Positions 1-64,000 of a stretch of DNA of 64,000 nt are shown here, piece by piece. Each line of letters starts with the position of its first letter. The first letter of the stretch is position 1. The notes beneath the pieces were generated by a model. The model searched no databases, was not told the origin of the DNA, and worked only from the letters and a program-made list of their open reading frames with translations. The translations under genes were made by a program, and so were the position numbers. The stretch is from Congeria kusceri (lineage: Eukaryota; Mollusca; Bivalvia; Myida; Dreissenidae): NCBI GenBank assembly GCA_027627225.1, contig CM051028.1:18929701-18993700 (forward strand), written 5' to 3'.

Positions 1-490
1 TTCACAAGGTGAACATTTGTGGAAAGTAATTAAAATACCTTGGTGAATGATGCAGTAACAGTCCGGACAAAATCGGACGGACGCATGCAAGCACAGATGC
101 ACGCACGCACAGGCGCACGCACTCATGCACACACACCGAACCGACATTGTGACAACTAAGTCGAGCTAACCGCAAGCGAGCTCGACAAAAATACCTTTAT
201 TTTGTAGTCAATCAACATTCTATAAATAGGGTATGCAATGATGACGTGTGTGTCCGAGCAATAATCACGATGTCCGGGTTTTCCGATAACGTCATTCCCC
301 AAAATATAATTTAACGAACTATTAATAAACGGAAATTTCCAGACTTCTTCTTTTAGGACTCCACTTGACATAGATTACATTTATAAAAAGTTTAAACGTA
401 AAGCTTTATATTTGATTTTAATGCTATCGAAATTTACTAAAAGAAATAGGTGACGGTGTATGTACTAATAAATAGAGAATATGTGTTTGC
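1..490. other. Left edge, no gene seen
   Basis: Bases 60-140 are an imperfect CA/GC-rich simple repeat with gcacgcac steps. The rest is unremarkable intergenic or intronic DNA. Confidence 0.6.
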
Positions 491-621
491 TTTCGGTGTG
501 ATAGCGTTATATCATCACTACAAAGGGAGACAATCAATATTTTAACGAGCGCTTGCGCGAGAGTGAAAACATGTAAATTGTAACAATTTCCAGTGATAAT
601 ATAACGTTTATCACATCGAAA
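491..621. mobile_element. Short palindromic MITE-like element
   Basis: Terminal inverted repeats of about 29 bp (left tttcggtgtgatagcg, right cgtttatcacatcgaaa) enclose a core with gagcgcttgcgcga. A related element lies at 63599-63745. No transposase is present, so it would be non-autonomous. Confidence 0.65.
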
Positions 622-704
622 ATTTTCATTTCATGCTATGCAGTATTTTTTTACATTAAAAAAGTAGTCCAGCACAGTGAATGATATAAGGATTTATCTC
701 ACTA

Positions 705-707
<3 letters not shown>

Positions 708-788
<81 letters not shown>
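708..788. repeat. (TA)n microsatellite
   Basis: About 80 bp of uninterrupted TA dinucleotides. Confidence 0.97.
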
Positions 789-790
<2 letters not shown>

Positions 791-1257
791 CACCACTTAG
801 CATAAAACAAAACAATGTAATTACATGTATTTCCATCGATGCATTGCTTTTGTATGTGTATGTATTTATTTGTTTGATCTACTTACATTCCTAACTTGTA
901 CACCTATTTAGAATATATTTATAAATATATATGTTGTTCAAAATAATAACAAATATACATTCTTCATTGAAAACATCAATGAGGGATGTCGAGTGAAAAC
1001 AGGGCTTACTGCCAGTGCGTGAAGGCACTTTCCGCCTACAGTGGATTTATGTTTAAAAGAGACTTTTTTTAAACAGAAAATACCATAAAAACGGAAAGTG
1101 CCGACCCGGGACGACACTTTACGCACTTGCATTAAACCTGGTTTTCCCACGACATGCCTCATGTATTTCCCCTAATCACATACGAGCAATGCTAATATGC
1201 CTAACGTTCGATATAAAATAAGAGAAGTTTCGTTATTTGTAATTCTGTTTACGAAAG

Positions 1258-1380
1258 GTTCCAGATGATCTGAAGAGCTCTCGCTACAAGATCTCCACGA
1301 CGAGGCAAACCTTCACTACGAGGAGGACATTCTGATCCTTATACAGACTGATAAGTCACGATATTCCGGCGGACAATAAG
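1258..1380 (+). pseudogene. TEP exon 1 in window: end of MG1 / start of MG2, damaged
   Basis: Two frames together give a recognisable MG1-MG2 junction. The first frame starts VPDDLKSSRYKIS after an acceptor at 1256-1257. The second reads NLHYEEDILILIQTDKSRYS followed by GGQ, matching the family pattern in which MG1 ends and MG2 begins with LIQTDKPxYxPGQ. The two frames differ by one base, so a single-base deletion near 1300-1312 is implied. An in-frame TAA at 1377-1379 follows GGQ directly. A donor (gtgcgg) follows at 1381, giving phase 1, which fits the next exon. The conserved Pro of TDKP is Ser. Homology is convincing; exact borders are not. Confidence 0.6.
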
Positions 1381-4300
1381 GTGCGGACGTGCGAGTCACA
1401 ACGCACTTGTATTTAATAATTACTTATCAGTAGTCACCAACGATGTGATAGTGTACTCGATGTACTTATTATATGGTTCAATTTCAAACTTATTATTCCG
1501 ATATACAGCATATTCTGATTAGCATATAACTGATATAAATGCATGATTACACTTTTCAGTACCTTGTAGTTTAAATGTGCCATTTGCGAAAGTATAAGTT
1601 AATAATTTCAGTATACATGTATTATGCATAATATGATACGACAATGTATATACAATAATTAATAGACCTTTGATATGACAGTGCAAACGGTACAAGTTTA
1701 CAGAGTACTTGGCCAATGTGTTTGTATTGAAACATTATTAGTTGATTTACCATACATTTTTGATGTGATTTTATTTGATTTCCATTGACAGTCAAGTACA
1801 GAGCTATATTTCTTTTGCTTGACCTTTCTCACTACCCCGGCAATGTATCCCTCTCTATTTATGTAAGTATATCTCGATTTTATAGGTGACCATAATTTAG
1901 TCATATGTTTATGTTTCAGCCGTAAATAATGTATTTATTCTCGTTGGGTAAACAGCTTTAACTCAATCTCATTACAATCAAATCCTAACGTTCTTAGGAT
2001 CTGAAGACATAGTATAACAGGTGACGTTCAAATGACCTTCCTAACAATAAAGTATCAGCCCTGATCTGCCCGATGAAATTGCCTTTTGCACAGCAATGTT
2101 TGGCCACGGTTTTTGAGAAGTGATGCATTTCCAGATGATCCTCGGAAAATCATTTACAGTTAATTTTCACGGGGATAGCAATGGATATAGTGGCAAGAAA
2201 ACATCCAAAGTTCACGTTATAGTGCGTAGAATTTGTCGTTTATATATGAAGTTATACCACAGCATTTTGAAGGCAACATTTTTTTTGGCTCCTGAAAAGG
2301 TCATTTGAAGTAACCCCTAATGCGAAGTCATCAGATCCAGTCAGCGGATATATTTATAATAGCGTCAGACTGCAGATGATTTTAATGATTTTGATATGTT
2401 ACGGCACACGGACATAAACACACTAAATTTAGCATTTGATTCACGTTTTGTAGAATTAAACAATTATTCATGATCTCTCAGCATAGAAAATAACGATCCT
2501 TTTCGTTTAATGTTTAACTACTGAGGTCAAATATGTTATTTACGAAAGTTTAGCATATAAAACCAAGCTATGTAATTTGACCTTGTATACCTTGCATTAC
2601 GGCTTCTTCCTGAGATGCACGACGATTATCTGTGATACGTACTATTAATTATGATGCTCGGTCTTGAAATCTTGTCAACAGGCATGGATTTAGCTGATAC
2701 TTGTATTAACATTATTTCATCGTGAACCAGACAGTTACAATTCTGTTGCTTTGGTGAATATTAAAAACTGAGTAATTAAATTGTAATTCAATTGAAATCT
2801 CTGTTATTACTATTCAATTTGAAATGCTATTCTATGAGGTTAAATTTTATTTACAAGTGGATGTATTGTAATTAATTATGTGCCAAGTGTGAGGTTCGGC
2901 ATGCCTTCACACGGGTTTAAACCCCCAATGCCAAATTCATTGACCGTTCCAAGGCGGTGACTCCATTTTTAATAATTTGTATGTTTTGTGTTCTGTTGTG
3001 CGTATTGTCCTGTATGGTTTAGGCAATTGGTCACTTGCTTTAAATAATAGATTAGCTGATGTTAATAAGTCTTTCTCTTCATGTGATGTCTCTGGAGTTT
3101 CATTATTCTTATATTAAGTCTACTGCACAAGAAGTCCAGCATAGTTTAAATTGGAAAAAATGTCTAAACATTTGTTCTTCTAAAACTGTGGCTAGATTTT
3201 CACACAAATTCTCCATCGTTGGTCTTCTAACAAAAGTTTTCAAATGGTTCCAGTTCACCAAAATCAGCTTCACACGCTTTATCTGCATGAAACATTTGTG
3301 TGTGCATGAAAACTCTAGATGCGAAAAACAACCGCATACAAGAAGTTGGACCGGTTCGAAGTAACGATGGAGTCATCTAAGGACAACTTGACTTAAGTAG
3401 AGAGCCAGCGTTTGGAGATTGGAAAATAGAAGCCAAGTGTTTGGTAAGTACAATAATAAAGTTGTAAACGTTTATAAACGTTTTTATACAGAGAAGATTA
3501 CTTGGGGGCCTCTCCTGCGTCGTCCGTCGTCCGAGTGCCGTCAACAATTTGTTTTGTTCTCACGCTCGAGATTTCACTTTTTTCCAATCTTAACCAAACT
3601 TGTACAGTTTGTGTTATGATCATAAAATTTCGGACGGAATTGTTATTGGGCTAGATCATACCAGTACCTCTAGAGCAATTGCCCCTTTTTATTCATAAAA
3701 TGTGCAAAAATGCCCTTTTCCAACATATAGTCTTTATTTTCCATCCAATCTTAACCAAACTTTCACAGTTTGTGTATGACTATCAGATCTCAGCAGAATC
3801 CAAAATGGGCCAGATGGTGATTCAAACACCGGAGTTATTGCCCTTTGTCTATAAGAACATATACAAAAATGGACATTATTCATGATAGAGACTTCATTTT
3901 TTATCCAATCTTCACCAATCTAGCAAAGTTTGTCTGTGACCATGAGATGACAGTTGAAGCTGAATATAAGCATGATCGGACCAGAAACACCGGAGTTATT
4001 GCACTTTGTGAAAAAAATATTCAAAAACGGACGTTATTCAGGATAGAGACTGCATATTTCATCCAATCTTCACCAATCTTGACCAGTTTTTCTATGACCA
4101 TAAAATTAAAGGTGGAGTAGAATTATACAAAATCGTGCCAGAAACAACGGATTTATAGCCCTTTGTTTGTGACAAAATATACAAAAATGGACATTATTCA
4201 TGATGTAGACTTAATTTTTCAACCAATCTTCACCAGTTTGTCTAGGAACGTAAGGTTACATCAGAAGTCGAATATAATCATGCACGGGTCAGGCACACCA

Positions 4301-7300
4301 GAGTTATTGCCCATCGTCTGTGGAAAAAAATATCAACAAGTTATCAATGATTGGCTTGCACACACACTTTTTTTATTCAATGTTGACCAAACTTATACAG
4401 TTTGCGTATGCTCGTAAATGTTGATTGACAAAATTTGATTTCCAACACCGCACATCCTCTACCCAATTCGTACTTTAGTTATCCCATTGCACCAACTGAT
4501 ATTTTTAATCAAATCGATCCTTTCCCCCTTTGCGTATTGCTGAGATATCTGAATTTTCAAACCTTTTACAACACTATGGTCTTCATCTGTTCTCAGGTGA
4601 GCGCTTTGGACCATCATGGCCCTCTTGTTATCTATTGAGGGACCTCTCATGCGTCGTCATTAGTCAAGCGTCTGTCGTCCATATGCCGTCAACAATGTAT
4701 TTGTCCTCACGATATAAACTTAAATTTTATCCAATCTTGATCAAACTTGCACAGTTTGTGCATGACCATAACTCTCGAACGGAAATGTTATAGGGCCAAA
4801 ACGCATAAGTAACACTAAGGTTATTGCCCCCTTTTTCATGCAAAATAATGCCTTTGTCCAACATATGGACTTTATGTATCATCCAATTTTTACTAAACTT
4901 TACAATCTTTTCATCAGAAACAACTTTTTAATACTGGATTTTATATAGTTATAGTTACCTTATAGGCAGCTTTGACAATCTTCTTGTCAGACACCACTTG
5001 GTGGATTTTGAAATAATTTCGCTCACCTGAGCACGAAGTTTGTTTGTATGAAATAATGCAAAAGAATGGACCTTTTGCAAGACAGATACTTTATATTTCG
5101 TCGTATTTTTTTATCGAATCAAACTTGCACCGTTTGTGTAGGACCATAAGATCTCAGATGGAATCAAATATGGGCCAGTTTTGATTAGAATCAACAGAGT
5201 TATTGTTTTTTTGTTGTTGTTTTGTTTTTTAAATAGCAAAAAGACTGTTTACATAAAGACTTGATTTTACATACAATCAAATTTCATAGATTGTGCTTGG
5301 CCATTATATCTCAGACAAGCTTACTAACATCACTTTACATACGGATACTTTTTGCAATATACTTGATATACTATTTTCTTTTTATTTTCTTTAGTATCCT
5401 TGGCCCCTATTTCTACCTTAAAAAAATGTAATTGATAATACAGGTGACTCGTGTGGAATGCCTGGCTAGCATACTCGCCTTTTTCCTGGTCAACCCATGT
5501 CTGATCCCTGTCCGACACATGTGAGTTCAATTGGTGGTTACCACACCGCACCGATGGACTTCCACTGTGCTTCCAGTGCCAGTATTAATTAAGAAAAGAC
5601 TTAGAATAAAGAAACATTACTTGTGTGTTTGCATGTATTTGCATATATGCCGGGTACTAATTTTGCTTACGAGGGGCATTTGGTTTAAATTCGTAGAACG
5701 GAGCGGATAATTAACAACTATTCTTATTTGTATTATTTTGCTCAGTTGAGCCCTTCAATGTGTTTCCCTCATGCTTCCACGCAATTTTTGCAGCGACCTA
5801 CAACCTTCCTGAAGGCGGCAGGGTATTCGTTTTTAGGTATATGCAGTAGATACTGCAAGACGGCGCTCCCTATACTGATCCGCGAGTCAAACTGGCAAGC
5901 TCATCCTTTAGTCTTGGAAAGAGCCAAATGTCACATGGGGATAGGTCTAAACAATTCGGGAGATAATCTATTGTTCCGACTCCTATTCTTGCAAAACGTC
6001 TTGTAAGCAGCTGATTTGTAGGCAGGCGCGTTGTCATGGAAAAGCTTAATGCTGCGTAACCCCTGTGTGAGGGCGCCTTTCCGGCGAGAAATCGATCACT
6101 TTTTTCAAGTACCTGATCTTTATAAAAGCTCCCTGTCACGGATGTGCCTTTTGAAACCGGAATTTGCAAACGCTGCCCTTGTTGTTGAAACAAATCGAGT
6201 ACAGAATACCTGTTGACGGTTTACACCTTGCAATAATCGGTCTTGCACAATCGCACCCGATCCAAACCTCATCTTTTGATTTTCTTTCTGGTTTAAAATT
6301 GTAGATCTCATCTCCGGTAACTACTTCATTTAACCGCCGCTGGTCACACTGATCATAAGTATCAATGACATTGTATACCATTTTAACACACGTTTCTTTC
6401 TTACCGTCAGACAGTAAATGGGAAACCCAACGGGCGCACACTTTCCGTAGTTCAAGCCGTTCACGCAAAATTGTATTAACACTTGACGAAGGAATGCCAC
6501 TTATGTCAGCTAATTCGTGCACTGTATAGCGCGCATTTTCTTCAATCAAGTTTCTGATGGTTTCAACACTATTGTCCGTTACCACGGTAACCGACATCCC
6601 CGACCTTGGATCACTTTCGGTTGACTCCCGACCTTCTTTAAATCGTTTAGACCATTTACAAACAGCACTATACTGGAAAGCATCATCTTTGTAAATGTTC
6701 TGCAAATGATTTTTTGATGAAGGACAGCCTAATCGAGCTCGAATCTTGAAATACATTCTTTGCTCTGACACAATGTCGTCCATTTTGCTAGCCATTTTTG
6801 CATTAGTATAGGTGACTACGTGGTACAGAGAAGCTGCGATAACGCGCATAAGGAAAACCTTCACCACGAGGAAGTTAATTGTACATCGGAAAAGTACCGA
6901 ACTTTGGCTAACTAGATCAAATATGTGTGTGTATCGACACAGATGCGTATTGTTTATATGTTCTTTGAACATAAACAAGAATGTCTTTAAAAAAGACAAT
7001 CGGCATTGAAATTAATATTGAGATGTCATTTTTTCCATAAATCTTGTACAAGAGGTCCAAGATAATCGGTTATGTGACTTCTCGGATCCCATATTTTTTG
7101 GTCCCTACTAAGGAGAATTCTCGGACTGCAGATTTTTTGGTCCCTACTACGGAGACTTCTCGGACAATAAATTTTTCGAGCACCTTAAGAAAACTTATAA
7201 TCCCTAAAATTAATTTGAGATAAACTCAATCATTGTTAATATCTGTACCGTGAATGAACCGATAAGATACCGCCCCATGTTTCCACCAGTGATAACTGAA

Positions 7301-10300
7301 TAATCTAAATACAAGTAATTTATGTAAACATAATTGATACATGAATGTGTAAGGCAAATTTAACATATTGACATTGTCAGAAAATAATAGCGGGAATGAA
7401 TGAAAATTATTATATATATCAGACAAGTGTACATAGTTATGTTAAATAATATACTATATGTATTATTATTATTGCACATGTTGTATTGATGCTACGCAAA
7501 TGAAGTTAAAGTAACATGAATAACGTTTCGACGTTTAGACTTCTTTTATTACATTTTACTTATAGAAAGATGTTTAACAATTTTATAGATAGAATAAGAA
7601 GCTGATAGAAAGGTGCGATTATAAATAATTCTTAAATAAACACAACCACAATTAAAATATAAATTAACATGCGCAGACAGTTGATAAATTTTCCATTTAT
7701 TGAAATTCTTGGGTTTAGGATTCTCCGGACGCTAACTGATGTTTGTGTAGAAACGCAGCTTTACCGCGCGCTATTTTTAGAAAGATTCTTCTGCATGAGT
7801 TGTACGAATTCACGGGGACGACAGTCGGTTTCAGCGGTCAATGATATTTTTACACAATGATAAAATAAAAGGATATATAAGCTCAATCAAATTTGCTACT
7901 TCTTGTTTTGCGTATTTATAAGAAAAAAACCAGAAAATTACCACTTTAAATTGTGAGCCTGCGAGCTTAACAGGCAACATTGTACGTTGTGACCGACTCT
8001 CGTCCTCGTGAATTGTATCATTGTAATTGCTATTTATAGAGCGCGCCGATTATGTAGGCTCTACGATATAGTTATTTCATTATGTGAATGAATATAAAAT
8101 TCTGATCATGACATACAATAAGTAAAATTGTTCATAATTATGTTCATTTCTAGAGGTTATGTTGAAGATATGTTTATAACTTTATTTTAACCGCTTATGT
8201 CAACAATAATATAAATTTTAATCCCGAAAAGTATGCAACAGTTATTGATATACGTTAAACGATTGTTTTAAGTTTGCATTCCCTAAAATAAAAAATGTGC
8301 CCGATTCTATTGGCATTCAATTTTCCCGCTGCATAATTATCGCAAGAAATCTAGGCCAATATTGATCTTAGACAGCTGCGCCGAAAAATGCTACTCGTAT
8401 GTCATCCAATAAATCATTCTATAATTGAAAGCTTAAATTGGCGTTGGTGAAAACTAAGTTACATTCATATTAACAGCATTTTTAGAACAGAACTGTTTCA
8501 AAAATATTTTCAAACCTTAAGTCTTAAGAATTGGTTGGTGAAAAGGGGCTACACCCCCACCCCTCTCATCACCAGACACACATAAATAAAACAAAGATGG
8601 TTGGGTATATTGGTTTGCTTATGTCGGGTGGTCGGTCTGTTGGTAGACCACTTTCGTTTCCATTCTTTAAAAGTACTTATCTGATCTTCACCAAAACTTA
8701 ATGAAACTCTTTGTGGGCATAATATCATGGTCAAGTAGTGGGTAGGTTGATATATTGATTTTGTGATGGAAAGTTGTAAGTCTGGATGTATGGATGTATG
8801 GACTCCTGAACTTGTATGCGCTTGTCCTCCGTAACCCTTGGTCTGATTTTGACCGAAAACTTAACGGATGCTCCTTACCAAGTCTATTTGTGCATATTTT
8901 CGACATATCGTTGGCGGCGGCTTTTGGTGGAGTTATGGCCCTTTGAAGTTTTTCACATAACATACCTTGTCTGCGCTTGTTATCTGTAACCCCTGATCGG
9001 ATTTTGATGAAATTCCACAGGATTGATCAGTACCAAATCTAGTTGTGTATATCATCAATATGCCGTCGTCGGCGGCATTTTTAGCGGGCTTACGGCCCTT
9101 TGAAGGTTTACACATAACATACCTGTTCTGACCATGTGCTTCGTAACCCCTGGTCGGAATTTGACGAAACTTCCCAGAATTGATCAGTTTCAAGTCTAGT
9201 TGTGCATACTGTTGGCATGTCATCGGCGGCGGATTGTGGGCGGAGTTATGGCCCTTTGAATTGTTTGACATTACAGACCTTTTCTGTTCTTATTCCCCGT
9301 AATCACTGGTCGGATTTTGACGAAACGAAACAGTACAAAGTCTTATTTTGTATATTGTCGTCGGCGGATATTTGGTGGACTAACGGCACTTTGAATTTTT
9401 TCACAAAACCTCGTCTGCACTTGCGCTCCGTAACCCCTTCTCGGATTTGGACGAAACGCCACAGGATTGATCAGTACCAAGTCTAATTGTGCTTGTTGTC
9501 GTCGGCGGAATTTTGGCGGAGTAACGATCCTTTGAAGTTTCTCACATAAAATATCTTGTCTGCGCTTGTTCTCCGTTAACCCTGGTCGGATTTTGACGAA
9601 ACCTTCACAGGATTTATCAGTACCAAATCTAGATGTGGATATCGTCGGCAGCGGATTTTTGGAGGAGTTAAGGCGCTATGAAGTTTTTTACATAACATAT
9701 CTTGTCTTCGCTTGTTTTCCGTAGCCTCTGGTCGCATTTTGACGAAACATCATAGGATTGATCATTACAAGTCTAGTTGTGCATATTGTTGGCGTGTCGT
9801 TGGCGACGGTTTTTGGGCGGAGTTATGGCCCTTTGAATTGTTCAAATAACATACGTTGTCTGTGGTTGTTCTCCGTAACCACTAGTCGGATTTTGATGAA
9901 ACGTCACAGGATTGATCAGTACCAAGTGTTATTGTGCGTTTGGCGGCATGTTGTCGTCGACGGATTTTGGCGGAGTTAATGCCCTTTAAAGTTTTCAAAT
10001 AACAGATATTGTCGACGGTTGTTCTCCGTAACGCCTTGTCGGGTTTTGACGAAACGTCACAAGATTGATCAGTTCCAAGTCTAGTTGTGCATATTGTCGG
10101 CATGTCGTCGTGAGCAGATTTTTTGGTGAGTTATGGCCCTTTGAAATGTATCACATTACAGACATTGTCTGCACTTGATCTCCGTAACCCGTAGTCGGAA
10201 TTCGACGAAACGTTACAGGGTTGATCAGTACCAAGTCTAGTTGTGAATGTCTTTGACATGTCGCCGTCAGCGGATTTTCTACGAAGTTATGGCCCTTTGA

Positions 10301-13300
10301 AGTTTTTCACATCACAGACCTTGTCTGAGCTTGTTCTCCTTAACCCCTGGTGGAATTGTAAGAAATTTCAACATGATTGATCAGTACTAAGTATTCTTTG
10401 TTGTTGTTGTTTTGTTTTTTATTTGGATTTTTTGCCGTTTTTAACAGTATTTCAGTCATAGCACGACGGTCAGTTAACCTACTCACACTTTTCTTGGGCA
10501 AGCTTTGCCGATCGGTTTACCAGTACCTGGTGCATATACTTATGCTGGTTACTGACAACCGCCCTACTTGAATCAGAGGTAGGGGAGAATGACAGTAGAA
10601 ATAATGTCATGACCAATCCCCACACAAGTTATGATGCCGGGCTATGGTTCGTACTCACGATCAAACAGATGGACAGTCCAGCGGTCTACCAACTGAGCTA
10701 GGCGGACCCGGCAAAAGTACTACGAATAGCTATGCATAGTGTCTGCATGTCGTCGTCGGCAGATGTTTGGCTGAGCTACTGCCCTTTGAAGGTTTTCATA
10801 TTATACATATTGTCTGCGCTTGTTCTCCGTTGCCCCTGGTCGGATTTTGAGGTAACGTCATATTATTGATCAGTACTAACTCTAGTTTTGCATATCGTCG
10901 GCATGTCGTTATCGGCGGATCTTTTGGCGGAGTTATGGCACTTTGTTTTTTTCACATAAAAGACCTTGTCTGCGCTTTTTTTTCCGTAACCCCTGGTCGG
11001 ATTTTGACATAACTTAACAGGATTTTTCAGTACCAATTCTAGTCGTGCATATCGTCGGCGGCAGAATTTTGGCGGAGTTATTGTCCTTCAAGTTGTTGAC
11101 ATTACATACCTTGTCTGTGCTATTTTGGCTGGAATTTTAACAAAACTTCACAGGATTGATCAGTATCAAGTGTGGTTGTGCATATTTTCGGAATGTCATG
11201 GTAAATGGATTTTGGGTGGAATTATGGCGGTGCATAGGGGAGATATATGTTGTTGTTGTTTTTCATATGCAAGGGTTACCAAACACAAATTTAAAAAAAC
11301 ATTACAGTTGATCAGCTAAAAGAATGATTTAAGATCTTCGTGGCACACGAGCTTTAAATCTCATTTATTGAAACCTGTTCCAACAATAAAGTATTTGTCG
11401 TTACGTGGTGAGCCCTTTGGGCTATCTCGGCTCTCTTGTTATAGAAATGTTTCTTGCATGATCTGCTACCAAATTCTTTCAAATAAGTTTGATCTGTTTA
11501 AAAACAAGGTTTCATAATATATTGATATGGGTGTTAGTGGTCCATTATTATCATATGTGTCAACATTTAACTTCAAACATATATTTATTCGCTATTCATT
11601 TTTCAAAAGCCATTATGATGCCTTAAACTCGGATTATTGACCTATGGCCATCATAGCCCTCTTGTTATAGATTTTGAATTTAGAATTATAGTTTTATAAC
11701 CGATTGATGTATATTTTCAACGAAAATGTATGAGTATGAGTATATTTCGTCTGTAGAAAGTCAGAAGGGGCTATCATTCTTGACCCCATGATGATGATAC
11801 AATCTGGCTTTCAAGGAACAATATTTGGGCAAACAATAGTATAGATTATTTTTACATTTCTCTCTACCAGATGTTCACATTAAGGTAGTTGCACGCGTCT
11901 TTCTACAAAGGTAATATAAATTGCCACCACACGTGTTGGTCTTGGCTATCTACGATAAAATAGGGTGGGACATTTGTAACCGTCAATGTCTGACTGGGCC
12001 AGCTTCGTATCGAACTAATTTACGATGCTGCATACCAAAAACTAGGTATGGAATTACCTATCTTTCAGTCACTGGTGAAGAGCAAGATGTTCAAAGTCGC
12101 TGATTACAGTGAGTAATTGAGTTTTCATATAAATGTATAAAGCTTAAATAAATATACGTTTACATTCATATAGTTTCAAAATGATAAAATCTGATCGAAC
12201 ATACAACCGTCGAAGCAATATTGCGTTCTATGCAATAAATTAGTGTTTAAATAGATTTTCAAATGTGTGCATTTATAAATGCCCTTGCTATGTATGTTTA
12301 TTGACATGCAGATCGGCCGAGGTTTTCTGTACAAGTTCTTCTTCCGCCTGTCATAATGGTGACTGACAGTTACTTAGATGTCTCCGTGCAAGCACGGTAC
12401 AGTATTCTCGAAATTAATTCCATACATTATTTTCGCCAATTAGAAATATCAAAGTAATAAGCAAAAAGTAATAAAAAATTACATTTCAAAACACGATGAA
12501 AACTAAAAAACATCTAGAGTTGGAGTGCTGAAAGAACATGTTACTTAACAAACTTGATGTTTTTTTAGTTCGAAATTTACGTTTAAAACTCGAAATCGCT
12601 TTTAGACGTGAATTTTAATTCAGGATTATAATGATAAATTATTTATTTAAGGCTATCAGGAATTGTAACGAATATTTCGTCTTTAAGTACACGAAAGCCC
12701 GCCAGCATATGTCATAGCAAGCCTAATTTGAGATCATGTTTTCCGAAATGGTACTGTGATAACAACGGCTGCCAGTTCATCAAGCAATCTGTCCAATGGA
12801 AAGATTTATACGTGTATGTTTTATAAGTGTTGTACAAATATTGTAGATTTACCTTCAACGCCGATGTATATGGCAATTGTACGCTCCAATTCCAAGAGGG
12901 AAATTTGCCTCCTCATTTCGAAATTTCAAAAGAGGTATTTCTTTAATTTACTTTTATACTTTCATGACAATTTACAGCTAATAATCAATCAATGTTACTA
13001 TAGAAACATGCCCACATGACACGGATACCTATTATCAGGAACACTATTTACAGTTCCGTAAGGAATGCTTTTAAATAGAATATGTATGCCACACGAATAG
13101 CGACACTCGTAGTATAATTTATATATATATATATATATAGTTATTGGCTGATATAACACATATTCAACATTTACTGGTCTTTGTAATTATTGGTGCAATA
13201 TCTGCCTTGGGCCATGTCCTTTAATTCTACCATGTTTGAATATCTTATGCAAAGCAATGCGATTCAAAAGACCTTTTTGTAACATCTACCTTGAACAAAG

Positions 13301-16300
13301 AACATGAAGAAATATGCCATATGAACATAACCCATTAGTCTCTTTACATTATCTTGTAATAATGATCCAAAATCTTTCAAAATTCCGCATTACACCGTTA
13401 TGTACGACACGCCGAAGCTGTTTAGTTGAAACCATATGGTTATATGCGCTACAAACAGTAAAATTGTTGTGCTTATGTGACTATTACATGATAAATCTAT
13501 TAAAATTACAAACTTGACCAATAGGTCTGGGATAAATGCCAAGACATAGATTAACCAAAGTTTAAATATCAATTTATTACAAAAATCCGTTCACGCATAG
13601 AAAATTTAATGGCCTCGAAAATCAACCAAGACTTGCGTAATTGCTATACAAAATTTTAGAGACTTAAATGCTCAATTCCAAACGCATTTGTGAATAGAAT
13701 AACCAAATGTAAAAGCAAAACTTATTTTCTGTAAGTGTTCTTTCAGCAAAATACACTTTTCTGTGAGAACCATCTAATAGTACAAAGATGATCAATTTGA
13801 CAATTTGTGCTAATGTCTTTCTGTATTTCGTTTGGTCTAAAATAAATGAACGAATCGTATTTATTGTAATCTGCCCATTTACAGAATTTACAGATGGAAT
13901 GGCGTATTGTATTTTAGTGTGAGGCTTAATACTATCAAGAAAGTATGTCTCATGCATTTTAATTATATACAGATCAGAGGAATTGCTAATTTTACGGTAC
14001 CGATGTCTCAAATCAAACGTTGGTCGGCTAGTTTAGTTAAGGGTCATTGTTGCGATCGAGAAAGACATTATTATACACATACCGCAAACTTACTTTATTG
14101 AACTAAGGGAGATCTTCAAACGGCGAGGATTTGTTAATGGATTAAATTACACAACGTTTGTAAGTACTTTTTTATTAAAGAGTTGTGGCACTAACAAATA
14201 TGCTTGATTTAATTCATGCTTATTATTAAATTGGATTTTATTGAACGTTTAAAACACTGTCACTGATATTCACAAGTACGCTGTGTAATCATGCTTGGAG
14301 TTCACATGTCGTACAATTTAAAACAAAGAAATTCCAAAAAGTCGAACGATTAATCGGTTTTAATTTTAATACCAGGTCTGAAAAAAGCACTATTATACAT
14401 TGAACTTCTTGATGCATTTATAGGTCAAGTTAACGAAAAATGGAAAATCGCCAGGCATGACTGGAATTCTCCATTTCGATGTCACCTACTACGCTGCACA
14501 ATTGTCGAAATGTATGCAAGCATATCCTCAATATTCACACGACTACATTAATACGAGCCAGCCGTATTTCTCGGCTCAAACACATTTTGGTATCAATGGA
14601 GTCGCAGAAGTTTCTTTTCCAGTACCCGATTCTAACATTGAGAAAATACAATTGTCGGTATGTAGACATATTTTTGCTAAATTACGATATAAAGCAGATT
14701 AACTGTTATGAAGAATTACAAAGTATTATTCGTATGAATAAATACACGTTGTGTTTTCGCGATATTGTTTTATATGAATCATTATATAAGTTTTAATGAA
14801 GCAACACAATTGTATTTTCCCAGATACGTTATGATACTAGTGTTACGCTTTTCTCAACACCGTATGCGATATTGGGACAACAAACAAAACACATGTAGCA
14901 GATGCAACTAAGTGACGCCGAACTTGAGGTGAGCTATCATATTACATCATGTGACAAACTTGAAATACTACCATAATAAATACCGTATTTACTTACAATA
15001 TTTTAGGAATAATTAAACACAGTAACTGAGAAACAATTGAAGAATGTTAAACATAAATTTTACTTCGCGCTTCTTTTAATAAATATGTACAGTATCTTAG
15101 TTAAATCAGTTGATGACGTTTTACCAATAACAATATTCAATTGTTCAATTTTCATTTTAGGTCGGCAAGGTGGTAGGAATATCAGTCACATCGTTACAGC
15201 CATTTCGCGGTCCAGTAAATATGGAGGTACACGTACATTCTATACTGGGAACAAGTATATTCCAACTAATTTTATATATTGAAAACGCATATGTGTAGTG
15301 CATATTATAATGGATCAAACAGCATAATTAAAAATGTGGCGAGAATGAATGTAACCAGTATAATTCAAATAAACATACGAAAAATGTAAACACAAAAAAC
15401 TACAAACGAGGTCAAGTTGACTTATAAGAGATAACAGGAAATGACGAAAACTCTCTGTACCTGATGTGCAACCGATAGCTTAATGAGATGTTTTATTTCG
15501 CATTTATAGGTATATTCCCGAAATCGCATTGTGGCTTTTGATTCAAAAACTGTTAGTCGTCAAGCGAACGTCGCAATGTCCCTGACACTGACGGAAGACA
15601 TGGTGCCATTCTCTTACATTGTGGTATCTCATGTAACAAACGACGGGTACATTTTGTCGGACATTGCTTACATGGCCGTCGACGGTTCGCCGATTAAAAA
15701 CAAGGTTTCTGCGATGTTTTATTTATTAATTTTGTAGAAGATATAACAATTGTTTCCAAATTCAGTGTTTTCGTGGTGAATTATATGAGATGTTATTAAT
15801 AAACCTGTTTTTTTATATTAAATTATTCCTATTAAAATATTATAGATAGATGTGCGTCATAACGCGACATTTGTTGCTGAGCCAGGGGAATACGTGAGCA
15901 TCAGTATCACAGCTGACCCTTACTCCACAGTTTATTTGATGGTTGGGGACGAACGCAACAGACTGCTGGGTACTGAAAATGATATTTTCCCGAACGAGGT
16001 AATATCATACTCTGATACATAAAACAATTAAACAAACCAATCCTGCTCACTGTACACAGTTACTTCTATCAATGGATTTAATAACTTCTTTTCCTGAAAA
16101 ATGTCAACCAAATGCTACCCTGGTACTTTATTTTGGTTTAGGTTACCGATGGAATTTCATCGTTTGCTCATAGTCCAGATGAAAACATGTACATCGACAA
16201 TCAACTGCAAAATAAGGTGTAAATACGTTTCATTTATTTTCTGGGTATGCGGGAAACACCAGATCAAACGTAGAAATAAATCATTATGCAAAGCAAATCA

Positions 16301-19300
16301 TGGTGTATTTAACATCATTTAAGAGAAATATTGTTTGTGACGGAATGTAACTAACACGCTATACCATATACGATGACTTTGTTACAGAGATATCATCCAA
16401 TTTACATTAAATATTGAGAATAGATGTCAAACCATTCCATTACAATGATATTGCTAAACACATTGTTTCTGTTTCGGGTACAAAGAGAAGAAGTATTGCT
16501 GAAAGCTGAGAGTTTGGGCCTTCGATGCAACAGGTATATTGACACGCTGCTATCGTTTAAGTTGGTACGGGTGGCAGTTAACTACTCTGGTACCCACAAC
16601 TACCCAAGTACCCGTACAGGTTGTTTCATTTTAAATGTCTGTTAAGTGATAAAAATCAAATGAAATATTTATACCTCATCGCGTTATTAATACTTTGTTT
16701 GAAAACAACTGCCAATGATTTGGTGTTTGTTTGTATTAAACAACACAGACTCATAAAGCTAGAATGCTTGAGGCGAAGTAAAGGTATTAAACAATACAGA
16801 CTCATAAAGCTAGAATGCTTGAGGCGAAGTAAAGGTATTAAACAATACAGACTCATAAAGCTAGAATGCTTGAGGCGAAGTAAAGGTATTAAACAACACA
16901 GACTCATAAAGCTAGAATGCTTGAGGCGAAGTAAAGAGAATGATGGCAATAACTGTTCCTGTGGTTTATATAAGTATTTCAAACTGTTCATTTTCTATAA
17001 ACTGCAGGAGTAATGAAGATGGTCTATTGACGGGAACTACATAAACATTGCATTGAACAAACAATATTGACAAAGAACACCATCAACGTAACATTTATAC
17101 GGTATCATGTGTCGTTAAATTAAATTTGCACTTAATCTGTATTCTTTATTTTCATACAGATTGTCGGCTTAAATATATTGTCGGATGGACTACGTTTTAA
17201 TCCAAATCAGACAGACGGGCTTTTACTGTTCAGTAACTATTTGACGATCTGTTTTGGTACGTTAACCATTTATATTCATATCAACATTTACTATCGATGT
17301 CAACAAATTTGAGTGATCAATTTTTGATATATGATATAGGGTTCGCATTCAATAATAGTTCCAATATTTCAAAAATAATATAATTCTACTGTTTTCCGAT
17401 TCTGACAGCTCAGCAAAGATTAAGACTATTCAGATTTGTTAACAGGTTCTGTGTTAATAAACAGTTTACATGGTTGACAATATGTTTCCGATAGAAAAGA
17501 AATTGTTGTTAAATCTATTGTTTTATGTAATTAACAATGATCGAGTAGCGTTGTTTTATTCACTTGTTTACTTTTGACGAAAACTATATTTTCTGCCCCA
17601 CGTAGATTTAGAGACTGTACATAAACATTGTGATGAAAAATTGTGTTTGTAAAAACCGGAATTCTAAACATATACTTTATAATAATGTCGATTTTAATAG
17701 CTACAATATAACTCACATAAAGTAAACATTAGATTTCATTATTTGAGAATATTATACGATTAAATGCAATACAAAGTATACAATTTCCGTTCGTTATTGT
17801 AAAGTAAATTTACCCTAATCCAAGTGCAATTCAAAATATATAATTTCCGTTCCTAATTATATATAAAATTTACCCTATTCAAAATGCAATCTACATTATA
17901 AAATTTGCGTTCTTTATTGTAAATAAATTTACTCTCATCAAAATGCAATATAAATGATAAACTTTCCGTTCTTCGTTTTCAGTAACACTTTTCCCAAATC
18001 CAAATGCAATTCAAATTTAGATGGAACTATGTATGTTCAAACTAAGTTGTAATATATTTTTGTATAAAATTTAACAAACTGTTCACGTAGCCGGCTCCTT
18101 AGTAAGTATCATATTACCTTTATTAATCATCATCAAGATCTTTGATATTAGCACAAATTTTTAATATGAATTTCATAAGAACATTTTAAGAATGTCAACA
18201 GTTTTGAAAGGTAAATTGATAATACCACCAGTGAAATCATCTCGTTTATCATTAAATTTTAATATGGGTTGTATTTGTTTGGCCCTTTTCATGTTTACAT
18301 TTTGACGTAAGAATTGTGAGCATTTTGTATAACTATAGTTTACACCGGTATACTTACAAAGCGGAATAGCGCAGTTGGTTAAAGCACTGTCTACTGTCAT
18401 TTACTTTGTATGGTTCCTAAGTCGTGAGTTCGATATCCGCTTGGGGTTTTATTTTTTCAAATATGTTTGCTTATTAATTCTTATCAAATATCGCATTAGT
18501 TATTATACTTTTTGTTATTTATTTAATGTACATATCTCATTATAGCCCATTTCTATCATCTAATATCTTTAATAGTGCAATTGGAAAACAATTTTTCGTT
18601 GACATAGTCCATTTAAATAGCAATTGCCAATTATGTGCAATCTTCAGCATAATTTTGACTGTAATTTTTAATTTTGTGTATTGCTTTAAAACTTATGTGA
18701 ATTGTACTCGTAATTTTAAATTTAATTTTGCACAACGTGACGGAATAGCAATGTATGTATTAACAATATAATACTACATAAAAACTAATCTTCAATTTCA
18801 TTGGTTTAAAGTACTTAATATGCGATCAGGCGGTCAGAAATGTTTTGGGTTATTTTGTATTTGTGTTTAAGAGTAATGCATTCATAACACGAAGTTGCTT
18901 GAGGACAAAACTACCTAGGTACTACTTTAACATATTAATATATTAAAATGCATGATCACATGTATGAAACCAAGATGGCAGCTAATATTTTTATATAACA
19001 CATCTATTAATTTTGTTAAATTTTGATTATTTTATTTGAGACCTTGAAATATTGCTTAAAGTTAATGCATATAATATATAATTACCATATACTATATACC
19101 ATTATATGTACAAATACCTTCAACTTAACTGCGTTATTATAAAATTAATACATGTAGATTGTTAATATTGATGTTTAGCTATTGTTCAAACAACAGTAAT
19201 ATTGTCTATGAAAACTGGTTTTTAGCTCTACTGGTCGAAGGCCAGCAAGCTTATACAATGCGGTTCGACCGTCGTGAGTGCGTACGTGTGTGCATGCGTG

Positions 19301-22300
19301 CGTGTGTAAACTTTTGCTTTAAATGACATCTCCTTCGAAAACGTTAGAAAGACTGGATGAAACTTCAAAAAAATGTTCCTCGGGTGGTCCTCTGCCAATA
19401 TTGCTCTATTGGTTCTGGTCCCCTGCAAAAGTTGGCCACCAGAGTTATAAATAGTACACTATTTAAACGACACATCCTCTTAAATCCCCTGGGTTATTTA
19501 TTTTTATTATTTCACAGAAATGTTTATAATGTGGTTCTCTACGTTGCTTGGTTAAAAAACATGACCGGGGCGGAGCCATTTTTCCTTATATGGCTATATT
19601 GAAAACTTTGAAAACCTTCATGTCAGAAACCATTGGTTGAATTTCTAAATACTAGTAATACTTTCACAGGAACGTGCTTTGGGTGGTCTCTACCAAAATT
19701 GCTCAAAAGTTGCTAATATGGTTCCGCTACGTTGAAAAAAAAAGTTTGCCAGGGCGCGGACCATTTTTCCCTCTATGGTTATATTCAAAACTATGAAAAT
19801 CTTCATTATCAGAAACCAATCGTTGAATTTCGCAATAATTTCATAGAAATGTTCCTTAAGTGATTCTCTACCAAAATTACTTAAACGTTTTCGATCCGTT
19901 GAAAACCATGACCGCCAGGGTCGGGGCCACATTTCCTTAAAGGACTATATTAATATATTTTTTCCTTAAATGTCTATATTGAAAATTTAAAAAAAGCTTC
20001 CTTTCAAAAACCACTTACTGGATTTCAGAATAATGACACAAAATGTTCCTTGGGTAGTTCTCTACCAAAGTTGCTCAATGGTTTCGGTCTGTTGAAAGAC
20101 ATGGCCGCCAGGGGACGGGACCATTTTTCCATTTATGGCTATATTGGAACCTTTAAAAATCTTCGTGACAGAAAACACAGGTTGGATTTCGAAATAATTT
20201 CACAGTAATGTTCCTTGGGTGGTTCCTTATCAAAATACTTAATAATTATATTGATTTGTAAAAATAACATGGCCGCCATAGGATGAGGCATTTTATGCTT
20301 TTATGGCTCATCAGGGTCCTTGCATTTTTTTTCTCTTTTTACTTTATGAGCCAGTGGAGCGATACAGGCACTATTGTGCCTTCTTTTTCACAGTACGTAT
20401 TCCACTAACATCCATTAATTGTAAAACATAAAACAGTGCCAATGTTGTGAAGTACAAAATTACATGTACCAAGGGTAGATAAATTTAACATGATTTTAAT
20501 ATCTTCGGTATTGCAAATGTTTTCCTTTAAAAGTCGAAGAATGCTATTTTGTACATAATCGCTAGATGTTTCTGTTTCTATTTTGTAAATAAGAATTTCA
20601 ATAATGTAACAAGATAACATGTTGCCTCAAAGTAAGACTTGATTGTCTCAATACTAACTTTTAAATATTTGGTAAGGTTTTGTTAAAAACAAGTTATGTT
20701 TAAATGTTTACTAATGGTTATTGTGTATGTAATTTATCACCATAAATATGCAAGCATATATATTTAACAATTAAGAAATTATCACAAAAACGGTTAACAT
20801 CTGCATAAATACAAGCTTAATTGTTTTATTAACAAGGGCGGGGCTTTATTATTTTTCTAACAACGTGTGAATATTGTTCTCTTTCTAACATTGTAGCAAA
20901 CTTTTTCAAGGTTGAAACTCACAACACAAACTATCGTAACTTTTCTTGAAACAAGTAAGCATTAACTATACAATGATGTTTAAACGAAAAAGTTAAACCA
21001 AGTCAAGAGTGTAGGCAGATGGCACAGGCAGTTAGCCCGTTGCTATGATAAAAATTAGTGAACGCATCATTTTTCTGACAAATAATCAAGAAATGACGAA
21101 AACTACTTTTCTGACTGTTTACTATAATATATACAACAAGGTATGCAACTCCAGGCGCCCAAATTATAGGATGCATTGGTTTGAACATTCATAACTTTAA
21201 TCACTTTAACAAGCTTGGATACATTTTCTCAAACTTGATCTTATTTGAAGCAAAAATAAATTTCCGTTCAGGAAATGTACAATACTACCCATGGTGTTGT
21301 TATAACATGATTGGATATAAAGATAAATATTGGAAAAACACATGACATCAAGCTGACCGGTCCCAAATCAGTTATTTACGAAGTGATCTTTTCATAAATA
21401 TCAATAAAATCCAAATTTGTAACACTCTAGTCAGCCAAAGTACATAATAAAAAACATCACTTGCCTTAGATTGACCTTTGTATGTCATATATTTATCCTT
21501 AAAAGGGCATTTATATTAAATGTGCTTCCATCAACCAATTGTTTACATATCACATTTTGTGTTTGATGTTTGCTCCCAGCCCGACAACGAATAGCAGACT
21601 GTCTCGCTCGGCGGCCGATATATTGAGACCATACTTGGAAAAAACTGGGGTTTCCGCTCAATAACTCGAGAACGAATTGAGATATTTTCATGAAATTTCA
21701 TACATAGATATCTTATATCAAGACCTCGCTTGGGATTGCATATGGGTTGGGTGGATTCAAGGTCAAGGTCACTTAAAAAGAATTTAGAACAACGGTTTCC
21801 ACTCAATAACTCGAGAACGATCTGAGATATTTCTATGAAATTTCGTTTATAGATACCTTATATTGAAATCTCACTTGGGATTCTAATGGGTTAGTAGGGT
21901 CGATAGAAGAGTGCCATTTCAAATTATGCAGTAAATGTTCATTCATAGTGTTTGGCTTCAACCTCACAATATAGAATTAGTTTCTATAAATACAATTCTT
22001 TCTTTCATATGAAAGCATATTCACTCAGGTCGGGATTCAGAACATAATGAAAACCTGGTTCCGTAGCATGGCCACGTTTCTATTTTTCTTTTAGTACTAA
22101 CTTTAAGGCATTGCGTTAGAAAAAAATAGGTTTTCGTGGAACTTCCGCGTTTCTTGTTTTATTTTTAATTTCAAAATTTAGTAATACATGTTCTTTTATT
22201 TGTAGCATTATACTTGTATTGATGTCTTATTTGTAAGCTCAAACATGTATTATTGCGATCGATTATAATTAAAGATATTCTTCTTAATAGAGTGGACTCC

Positions 22301-25300
22301 AGCAAGTAAGTATTAACATTTCCATCGCTTTTAATAAATATACACTTATTTACATTCCTTAACTAAATCAAGCAACAAATAATAGAAATTTATATTTACA
22401 AATAAATCATATAAAACTTATAATATTATGAGATAGTATTGTTGGTCACCAGCGAGTAAAACCATTAAAGATGTTCTGTAACAAAAATGCGATTTTCAAC
22501 TGTAAACAACTGCATATAATCCTTATTTATTGACGTGTTGTAGTTGTTATTTTACATTCGTTTCCTAATATTTATGAAAACTTCACATGTTATATATACA
22601 GATCAGTTTCCACTTTGTAATTATTCATTTTAATTTAGCTTACCGTTCACACAAGTCAATTTGAACTTTAATATATGTGTTTAAGATTTAACACGCCGGG
22701 AAATAATCTCAATAACTGCAGAAATTGTCGCTTCGTCGTATATTGTAATTTACAGAGTAAAGCGTTTGCGTGTCGAATCGCATTGGCCGATTTTTTAGCT
22801 TACACGAACTCGAAGTGCTCAATAGTGAGATTTTGTGGTCAGTGGTTGTCCGCCGTCCTCGTCAGTCGGCAATAATTAACTTCAAAATTCTTCTCATCTG
22901 AAACCGATTGGTAAAAATTAACAAAACTAGGTATAGAGCACAGAAGGCCAAGAACGTTCCTTGGTCGGTGCTCTACCTAAATACCTTTAAAAAAATTGTA
23001 TGGAGTGGTATTTCGGCAAAAATAATATCATGCCTGATGGCTGTTACATTTTGCTTGTTGATACTGCCATTGTGCAAACTGTTACCATCGTCACGCTTGG
23101 TAAAAATATTATGGTGGGGTATTACACCATTACAAATTACATCATGCCTAATGGGTTTTTCAACATGCTTGCTGATATAGTCATTGTGCTTACTGGTACA
23201 GACGTCGTGCTTGCTGACAGTTTCATTATGCTGGTTGACGATGTCAATTTGCCTGTTGAAAATGCCATCATGCATGGTGACATATACAGATTGGTTGCTG
23301 ACAGTGGGGGTATTTATATTATGGGTATCACAATGACACCATGATGTATGAACTATTTATATCAATGTGAATCAAGCGCTTTTGAACCAGTTAACACATA
23401 AGACGAATTTAATTTGCAAGCATGCATTAAACAATACGCAACATAGCACGGCCTAATTATGACGAACACGTTCGTAGATAAACGGAAGATAATATATAAG
23501 CAGTTTACGTTGTCCACGTTTTTATAATGTGCGTGTCCACGATTTTATTTCGCGCTAAGTGTTGCCTATGGTCACGAAGAACTTCATGCCGGCAGGAATT
23601 TTATAAGCTATGCTCGGAACCAGTTAAATCTGTGCACGGAGGTTTCTTAAATACGTCAAAACAATTTGGCTATGTTTGAAAACACGGTGAAATAATAATC
23701 GACCATGATTGGGGAATTGTAAAGTAAGTTATACACTGTCTTTTTATTCTTTATATATAATTACAATTCCAACGATTTAAATAAGTAATAAAAATGATAT
23801 TGATTTATGGAGCAATTTAAAAAGGATACGTTCCATATGCACGACCGTACGCTATTTGATACTTTTAAATGGTACATGTAGTATCCCTTTAAATTCGAAT
23901 GAAAATTCGAAAGAAAGGGAAGTTGATAATTCAATTGGATATTTCCGGCAATTTTCTCCGACAAGTAATTTCGCTTTGCAATATTGTATCTCGCATTCTG
24001 CTGCTTGCTGCCTACTTACATCTCGCTTAGTGGTTTATCCGTGTAGTGCGTTATGGGTGTTACTGATTCATAAAGTAAACATATCGTCGTGAAGGGTGGC
24101 TCTTTCATCAAGCATGTTAGAATTATAAGAAAGAATGATAGCGCTATAATTATATGACATATAATTATGAATAGGGCATACTAACGCGTCAACAAACATG
24201 TTGGAACAGTCATCAAGCATGTTGATACAGTCATCAAAAATGTTGGAACACTCATCAAGCATGCTTGAACAGTCAACATGCATGTTAGAACAATCAACAA
24301 GCATGCATAAATCAGGCATAATGTGATTTTTCCTAAATACCCACCATAATTTTGATTCTTTAAAAATAATGGCCTCCAGAGGCTGGGTCTTTTTTCGGCG
24401 TAGCTGTCTAGCCCAACATTTGAACTTTCTCATCATCCAATAAAATGTGAAAATTTCCGCCAGTAGACCCAAATGATTTAATTCTAACATTGCATCGGCT
24501 TATTTAACCGATAGCCCCACCACAGCCTGTGCACACTGGCTCTATCTCTCTTTGGAGCTGAATGGAAAATGAGGCAATTCAACTTCCAAGGTGCAGTTCA
24601 ACAGGAAATTAGTCAAAAACGTAAACAACTTTAAGAACTAGGTCTGCTTTATTTCTTCACTACAACGATTCAAACTGTGTTTAAACAATGTAGTCCCACG
24701 TACTTAGAAATTACCTCGGTATCCCACTCAACATATATGCAGACCTAATTTGCTGTTTACAGTGCATTGAGGACTGTTATGAGTGGTAAAATCGTGTCGA
24801 TTCAAACACAATTTTGACATTTGCCAATGTATTTAAAAAATTTTCGCACAACATTTTCATTCACCTCCAAGAAGAGGTGAAGCCATTGTTTACAGGCCTT
24901 TGTAAAATCGCCCGTTAATATCGCATTCGACAGGCAACATGTCATGGATAACACTCGCTGACTGTGTTATGAAATACTGATATGTCTACCTAATTCTCGT
25001 GTAGAGGCTATTCAATCTATACATAGACATTCTTTATATAGACTTTGAAAGTGGGGAACGATGTACCGGTACATGTATACGTCAAAATTGTATTTCTTTT
25101 TCGGCATAGCAGTTTAACCCAACTTTTGGTTGGCTTTTCTAAATATCCAATATTCGGCTGATTTGAAAATATTCGTAGTAGACAAGTCATACTGAGACGG
25201 GCGCAACATTCCAGAACTTTAGAGAGTAGCGAATGCTAGTAAATCCAACTTTCGAGTGCCCCTTCTAAATTCGTACACAATAGGCACTGTGCCGCACACT

Positions 25301-28300
25301 ATAAACAGTTATTGCGTCTAAGACAGTGCTCCCACCGCATGAATTGTGTATATTGCTATTACTTCTACTATTGCAGAAACTCATGAATTAATCGATCCTG
25401 GACTTCAAGGTCAGTGCCAGGTCAGTCTGTCATATAGCTAGAAACTATATTTGAAGTTGAAAGGGAACAAGACATGTCTTTAAAAAAGACAATCTGCGTA
25501 GAAATTAATATTGCGATGTCATTTATTTGCCCTAAATATAATACAAGAGGACCTAGCTGTGACTTCACGGACCCCATATTTTTCGTTCCCTACTAAGGAG
25601 ACATCTTGGAATCCAGCTTTTTCGGTCCTACTAAAGAGACTTCTCGGACACTAGATTTTTCGGACACTATAAGAAAACGTATCGGCCCCCAAAATTAATT
25701 AGAGATAAACTCAACAATTATATATATCTGTACAGTGAATAAACCGATAATTTACCGCCCCATGTTTTCACCAGTGATACATGAATAAGCTAAATACTAG
25801 TAATTTACGTAAACATAATGGATATATGAAAAATTTGTCAGGCAAATTTTAAAAATTAACATTGACAGCAAATAATAGCGGGAATTAATTAGCAGTAAGT
25901 TTATGATTTCCCCATTTATTGAAATTCTCGGGTTTAGGATTCTCCAGACGCTAATTGATGCGTGTGTATTAACACAGCTTTACCGCGCGCTATTTTTAGA
26001 ATGATTCTCCGCAAGAGTTGTACTCGCTAGAATTAATTCACGGGGACGAAAGTCGGTTACAATAATATTTTTACACATTGATAAAATAATATGAAATATA
26101 AGCTCAATCAAATTTGCTAGTATTTGTTTTGCTTATTTGTCAGAAAAATACCAGAAATTTACCACTTTATATTTTGTGCTTGCGAGCTCAACATGCAACA
26201 TTGTACACTGTGACAGACTGTCGTACCCGTGAATTGTAAGATTATATTTGCTATTTATAGAGCGCCGATTACGAAGGCTAAACAATGTAGTTATTTCATT
26301 ATGTGAATGAATATAACATTCTGATCATGACATCTTCCGCCAACAGTCTAAAATCAAAACGCTGACAGCGTAGAAAGACTGTCGGTAACGAAAGAAACTA
26401 AAAGCATGAAACTAAAATTTTTAGTGCATTTTTGCTAAATAGGAAACATTTGTTTTAAGGAAGTTCAATTTACCTCGTTTACACTTGTTAATATGACTTC
26501 TTATTCTATAGTATACGACATCATAATAAAAATATATTTGTAAATTGAGTAATTAAATCAGCACCGAGCACATATTTTTCAAGCTAATTATCTAATGCAA
26601 ACGGAAGATTTATATGCCAGTTAGCAAGTAAATCTTTAACGAGCCATGCAGAATAACCGATAAAGCGTGGTAGTAAGGAGCATCGATTGTTGGTGATTCG
26701 TAGCCTTCTGAGTCAAAAGTGAGTCATACGATGCATGCTCTCGATTTTTCATACTACAGTATAAAATTAATAAATTGCAGTAATTTGTTGTCAACATATT
26801 CAGAATAAGGATCGGTAACAAGAAATAACAATTTCACAACGAGTCAAAGATAACCGATGTAGCGCATTACTTTTGTGGTCTTATTCCAGGACAACTAGGT
26901 GAATATTTGGGTTATATTCAAGTAAATAGCGAAAACATGGGGTGTCTTTAATTTGACGGAGCATTTTCAATAAATTGACTTTTTTTTACAAACTGTGATT
27001 TTTTTTAGAAACTGTGATTGTAAATCACATGATATACACATTACAATACACATGATATACATTATCTTAAATGATTAAAAGGTAAGAAATTATTCGTGAA
27101 TTTTTGCTGTTTTGAAAAAGGACCCTTTCAGATTTCCATTTACTGACTCGTAGCTTGCAAAGAAAAGAAGTAGTTTTCCGCGATACCTGTTTTGGAAATT
27201 ACCATCTCAAAAGACCGTTGGCTTCCGCCAACACTCTAAAAACAGCACTTGTTATTTTTATTCAAAAGGTCGACATATTTAAAATAATATTATGGTTTCA
27301 AATAAACAATTCAGCATCAAATTGTAATGCGCGCAACATAAACAAGAAATGTCTTTTAAAAAGACAATCGGCGTTGAAATTAATATTTATATGTCATTTT
27401 TTGTTTTAAATGTAATATCTGAGGACGGTTACGTGACTTCTCGGACCCCAGATTTATCGGTCCCTATTAAGGAGACTTCTCGAACCCCAGATTTTTCGGT
27501 TCCTACTAAGGAGACCTCTCGGAGACTATATTTTTCGGACACAATAAGAAAAAAGGAGAGTTAATCATTCTAAAAATAGCGCGCGCTAAAGCTGTGTTAA
27601 TACACACGCATCAAGCTTCCGGAGAATCATAAACCCGAGAATATGAATAAATGGGGAATTTATATTTATAAACTTACTTTGCATGTTAACTTGTATTTGA
27701 ATTGTGGTTGCGTTTCATTAAGAATTATTTATAATTGAACCTTTCGATCAACTTCTCCAGTAGAATTTATTCAATCTATAAAATTTTTCAACATCTTCTA
27801 TATGTAAAATGAGGTGAAAGAAGTCTCATAATACGTCAAAATGTTATTCACGTTACTTTATCTTCATTTGCGAAGCATGAATACACTATGTACAATATTA
27901 ATTATACATAACAGAAACTCGCGTTTTGAATATGAATAACCGAATATCAAATTTGTAACTGGTTAACTGCTCATGGTAAATTGGTTAACTAATGATGAGA
28001 TAACCGGCTAATTACTTTACTGTCAGTAACCAATGACTGGCAAATTCTCTCAAATCATTTTGAATCGTTAAACACATGGTCGGTTTGAGGGTAGTTTACT
28101 TCATGCGGCTTTATTGGAAACTTTTTCTAAAAAATCGTCTTGCCTTAAACCACGAATGAGCTTTCAAAATAGTTTCATAGACATGTTCCTAATGTGACTA
28201 TCTACCAAATTATTTCCAGACATTTGTATTCGTTCAAAGAATGGCCACCAGGGCCGGACAGTTTTCCTGATTTAGTTACATTGAAAACGGTAAAACACAT

Positions 28301-31300
28301 CATTTTATCTGAAACCACTTGCTAATTTTAAATTAAATATACATAAATGTTCCTTGGGTGACACTCCACCAAATTCATTCGAACAATTTCGATTTGTTGA
28401 AAATAATGTTTGCCAATAATCCTTTGTTGATGTCTGCAGTCAACATTATTCTTCACACATGCATTTTATTTTAAATGAATAATTTAACTCAGTTGAACGA
28501 CCCTGGGCCATATTGGACCTCTTTGTTAAAAAACATAGTATTTACTCACCGCTGACATCCATTCTAATAAAAACAAAAGGGCCTCAGCGCTCTCCTGAGT
28601 ATAAAATTCAAGCAGCAGTGGTTAAATATTTTATTTTATTTAGATTTTAGGATACAAACAATTTAAACTTTTACATACCATATAAAATGATTGATTTTGT
28701 AGTTATTAGCCCTGTTAAATATGTTTATTGTGCAGTTGTTATACTATACATGATCAGAAACTATGCGACCTTTAAAGCTGTGAGTATTTGGTTTGAAAGC
28801 AGAAGTTTGAAGTTTAGTAGCTATACCCGTGTATAGAAACCACGTGATATATGTTACATACCAAAAATAAAAAGTGTGGGCTTTATGATTTCAGAGAAGG
28901 AATATTTGTGCGAAAGAGAAGGAATAATGGGTCAGCAGTTTTCAACCAGAAGTTGTTTTTTTAGCTCACCTGAGCACGAAGTGCACAGTGAGCTATTGGT
29001 ATAGGGGACCTCTCGGGCGTCGTCCGTCCTTCCGTCGTCAAGGTGCCGTCAACAATTTGGACCGTTATCGCGATAAAGACTACATTTTTATTCAATCTTG
29101 TCCAAAATTGCACAGTTTGTGTATGACCATAAAATCTTGGACAATTTCGATAAGGGGCCCAATCGGACCAGTAGCACGAGTTATTGCCCCTTTTTACGCA
29201 AAAGAAGTGCAAAATTGCCCTTTTGCAACGTATAGCTTTTATTTTCCTTCTATCCAATCTTAACTAAACTTTCACACTTTGTGTATGACCATCACATCTA
29301 AGCAGACGCCAACAATGGGCCAGAGTTACTGCCCTTTGTTTATTAAAAAATATACGAAAATGGACATTATTCAGGATAGGGAGAGACATTTTTCATCCAA
29401 TCTTCACCAATCTTGCATAGTTTGTCTATTACCATGAGATTACGGTCGAAATCAAATATAAGCAAGATCGGACCAGAATCACCAAAATTATTGCCCTTTG
29501 TTTGTGAAAAAATATGCAAAAATGGACATTATACAGGATAGAGACTTCATTTTACATCCAATCTTCACCAATCTTGCACAGTTTGTCTATGAACGCAAGA
29601 CTATAGGTGAAGTCGAATATTAGCATGATCGGGCCAGAAACACCAGAGTTATTGCCCCTTGTTTTTGGAGAAAAAAACAAGTTATCAATGATTGGCTTGC
29701 ACACACGATATTTGATTCAATGTTGACCAAACTTACACAGTTTGCGCATGACCATAAAATTGATTGATATAATTTGATTTCCAACAGTTACAAGACTTAC
29801 ATGCAGTTATTTGTACATGCAACTGTGATGTCTTCAGAGCCTGCATTAACATCATTTATCATCATTGGAAAAAAAGTATCAAAGAAAAAGCAAAACTTTA
29901 CCTTATAGCGCAGCCATCGCAATTATAGCATTGCAACTAGTTTTCCAAAACTTTTTGCGTAAAAGACATCAAAATCTACTGTTTGTGCATTTGTCAATGA
30001 CTTAATGAAAAAGGGTCAGCTAAGAATAGCGAGAATAATGAATTGAGAACCATAAGCAAAAAAAACGCACATCCACTACCCAACTCATACTTTAGTTAGT
30101 CCATTGCACTAACCGATGTTTTAAATCAAAATTGATCCTACCCCGTCTATGTATTGTTCTGATACCTTAATTCTGTACCAGTTCTCAGGTGAACGCTTTG
30201 GGACATCATGGCCCTTTTGTTTTACGTTTTCATATGGTTGCCATGGCAACCAGATTTCTGCAAGGAATGATTTAACAACTTTTTTAAATAACAATAAACA
30301 CATTTGGTAAGTCTTAGGTACAAAGTCTCGATAAACCATGTTACTCCAGACCCCCATAGCGGGGCCACTTTTTATCAAATGGGAATTATTTTAACAGTAT
30401 TTGTAGAGGACTACTATACCATTCCACATACCAAATACAAAACTTCGGGGCCATGCGGTTTCATAGCAAAAGATTTGTAAAGTCATTGTCATACTTAAGT
30501 CTGTATAAACCGTGTGACGCCTGGGGCATGGCAAGTTATGACCACAGGGGCATAAGTTCTGTCTATGTAGATGATCACAATACCATGTTACATTCCAAAT
30601 ATTAAACCTCTGGGCCTTGCGGTTTCAGAGGAGAAGATTTCTAAAGTCCACTAGCGATATCTATAGTCTATAGACACCGTGTGATCCCTGGGGCGTGACT
30701 CATTAATATGACATTTTCATAGGGTATGTTCGTTTCCGTGCGAGATCTCACGAACTAATAACTAATTGAATGAAACTTTTTATGCAGCATCCCTATCAAC
30801 TGGACATGCGCCTATTGTCAGGTCGTTATGGTCTAGTCAAAGTTCGAAATTTGTTGTTTGCTTGCCTGGACTACATTGACATAGATTAAGGGGTGTTCAA
30901 ATTACTTGGCACACATGTTTGCCTCTTATAAGACGGCTTGTTACGCACCTGAACCAGGAGTGTTGATAAAGTTCAGGGTCATACTTGAAGATCATAAGTC
31001 TAATTGGACGTTTTTCTTATCCGGACTTATAACTTGGCCATGAATAGACGGATTTTAAAATCACTTTACACAAATGTTTTCTTCAATAAGATATTGTGTA
31101 TCAGGTCCATAGGTTAAAGGTCAAGGCCACAATTAGGGGTCAAAGCGGCATCAGTGAGCAGCCATCGGTTCTACCGATGTTCTTGTTAAAGCCCACTTGC
31201 CATATGTCTATGGAAACCATATGACCCACAGGGCGAAGCCAGCAACTTATTCCAAAAGGGGCATACTTGGAACAATCTTTGTAGAGGATCACTATACAAT

Positions 31301-34300
31301 GCCGCGTACCAAATACAAACCCTTTGGGCATTGTGGTTTCAGAGAAGAAGATTTGTAAAGTCTACTTGCCATATAAGACTATAGATACAATGTGACCCCG
31401 GGGCGTGGCTTCTTTTTATCCCGGTGGCATAAATTGAACTTCCTGCCAAATATGAAACCTCTGGGCTTTGCGGTTTCAGAGAAGAGGAATTTTAAAGACC
31501 ACTTGCCATATAAGTCTATTGAAACCATATGACCCACAGTATGACCTAGAGAATGTCACGTGTCAAATACGAAAGCTCTCAGCCTTGTGGTTTCAGAGGA
31601 AAACGACGTACGACGGACACAAAGCGAATACAAAAGCTCACCTGGGCAATTTTTCTTTCAAATATTTTATATGTTGTTAGATTGGAATATGGATAAAATT
31701 GGTATCAAAATTTAGGCTATAAATTAAACCAATCAATAATTTCAATTCGCAAAACAATTCGCCAAATATTTGTAATATGAAAATGAATTAAATTTGTACA
31801 TAACAGTCTGTTTCACAGTAACATTGTAGGTGTGCGTTTGTTTTCAATAACCCGTTTCGTCCTTTATAATAATCAAGGCTTGTACATACAAGTTCTTCTG
31901 TGCTTACGCTTAGCTTAGTTATGTTTAGTTTTAAAAGTTGTAACTACAAACAATGTAAACTTTAACTTCTATTTACAACACCATGTATGATAATCTCATT
32001 GTTCGACTTATAGATTAGATGCTCCAAATTAGTTTTGATGTTATAAATTTAGACTTAGAAGTTATTTGAGATGTCTATACCTTAAAAAATAACAAGACAA
32101 AGTATGTTATGGATTTAAATCACTTTCAAAAGCATCCGATCCTTATGTAAGGTGGTCGGACAGCACATTTACAAAAGGATAGCCTTTAAAATCTCGCACA
32201 CAAAACGCTATTACAATTTGTTCGAGTTGAGTGACTGGATCTGTAATACGCCTATGATATATGAGGTCGGTATAGTGTGGATTCTGCCCATACAAAAATG
32301 TCTCAGAATCCACCGATTACGTCTAATTATTTGGACTAGATCTTAAGTTGCAAAATGGTAGTCGGTTGTAAAACGTCTGTTAAGTAAGAATTTGTTTCGC
32401 CTTATATAATGGTGCTTTATTGGGGAATATATACGTTGCGTATAGTATGAGAACTTGTACAATCTGTACATATCTTTTCAATAAATTTGTCCCTTTAAAT
32501 GTTGGCTTTCGCTTGATTAAATGGGTTTCCACTTATAATGCTCACTATAAAATGCATGTCAATCCGCTCGTCGGTTGCATTTAAATGTTGGCTTTCGCTC
32601 GATTAAATGAGTTTCCACTTAGAATGTTCACTGAAAAATGCCTGTCAATCCGCTCGTCCGTCGCATTTATATGTTGGCTTTCGCTTGATTAAATGAGTAT
32701 TCCAAGTCACGAATCCCGGATTGACAGTCCAGCGCTTATCAAATGAGCTAGCCGGGCCCGTCACATACTAATATAATTTGTATAATATGTGTTATGCTAT
32801 TTTGTATTTTACACCGGTGTTAATTCCTTTACCTAATTCCACAGATAAATTTTATTTTTGTAAATTGATTAGTTTTATTTCACAATATATTGATGATACA
32901 TTTTCTTTTTAGCTGCTCCCGCACTTACAAATGGTATAAGTTTTATATAAAGTTTCTATAATATGAATATAAATTAACTTGAAAAATTTATATCTTAGCA
33001 AATTCATTATTGTTTTAATTGAATTAAATGTACACAAATTGCCTCAATTTAATTGAGATGGACTTTTCTCCTTCGTAAATAATTTTTTTTAAACACTAAA
33101 TTTCACAACAACATAATAGAGAAAGGCATTACTTGTAATCAATGAACTACTTTACCGTATAGCAATTAATATATTTAAGTTAATTTTGATTTGTGAGTGA
33201 GTCTTGTCTTTGCAATTAAATGTTGATTAAATTTATTTCAGCGCCAAATGGTAAGTGATATATTTAAATTATTTACTTTGTATTTGAAATACACATAGGA
33301 ACGCACACACACACATTCACATAATTCTGTAGTGTATTTATCTATATTGATTAATTAACAGAATGACGAGATTGTTCTTCTTTTATTCTAACTGAAGTTA
33401 TTTAATAGTATAAATAATAATCTAATAATTTTATAACAGGATATGTAATATTATTAATAATCTTAATCCGTCTGTCAGTACTTTAATATTAAATATCTTA
33501 TTTTTAAAATGTTTCCATCGTTAGGGTCGAGATAATTGCATTTCTTACTAAATCATTCTTACTTCGTTCCAGCTGCACCTGGTTTGACGTATGGTATGTT
33601 TATTTTTGTGATAAGTTGTATCGTATTTTAGTCCTTTGTTTTAGATGAGCTTATTAATTCTATGTGGTAAAACAGTAGATGGTGTCAACGAATGACACCC
33701 TCACAGTTTCACAGTTGGTCTAGAGATTTTATAACAGCATTTAGCGACGCCAAACACAGAAAGTATGACATATTTTAACAAAGATACAACGATTAATAAC
33801 TACATATACTGAGTTTTAGAATTTTTACAATGTACATACTTTGCACATAGTTAAAAGTAGAACCAAAGGTGACGAAACAGATCAATTAACATGTATTTAT
33901 TTAAGTGTTGCTGATTATTTTCTTACCACGTCATCGTTGTTAAAACATGTACAACAGTTAACTGTTCATGATTATTGTTTGATAAAGAATGCAAACAGGC
34001 CCGGAAAAACTTTTACCATCTAAAAACGCATACAAAATGAATAGAAATCAAATATATAAAAATATATTAATGGCTAAAAGTAAAAAGTATAAACAAACTA
34101 TAAAATAAATTTGATAATTTGGATAAATCCAACTTAATTAATAGAAACCGAACATTAAACCCAAAGCAATATTTAAAAGTTATAAATTATAAACAAACAG
34201 CTAGAACGGACGCGAGTCTATTCGAATTATACACATTTTTCAAAAACTCTAACTGGGACGAATCTATGAGCAATAAAAATAGTTGGAAAATATGGATTAT

Positions 34301-37300
34301 AACCTAAATTTACAAAAACAACGGTGATCCGACTAAAGCCGAAAACTATAATGTCTGATTATTTCCCATCAAATATTGGAGTCCGACAAGGTAAAAATTT
34401 GTCACCGTTACTCTTTTTCATATTTTTAAATGACCTAGTGTCGTATTTTTCATTAAACATAAATCTAAATGGAATAAATTTTTCCAGATTTAATGAAGAT
34501 ATTATTTTGAATTTTCGCTATAAAAAAAATGTTAATCTTACTATATATGCTGATAACACAGTGCTGTTAGCCGAAAGTCAAAATGACCTACACATTTTTT
34601 TAACGAACATGAGAGATATTATGATATGTGGAAATTAACAGTTAATTAACTCTAGCAAATCCAAGTCGGAATGTTCTCAAAAGAGAGGAAACCAAATGGT
34701 TCAAAAACGAAGAATTAGAGGTAGTAAAAGAATATAAATATGTTGTTGTTGTTTTTAGTAACTCGGGCTCTTTCTTTTAAAAAAAAGTTCACATATGTTT
34801 ACAGGCCGCAAGAGCAATGTTTAGTCTTCTAGGAAACGTAAATCGACTGACCCTAGAAATAGATATCAAACTTATCATTTTAATAGAACAATTAAGCCAA
34901 TACAATACAATATAAAACAATTTTAAGGCCACCGGCCTGCAATGCAGCAGTGTAATTATAACAGTATACAAGCTTAAGTGGTAAAAGAACATAATTAAAT
35001 GAACATTACAAAATTTGTACATTATAACTATAGATTGTAGATGAACACAAGCAGTTTATACTGTTTTAATAATATAATACCTTATGGATATAATAAAGAT
35101 ATATCCTGCTACTAATCCAAACAGTGACCTAGTAAAGCGGTGACCATATAAACTTGTTGATATCCGGCAGCAGATCACGTGACTGTGATATACCGTCAAT
35201 AGGTATTTCTACGCGCCGGATAACAACATTGTCGAGAATGACACAGCATAAAGTCTACTTACCAGAGTTTTTCATCGATACAAACTTTGTGTTGTCTAGT
35301 TTAACATAGTTAAACAACAAATGAGTTGTCTGTCCTCACATTCCATTTAAATGGTTAACAACAACTTCCTTCCAGATCCATTCCATTTCAACACACTTAA
35401 ATCTGATGCAAGCGGGTTATTCTTTGTCGATAGACTTTTTAACATAGTTAAACAACAAATGAGTTGTCTGTCCTCACATTCCATTTAAATGGTTAACAAC
35501 AACTTCCTTCCAGATCCATTCCATTTCAACACACTTAAATCTGATGCACGCGGGTTATTCTTTGTCGACAGACTTTCTTTGGTCAACCAACAGAGCATAT
35601 TCATCAAAGAAATAACCTTTTATATTAATTTCCGATGAAAAGAAGTTATCAAAATTTTAACTTAGAACTAAACATTTTATGATTTATTTCACTTCAGTTA
35701 CACTATCCTCCACCGACAACTATCCGAGTAAATCGTAGAAAATTGAAAAGGGATCAATCTCACCGTTTCCATTCGAGGCAAATATTCCATACACTGTTTA
35801 TCTGAATGCTAACGCATAACATAAGCCATCCAAAACACAGAAACACTAAATATTTATTCCTATTTCATGTATTTTAAACTGCAAAACACTCGCGTTCTGG
35901 TTTAACTTCATTGTGTAAACTTACAACTCAAAATGAATGACGTAGTTGGTTTGACGTAATTTAACTCTTTAAAAACCAATATAATCTGGTTTAAAACAAA
36001 AGCAGATTTACTACGTCATTTTCGTGTCGTACTGACATCAGCAAATAAGATTTATTAATATTTTACTTTTGCTTTTTGAAAAAGGTGATTAAAAAATAGA
36101 GAACTATTTTTTCCGGGTAGTACACATTCATGCAAGCGAGTTATTAGGTCGGAGCCCGTCTAGATTTTTTTATTTAATTTAAAACTTTAGTGTTTGGTGT
36201 TTTTTAATTTAATTGAATAGAAATCAGAATAAATAGAATACACGCACTATTTTCATTTTCTAAGCCACACCGGATAAACTTTCTCCATCCCGGCACCAAC
36301 CATGTATTCTCTATATATATGGCAATAACTATGACAAATGTATATTTACAAAAGATTCATACTAACAAAATCAGTAATAACTATTTACAAAAGCAGTATT
36401 GTGAGTTTTCATGAGATTGTATTGAACAGATGTATACTTTCTGGATGATTAAGCCACTGAGGAATATTAATTGTCCGTCTTTACCCATTATACAATGGAC
36501 ACAACTTAAACATATGATATTCGTCTTCTACTGTATAAACTTGTTGCGAGAGTATACAATACATACAGTATCTAAATTCACGGCTTATTTCCAAGTGTCG
36601 TCCTTTTTCTACCATTAGCTGATGCCCGTAACAGCTAAAATGTGCACGGCACTTTTTTTTAGCACAAACGGTAATTCTATTGATAAATATCGTTCTACAT
36701 TTAATAAAGTTTTAAAGTCTCTGTAGTACATTGCCTTTGGGGATGTGTTTATATAGGCTTGGAGTTTTTGCAAGGCACAGTCTTCAAGTCTCGTGTTAAA
36801 TGATTTCAGGAACATTTTTGTGTCTCCGACGTCATTTGAAATCCACGCGTAGCCAAAGCCGTTTTCAAATAATAGATTTTTAACCTTTGTTGCCCAGTTG
36901 GTTTTTGCCCAATGTGTCATGATTCTGTAGTACTAGAAAGAGTTGCCTTGAGTATCTGTTTGGATACATTTGCAAAATTTTAACCCAGTAAGAAATACAT
37001 TTGAACGTGTAGGTCACATATATGGGTAATCGGCCACAAAGAAGTTTGCCACTGATCTGTTTAGGGCACAGAGACATTGAGAATAGTTCTCATGCACTCG
37101 TACAATGCACTCTGCGTACTGGAAACCCCATATTTCCGCCGAATAGCATAAAATGGGCATGATCATAGCATCAAAATGTTTAAAAGCTTCTTTTGGGTTA
37201 AAATATCCATAATATTTCTCACATTTGTATACACTTGCCTTATTAGCTTGCTTCGCCAATGTTTCCTTTGTCATTGTCCATGATAATTTTGGCGTGAAAT

Positions 37301-40300
37301 ATTGCACCGAGATATTTATAAAAAGACGCAACTTCTACTTTCACATGTTTGTAGGTCAAGTGTTCATATTGGCGTAAAGGGCCACCGTTTCTAAACACCA
37401 TAATCTTTGACTTGTCTATATTTATTTTTAATTATGCGTCCTCACAGAATTTATCGATATTGTTTATTAATCGCTGTAGACGTATAGCCGTGTCAGCTAA
37501 CCAGGAGACATCGTCTGCGTACATTATCACAAATAATTTCTTTCTTGCGATATAAAAAGTCTGGAAATACACATGTTTCATATATGTTATTGAAAAGACT
37601 TCGCAGAAAGGGTGCTTTACGATTTGCCGTGACTTTAAACATTTCTATGCACAGTCCATCATACCCAGACGCATAGTTACTTTCAGGCCTTGTATACGCT
37701 GTTGAATTTCTTCCTCTGTGATATTCTCACTTAGACATTCTGCATTTATCTCCCTTGATAATATTGACAAATGGTCATTATCATTATCATTCATCACATG
37801 TGAGTGTTCAAAAAGATTTCTAAAATAATCGAACAATTGATCACCGGAAATCAAGTCGCTGAGATCATTTGGCCTTCCATTTGCCTTTTTAATTTGACTC
37901 CAGTATTCCTTTGGATTGTCTTTGCACTGAACAAGCTGTCTGCGCTTAAGTCGCTGAAAATCGTTATTTTTGGACGCGCATTTGCTCTTAAATATATTTC
38001 TATTGATTTTATATTGCTGGAAATCGTGACTGTCATTTGTTTTTCGGAACTTGAGTAATGCGCGGAACTTCTCATATTTAAGATCTGAGCATTCTGTATC
38101 CGACCATTCAGGCTGAGTTAACAAGTTTGAGATGGTTTTCGTACCACAACGTTTTTTCTTCATACGTCTGTCTGCGTTTTCATAGACCTTCATAGAAGCA
38201 GTTAAACTGAAATCAATGTTCGAGTTCAATAATGATATTTCGAAGTCACTATAACAAGTGTTAAACTGTTCTACAAAGGATTCACAACAACACTCGTCCC
38301 ATGTATAGTGGTATGCGGATTTTAGATTTGAGTGGTCTGGCAATGTTTGCTGCATAGTATTTAACGTGAGTCTCAGCTTTAAGGGAAAATGATCGGAAAA
38401 TCATCGTTCCTCACTTCAAAATTGCTGACATGTTTAAACAGCGGCGTTGATGTTAATATGTTGTCTACGACGCTTTTCCCTCAGTTAGTGGTACACGTGA
38501 ATTCTCTGTACTGATCAACATCTGCTCGTCCGTTTAGTGCGTGAATATCAAACATGCAGCAAAGTTCATCTGGCGCGATTCCGAACCTGTTCAAAGTCAA
38601 GTCTTTATTTGGTAAGCAAAAAGTATCACTTGGGTATGCGGTTTCACTGAATATATATCTGACGTCACCGTTTGGTATATAATCCAATTTATCATACGTG
38701 CATTTAAGTCTCCCGCCAGTAATGTCAGCAAAGATGAAAAATCTGAGACGATTGTGAGTAATTTTTCTTGTAGAATAAAAATGCCGTTTTCATTGACATG
38801 ATCATACATTTGCAAGCTTTCAGGGGTGACGTAGGCATAACAAATGATTAGCTCTTGCGAGAGACACGTTAGATCTCTGGATATATGAAGTGTAACACAG
38901 TCGTCAAAAGTATTATATATTTGCTTAAAATGAGTTGGTATTTTATTTGACACAAAGACTGAGACCCCACCGGAGCCGCGCCCTTTCTCACACAGATGCA
39001 TTTTAGAAAAACACGTATAGTCATCAAGAAAGTCATCAAATTTCCTGAGCGTCTCTGCCATGATTCAAATAAACCAATAATGTCAAACTTTCAACAAACA
39101 TTCTTTAAAAAATACGTCCTTGTCATACTTCATCAAACCTTGAACATTTAGTGAACAACTGTTAATGTCTGTACATATATTTACATCTACACTGCCGACT
39201 GGGCGTTGGCCTAACACCTATTTCCGTATCAAAACAGGCATTTAATTTTCGAAGATGAACTCGTACGTATCCCCGTCAACAATAAGTTTATCGTGCCTAA
39301 AACGGACAGACTTCCCTTCTGCTATGCACTGCTGAAGAAACGAATATAGACCTGTGCGCGCCTTGACAATTCTCTCCGGGAGATCCTCGACAACTCTACC
39401 GTTCACATGACCTTGTTTACGCTTTTGGCGGAAGGCATTCAACACTGCATCTCGACTCTTGAGTGTCGCGAATCGCGTTAAATGTGGGCTTTCCTTTTTA
39501 TTTCCAAGGCGATATGAGTATTCGATTTGCACATCTTCATGTGATAAGTTTGGTTCTTGGACTGCAAAATCACGTACTTTTTGTTCCATATGAGTAGAAT
39601 TTTCATTTCCACTCAAATTCATTCCATATATTTGAGATTATTTTTGCTCAGTGCCATATCTTGTTTTTCCTATATTTTCTCATTTTCGGATAATTTTTCT
39701 TGTTAGTTGTTTAATTGCTGTGACAGATTTTCAATACAACTATTCAATTTCACATTTTCCTTCCGTATCTCAATGTTCTCTTGCTTTAAAGAACTCACAG
39801 TCTGTTCAAAGCTATCAAATGTTCTGATCATGGTTTTTTACATCTTTACGAATCTCTAATAATATTGATGTTACGTTTACATTACTTGTGTCACACTTAA
39901 AATCTGATAAACATGCTTCTGAAAACACAGAGCGGTCGTCGTCTTCTCTCTGTCGGGTATATTTGATAGCGAAGTGCTTATAGATGGCTTTATCCCTGAG
40001 TGGTCTCGTTCCAGCGGCGTGGGCTGTTGTGAGAGGTGAATATTCTGTTGAACATCGTAAGTGGGTTGAGCTCTAGTCGTTCTTCCTAACTCGTCTAGTG
40101 CAGCGGCCGTATTGTTCACACTTCCAGAAGCTGCACCGCGGTTTGAATTTTTAGCGACCGACTTTTGCCGTTGTGTCCGGTCGCGCAGATCAGGCCCTGG
40201 ATTCATCTCTATGCTATGTGCCGCAATGAGTAGAAACAGCACAGTTCGTATAAACAGTGATACGTATTTTACTTGCAGCGTTTGTAAACTATGTTTCGTC

Positions 40301-43300
40301 TTAATAGGCTTACAAAATGTCCCAATTCTTGACCTCCACGTAGCTATATCAATTCCCATTTTGCCAATAAATGACAGTGACGAGCGCGCACCTACTGCGT
40401 TACAAAGGCCCACTTTGCAGTCGATTTTTAATCGCTAGTTTATTTGTGTCCACAGGCAAAATGGTTAAACCACGGACCAATAAAAAAAAAACAGGCTGAA
40501 TACTTATCACTCAAACAAATCCTCGTGAAAACGTTCGGTGAAAATGTCCTCTTGTTCTCAGAATAGACAAAGAAATATATTTTGTTCGTTCTAAAACACC
40601 CCTTTATGTCATGTTTTTAGTTTTCTATTAACATCGCGTTATTCACAGCAACTTAAACTTACTTGCAGTTCAATTATTCAATATCCATTGCACACTAAAA
40701 GTTTTAAAATCCCATATTTTAACAAAGCGAAACAAATGCACGTCATTGCCATAAATATGGCTTTATGTGGTGGAAATTTGGGATTCTGGAAACCTAAACA
40801 CTATAGAAAGGATACAATTAAAATTCCTAAAATGCATACTTAAAATGAAAAAATCTAAGCCAAATTACATGGTTTATGGCGAAACTTGAGTAACTCCTGT
40901 TAGTATTGACGCCCAAGAAAACCTTAACGGATTTTGAACTAGAATAATAAACACTAACACCAATGACAACAACAGCAACAACAACAACAACAACAATAAT
41001 AATAAATATAATTATAATTATAATAAGGCTACTACTACTACTAATAATAATAATAATAAGCTCTCAACAATAATTTACCACAGTATTTACCGAAAATGTT
41101 TTAATCTACCTACAATATTCTGAAACTAAATTGCCCATGTTTTTTACCTTATTTCAATTTTCATCAAATATGGATTACCTCAAATCCGGCAAACTCATGA
41201 CTATCCTAATGATTAATGGTTAAAATTGACAATCCGACAAAAATTACGTGATCTTTTTATCAATCATTTGCATTCCAATATAGAATCGTCTAGCAAAAAT
41301 ACGTTTTAATGAATATTTAAAATGCGTTTCGGATTTGAATCGTACCTGAAAATTTGACCATTTCTAGTGTTATTTTGTATGGTGAAATTTAGAACAAGAA
41401 ATCATAGGCTACCCATTGAAACTGGACGTTGGAACAAAAACCCCTTAAATGGAAGACTTTGTCAACACTGTAATAAACTTGGCGACGAGTTTCGTTTTTT
41501 CCTAGAATGCCCAATGTTTGAAAATACAAAAGCAATATATAAAAAGATATTATAGTACAAACACAGACAACTAAAAATTAGAACAGCCTATAAATGAACG
41601 AATAAAACTCTCAGAAATGATTAAAACAATCTTAGCAATCATCAAATGATGTATGTACTCTCCTCGGAGGATTTAGGTATGCCTATTGTTGGATTGTGTT
41701 AAATGATCATATTTACTAATTTAATAAAGTACTATCGTCTTTTTAAATTGACTGATAATATTCTCTCTGAATTCCAACCCTGTGCAATAGTACAAGCTTT
41801 CGGACCGGTGTCCTTAGATCTTACACCAGACCGGCGTGAAAATAACTACTTAGCCATTAGTTGAAAGACTTCTCGGGATGTCTGTTGCTGTTTTTATTGT
41901 GATTGATTTGCAAAACATTTAGGTTTTAATATTGATACTATTCTATTAAAACATGTATGTGTTATGTTCATTTCTATTTTCAATTAGTTAATTATTCTAG
42001 AACATGTATTAAAATGTGTCTTTATGTTAAATGTTTGCAATACAAAAACTGTGTTATTCGTACACAATTATATTTACACTACGTTACCTTCCAATTCCAG
42101 TTCCAGGAAGTAAGTATTTATTTATTTTCTGTAACAATTACTACGAAACACATTTGATTTTTTTCTAGCTATGTATTGATATGCATTTTATCTGCTTAAG
42201 TTTATGGCAATCATCACCTAAGAATCAAGACCATTGACTTCTAGCCAATATGAAATATTAATGCCGTAAAAAGGGCATCCTAGAATGTTGCCGCCTCAGA
42301 ATGAATTACAAATATCACAATCGAAATCACTACGTTTATCATAATTATAGTTTGATTTCAATACAGTTATTTATTATATACTATGTATATCCTCCAATCA
42401 GCCGTTGTCATTCGTGTCACGTGACCGTACAATATTTCACCATATTGGACGCGATCGCGTTCAATATATTTCGTATTGATCGGTCCCAGAATAAAAATAG
42501 GATAATGTCCGAGTATTCCAAAGGAGAACGAATATGTAACTTTTAGTTTTACATCAGTGTTGACTCCGATCTACTGCTTAGAAAACGTCTTTTAAAATCA
42601 GCAACAATAATTTTTAAATTCTTATATTTCACATATATCCAGTTCCACGAAGCTGTATTTATGCTTGTCAACCATGCTAACCAGAAACGCGATTTGTTTT
42701 CGAAATCGTGTGGTTAGAACGTATGCGTTGTGTAAACGTAAATGTGTCCCCAAAATTGTATCCGATTATTCCAAAATAGTTTTATAATTCAACGAAGAAA
42801 GTCGTATTTAATTAACCGTTTGTAACGTTATCTGTACATATGCGCCTGCAAGTTGCAAGTTGTAACATGCACAGAACATTCCTGCAGTCCATTGAAAACT
42901 GTTTTAAGTCGCCAGCTTATATCGCGTGTGCACCTGTGTATTTTGGTGCAGAAGTGTCATATATCAGCGGAGTTATGGTATTGTTTTAGCTAAAAATTTG
43001 ACATATTTTGACATGTGTCACTGGTAACTCAAAAAATATAACTGCTACACGAATACAACTTAACAGAAATATTCTTTAGTATGTGAACCTTTGCACCTGG
43101 GATAGTAATTGCATAGGGTGCTGTGACAACCAGCGGAATGTGGGGACACCCGTTTCCTTTGGACATATGTCTAGTTAATATATAAACAGGTATGCGTTCA
43201 GCCGAGCAGGAATCGCACTAGTTAGTGGCCATTATGTTTCAGTGTTTTCCTGGATTCGAATTTGAACATTGGATTTCAATGTGCATACATATGTATGTAG

Positions 43301-46300
43301 TATGTAGTAAACATATCATGATATCACGTGCTATTGATATCGATCAAACGTACCGGAGGACAGGTTAACGCATTGGTAAAACATAAAGCCGGTCGTTATT
43401 GGCGCGTGACTTTACTGAATAATACACCTTTTTGACGAAAACCAACAGCGTTTTGTTCGTTATCAAACCCCTTTGATGGACGGATAACGGACTTTTTATG
43501 CTATAATACGTGTATGGACGCTTACTCAACGGGTGTTTTAGGTTAAGAAACACTAGTTAACGAAGCAAAAGTCTGCAAATGTGTATGTGTATTAATTCGA
43601 CATTTAAGTTGTTTCATCGTTGTTTTAAGCTTTTCTATGACATTTATTTGCTGATTTTAAAACATTATTTATAAAATATATTTTATAAATGCAGATTTTG
43701 ATCAAACAAATAAGGTTTACCAATTCGGTCAAGGAAAGAATGCGCTGTCATTCATCAACTAAAATAGCGATTGAATGACTAGATGCAATATTTACCAATA
43801 TATCACATGCAATGATTATAAAATAAAATTTAAAAAAATCTTAAAAGCATTAAACATGTCCTGTAATTGTATCTAGCACGCATCGTGCAATTTCTCACAG
43901 CAACATTTGTGTTCTATAATTCTTACTGTTAGTCATTTTGATTATTTTATGTATTCAATTTAATTAATTAATTAATTTACATTTGTTTTTTCGATATTTA
44001 TCCATATTTCACTTGTTTCAAACGCAGTGTTTCCAACTTGTAAGTATTAACCTTATTTAACTTACTTCTGACAGTACTCAGTTTTGACTTTAAAAATAGA
44101 TAAATTCACTCTGGGGAATGGACTGTTGGCAGCACCAACGTTCGCGTTTTGACAAAACATTATCGCCATGAATTTATCTTGAGATGCCGATATTGGCAAA
44201 TGGAGTCAGTTGTATGTTAAATTCTGTATTTTCACTTCTTGAAGTCAAAAATATGTCTACGCTTTACTATAATTGCAAAATGCTGTGAAAATTGCGAAAT
44301 CAGATCTTGTATAACTGTTGGAATGTTAACGGTCTCAATTTTGACAAGAACAGTATGGACGAAGTGAATTTATTTATAGTTCAATGCGTTTTAAAATCAA
44401 ATACTACCAAAACCCGTTACCTAATGTAGAATGTTAATCTTAGAATATGTCCATCTTTTTTTCGGCATCGGAAATGTGAATTTCTTAATTTTGTGTAACA
44501 ATTGTATTACTTAATATAGGGTTTAAAATTGACAATCTATGCGCTAAGGTTTGTTCTGATATATAGAGAATAACAGGTTACTGTCTGGTCTTATGTAATA
44601 AATCAGGTGAGGCTTAGAATAATATAACGGCGAGGCTTGTCGAGTCCTTATTTTATTCGTGCCGAACCTGATATATTACACAAGACCAGGCAGTAACCTT
44701 TTTTACATTTATCATACCACATTTTTCGTAAAATACCACCAAACGAGCTGATTTTTATATATTTAAAAACTAAGGGCGGCGCTGATTTTGCTGAGCCGAC
44801 TTTTACACGTTCACGTACATGTAGTTATGGATTTCTAAAAGTTGACTGGATAATAACTTATTATAAACATTTCGTAATGATGAGTGAACTGTTTTCAATA
44901 CAAATACATAGATTACATGCATGCTAATTCATAAAATACTGAAAATGCGAACTGAAATGGATTGCAACGATCAATTTCATCGGAGAACACAACGCCAAAT
45001 TATTTGGAGAAGTCATTTTGGAGTTGTCTATTGAAATTGGCATTTCCAAGATAGTGTCAATATTGACAGTATTTGACTAAAGTGCGTTCAATTTTTGGTA
45101 ATAATGTTTTTGGTTCAACATAAACTGATGCATTGTAGTGAATTTTAGTGCATTTATTATGAAAGCATTGAAATAAATGTGTATGGATGATTTATTGTGT
45201 TCCATAGATGACGTCATCTCACTACCAAAGTGCGGGTTTATGTGACTATTAAAAAAAAACGTTTTTGTGATTTATGACGATTAAAAATAATAAATATATG
45301 CGTTCTTGGTATCAAATTTTTGTTTTGTTGAATCTGATTCAATTTTACGGAAACTGTTGACTTTATAGTTGATTCCGAATAATATGACGTACCTCCAAAC
45401 ATTGACTGATATAAACGCTAGTAACCTGATATATAAAAAATATATCAGGCACCTTTGTATCAGGCCGATATCTGCAAAGTGGTATGATAAATAAATGTTG
45501 GATGTATTTGAACCTGTGCAGTGAATGTTGTTGCTGTGTGCGGCAACAACAACCATGCAACAGTCCTGCTTCAACATGCTGATCATTGTCGGTTTAGATG
45601 AAACCTTTGTAATGTATGTCCATGTCTTGTATAAAGTACTAGTACATAACAGAATAGTAGAAAGGATGTTTGGTGTTGTTGTGTGTATATGTCGTAAAAT
45701 AAAACTGAAAGAACTGAAAGTCAATTAAATAAATAGTAATTTTATTATATTTATTCAACTTTAAGCACAATATGTGTTCACAATTATGTTTAGCACAGAC
45801 ACATTTACCTGACACTCATGAACTTGAATTATTTCGTACATTTTATACTTGGGTGTACGGATACAATAACTAGGTATTTTCAGTGAATTACGCATGCATC
45901 GATTTAACTTTATTCTAGTACGGAAATATGTTCATCGTACGGGACTTGTAATATGTATTTGTACATGTATATGTATATGTACATATCGTATAAGTTACTA
46001 GGATTTGTTTAACCTGTTGCTGTAAAAGTGTACGTTGTTATCTGATATGGATAGTCGGATTATTTTTATGCTCATTTATACAGATGTTCCTGTCAGTAAG
46101 TATAGTTTTATTTATCTTAATGTCGTTATTACGGATTTATACGCAGCGCTGACCCGTAGTGTTTAATAATCATATACAACCTTATTGTAGCATGTTTCTC
46201 TTTTAATGCAACATCAAAACATATGGATTTTCATGCTTCGGTAAGTAATGTCATGTTGTAAAGCATGTTAAACACCTTTACATTTATGAGAGTGTGTTTA

Positions 46301-46552
46301 TTGTATACTGTATTTGCCCTATGTATTGGGACACTTAAAAATAATTACAATTTTTCTTGTCCCAATATAAAGGGTCATAAAAAATAATTCCCTAAAATGT
46401 GTCCCAAAATATAGGGTAGTATTCGACCCAAAGTATTTTCACACACACACCGGTTGTCGTTATGCCGCGTGCTTAACTGAGTGGAGCGTGGCAATTAAGA
46501 ACACCGGGTAGTAAAGCGTGTTAGTACACAGTTTGCACCACAAGTCAATTAC

Positions 46553-46585
<33 letters not shown>

Positions 46586-49500
46586 TTTATTAGCTCTTAA
46601 GCATACAATTGCTTTTTAGCCATAAACAAAAAAAATAACACAAGTGCTATACATGGATTAGAAAAATAGGAAATTAGGTAATTATAGAAGTTAAAAAATA
46701 ATGTAAGCATCACTTTAATATTTCTATTAATTGTCATTCAATTATTTTATATAACATTTATAAAATTAATACATAAATTGTTAAAATGTATTTAGGTTTC
46801 TAAACTATTCCTTAATTGGTTTGCATTGTATATATATTTTGAAAGATTGAGGATTTCCTTTTTATTTTGAGTCCTCATTAAATCATCAAATTTATTTAAT
46901 GTTGGCCATCTTTGAAAATAAGGTTTCAAATATGTTTTTCTAATATCTCTGTATATTGGACATATTAACAAAAATGGTATTCGCTTTCTATGACATTGAG
47001 ATTGCAAAATTTACACTTTCTATTTTCTCGAACAATATTGTTGTATCGACCTTTTTCTATTTCTAATCTGTGTGATGACAAACGAAATTTCGTTAACGCA
47101 ATTATATATTTTTTGTTTTAATGATATCAAGATATTTTTCTGTATCAAAAGTGTCTTCCATGCGGCTGTATGTGATGAGTCTTGGTGAATTGTTTATCTC
47201 ACTGTACCAGTGTTGTTTGTAATTATCAAATAATCGTTGTTTGATAAGACTGTAAGTGTATGTTTGTTCGGATTTTTCTGTAAGGGTTTCTTGTCCATTC
47301 CATATGTAAATTAGGCCTAATTGTTCGAGTTTTGATTTGATTTGATATGACCAATTTCTTTTATTGTGTGAAGTGTTATGTTCCGCGTCATTTAGCAGTA
47401 ATGCATGCGTTATTTTTATAAGACTAGTCTCTGTTGATGAGATTATTTTCAACCAATATCTAAACATGTGTCATTTTCTCATAACATATAAGGGATATCT
47501 TTTTTAATTCGCCATATAATGCTAAAAGATTTGTTGATTTATTTACACACAGTATTTTTCTTAAAAATTTTGTATGAATAATCTCTAACTCTTTTCCTGA
47601 ATTATGACCCCAAATTTCTCCGGAATAATGAAGAAAGGGTGTTACTAATTTATCAAAAATATATAATTTTTCTTTGGTTTGGAATTCATACTGATTTATT
47701 ACAGAGAAAAGTCAATGTAATGCTTTGCTACCGTGCTCTGATATTGATTCTATAGTTCTATACCAGTTTCCGTTTTTAAATAAATAAAGTTACACCTAAA
47801 TATTTGAATGATGTTACGATTTCTAACCCTTATCCGTATAAATAAAAATTAAAATGCGTGTGTCGGTTGCTTTTTTCGAAAATAACAACTTTTGTTTTGT
47901 TAGTGTTAATTTTAAGTTTGTATCTGTTACAATAACTTTCGATGTCATTTAACATTGATTGGCCTGATATGGGTGAGGTTGAGAATAAGACCTGGTCGTC
48001 AGCGTATGATAATAGGAAGAATTTTATGTCATCAATTGTTATGATTCCCTCAGTATTAGAGTTTACATTTTCGATGATGTCATTAACAAACATCATGCAC
48101 ATGATGCTTGAACAAGGGTCCCCCTGTTTTACACCCATGTTTGAGTTGATGTATTCGGACCTTTGATTATATAACCTGACGGCTGCTCTTAATGATGAAC
48201 ACATGGCTTCATGAGATACCAGACAATTATCACATACTACCGGGTAGTTACCCTAATAATGGTAACTGTTAGTTGACATTAATTGACAATTTTATAGTTT
48301 GTTATAAGAAGTTCAATAAATTATTTAATATGAATATCATCCTACGCAAATGACGTAATACATGCATGAACATTTTGAAAACGGTAGTCTTTGCAGTTTT
48401 TATTGTATAAAAGGTGTACACTCTTATTATTTGCAGCATATCTATTGCAATATACAGTGTACAGTAGATCTATACTAATCGGGTCATATTGAAATCCAGA
48501 GATATTTATTTTTAACTGGAAAAATTGAAGACAATGTACCATTATGTTTTTGTGTCCCAATATTTAGTGACAAGAAAAAAAAAAAATTTCAAAAGTGTCC
48601 CAAAAAAAAATGTTAAGGGACTCAAGATAGGGTAAATACGGTATGTATGTATGAAATATACTTCCGTATTTTTTAATTCTGATTTTTTTATTTCAGTGGT
48701 CAGCACACGTACGCATTTATATTCATATATTTATCCTGTTTAAGCCCCCACTTTAGAGGGGGGGAAGTTATATAGATTTGCCCTTGTCCGTCCGTCCGTC
48801 CGTCCTTTCGTCCGACCGTCCGTCGGGTATTTTGGTGCAGTTTTTCGACATCAGCGGAGTTATAGCCCCTTTTTAGTTAAAAATGATATTTTTGGACTTG
48901 TGTCGCGCGTAACTCGAAAAGTATTGCTGCTAGAGTGATGAAACTATACAAACATATTAATCAGCATGTATATGTATGAAATCTACTTACTTCCGTATTT
49001 TTGTATTCTTATTTTTTTTATTTCAGTGGTCACCACACGTACGTATTTATATTCATATATTTATCCTTTTATGCCCCCACTTTAGAGGGGGGGCATATAA
49101 TTTACCCTTGTCCGTCCGTCCGTCGGATTTTTGTGTCGCGCATAACTCAAAAAGAATAACTGTTAGAGTGGTTAAACTTTATAAGCATATTCATAGGCAT
49201 CGGGGCTTGTGCACCTGGGTATTTTGGTGCATTTTTTTTCCGACATCAGCGGAGTAATGGCCCTTTTATTTAGCAAAAAATGACATTTTTGGACTTGTGT
49301 CCCTTGTAACTCAAAAAGTATTATTGCTAGAGTGATAAAACTTTATAAACATATTAAACAGCATGTGAACCTGTGCACCTGGGTATTTTGGTGCATTTTT
49401 TTCAGATATCTGTTGAGTTGTGGCCCTTTTTAAAGCAAAAAATGACATTTTTGGACTTGTGTCGCGCGTAACTCAAAAAGTATTACTGCTGGAGAGATGA

Positions 49501-51803
49501 AACTTTATATGCATATTAATCAACATGTGAACTTGTGCACCTGGGTATCTTGGTGCAGTTTTTTTACATCAGCGGAGTTATGGCTCTTTTTTAGCAAAAA
49601 ATGACATTTTTGGACTTGTGTCGCGTGTAACTCAAAAAAGTATTAATGCTAGAATTTTGAAACTTTATAAACATATTAATTAGCATGTGAACTTGTGCAC
49701 CTAGGTAGTTTGGTGCAGTTTTTTCCGACATCAGCGGAGTTGTAGCCCTTTTTTAGCAAAAAGTCACATTTTTGGCTTTGTGTCGCGTGTAACTCAATAA
49801 GTATTATTGCTAGAGTGATGGAACTTTATAAACACTTTAATTAGTATGTGAACTTGTGCACCTGGGTATTTTGGTGCAGATTTTTCCGCCATCAGTGGAG
49901 TTATGACCCTTTTTTCGACTAATGAAACTTTATAAACATATTCATCAGCATGTGAACTTGTGCACCTGGGTATTTTGGTGCATTTTTTCCGACATCAGCA
50001 GAGTTTTGTGACAACCAGCGGAATGTGGGGGCATCCGTGTCCTACGGACACATGTCTAGTTTAATATGTGTTATGTAATTTTGTATTTACTTATGTTTAC
50101 TTAATCCTTTACTTAATTCCAGAACATAATAGTATACGTTTTGTCAACCTATTATTGTTATTTGACAATCAATTCAAGGGTATTGTTTGTTTTTTTTAGC
50201 TGCCCCTGGAAATGCTACACACACCATATTTAGAATAGTAAAACACAGCTACCTGTAAAAGCGCCATAATAAACAGAAACATATCTACATGTATATATGC
50301 ACTGTACTTTATGTGTGAATTAAACGCTTATTTGACTTTACGTTTGGGTTTTAGTGGGATCTATTTCTTTATAACAACATATTCTATGAGTGTATCTTTA
50401 GTACTAAACGAACGTAAACTTCGACCAATCATTAATAGCAATCAAATGTTGAGCTGTTCTGGCCATGCGTATTAATACAAAAACATGTTTTAACATGCCG
50501 TGTCAAAACTGGTACTTGATTTCGCTTCACGTTAGTAAAGAGTTGGCTTTCAGCGTCAAACTATGCCCGACAGCAAGAAAACAGCGTAATCCGTAATATA
50601 TATTGTATTGACTACTTTTCCCTATATTTTTTATATTAATGTCAGTTAGGAATTATTAATGTGTCCTGTCTATGCAGTTATAAATTTAGTTAAATTTTTA
50701 TTTCAGCTCTAAATAGTAAGTATACATTAACTATTGTCTTTTTTGTATTGTGTACGTTTGATAAATTTACTGACAGTGTATGTAATGTCATTAGTTCATG
50801 TGCTTTTATTCCACTACGCGTACCCGTGTACATAGTATTCTTGAAACGTTTCTTAATAAAATGACCCGTAATGTTTGTTTCCTCTTTAAATTGTTAGTCA
50901 GACAATTTGGACAGCTTGTACGAAGCAAATTTCCAGAAACTTGGATTTGGGAGAAGCATAGTGTCGGGTAACTTATCTTATATTGTAAATAACATCGGTC
51001 CAATTATCCCAAAGGTTAATTGGTTACACATTATTTTATATTTTAGAAATAATGTCTGTTATTTTGAAAAATTATATAAAAAAACGATACAACACTCATG
51101 ACACATAAATACATGTATATTAAAATAACGTTTCAGTTACGTATATTCATCAGCTGAAATGGTTTAAATGATTAACCGTTTATAACGATTGAATTGGAGC
51201 AATACTTCTATTTTTGTCGTTGAAACTTTTTGAAAACCTATGCATCTACCTCTAACATAGCCTTAAAATATACGTTAATGTATATTAAACCCAATGTAAG
51301 CTTGACAGACGCGGAATCTTTTTTGATACAAAATTTCTTTTCCTTGGTTTAAATGCTCATATTGTAAAGTTAAGACCTGTACCTTTTTTCCAAAATGCCA
51401 ACAACTGTGAACAAGTCCTCTTAGTATGCAAAACTACTTTAGTATACAATAGGTCTTATATTCGCGTGTGGAATTTTAATTTATAATTAAATGTGTTTTT
51501 AGATGTGCGACCATATCTTCTTTGCCGCAAGTATAACTGTTACTTATTGCAGACCGTCTGGGGAATTACAAATTACTAAAAAACTGCCTGACTCCTTAAC
51601 ATCTTGGATAACTTCTGCGTTTTCTACAAATGCGATGTCAGGCTTGGGTATGGCGGATAGCATTCCAAAGGTTTGAATGACTTGAATGACGGCAAAAAAT
51701 CATAAACTGACGTGCTAGAATGTGTAGTAGTACAAAAAATACTACTACATATACAACTACTAATACTACTCCTACTTCTGTTTCTACAACGACCACTACT
51801 ACT

Positions 51804-51840
<37 letters not shown>

Positions 51841-51874
51841 CCACTACTACTACTACAACTACTACAACTACTAT

Positions 51875-51932
<58 letters not shown>

Positions 51933-51933
51933 G

Positions 51934-51966
<33 letters not shown>

Positions 51967-52083
51967 TTATTACTACTACTACTACTATTACTACTACTAC
52001 TACTACCACTACTACTACTCCTACTACTACTACTACTACTACTACTACCACTACTACTACTACTTCTACTACTACTACTACTG

Positions 52084-52114
<31 letters not shown>

Positions 52115-52117
52115 CAT

Positions 52118-52162
<45 letters not shown>

Positions 52163-55100
52163 TACTACTACTACTGCTACTACTGCTACTACTGTAATTA
52201 ATACTACTATTTCCACTACTTCTACTACTTCAAATACTACTACCACACTGCTACTACTGCAACTGCTACGACTAACAAAACTGATGCTTTTGTTGTTTTT
52301 GTTGATGGTTATGATTATTATGATGATGATGATGATGAGGATGATGAGGATGATGATTGGTTATTAAGTATACAAATTGCACCAATAGTTTATTTTAAAA
52401 CAAATATTTTTAGCTGACTGACGATTTGCTTGTAATCTTATAATGTTTTACTGAATGTTTCAGATAACAGTTAAAAAAGAGTTTTTTGTTACAATGGATC
52501 TTCCTGATTACATTGTAAAGGGTGAAGAATTCTTGCTACAAGTATCAGTATTTAACTACCTGCCAACAAGGCAACAGGTATGTCCCGTTTTAAATGTTAA
52601 TATTCTTGCAATGCCGATAATAAAGTTGTGTTGGTGTTATATGGTGGCATTTTCAGTTGTTTCTGTATTTGAAGCAAACAGTAGGGTTAACTTTTTTTCA
52701 TAGGTGTTTCTGTCTATTCAACACTCAGATGATATCCAACAGTCAATACCTTCAGCAACAGTAGTAAGTAGAATGCAATATAGTATAAAATTACTTTGTA
52801 CTATAATACAATTTGTGATGTAGTGTGATAAGGTGCGGCGCGGTGTGACGTGATGGTAGCTTGAAAGTACAGCACAGTGCAACGCAACGCAACGCAACAC
52901 AACACAATACAACAATACACACCATAATGCAAAACAATAAATAGTATATATTGCTATTGTTTATGACATAAAAAATTGTACAATTTATGTGCATTATTGC
53001 ATTCTAAAAACTAATATTTGATTGCACGAAATCTAATAGGTTTTAGTTTTGTCTGTACAATATCAGCCTGTTAATTTCCTAGTATATTTTTATTTAGTCA
53101 TGCAGTTTAAAAAAATAGTTATGTATTAATGTTATGCTGCTATTTGGATGTTTACTAAGTAAATATACGTGGACGCATATTTGCAGGTCCAACCAGGAGA
53201 AGGTCATTCTACGTTTGTTAAATTAACTCCTCAAAATATAGGCGATATAGTCATTACGGCAATGGCAAAGGCTGGTGACTTTTTTACAACAGTCGCAACT
53301 GATCAATTGCAAAAGACGATAACTGTGAAGGTAACTAATTATGTTTTTGTTTAATTATTTTAGCTCAACTGGCCAAAGGCCAGAGATCTTATGCGATGGC
53401 ATTTCGCCTGTCATTTGTGTCTGTGATCGTGCATCCGTGCGTCAGTACGTCCTTTAACCCTTGAAACTTCTCTTAGTAAACTTCTAGACAGAATTCCGCC
53501 AAATAACACGAAATTCGCCCTTGGGTTAGTGTCATTTAGTGTCTGGTTTATTTTATAATAAGGTCACCGACGCTAAGTAAAGTTTTGTTCTGATAACAAA
53601 ATATAACATCAAAATCTTCTTTATAGAAACTGCTAGGCCCTTGATATTTGGTATGTGACATCGTCTTATTGTCCTCAACAAAAATCGATAAATTTATACC
53701 GTGGGCTAAAAGTTTGTTGGGATAAAAATAAACTATTTTTGTCTTTAATATGTTGCATTGCCAAGCCATATTTGCATTTACCACGATTGTTAAAATAGGG
53801 ACCAAGAGTTTAAGAATAATAGTCTTAAACTACAAGTTATACGCCTTTGATAGGTATCATGTCAAAAATGATGAAATCGTGCCCCTGGACTTCAAATGGG
53901 GCTGCTCCGGGGCTCAGTTTTTAATACGGACTTTATAACATTTAAAAATCTCTGAAACTACGAGACCTAGAGGCCTTTTATATGTAGCATCGCTTATGGT
54001 TCTGTATAAAAATGGTTTCAATGGTGATCATGTTCTCAATACATGGACCCCAGGGCTCATTTTTTTAAATATTGACTTAGGTAGGAAACACCGTTACAAT
54101 GACAATACATTATCTGTCGCTTTGATATTTAGTATATAGTATCACGTAATGGTACTTCAGAAAATTTGTTAAAATGTTGCTGTAATTCATACTTTATTAG
54201 AACCTTTTAACAGTTTGTTGTCTAAAACTACAGCGCCTAGGTCTTTGATGTTTGCACGTTGCGTCGCCATATATTCCTTTCAAACAAAAATACTAAAATT
54301 GTGTCCTTTTTCGAAAAACACCAACTAGCCCACCTGCTCAATATTGTTTTTGACTTAAATCGCAGAAATCTTCATAATTCCCCTCGATATTATGAATGTT
54401 ACATCACCTTGTGGTCCTTTACTAAAATTGAAAAATTAGGAAAACACTTCGTCTGACCCTCTTTATAATATTTACATATGAGAACCCAACTTATTTTGTA
54501 CGTGTATCTACAAACAAACCATATTTAATACAATAACAACTTTTAACAAACAATATTCGGCGTCGATGGCAATTGCAAATAGAAATATATATAATAAAAT
54601 AAAACACAGATAATCAAGACTTAACATTTCTTAATGTACATTTAATACATTAATACATTTAAGACACAATATGTTTGCTACAATTTATAATCGCTTCCAC
54701 CCTATAATTAGTTCGCTTTAAATATTTATACAAGCTCGATTTTGTTCAATCAATTTATTGAATCTAATTAGAGGCTGTTTCCGTGGTAAACAATCGTATA
54801 TATTTCATTACTACATATTTTTGAAGTTAAATCAGTTATGTTAATTGCTGCGACATGTTTAAAGATAAAGCAACGCGTTTGAATTTCCATTATTCGACAG
54901 TATTGTAGGTAAGTCAATATGTATGTAATGAAAATAATACTAGCAATAGGAATCTACATCAATCAATTGGGACGCCTTCAATCATCAACACCCTAGCTAT
55001 TTCAACCAATATGGTTATATGATTTACTGTTTTGGTTTTCTCCATTGTATATTTGTAAAAAAAATAGGACCAACGTGGATAGACAGTTGCATTAAAACAC

Positions 55101-58100
55101 TTGCATTTATATTGTAGCCCACTGGCGTTCGTAAGACCGACAATCAACAGCATCTTATTCATCTGCACCCAGCTTTACCTACTGTTTCAAAGTCAGTTTC
55201 TCTTACCAAACCCTTAAATATCGTGGCAGGCACGGATACGTTTGTAAATATGAAAATCGCAGGTAACTGATGCCACCACAGTATAATATGTATTATTCAG
55301 TTTCTCTTCATAAAATGTTTGTCCATTTTAACAAATGTTTGGTTGATTGCCTATTAGTTTTTGTTTTTGGAGGATGATAAACATACCATAAAATCGTCAA
55401 CTATTGATATGACGAACATTTAATATATCAGTGTTTACATACTTTTAGGCGATTTCATGGTTCCCAGTATTAATGGCCTCCAGAATCTCATAACACTACC
55501 ACACGGTTGTGGTGAACAGAATATGGTGGACTTTGCGCCAGATGTCTACATTTATAAGTATCTGAAAACTGTGGGTAAACTCACATCTACAATAGAGAAC
55601 AACGCGCGAGGACATCTTGAGTTCGGTATATAACTTATATGTTTGTATATGATTGATTTTTTTATTTTATTCCCATAGTTATGTACCAAGACGTTATGAA
55701 AAGTTATTGTTTTAATGTTAAAGAGGGACTGTCTGATTTGTATAGACTTATTTCATGTCTCATTTCGTACTCAGTAACAAAAAACGTTTTATATAACATA
55801 AATAAACGGTAACATCGACAAAAAACTATTTCTCTTCAGATATAGTTTTGTGTCGAAATAGACCGGTTTATCCTAAATGTTACGCATGCGCAAATAAATT
55901 CCTTCTTTGGCACATACAATTATTCAATGTTTAATCCCAATTTTCGCCATGACCAAGCTCCTTTCCAGTATATCACCATACATTGTTAGAAAGATAAGGT
56001 CATAACCTTTTGAAAACACTTAAAAAAAATTATGTACGCTGTAACTCAAAAAATTTACCTTATAATAAACACACTGGTTTTGACCGTCATGGAGGCTGCC
56101 ATTTTGCGCTGAATACATGGGCCAAAAGTTATGAAGCTGGGAAACACTAAGACAAAGTAGTGCAAAAACAGGTGTGTGTTTTTTTCTTATTGCTTACATA
56201 AATACCTTTAAATGGATACCAAAACATATCATTTAAACTATATTTCAAAAATCCGATGCATCATGCAATGAACCATATGTGCTTATTATCTAACTGTAAC
56301 CCTGAGGATGTGACTACCGTTTTGAGGTTATTTGACCGGCATAATTCTGCTAAATTGCAGGTAAGAGTGCAATGGCTACATTTTTGTTTTGACTGAGAAA
56401 ATAAGGACTGCGCATGCGTCATCAATCAATCTGACTGATCTTATCACTGTGTATACATGTATATAATAGTTCGCTGCGCAGCGAAGTATTTTAGTGTTAA
56501 ATTTCCCTCTTAATACGCATTTCTGAACATAGGTTATTCTCAAAATATATTATAATTTTATTTTAATAATATACTGACATCATGAGAATCAATTGATGGT
56601 TTTACATTATTATTTTCGTACAAAACCACACAGTCACTCTTTAAACAGTTCAAAGTATTTGAAAATTTTGATTGAATGGAAACATTCACATCTTGTTATA
56701 TTTTTCAAAGTTCGTAAAATTGGCTAATTCACATACATGGAAATTTTATCAAATAGTTTTATTAATGTAAAACGGTAATAATAGAATAAACATTAAAACT
56801 TACTTATAATGTATTACAAAACCATGGATGTGATAAAATGATTTTTAAATTACTACCATTAAAGGCACTAACAAGCTGATAAACGTTAAACTTAAAATTA
56901 AAAGTTTAATGTTGAGATAACAAACATATAAATAATGCATTGTGAGCTATATACTAACGTAAGCACATGCTTAGAAAGACAATAAGATCACCGTTTTATT
57001 GTAGTATTTGAATTTGGCCATTTCACCTGTTGTGCGGCTTTAATCGACAATGTGTATTTCTATAAATAGGCTATCAGAATGAGCTCCGAAACAAACACAT
57101 GGACGGTTCGTTCAGTGCTTTTGGCGATAGTGACTTTTCAGGCAGCTCTTGGTAGGTGCATTTTATCAATAAATGAAGTGTAAAACTAATTGCATTATGG
57201 CACAACTCCAGTAATATTAAATGGTTAAATATAATTTAGAGCATCATCGGTTATCATTTAATTAAGTTCAACTACAATATAGCAAGTAGCATAAGGTAAA
57301 TTGTAAGTCTATAACTCTTCAGCATATTGTATTCAAGAATTTACGCGATGGTTGATTTAAGTTACAGCAATTATTTCTTCAATCGAACTTTTAGCTTTAG
57401 TTTGCAATACCGTTAGTTCTTAAAATAAAAAGCCTACAACTATAAATAAATAAATATAAATAAAACGAATAAGACTTTGTCCAAGGTTCGATACCTTATA
57501 ATGACTGACGTAAACATAACAATATACAAGATGGTGGAAGTGACGTCATCAACGAAACGTTATGACGCCACGTGCATTAAAGCCCTTTACAACAGCAAAC
57601 TTGTGTAGTCTGAACCTCAGTAGAATGTCGTTAAGAGACGATGTCGTTTAAAGCTGGTGACGCGGATTCCAAGTATTCATTCAGGCTGGCGTGATCTTGC
57701 GACTGTCTGCAACTACAGTCATACACGATTCTTATCGGGGTTGTGCTACGATTCTGATCGGGGTTGTGCTTTAATCTTTCTTTACTGGGTGGTGGGTATG
57801 TTGTGGACACGGGTTTGAGTCTCTATGCTTTCGTTCACTTTCTCAACAAAGCCTCTACGTTCCTTGTCAGCAATGATATTGCTATATGATTTTAACATCT
57901 CGTGTTCCTTCGACAGCTATCGTACTGTGTTTTCAGTGCGCCGTAATGTCACGCTGTAGTTGGTTGGCATGAGCGCATGATCAAGTGTGAGACATGTGTC
58001 CTTGTACTGCTGCATGGCTGGGTGTCGATGTTCTGATCCATAATTCCCATGCCCTCGAGCTTCCAAAATCGCTCAAGCGAAAGTTCGTCTGCAGTATAGG

Positions 58101-59843
58101 ATGTACTTTATGTGTTCTTTCATTACACTCAGACAAACATAAATGATTTAATTTCTAACTCGTATTCATATTGATGAATAAAACCAAACACGTACTTTGA
58201 AAGGTATGGCTTTGGCAAGCATTTTACTATACGTCCGCAAAACACATGCAAATACATGAACACATGCAAAACTATTTTGTGACAGGTTCATTCTGATTCA
58301 TCAACAGTAATATTATTCAAAACAAACATCCCAGCTTTTTCCAACACATAAAAATCACCTATACGTGCATACAGTGACATATAACTTTTGCTTGAATTTT
58401 TGTTGCCAGATTTTTCTGTTTGACCATTACCTCCGATTAAGAGAAGTGCGCATATTTCTTCACGGGCACTTCGTACCCGTACCCGTACCCGTACACCATT
58501 CGTACATGCATCGAAGCATTAAACTAAACTAAAATATACATAAATAGAATTACGATACTCTAATTACAAATATCGCTCTATCGGCGTTATACAGGCGTCC
58601 AGTTCCAGGCACCGCACTCAACAACAACACATGGATAAAAACTAATCTGGAAATGTTCGTTTTAGCTTGCCGGCAGCTCGAATGATTTCAGGTGTAAAAA
58701 TCGGCACGAGAATTTTGTGTTTGGCTCTGATTGGTCAGTCTATATATAAACTGACTAAACCTGTTACTACTTCATTACACAGCACACAAATGACTAATCG
58801 AACGATACTAAATAAATGTTGATTTTCATCACGTGACCTGCATGGTTTGGATTGTTGTCGCTCACTGGACCGGACAGTAAGTACCTTAGCTTGGATTTAA
58901 CGGCAGTCGGTACATTTCCACGGATAATGTGATCCTGCACACTGTCCAAGTAATGATCGACACGAATCAACATGGATATGGAAAACATAGCTTCACCTGT
59001 CACGGGATGGGCCAACTTTAAATCTCGTCAGTAACAATATGTGCTCACCTTGTGAACCAGTCTGTTGCTCATCGGTGTTCATATTGTCGGGACAATCAGC
59101 ACTCGGAGAGGGATCGCTTCGTGATCTTCTGTAAGCACGTGTACGTTCGCGACATCTCGGTGCATCGTCTTGTTGGTGTGGTCACCGAATGATGTATGGT
59201 TTCCTGACGTTGCTTTGGTAACTGTAGTTCTTCCGCCAAGTTTTCCGTGATGATGATATTTGAGCACCCTTATCTGGAGGTATGTTGGCCTCGGCCTTAT
59301 CAAGCAATCTTACGGTAGCTGTGGCTGTCTTCTGTAGAACACCGGAACTTTCGTGTCTAGCGGAAGAATGGAAAACTGCTGCTTTCGGGTTGAAACGGAA
59401 TAACCAAAATATTGTCGTTTGTGGATAAAACGAATAAGACGTTGTCCCAGTTTCGATACCTTTTAATAACTGACGTTAGCGTAAAAATATACAAGAGGGT
59501 GGAAGTGACATCATGAACGAAACGTCATTACGCCACGGGCATTATAGCTCGTTATATACAACAATCATCAACAGTGTATACTTTTTTGGAAAAACAGCGA
59601 TATACGTTTCTTGTTAAATTGTAGATAAAGTAATGACATCAATACTGACATATTCACCACTAATGTATTCGATGTCATTTGCGAAGGTTAACAGCGTTTG
59701 TTCTGAAGTGTTTCGGCCAGGCCCGCTCGCAAATCATGATTGACGACAACGTGCTCAAGGAGGCGATGGTTTGGCTGTTGGACAAGCAGAACCAAGACGG
59801 CTCATTCAATGAACCAGGCATGCTTATGCGATGGGTCGATCAG
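1258..59843 (+). CDS. Thioester-containing protein gene (A2M/CD109/TEP family), incomplete at both ends; gene span
   Basis: Twenty-one exons and about ten candidate microexons assemble in one orientation with compatible intron phases. Diagnostic family signatures occur in the expected order: LIQTDK at the MG1/MG2 junction, FKVADY before MG3, a bait-region-flanking GLNIL segment, FPETWIW, LPDSLTSW, and GCGEQN for the internal thioester. Members of this family are large secreted or GPI-anchored proteins; some trap proteases through a bait region, others opsonise microbes by thioester attachment. The signal peptide, early MG1, the end of the thioester domain and MG8 are not visible. The 33.6 kb bait-region interval holds the microexons. 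Lesions in the 5' exons (stops at 1377, 11912 and 14896; frameshifts near 1305, 11998 and 14036) leave open whether this copy makes full-length protein. CD109-like versus TEP-like cannot be decided without the C-terminus. Confidence 0.93.
1381..3480. other. Intron 1 (left part), mostly unremarkable
   Basis: No exon was recognised. Around 2890-3030 lies a compact GC-richer segment with a cacacgggtttaaaccccc motif that looks like part of a short interspersed element, but I cannot assign it. The intron between exons 1 and 2 would be about 10.5 kb. Confidence 0.4.
3490..4632 (+). mobile_element. Dispersed repeat family A, copy 1 (tandem-core element)
   Basis: The copy begins near gggggcctctcctgcgtc and clustered gtccgtcgtccg motifs, then carries about six ~155-165 bp degenerate units. 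Each unit contains 'tccaatcttaacc', 'cagtttgt.tatgacca' and 'gagttattgccctttg'. It ends in a hairpin-like ggaccatcatggccctcttgtta. A longer copy is at 28962-30222. The architecture resembles bivalve pearl-type non-autonomous elements with tandem cores. Confidence 0.65.
4632..5300 (+). mobile_element. Repeat family A, partial second copy
   Basis: A new head (gagggacctctcatgcgtcg) starts immediately after the end of copy 1 and is followed by two or three core units. Around 5021 a reversed-looking gctcacctgagcacgaagt head motif appears. The copy fades near 5300. Confidence 0.5.
5668..6795 (-). pseudogene. Mariner-type transposase relic
   Basis: The minus-strand frame from 6795 (MASKMDDIVSEQRMYFKIRA) down to 6136 contains an HTH region (HELADISGIPSSSVNTIL) and VVTGDEIYNF with the first catalytic Asp. 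A second frame (6193 to 5870) continues with LDLSPCDIWLFPRLKDEL, which carries the third acidic position. The two frames are joined by a frameshift, and the usual 'HDNAPxH' motif has become AGKAPSH, so the second Asp is lost. A gaggggcattt motif at 5671 may be the remaining terminal repeat. The enzyme would be inactive. Confidence 0.85.
6980..8113 (+). repeat. Dispersed repeat family B, copy 1
   Basis: This ~1.1 kb segment contains 'gacttctcggaccccagattttttcggt'-like triplicated phrases near 7075-7180 and ends with ctgatcatgacat. It recurs at 25470-26335 and in part at 27345-27560, and its middle part recurs inverted at 27565-27925. No coding capacity was recognised, so it is probably a non-autonomous element. 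Confidence 0.7.
8114..8780. other. AT-rich intronic stretch and head of repeat family C
   Basis: Nothing gene-like up to about 8540. From 8600 a ggtggtcggtctgttggtag motif looks like the leader of the tandem-core element that follows. Confidence 0.4.
8780..11440 (+). repeat. Repeat family C: about 14 tandem units of ~150-158 bp
   Basis: Units contain 'gtctgcgcttgttctccgta', 'ggtcggattttgacgaaac', 'attgatcagtaccaagtct' and 'cggagttatggccctttg'. Starts occur near 8816, 8971, 9414, 9560, 9704, 9861, 10011, 10168, 10324, 10812 and 10968. The array ends with a gagccctttgggctatctcggctctcttgttata tail. A tRNA-like SINE interrupts it near 10.4-10.7 kb. It resembles tandem-core pearl/Helitron-like elements of bivalves. 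Confidence 0.8.
10385..10740 (-). mobile_element. tRNA-derived SINE-like insertion in repeat C
   Basis: On the minus strand 10712-10638 reads like a tRNA 5' half with a box A (tagctcagttggtaga) and a box B-like gtgagtacgaacc. A TTG-rich tail lies at 10398-10415. The tandem repeat resumes on either side. It is too divergent to be a working tRNA gene. Confidence 0.6.
11640..11870. other. Second repeat 3' end and short intron tail
   Basis: Another ggccatcatagccctcttgtta end motif lies at 11645-11666, so a fragment of a family A/C type element ends here. The remainder precedes exon 2 and ends in its pyrimidine tract. Confidence 0.4.
11871..12108 (+). pseudogene. TEP exon 2: MG2 domain, with one stop and one frameshift
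   Basis: The exon follows a strong polypyrimidine acceptor ending at 11870 and ends at a gtgagta donor at 12109. It begins DVHIKVVARVFLQ, matching the 'VKFRVVA' strand that follows GQ in MG2, then PPHVLVLAIYDKIGW, and after a frame change LRIELIYDAAYQKLGMELP and SKMFKVADY. The last motif is the classic end of MG2 before the RPRFSV start of MG3. TAA at 11912-11914 interrupts the first frame, and about one extra base near 11994-12002 shifts it. The length, 238 nt, is one base over what the flanking phases require. Confidence 0.7.
12312..12396 (+). CDS. TEP exon 3: start of MG3
   Basis: With the leading base from exon 2 the exon reads NRPRFSVQVLLPPVIMVTD followed by SYLDVSVQAR. This matches the LPxFxVxVxxPxxIxxxD...VxVxAxYTF pattern that opens MG3 in A2M-family proteins. 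The acceptor is gcag at 12308-12311 and the donor gtacag at 12397. It enters in phase 1 and leaves in phase 2, and is fully open. Confidence 0.85.
12397..13972. other. Introns 3 and 4
   Basis: Apart from exon 4 (12847-12934) and a short TA run at 13120-13138, I see no feature in these introns. Confidence 0.5.
12847..12934 (+). CDS. TEP exon 4: MG3 continued
   Basis: In phase 2 this exon completes the Arg codon and reads FTFNADVYGNCTLQFQEGN and then LPPHFEISKE, corresponding to the YTFGKPVxGxxxV stretch of MG3. The acceptor is tag at 12844-12846 and the donor gtattt at 12935. Phase 0 at the 3' end agrees with exon 5. It is open throughout. Confidence 0.8.
13973..14159 (+). pseudogene. TEP exon 5: end of MG3 / start of MG4, one-base frameshift
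   Basis: The exon starts IRGIANFTVPMSQIKRW (the GxAxFxxP strand of MG3), then changes frame to LRVIVAIEKD and ends FVNGLNYTTF, which matches the FKPGLPYxxxV start of MG4. Acceptor (tatacag) and donor (gtaagtac) are strong. The length is 187 nt, one base too many for phase 0 on both sides, and the frames join if one base near 14036 is an insertion. Either the copy is damaged here or the assembly has an indel error. Confidence 0.75.
14424..14657 (+). CDS. TEP exon 6: MG4 to MG5
   Basis: The 234 nt exon is open in phase 0 and starts VKLTKNGKSPGMTGI, the 'xVxxTxxDGxP' strand that follows FKPGLPY in MG4. It ends SFPVPDSNIEKIQLS, a typical F-x-[VI]-P strand leading into MG5. Acceptor tatag is at 14419-14423 and donor gtatgt at 14658. 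Confidence 0.85.
14824..14928 (+). pseudogene. TEP exon 7: MG5, with in-frame TAG
   Basis: The 105 nt, phase 0 exon reads IRYDTSVTLFSTPYAIL and ends QMQLSDAELE, joining directly to VGKVV in the next exon, which is the conserved 'ELEVGK' strand. Codon 25 is TAG at 14896-14898. Splice sites on both sides look usable (cag/a and gtgagc). Because the reading frame on both sides of TAG is family-like, the stop is a point lesion, a polymorphism or a base-call error rather than a wrong frame. Confidence 0.78.
15161..15226 (+). CDS. TEP exon 8: MG5
   Basis: This 66 nt phase 0 exon reads VGKVVGISVTSLQPFRGPVN followed by ME. It completes the ELEVGK strand split with exon 7. The acceptor is ttcattttag and the donor gtacac. 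From here to 59843 every exon is open. Confidence 0.85.
15510..15704 (+). CDS. TEP exon 9: MG5/MG6 with 'MxPxxxxVxYV' signature
   Basis: The 195 nt phase 0 exon starts VYSRNRIVAFDSKTVSRQAN, equivalent to the family 'vlSRGniv' strand. It continues LTEDMVPFSYIVVSHVTNDG and YILSDIAYMAV, matching 'tpdMaPsarllvYyv..dGeiiaD' at the start of the MG6/bait-region-bearing domain (Pfam A2M_BRD type). Acceptor tatag and donor gtttct flank it. Confidence 0.9.
15846..15998 (+). CDS. TEP exon 10: MG6
   Basis: The 153 nt phase 0 exon reads IDVRHNATFVAEPGEYVSIS and later VYLMVGDERNRLLGTEND. This is the family pattern 'kPGexvxlxvxaxPxSxVxlxxVDksxxlL', so MG6 is well supported. It is bounded by tatag and gtaata. 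Confidence 0.9.
16142..16216 (+). CDS. TEP exon 11: MG6, short linker exon
   Basis: This 75 nt exon reads VTDGISSFAHSPDENMYIDN followed by QLQNK. It keeps phase 0 at both ends, with acceptor ggtttag and donor gtgtaa. Its content is not diagnostic, but its place between the VDkSxxLL strand and the GLNIL strand fits the variable loop of MG6. Confidence 0.75.
16217..17159. other. Intron 11 with a 51 bp minisatellite
   Basis: The intron holds four tandem 51 bp units (see separate entry). A short stretch near 16450-16530 has weak splice-like borders but no family similarity. Confidence 0.5.
16734..16937. repeat. 51 bp tandem repeat, four copies
   Basis: Four nearly identical units carry 'cagactcataaagctagaat' and 'gcttgaggcgaagtaaag'. 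The unit is 17 codons long, so both strands stay open across the array. The copies differ at one or two positions only, which suggests recent expansion. Confidence 0.95.
17160..17256 (+). CDS. TEP exon 12: last MG6 exon before the bait region
   Basis: The exon reads IVGLNILSDGLRFNPNQTDG and then LLLFSNYLTICF plus one base, so it leaves in phase 1. IVGLNILSDG aligns with the strand just before the bait region (MGLKAFTNS in human A2M). Acceptor ttcatacag and donor gtacgt are good. All candidate microexons downstream start and end in phase 1, as does the next constitutive exon at 50898. Confidence 0.87.
17762..18016. repeat. ~60 bp degenerate tandem repeat, four units
   Basis: Units share 'atgcaat', 'tttccgttc' and 'aaatttaccct' at a spacing of about 60 bp. 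Confidence 0.8.
18361..18447 (+). repeat. tRNA-like sequence (SINE head or tRNA pseudogene)
   Basis: A box A-like tagcgcagttggttaaagc and a box B-like gtgagttcgatatccgc are spaced as in a tRNA. The presumed anticodon arm does not fold cleanly and the acceptor stem is imperfect, so I do not call a functional tRNA. Confidence 0.5.
19222..20380 (+). repeat. Repeat family D: ~175 bp tandem units
   Basis: After a head similar to that at 53355 (ttttagctctactggtcgaagg) come five or six units with 'atgttccttgggtggttctc' and 'atggccgccagggg'. A degenerate copy lies at 28100-28530. The same general layout as families A and C suggests a related class of element. Confidence 0.7.
22291..22305 (+). CDS. 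Candidate bait-region microexon m1 (15 nt)
   Basis: Fifteen bases lie between ttcttaatag and the consensus donor gtaagtatt. With the carried G they encode EWTPA and keep phase 1-1. There is no protein homology to lean on; support is the splice context, the symmetric length and the position inside the bait interval. Confidence 0.5.
23090..23310. repeat. Degenerate 21 bp minisatellite, array 1
   Basis: Consecutive 21 bp units follow the pattern catgcttgctgatatagtcat with many substitutions. A second array of the same type and orientation lies 0.9 kb downstream. Confidence 0.7.
24188..24312. repeat. 21 bp minisatellite, array 2
   Basis: Five to six units of the type catgttggaacagtcatcaag are in register. 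The minus strand is open and would encode repeated heptads, but this follows from the unit length. Confidence 0.85.
25470..26335 (+). repeat. Dispersed repeat family B, copy 2
   Basis: It shows collinear similarity to 6980-8113 including the 'ctcggaccccat' phrases, the 'accgccccatgttttcaccag' block and the ctgatcatgacat end. It lacks about 250 bp present in copy 1 around 7420-7670. Confidence 0.75.
27345..27925. repeat. Repeat family B, copy 3 with an inverted segment
   Basis: The first 215 bp match the head of copies 1 and 2 in direct orientation. From about 27565 the sequence is the reverse complement of 7480-7800 of copy 1 (for example aaatagcgcgcgctaaagct). Two oppositely oriented fragments therefore abut. 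Confidence 0.7.
28100..28530 (+). repeat. Repeat family D, degenerate copy
   Basis: Two or three units with 'atgttccttgggtgac' and 'atggccaccagggccgg' end in gggccatattggacctctttgtta. Confidence 0.55.
28962..30222 (+). mobile_element. Repeat family A, near full-length copy
   Basis: It starts with the widespread bivalve-type head ttttagctcacctgagcac, followed by gtcgtccgtccttccgtcg. About five core units of ~160 bp follow ('tccaatcttcaccaatcttg', 'gagttattgcccctt'). It ends gggacatcatggcccttttgt. This copy shows the whole architecture; 3490-4632 is a shorter sibling. Confidence 0.75.
30380..31660. repeat. Repeat family E with a reversed head at its right end
   Basis: Units of ~170 bp containing 'tgcggtttcagagaagaag' and 'accgtgtgaccc.tggggcg' occur near 30390, 30560, 31260 and 31430. 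A different repeat segment lies between 30.72 and 31.16 kb. The right end (cgacgtacgacggacacaaa then aaaagctcacctgggca) is the reverse complement of the family A head, giving terminal inverted symmetry. Confidence 0.6.
32497..32700. repeat. 86 bp tandem repeat, 2.4 copies
   Basis: Units start aaatgttggctttcgct at 32497, 32583 and 32669 and contain gtcaatccgctcgtc. Confidence 0.9.
32703..32765 (-). repeat. tRNA-derived SINE fragment
   Basis: The minus strand reads gggcccggctagctcatttgata and gcgctggactgtcaatccgg, a tRNA-like 5' half as in the insertion at 10.4-10.7 kb. Confidence 0.5.
32913..32933 (+). CDS. Candidate bait-region microexon m2 (21 nt)
   Basis: It follows the strong acceptor ttttctttttag and precedes gtataagt. 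In phase 1 it encodes AAPALTN. It resembles m4 (AAPGLTY) and a damaged copy at 50200-50214 (AAPGN) whose upstream intron is also similar, so it looks like a duplicated cassette. Confidence 0.6.
33242..33250 (+). CDS. Candidate bait-region microexon m3 (9 nt)
   Basis: Nine bases (APN in phase 1) lie between aaatttatttcag and gtaagtgat. The upstream intron resembles the one in front of m10 (50707-50715). A block carrying m2 and m3 and a block carrying the damaged m9 and m10 are therefore collinear duplicates. Confidence 0.55.
33573..33593 (+). CDS. Candidate bait-region microexon m4 (21 nt)
   Basis: The sequence between acttcgttccag and gtatgttt encodes AAPGLTY in phase 1-1. Length and content parallel m2. 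Introns on either side of m3 are only 308 and 322 nt, so m2-m3-m4 form a compact cassette cluster within an otherwise very long interval. Confidence 0.6.
33841..34920 (+). pseudogene. LINE A, 5' portion: endonuclease end and reverse transcriptase
   Basis: The + strand shows SVADYFLTTSSLLKHVQQL (end of an AP-type endonuclease), then at 34324-34640 an RT segment with GVRQGKNLSPLLFFIFLNDL and IYADNTVLLAES, where the catalytic YADD has become YADN. Further fragments (AARAMFSLLGNVNRLTLEID) reach 34.9 kb in shifted frames. Stops and frameshifts make it inactive. The missing 3' part probably is the fragment at 40735-41560. Confidence 0.85.
35301..35576. repeat. 138 bp tandem duplication
   Basis: Two copies starting ttaacatagttaaacaacaa at 35301 and 35439 differ at only a few bases, which indicates a recent duplication. 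No coding content was seen. Confidence 0.93.
36478..40413 (-). pseudogene. LINE B (CR1/L2-like), nearly complete but damaged
   Basis: Reading from 40413 down, ORF1 begins with a hydrophobic stretch followed by IEMNPGPD (2A-like motif), then an ORF1 C-terminal part at 39622-39242 (DVQIEYSYRLGNKKESP). Endonuclease follows at 39061-38481 (LLAGDLNAR), a long EN-RT linker at 38355-37645, a short RT piece with MYADDVSWLAD near 37500, and a C-terminal region to 36478 with VEDEYHMFKLCPLY. The front half of RT is missing at about 37.6 kb and there are several frame breaks. Confidence 0.88.
40735..41560 (+). pseudogene. LINE 3' portion, probably the rest of LINE A
   Basis: The sequence EIWDSGNLNTIERIQLKFLK (40770 onward) and later KFRTRNHRLPIETGRWNKNP, RLCQHCNKLGDEFRFFLECP match the region after RT in CR1/L2-like LINEs. 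It is on the + strand like LINE A and starts about where LINE A stops. A simple-repeat tract (CAA/TAA/CTA) at 40967-41060 interrupts it. Confidence 0.8.
40967..41060. repeat. Compound CAA/TAA/CTA microsatellite
   Basis: Runs of caa, taa and cta trinucleotides follow one another within the LINE fragment. Confidence 0.9.
42101..42109 (+). CDS. Candidate bait-region microexon m5 (9 nt)
   Basis: Nine bases encoding VPG in phase 1 lie between ttccaattccag and gtaagtatt. A similar 9-mer without a usable donor occurs at 42643. The call rests on splice sites and phase only. Confidence 0.48.
42643..42651 (+). pseudogene. Possible dead copy of microexon m5
   Basis: The bases ttccacgaa follow catatatccag and differ from m5 by one base, but gctgta replaces the donor. 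It could not be spliced as a cassette in this form. The similarity is short and may be chance. Confidence 0.22.
42935..43174 (+). mobile_element. Helitron-like element fragment, 3' end
   Basis: One core unit (cacctgtgtattttggtgcag) is followed by ccagcggaatgtggggacac and an imperfect hairpin (gtttcctttggacat). The terminus is tatgtctag, followed by T. It is a diverged sibling of the 3' end at 50010-50059. Confidence 0.6.
44028..44039 (+). CDS. Candidate bait-region microexon m6 (12 nt)
   Basis: Twelve bases between gtttcaaacgcag and gtaagtatt encode VFPT in phase 1-1. The donor is a perfect consensus. No homology evidence exists for such a short segment. Confidence 0.5.
44040..46083. other. 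Intron between m6 and m7
   Basis: A foldback element lies at 44575-44699. Open frames near 45.3-45.7 kb have no family similarity and I regard them as chance. Confidence 0.5.
44575..44699. mobile_element. Foldback/MITE-like element
   Basis: Inverted arms of 34 bp (44575-44608 and 44666-44699) match at about 31 positions and start aggttactgtctggtctt. The ~57 bp centre contains gaggcttgtcgag. Confidence 0.75.
46084..46095 (+). CDS. Candidate bait-region microexon m7 (12 nt)
   Basis: Twelve bases between ctcatttatacag and gtaagtata encode DVPV in phase 1-1. As with the other cassettes, it contains Pro and small residues and preserves the frame whether included or skipped. Confidence 0.5.
46552..46586. 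repeat. (CAA)n tract, probable 3' tail of LINE C
   Basis: Eleven CAA units occur just beyond the 3' side of the minus-strand LINE. Several LINE clades end in short simple repeats, so this probably marks its 3' terminus. Confidence 0.7.
46790..48205 (-). pseudogene. LINE C, 5'-truncated reverse transcriptase and C-terminal region
   Basis: From 48204 down, the minus strand encodes NSNMGVKQGDPCSSIMCMMF and LLSYADDQVLFSTS, which contains an intact YADD box. The region 47467-47102 and a C-terminal part near 47060-46792 (IEKGRYNNIVRENRKCKFCN, SEYHFLLICPIYRDIRK) follow in broken frames. The endonuclease and ORF1 are absent, as in a normal 5'-truncated insertion. Confidence 0.88.
48697..48708 (+). 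CDS. Candidate bait-region microexon m8a (12 nt, tandem copy 1)
   Basis: It lies between gattttttttatttcag-like sequence and gtacgc and encodes VVST in phase 1. The surrounding ~330 bp is tandemly duplicated, giving m8b, and both copies sit just upstream of the left end of the Helitron-like repeat. The donor is weaker than in the other microexons. Confidence 0.38.
48741..50059 (+). mobile_element. Non-autonomous Helitron-like (pearl-type) element with ~160 bp tandem core
   Basis: Core units with cacctgggtattttggtgca recur at about 49209, 49374, 49534, 49694, 49855 and 49964. The right end has a perfect 6 bp-stem hairpin, gtgtcctacggacac (50037-50051), four bases, then CTAG (50056-50059) followed by T. 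This matches the hairpin plus CTRR ending and the A/T insertion preference of Helitrons. No Rep/helicase is encoded. Confidence 0.72.
49027..49038 (+). CDS. Candidate bait-region microexon m8b (12 nt, tandem copy 2)
   Basis: This duplicate of m8a differs by one base in the exon (VVTT instead of VVST) and has the better donor gtacgt. The acceptor has a long T-rich tract ending tttcag. The pair could be mutually exclusive or additive cassettes. Confidence 0.42.
50123..50131 (+). CDS. Weak candidate microexon (9 nt)
   Basis: Nine bases (EHN in phase 1) lie between cttaattccag and gtatacg, inside the block that is similar to the intron upstream of m2. The corresponding position near 32.84 kb lacks a donor, so this is a weak call. 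Confidence 0.18.
50200..50214 (+). pseudogene. Dead microexon m9 (copy of m2/m4 without a donor)
   Basis: After a long T tract ending in ag, the bases encode AAPGN in phase 1, clearly related to m2 and m4, but ct stands where gt is needed. The preceding ~130 bp resembles the intron before m2. It appears to be a duplicated cassette that has decayed. Confidence 0.5.
50707..50715 (+). CDS. Candidate bait-region microexon m10 (9 nt)
   Basis: Nine bases (ALN in phase 1) lie between tttttatttcag and gtaagtata. The ~50 bp upstream resemble those before m3. It is the last cassette, 182 nt before the FPETW exon. Confidence 0.5.
50898..50967 (+). CDS. TEP exon 13: bait-region exit and FPETWIW start of MG7
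   Basis: In phase 1 the exon reads VRQFGQLVRSK and then FPETWIWEKHSVG, ending in phase 2. FPETWIW is one of the most conserved A2M-family motifs; in human A2M the bait region ends just before VRKYFPETWIW. Acceptor attgttag and donor gtaact define a 70 nt exon. The entry phase matches all upstream microexons. Confidence 0.93.
51553..51670 (+). CDS. TEP exon 14: MG7, LPDSLTSW motif
   Basis: Entering in phase 2 the exon reads PSGELQITKKLPDSLTSWIT and then SAFSTNAMSGLGMADSIPK. It matches the family pattern 'vPDTiTsWvxsaFxlsxxxGlGi' in MG7. Acceptor ttattgcag and donor gtttga flank it; it ends in phase 0. The next intron holds the long CTA microsatellite. Confidence 0.93.
51671..52463. other. Intron 14, dominated by simple repeats
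   Basis: It holds the CTA microsatellite and a short GAT tract at 52318-52355. Open frames of poly-Leu, poly-Thr and poly-Val across it are artefacts of the repeat. Confidence 0.8.
51737..52260. repeat. (CTA)n microsatellite, ~0.5 kb
   Basis: More than 450 bp of CTA units with scattered ATT, CTG, CCA and TTC interruptions. The interruptions suggest an old, slowly decaying array. Confidence 0.98.
52464..52577 (+). CDS. TEP exon 15: MG7, 'FNYLP' strand
   Basis: The 114 nt phase 0 exon begins ITVKKEFFVTMDLPDYIVKG and continues EEFLLQVSVFNYLPTRQQ. This corresponds to 'kpFFvelxlPysvxRGEexxlxvxvxNYlxxxx' in MG7. Acceptor gtttcag and donor gtatgt are good. Confidence 0.93.
52704..52763 (+). CDS. 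TEP exon 16: MG7 / CUB boundary
   Basis: This 60 nt phase 0 exon reads VFLSIQHSDDIQQSIPSATV, continuing the NYL strand with the 'VxVxLxxSxxF' strand. It is bounded by catag and gtaagta. Confidence 0.85.
53187..53330 (+). CDS. TEP exon 17: CUB-type segment before the thioester domain
   Basis: The 144 nt phase 0 exon includes STFVKLTPQNIGDIVITAMA and ends QLQKTITVK. It matches 'txxFxixPxxxGxixItvxAxs...DxvxrxlxVkP', the strand pattern that precedes the thioester domain. Acceptor tttgcag and donor gtaact bound it. Confidence 0.9.
53331..55117. other. Intron 17 with repeat family F
   Basis: From 53355 the head ttttagctcaactggccaaagg is followed by phrases of the type 'gaaactactaggcctttgatatttggtatgtagcatcg' near 53629, 53955, 54115 and 54228. 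These are degenerate ~150-300 bp spaced units. Nothing recognised from 54.5 to 55.1 kb. Confidence 0.55.
55118..55262 (+). CDS. TEP exon 18: CUB-type segment leading into the thioester domain
   Basis: The exon starts PTGVRKTDNQQHLIHLHPAL and ends AGTDTFVNMKIAG in phase 1. It corresponds to 'xEGxxxxxxxxxxlxlxxxxxvvxgSxxxxxxvxGD'. The glycine and the GD at the start of the next exon form the conserved junction. Acceptor attgtag and donor gtaact are used. Confidence 0.85.
55449..55625 (+). CDS. TEP exon 19: thioester domain with GCGEQN
   Basis: The exon reads GDFMVPSINGLQNLITLPHG and then CGEQNMVDFAPDVYIYKYLK. GCGEQN (55505-55519 for GCGEQ) is the internal thioester site, in which Cys and Gln form a beta-Cys-gamma-Glu bond that is exposed upon activation. 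The exon is 177 nt, phase 1-1, with acceptor cttttag and donor gtatat. This is the single most diagnostic exon of the gene. Confidence 0.97.
55626..57069. other. Intron 19, no recognised feature
   Basis: Only a short palindrome, ttcgctgcgcagcgaa near 56471, stands out. Confidence 0.5.
57070..57151 (+). CDS. TEP exon 20: thioester domain, 'DGSFSAFG' segment
   Basis: Entering in phase 1 it reads GYQNELRNKHMDGSFSAFGD and then SDFSGSSW. This is the family signature 'GYQrqLxyxhxDGSySAFGxxdxxGStW' in the alpha-helical thioester domain. Acceptor aaatag and donor gtaggt are used; the Trp codon is split in phase 2 with exon 21. Confidence 0.94.
57450..59570 (-). pseudogene. BEL/Pao LTR retrotransposon relic in intron 20
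   Basis: Direct repeats of about 125-140 bp (57459 on and 59427 on; cgaataagac, ttcgatacctt, ggtggaagtgac) flank about 1.9 kb. The minus strand encodes HEAIPLRVLIVPTI and LAHPVTGEA-like text, then TAVKSKLRYLLSGPV, typical of the BEL/Pao protease region, and further on LERFWKLEGMGIMDQ, typical of the segment before RT. RT, RNase H and integrase are largely deleted. Confidence 0.8.
59687..59843 (+). CDS. TEP exon 21: thioester domain, 'WLTAFVLK' segment
   Basis: The exon completes the split Trp and reads LTAFVLKCFGQARSQIMIDD, later EAMVWLLDKQNQDGSFNEPG and MLMRWVDQ. It matches 'WLTAFVlKxfxqAxxxixiDxxvl...wLxxxQxxdGxFxexGxvxhxxmxGG'. In C3-like thioester proteins a His sits about six residues after the last conserved Glu and speeds transfer to hydroxyl groups; here Arg of MLMRW occupies the aligned place. 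It ends in phase 0 before gtacat. The next exon was not found before the window ends. Confidence 0.93.
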
Positions 59844-60194
59844 GTACATATTTTAATACATGTACTTAGACTTATGTACACCTACTAAGTCGTTAAAATG
59901 TGTAATTAATATGGATGCGTTTTAGTTCGCCAAAAAAGATGTCATACATTGTTTTATGTTCTTAGTCGATTACATTATCGGGAACAGCAACATTCCCATG
60001 CATACTGTTATGATACGGAGTATGTCTAATTGCATCCATATCCTATCTTTCTTTCTTTTTTTAAAAAACCTTTTCCCTATATAGTAATAGGTATCTCTCA
60101 CCTGTTTTCTATTTGTATTTTTTCCCTGTCCTTTTATCCCACACTGTTCAATTGTCGTTCTCAAATTATATAAGCTGTTGAATGTTTAAGAAAT

Positions 60195-60358
60195 AATTGA
60201 CGGGTAGCTGTTGGTTATTGCGGTAATAACCAACTGTATGGAGTTCCGATGCGTAGGAATTAAACCACGAGGGCGGTAGCCCGAATGGTTTGATAACAAG
60301 CATCGGAACGACCAACCGTTGGTTATTACCGCAATAACCAACTGTTACTCGTTAATTA
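60195..60358. mobile_element. Foldback/MITE-like element
   Basis: Outer arms gttggttattgcggtaata (60210 on) and gttggttattaccgcaata (60318 on), each itself near-palindromic, enclose inner arms gttccgatgc and gcatcggaac. No coding content. Confidence 0.75.
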
Positions 60359-60895
60359 TTTCGATTCTAACACTATCTTATATAAAATTCGTATTTTTAA
60401 AGGTTATGAATGAGAACTATATTTATCTATACTCCGCCCATTTTCCGATAAGAGAATTCACACGTGCGTTTCAGTGACGTCAATAAATCATAGCAATTCA
60501 AAATGACGTCAGCTTTATTGATAAACATTGAGCGAATGACGTCATATTTATCGATATAATACAGTGAACATATGATGCTTAAAAGCGCAAATTAAAAGCA
60601 TATTAACAACACGTAAACGTGTTTGTGAACTTATGTATAAAATGTGTTGTACAATTGTGGTTTTATTGTGCTACATAATGCAGAAAATGATTTGTTTGTC
60701 ACAATTTGCTATCGCGCGTTAAAGCACGTGCATTTTACGGAACAATTTCTTCGAATTTCCGGAACTATTTTCAAAACATTAGGCTCCGCCCATTATTTGT
60801 TGCAGAATAACCCACAGTTATTTCCTTCTTTATCTATGCACCACTAGCCGCGTGCCGTGGTAGAATTGTATGTTTATGATGATGTATGTATACTG

Positions 60896-61042
60896 TACAA
60901 ATAAAACTTATCGACATAAATCGACATAATATATATATATATATATTACGTCGATTTTATGTCGATAAGTTTTATTTGTATATATACAATATAACAGTAA
61001 TATATATATTATGTCGATTTATGTCGATAAGTTTTATTTGTA
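60896..61042. repeat. Palindrome plus direct copy with a TA core
   Basis: The left arm aaataaaacttatcgacata and right arm tatgtcgataagttttattt are inverted around a TA run. The right arm is repeated directly at 61010-61040. Confidence 0.85.
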
Positions 61043-61468
61043 TATATGCAACATAACAGTACACATATTGTTATTAAAAATAGTAACAATTTGACGTGGA
61101 TTACGGGCCGTTATGCGGCTCTGCTGAGCCGATATAATATAATTGGCCGCGGCCGATTTTTCAATAATCAAAGAGAATCTGATCGCGCGACGTCAGTGAC
61201 AAAGAATGGCGTATGTAGTCACACTTAAACGGTTATATCCGAAGATGCGAATACTGAATATGAACGAAAGTTTGTAGTTAAATTGATTAAATATATAGGA
61301 TCTATAGCCTATGCATCTTTGAGTTTTAGAAAAAGAATCACTGAACAAAACTGTACAGATCGGAAACTTTTACTTTACCTCAATTTCAATCCATTGCTTC
61401 CAACAATAAAAATCCAACAATACTGTAAGCGCTTCTATTCCCTCGTTTGTATCCATAAGCCTTAATTT

Positions 61469-61953
61469 TTAACAATCATGATAATAATTGCATATATCAT
61501 ATTTTATTTTGATCTCATTATATAGATTTTGCTCCAAATATCCCATCACTAAATTTGCATATGTAGGGGCTACTTTAGTTCCCATGGCCGTCCCTTTGAT
61601 TTGATGATAAAACCTATCGTTGAAACAAAAATTATTGTTTTCTAGAATTATTATAAGACCCTCCTTTATAGATTGTTTTGAAAAGCGTGGGTTTATTAAA
61701 TCAGGATATTTTGAAAGCAAATAATCTATCGCCTCTAAACCTAAAGTGTGTGGTATGTTTGAATATAAATTTACAACATCAACAGATGTTAAAATAGTAT
61801 CTTCTGGGACTTGTTTAGGTAACTGGTTCAAAAAATCTATGATCATTTTAATGTTACTATCTATATTCTGAACAAAGGTTTTGAAAATAATATCTAACAA
61901 ATTGCTTAATCGGTTAGTTTCACAAATCGGACCAGCAACAATAGGTCGGAAAG
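61469..61953 (-). pseudogene. Penelope-like element reverse transcriptase fragment
   Basis: Minus-strand frames read FRPIVAGPICETNRLSNLLD, TSVDVVNLYSNIPHTLGLEA and YHQIKGTAMGTKVAPTYANL. The GTAMGTxxAPxYAN box and FRPIVxxP are characteristic of Penelope-like RTs. The frame stops before the catalytic DD motif, so the fragment is truncated. Confidence 0.9.
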
Positions 61954-62004
61954 TTAACTCCTCCGGATCTAATAGGTCTTTCCGACCTATTGTTGCTGGT
62001 CCGA
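61927..62004. repeat. Perfect 27 bp inverted repeat made from the Penelope RT start
   Basis: The left arm 61927-61953 (minus-strand FRPIVAGP coding) and right arm 61978-62004 are exact reverse complements across a 24 bp spacer. The right arm thus is a second RT start in opposite orientation. Confidence 0.93.
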
Positions 62005-63598
62005 CTGGGACCTGGGCTGCATTTTGTTATAGACTGGGACCCGGGCTACACCCGAAATGTCTATAGCACACAACGGAGCGTCACACGTTGTGACCACAGG
62101 CATCTATCCAATTATCCAATTATGCATTCGCACAGTCGACTCGTGAACACACATTATTTGTGTACATAAAATTTTAAAAATAAAATAAATAAATAAAAAC
62201 ATGCATGTTTGTAAATCCTTAGAGACATGATTGATTATGTGTTCATGTGATAATGTGAGTGTTTGGGATTGCTAAAGAAATTATACAAACATTTATTTAA
62301 TACTAAGTAGTGAAATATAGAAAAGTATCGGTGAGATATATCCCTATATCACTCACCGTGAGGGACTACATTTTTTAAATTTTATTTGATTGGACAATAT
62401 TGAATCATAAGTGTTGTCACCATTTATCATACATAATTACCAAAAAGAAAAGTAGTTAAGATGTATACTAACAGCTAATGTTAAGAATACCTCTCCGATG
62501 TATTGAACTGTCTCCTCTATTTTTCTCTTGGATTTTCCTCAGTCGTATTGAGCTACGGGGACTAGTACACTTTTAGCATCCAAAGTATTTATTTATCCTT
62601 TGCACTTTATTAATTTCCCGCATACTACACTTGCAGTTGCACTTGTTGTTTACTGTTGTTGTGACCAAAAGTGTCCCTTTGTTTACATAATTGCTGTATT
62701 GCCGGTTCTCCAAAATCCAACAAGAATCCAACATACCCTTAGGTAATAACTTGTGTTCATTAAGCAAGCACATATTTACATATTAGTTTGTTTGTATTAA
62801 GTCGGCATATCCAGTAATCACGCTTAAGTATTTTAAAATTCAATGTACTGTTGTAAGAAGTGTTTAGCGTACTATTATCCGCCATCTTGTTTTCTTCAAA
62901 TTCTCGACCGACATTTAACCAAATTGTGTTGTTAATTCCGAATAACTAATATAGAAAACACTTTATACGATAATTAATCCAATTCAGAACACTCTTTCAC
63001 ATTTTAACGCGCATCTGCGAGATTAACCATCTTGAATTGCTTTCGAAAACACGCATATATATAGTGGTTTGAATGTCGTGACTGTGTTAACTATTGTTTA
63101 CATCGTAACACGTATGCTCACACTAGTTTTATACAATATGAATTTCGGAGAACTGAACGCATTTTTAATTTCAATACGTACTTTTATTATAAATATATTT
63201 AAACCTAGCAGTGACTTTTAACTGTTTGATTAAAAAGCTGGACATTATTCAACGACTACGTGTATCAAATTGCATGTATTTAAACTTAAAAGAATTTTGA
63301 AACCCGGATTCAGCGTTGTCTATGAATATACTGTACAGCATAGTAGACTGTTGTACTGTAAACACGCTGCCATGATAATGCCTAGAGTAAAACAAAATGC
63401 GGTTTGATTTGCTTAACTAATCGACGGCTCATTTTATCGTAATCCAACATGACGCGGAATGTTTATTGCTAACACCGATTACTACGCAATATAAAGAAAA
63501 TAGTACTGACATAAAACTAAAAACATCGTGTTAAAAATCCATTCAAAATAATTCAAATGTAAAGAATACTCAATAGCATTAAAATAAAAAGAAAATGG
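62005..63598. other. Intergenic/intronic DNA, no recognised gene
   Basis: No exon or element was recognised. A small stem (ggtgagatata / tatatcactcacc) is at 62330-62355. Confidence 0.5.
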
Positions 63599-63745
63599 GT
63601 TTGTTTTCGGTGTGATAACGTATAATATCATAACCAAAAAGTGAGACAATTTACATATTTTCACTCGCGCAAGCGCTCGTACAAATATGAATTATCTCCC
63701 TTTCCGGTGACGATATAACGCGTAATCACACCGGAAACAAACAAC
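63599..63745. mobile_element. Palindromic MITE-like element, sibling of 491-621
   Basis: Terminal inverted repeats (left gtttgttttcggtgtgat, right aatcacaccggaaacaaac) enclose a core with cactcgcgcaagcgctcg, the reverse complement of the core at 491-621. No coding content. Confidence 0.68.
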
Positions 63746-63904
63746 TATCCTCTATAGATTTACAATTATAGGCATGATCCGATCCGTCATATACCGCCAA
63801 TGTTTAGAAACGAAACACGAAAGACTTTCATATAATTAAGTTTTATTGTTATCTTAAAAAGAAAATAAAACCAATTCGAAGATTGATAAACGTTTTTCGT
63901 TTTG

Positions 63905-64000
63905 TTTTTAAAAGTTTTTGTGATCGCCTATTGTCCGTCGTCCGTCGTGCGTCGTGAATCGTTCGTCGTCAACATTTAGCTTGTGAATACTCCAGAGGCT
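63905..64000 (+). mobile_element. Start of a bivalve-type dispersed repeat, cut by window end
   Basis: The phrase tgatcgcctattgtccgtcg with repeated cgtccgtcgt and gtcgtcaacattt is the same type of leader as in families A and D. The body lies beyond the window. Confidence 0.6.

Follow-up and report, generated by a model that had tools for sequence, protein, structure and literature searches.

A probable ordered array of in-frame microexons in the bait-coding part of a thioester-containing protein gene of Congeria kusceri

How is the bait of a thioester-containing protein (TEP) encoded when the two exons that flank it lie 33.6 kb apart? The question is raised by a gene of the bivalve Congeria kusceri, located in a stretch of 64,000 nucleotides (positions 18,929,701 to 18,993,700 of contig CM051028.1) which is called the window here. 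The preliminary description had proposed that microexons make up the bait, which lies between exons 12 and 13, and this part of the proposal is very probable in view of the splice signals, the homology to bivalve baits and a paralog. From the sequence, the interval is very probably the bait-coding part of the TEP gene and holds nine or, probably, ten microexons of 9–21 nt arrayed in order, all in phase 1 and with lengths that are multiples of three (3n).

The TEP gene and its candidate microexons

The gene is a TEP whose nearest proteins are CD109-like: the best matches in the protein search bear the name CD109 antigen-like. The thioester motif GCGEQ, the criterion for A2M/TEP proteins, is present in the exon at 55449..55625 (HGCGEQNMVDFAP; + strand, like all exons given here), which was located by tblastn to P0001 and P0121. 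A profile search detects the A2M domain PF00207 (36.4 bits, above the cut-off) at C5:18982161-18982280, which is 52461-52580 of the window; the corresponding exon, 52464..52577 (MDLPDYIVKGEEFLLQVSVFNYLP), was also placed by comparison with P0001, and another A2M-domain exon lies at 51553..51670 (tblastn to P0001). The C-terminal part includes ATICEVCPLCEWC; in the available text of PMC7016707, a cysteine stretch at the C terminus is the criterion for iTEPs and a GPI signal that for CD109. Rfam gives no match at gathering scores within the window, and the thioester exon has no match in a phage collection.

The exon 5′ of the bait, placed by tblastn to P0001 and P0121 (GLNILSDG..LTICF, 17160..17256), ends in phase 1. 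The FPETW exon 3′ of it (50898..50967; tblastn, 82% to P0001) starts in the same phase, so that the flanking phases had been read correctly. Most of the other exons located in the gene measure about 60–235 nt. The exon at 15161 has an atypical donor (GAG/gtccat), and an exon guessed at 16503 was replaced by 16142-16216 after comparison with P0001.

Ten candidate microexons had been proposed between these two exons, and all ten were found in the sequence; each is bordered by AG and GT, has a 3n length and keeps phase 1. Their lengths (9, 9, 9, 12, 12, 12, 12, 15, 21 and 21 nt, 44 codons in total) had been given correctly, and most of the donors, six out of ten, are indeed gtaagt. Microexon 1 (22291..22305, 15 nt, EWTPA) has a modest acceptor score and is backed by the EWTP of P0121 and by the chain search described below. 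Microexon 2 (32913..32933, 21 nt, (A/T)APALTN) and microexon 4 (33573..33593, 21 nt, AAPGLTY) both correspond to a PAPGxTY module; microexon 3 (33242..33250, 9 nt) encodes APN. They are followed by microexons 5 (42101..42109, 9 nt, VPG, module APG), 6 (44028..44039, 12 nt, (M)FPT, module xFPT) and 7 (46084..46095, 12 nt, (Y)VPV, module WVPG). Microexons 8 (48697..48708, 12 nt, (M)VST, module xVPT/LVST) and 9 (49027..49038, 12 nt, (L)VTT, module LVTT of P0003) are copies of a tandem duplication that includes their flanks. Microexons 2 to 9 are supported by bait alignment and chain search, and all of them except 2 and 6 by splice score as well; the donor score of microexon 2 is weak and this exon is absent from the 22 best of the single-exon ranking. 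The candidate microexon 10 (50707..50715, 9 nt, (P/A)LN; splice score 6.1) is the least supported of the ten: the chain search does not choose it, and its ALN aligns, weakly, where P0001 has ALD. An xIPT module was sought between 33250 and 33573 and none was seen.

Splice signals and homology to bivalve baits

The preliminary description had cautioned that such short exons can occur by chance. Their number in the bait intron is not what chance gives: splice score only (length 8–24 nt, acceptor ≥1, donor ≥1, sum ≥6) retains eight 3n candidates on the + strand and none of 3n+1 or 3n+2 length, compared to a mean of 0.58 in simulated introns (maximum of 4 in 1000 simulations). On the − strand the same thresholds give no 3n candidate, three of 3n+1 and one of 3n+2. 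The splice matrix is generic and was built from the splice-site consensus; a first matrix, trained on the window gene's own exons, had misplaced boundaries and was replaced. In control DNA of the same genome, stretches of 80, 70 and 50 kb contain 2, 1 and 1 3n candidates on their + strands and 2, 3 and 0 on their − strands, respectively.

The eight candidates are 26890, 33242, 33573, 42101, 46084, 48697, 49027 and 50707. All of them belong to the proposed ten except 26890, which is also the exception among the top five matches of one splice scan, where the other four were already on the list; since 48697 and 49027 derive from one tandem duplication, the count of independent candidates is lower by one. 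The splice scores of 22291, 32913 and 44028 are modest and fall below the threshold. Apart from the proposed ten, 26890 (9 nt) and 25377 (33 nt) score equally well, and both are left unused by the chain search.

This search, which ran without the preliminary list, reaches a score of 95 in the bait intron and recovers nine of the ten microexons and nothing else. The − strand scores 23 and the remaining parts of the window 28 and 17. The maximum is 35 in 200 Markov-1 simulations, 47 in 983 Markov-2 simulations and 40 in 20 overlapping windows of real control DNA.

The spliced chain of 45 residues scores 108, 103 and 102 against the baits of P0124, P0003 and P0125. Random AG/GT chains of equal lengths give a mean of 23.3 and a maximum of 40 on the + strand (2480 kept of 5000 drawn), and 24.0 and 46 on the − strand (1767 kept of 5000). 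Shuffled targets (150 of each of four) reach at most 67, reversed targets 55 and other TEP baits 56 (n = 112); the match is thus not due to composition alone. APGxTYAP repeats are also present in an unrelated gastropod VWFA protein, and the similarity of the modules could therefore be partly convergent.

Spliced in order, the microexons align one per module with baits that are contiguous in the relatives from Mercenaria and Mactra. The Mercenaria TEPs P0124 and P0125, the Mactra TEP P0126 and P0003 share these modules and their order, with alignment gaps of 4 and 12 residues; they are known here as proteins alone. The order test is only moderate: when the ten exons were shuffled 2000 times, 23 arrangements scored at least as high as the real one (best 135). 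Two Mercenaria TEPs are 76% alike in the bait, compared to 27% in the part that precedes it and 39% in the part that follows. P0003 comes from source 'lgn', on a contig of 4.5 kb.

The genome also contains a paralog (C9:19.63 Mb) that has its own array, with unit lengths in the same order and similar peptides. Its five candidates of 12-21-9-12-21 nt (KVPI PYPGFTY APQ AITP TSPGSLD), which were picked after inspection from the ten listed on the + strand, align without gaps with P0126 (score 72, 13 of 21 residues identical). The chain search scores 58 there, against a Markov mean of 6.0 (maximum of 31 in 1000) and 0 on the − strand; it omits KVPI, includes an extra unit of 6 nt, and assigns APQ and AITP to target residues other than those of the ungapped alignment. 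Two further loci considered as close paralogs, C9:36.34 Mb and C200, proved to be another TEP, near-identical to each other, and served as real-DNA controls.

The closest proteins to the window gene are the CD109-like P0001 and LOC127872415 (P0121) of Dreissena polymorpha. P0121 shares the cysteine immediately 5′ of the bait (PTAC-V, and LTIC-F in the window gene) and reads C-V-EWTP directly after the same exon, at the place of microexon 1. P0001 differs in its long bait with GGTMTGT repeats and ShK-like modules. The nearest Dreissena relative is present as two models, P0121 ending within the bait and P0006 beginning after it; they sit on contigs of equal length and we infer that they are one gene. 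P0121 terminates with ..PGSK, which would be expected if a phase-1 donor A/GTAAG had been read through.

State of this copy and use of the array

The preliminary description treated the locus as a working A2M-like gene, which agrees neither with the CD109-like nature of its closest proteins nor with a 5′ half that is disrupted in the assembly. There is an even chance that this copy is a pseudogene, in which case the array would be genuine and come from a functional ancestor but would no longer be used. Seven or more disabling differences, all of which lie 5′ of the bait, point in this direction. The exon at 1258..1379 (P0001 and paralog comparison) has a frame-shifting deletion near 1296 and a TAA at 1377; a lost donor at 1376 was rejected, because the paralog has CAA-xxx-G/gtg and the window thus carries TAA. 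Compared to the paralog, the exon at 3318..3443 lacks one acceptor base at 3318 and has an in-frame TAA at 3378. A frameshift near 14035, an in-frame TAG at 14896 in the exon at 14824..14931 (tblastn) and an MG1 frameshift outside the window are the others found. The first domains are also missing from P0121, and the paralog at C9:19.63 Mb itself bears at least two disabling differences. However, neither stops nor frame breaks were seen in the microexons or, from 15510 onwards, in the aligned parts of the exons as far as the C terminus, the splice sites of exons beyond the window having been inspected roughly; and assembly errors could account for the single-base losses.

That transcripts contain varying subsets of the microexons and so yield a pool of baits is possible, but we consider it unlikely from the sequence. 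All the units are 3n and in phase 1, 48697/49027 is a duplicated pair, and the P0001 cluster comprises 19 sequences, the two names listed being isoforms X10 and X6. Mollusc TEP baits do undergo alternative splicing, as the accessible part of PMC7016707 reports. Unit duplication would also yield this symmetry, however, and ordered inclusion accounts at least as well for the homology with relatives whose modules are contiguous and in the same order. A query of 386 residues for transcript products of the same species returned nothing near-identical (4 matches with E ≤ 1e-10, 26–75% identical).

It is somewhat more doubtful that the array codes for a mucin-like spacer and not for a protease bait. 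The 45-residue chain contains 8 residues each of Pro and Thr and lacks both Lys and Arg, and the gastropod VWFA protein has comparable repeats; but the array occupies the site of cleavage in A2M-family proteins, and A2M is functional with Gly-Ser repeats for bait, according to the part of PMC8267569 available, so that the sequence is free to vary.

A conventional bait exon in the intron, or mutually exclusive ones, with minor microexons, would resemble CfTEP and BgTEP2 as they appear in the accessible part of PMC7016707. This is very improbable, since tblastn with P0001, P0121 and P0006 gives no + strand intron match with E < 1 among those listed, and the microexons hold most of the top places among single candidates of ≤75 nt, though the 57-nt 38246 ranks fifth. 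Chance AG/GT motifs can practically be set aside: relaxed-threshold matches also occur on the − strand (5, versus 14 on the +), but the homology tests, the chain search, the simulations and the paralog array contradict this origin.

Known systems and meaning

Alternative splicing of the bait region is known in mollusc and insect TEPs (CfTEP, BgTEP2 and Drosophila Tep2), according to the available text of PMC7016707. The likeness lies in the same gene family, the same protein segment and variation at a bait that splicing defines; BgTEP2 also has 12 exons over about 30 kb. In CfTEP and BgTEP2, as the same text has it, the exons are mutually exclusive and each is a whole variable region, whereas those of the window encode 3–7 residues, several per bait.

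The MEGs of Schistosoma, in the accessible parts of PMC8293314 and PMC10526429, contain series of small symmetric exons, mostly 3n in length, which lie amid long introns and can be skipped in frame. The ten microexons, all 3n and in phase 1, could likewise be removed without a change of frame. MEGs consist chiefly of short exons and encode secreted parasite proteins, whereas the array is limited to a single part of a large gene of ordinary type, most of whose other exons are of conventional size; no relationship by descent is suggested. The claim of a new diversification mechanism was too strong, as variably spliced symmetric microexons have been described in the MEGs in those same parts. Both they and the mutually exclusive bait exons of TEPs are known; their combination appears in no report retrieved, and a literature search, mainly at the level of titles and abstracts and with thin coverage of subscription journals, found no microexon-built bait.

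In the proposed architecture, a Pro/Thr-rich repeat would be encoded at one module per microexon (PAPGxTY, APN/APG, xFPT or xIPT, WVPG, xVPT/LVTT), with one further residue from the codon divided at each junction. Splicing would join the microexons in their genomic order, usually the whole set, to form a flexible arm ahead of the FPETW segment, and cleavage of this arm by extracellular proteases would trigger the thioester. Because all the units are symmetric, their gain, loss, duplication or skipping keeps the frame; the length of the bait and its cleavage sites could shift in small steps through evolution, and possibly through alternative splicing. This copy, with its decayed 5′ half, may no longer make protein.

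A broader and distinctly conjectural idea is that bivalve TEPs have combinatorially spliced arrays of microexons for bait and that paralogs also exchange the symmetric modules, in view of the two Mercenaria TEPs that are more alike in the bait than on either side of it. If true, the bait would be a kit that is rearranged within the transcript pool and between genes. The array may explain why automatic annotation splits such genes at the bait, as in the P0121 and P0006 models, and since annotation breaks there, the diversity of bivalve baits may be underestimated. It would show an immune protease trap which alters its bait by 3–7 residues per step while the reading frame remains safe.

The gene and its bait intron

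The window (C5:18929701-18993700 of a 1.549-Gb genome) carries on its + strand a gene for a thioester-containing protein (TEP), whose closest proteins are the CD109-like TEPs P0001 (57% over 44% of the query), P0121 and P0006 of Dreissena polymorpha. These matches suggest that the animal is a bivalve with kinship to Dreissena. The in-window exons run from MG2 (1258) through the thioester domain (GCGEQ, 55449-55625) to 59843; outside the window are MG1, on its 5' side (L025), and the exons for the C terminus, on its 3' side (L024). The domain labels, such as MG1-MG4, are putative. The bait, the segment where proteases are expected to cut, falls at a ~33.6 kb intron between exon 12 (17160-17256) and exon 13 (50898-50967). 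Open frames on the minus strand within and around this intron (6136-7011, 36481-40434, 46792-48252 and 61469-62026) seem to resemble mariner-type transposase and LINE-type reverse transcriptase.

At least seven disabling differences and one 27-nt in-frame deletion are present in this gene, every one of those found being 5' of the bait. The disabling differences detected fall in its first part, from MG1 to about MG4 (1258-14931; L025 8072-8232), and the aligned exon parts are open from 15510 onward. The closest paralog found in the genome has at least two (MG1 is frameshifted, and an MG2 exon contains a TGA), likewise in 5' exons. In both copies, these differences reflect either decay or assembly error: single-base losses within short runs could be assembly errors, which is less likely for substitutions giving stops.

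An array of microexons and its modules

The preliminary description placed ten symmetric microexons in the bait intron (starting at 22291, 32913, 33242, 33573, 42101, 44028, 46084, 48697, 49027 and 50707), and the array is borne out as described. Joined in genomic order, they encode EWTPATAPALTNAPNAAPGLTYVPGMFPTYVPVMVSTLVTTPLNI, then RQFGQLVRSKFPETW, some residues being created by junction codons alone (e.g., the M of VPG-M-FPT, the L of VST-L-VTT). A protein search with the bait of P0003, a protein from a 4.5-kb contig, matched five proteins: P0003 itself, P0124 and P0125 (Mercenaria) and P0126 (Mactra), whose baits are built from the same modules, and P0127, a gastropod protein which is not a family member. 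The modules of P0124 follow the order PAPGVTY-APN-NIPT-PAPGMTY-APG-QFPT-WVPG-MVPT, against which the exon lengths in the window are 21, 9, (a missing 12), 21, 9, 12, 12 and 12 nt. From this comparison, each microexon appears to encode one module. In addition, APGLTYVPGMFPTYVPVMVST of the spliced chain and APGSTYAPGQFPTWVPGLVST of P0125 are identical at 15 of 21 positions, without gaps and across four junctions.

After its homolog of exon 12, P0121 continues V-EWTPV-QTTTPQNWYPGSK, which supports microexon 1. This protein seemingly ends by read-through of a microexon donor; its terminal GSK would be expected from read-through of a donor A|GTAAG in this phase. P0121 and P0006 are possibly a single gene, annotated as two models divided at the bait. 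The baits of P0001 and of P0109 (Mytilus galloprovincialis) contain ShK-like cysteine modules (Pfam PF01549 is listed for the former; recognized by eye in the latter) and GT-rich repeats.

Microexons versus chance

Judged by splice signals, scored with a generic matrix that uses no peptide information, the microexons are not the product of chance. At the chosen threshold the + strand of the intron has eight candidates of length divisible by three (seven of them among the ten) and none of other lengths, compared to a mean of 0.58 and a maximum of 4 in 1000 simulated introns. A stricter threshold leaves five candidates (26890, 33242, 33573, 42101 and 49027), four of which belong to the array (40 simulations: mean 0.175, maximum 1), and a relaxed one gives 14 on the + strand, including nine of the array, and five on the - strand. 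A strand and length bias of this type was absent from other real DNA of the same genome.

Homology also argues against chance. The spliced ten-exon chain scores 108 against P0124; random AG/GT chains of matching lengths, those containing stops being discarded, peak at 40 on the + strand (2480 of 5000 kept) and 46 on the - strand (1767 of 5000). A chain search, which joins candidate exons and is guided solely by splice scores and by these four baits of the P0003 type (P0003, P0124, P0125 and P0126), reaches 95 with nine of the ten microexons and no other exon. Its controls score 23 (opposite strand), 28 and 17 (remainder of the window), and at most 47 in 983 second-order simulations, 40 in 20 overlapping real control windows, 67 with shuffled targets, 55 with reversed targets and 56 with the baits of 112 other TEPs. 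The order of the exons is a weaker point, since shuffling these exons 2000 times gave 23 orders that score at least as high as the real one (best 135). Two candidates with strong splice scores, 25377-25409 (33 nt) and 26890-26898 (9 nt), are unused by the chain search and could be additional exons or chance.

Inheritance and working model of the bait

The paralog is a P0001-like gene on the minus strand of C9:19630001-19690000. Its bait intron, 5.2 kb long, offers ten candidates on the + strand, some of which overlap, and four on the opposite one. Five units which we chose among the ten, of 12, 21, 9, 12 and 21 nt (splice scores 5.6, 10.1, 14.0, 10.6 and 9.2), encode KVPI PYPGFTY APQ AITP TSPGSLD, and include the xIPT-type unit lacking in the window array. 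The peptide aligns with P0126 without gaps (score 72, 13 of 21 identical). The chain search scores 58 here (opposite strand 0; maximum 31 in 1000 simulations), with four of the five chosen units plus one of 6 nt, and puts APQ and AITP on different P0125 residues than the ungapped alignment. That one genome contains two arrays whose unit lengths follow the same order is the best evidence of a real, inherited architecture.

Within the window array, microexons 8 and 9 and their flanks arose by tandem duplication: of the 51 bases in 48670-48720 (intron end, exon and donor), 43 are the same in the two copies, as are, in ungapped register, 15 of the 60 flanking bases upstream and 43 of the 70 downstream. 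A 162-bp tandem repeat of about five copies (49131-49915) lies between microexons 9 and 10.

The Mercenaria paralogs (P0124, P0125, P0105) are alike in the bait and little else, or the reverse. For one pair of these TEPs the shared fraction is 76% in the bait, compared to 27% before it and 39% after it, and P0105 and P0125 are 83-87% identical outside the bait and 60% within it; whole baits thus seem to have been exchanged or re-created. The similar repeats in P0127 make convergence of baits possible.

Bait splicing is described for CfTEP and BgTEP2, via mutually exclusive exons, and for Drosophila Tep2 (PMC7016707); symmetric microexons are described for schistosome MEGs (PMC10526429, PMC8293314). 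Our literature search found no description of the two combined. In our main reading, the whole array would be spliced in order into a Pro/Thr-rich arm; transcripts with varying subsets of microexons are possible. By analogy with A2M, whose bait is an unstructured 39-residue segment of wholesale replaceable sequence (PMC8267569, PMC9352918), such an arm would be tolerated. Lys and Arg are absent from the spliced chain, so trypsin-like cleavage within it is not expected, and elastase-, chymotrypsin- or metalloprotease-like enzymes would be likelier to cleave it.
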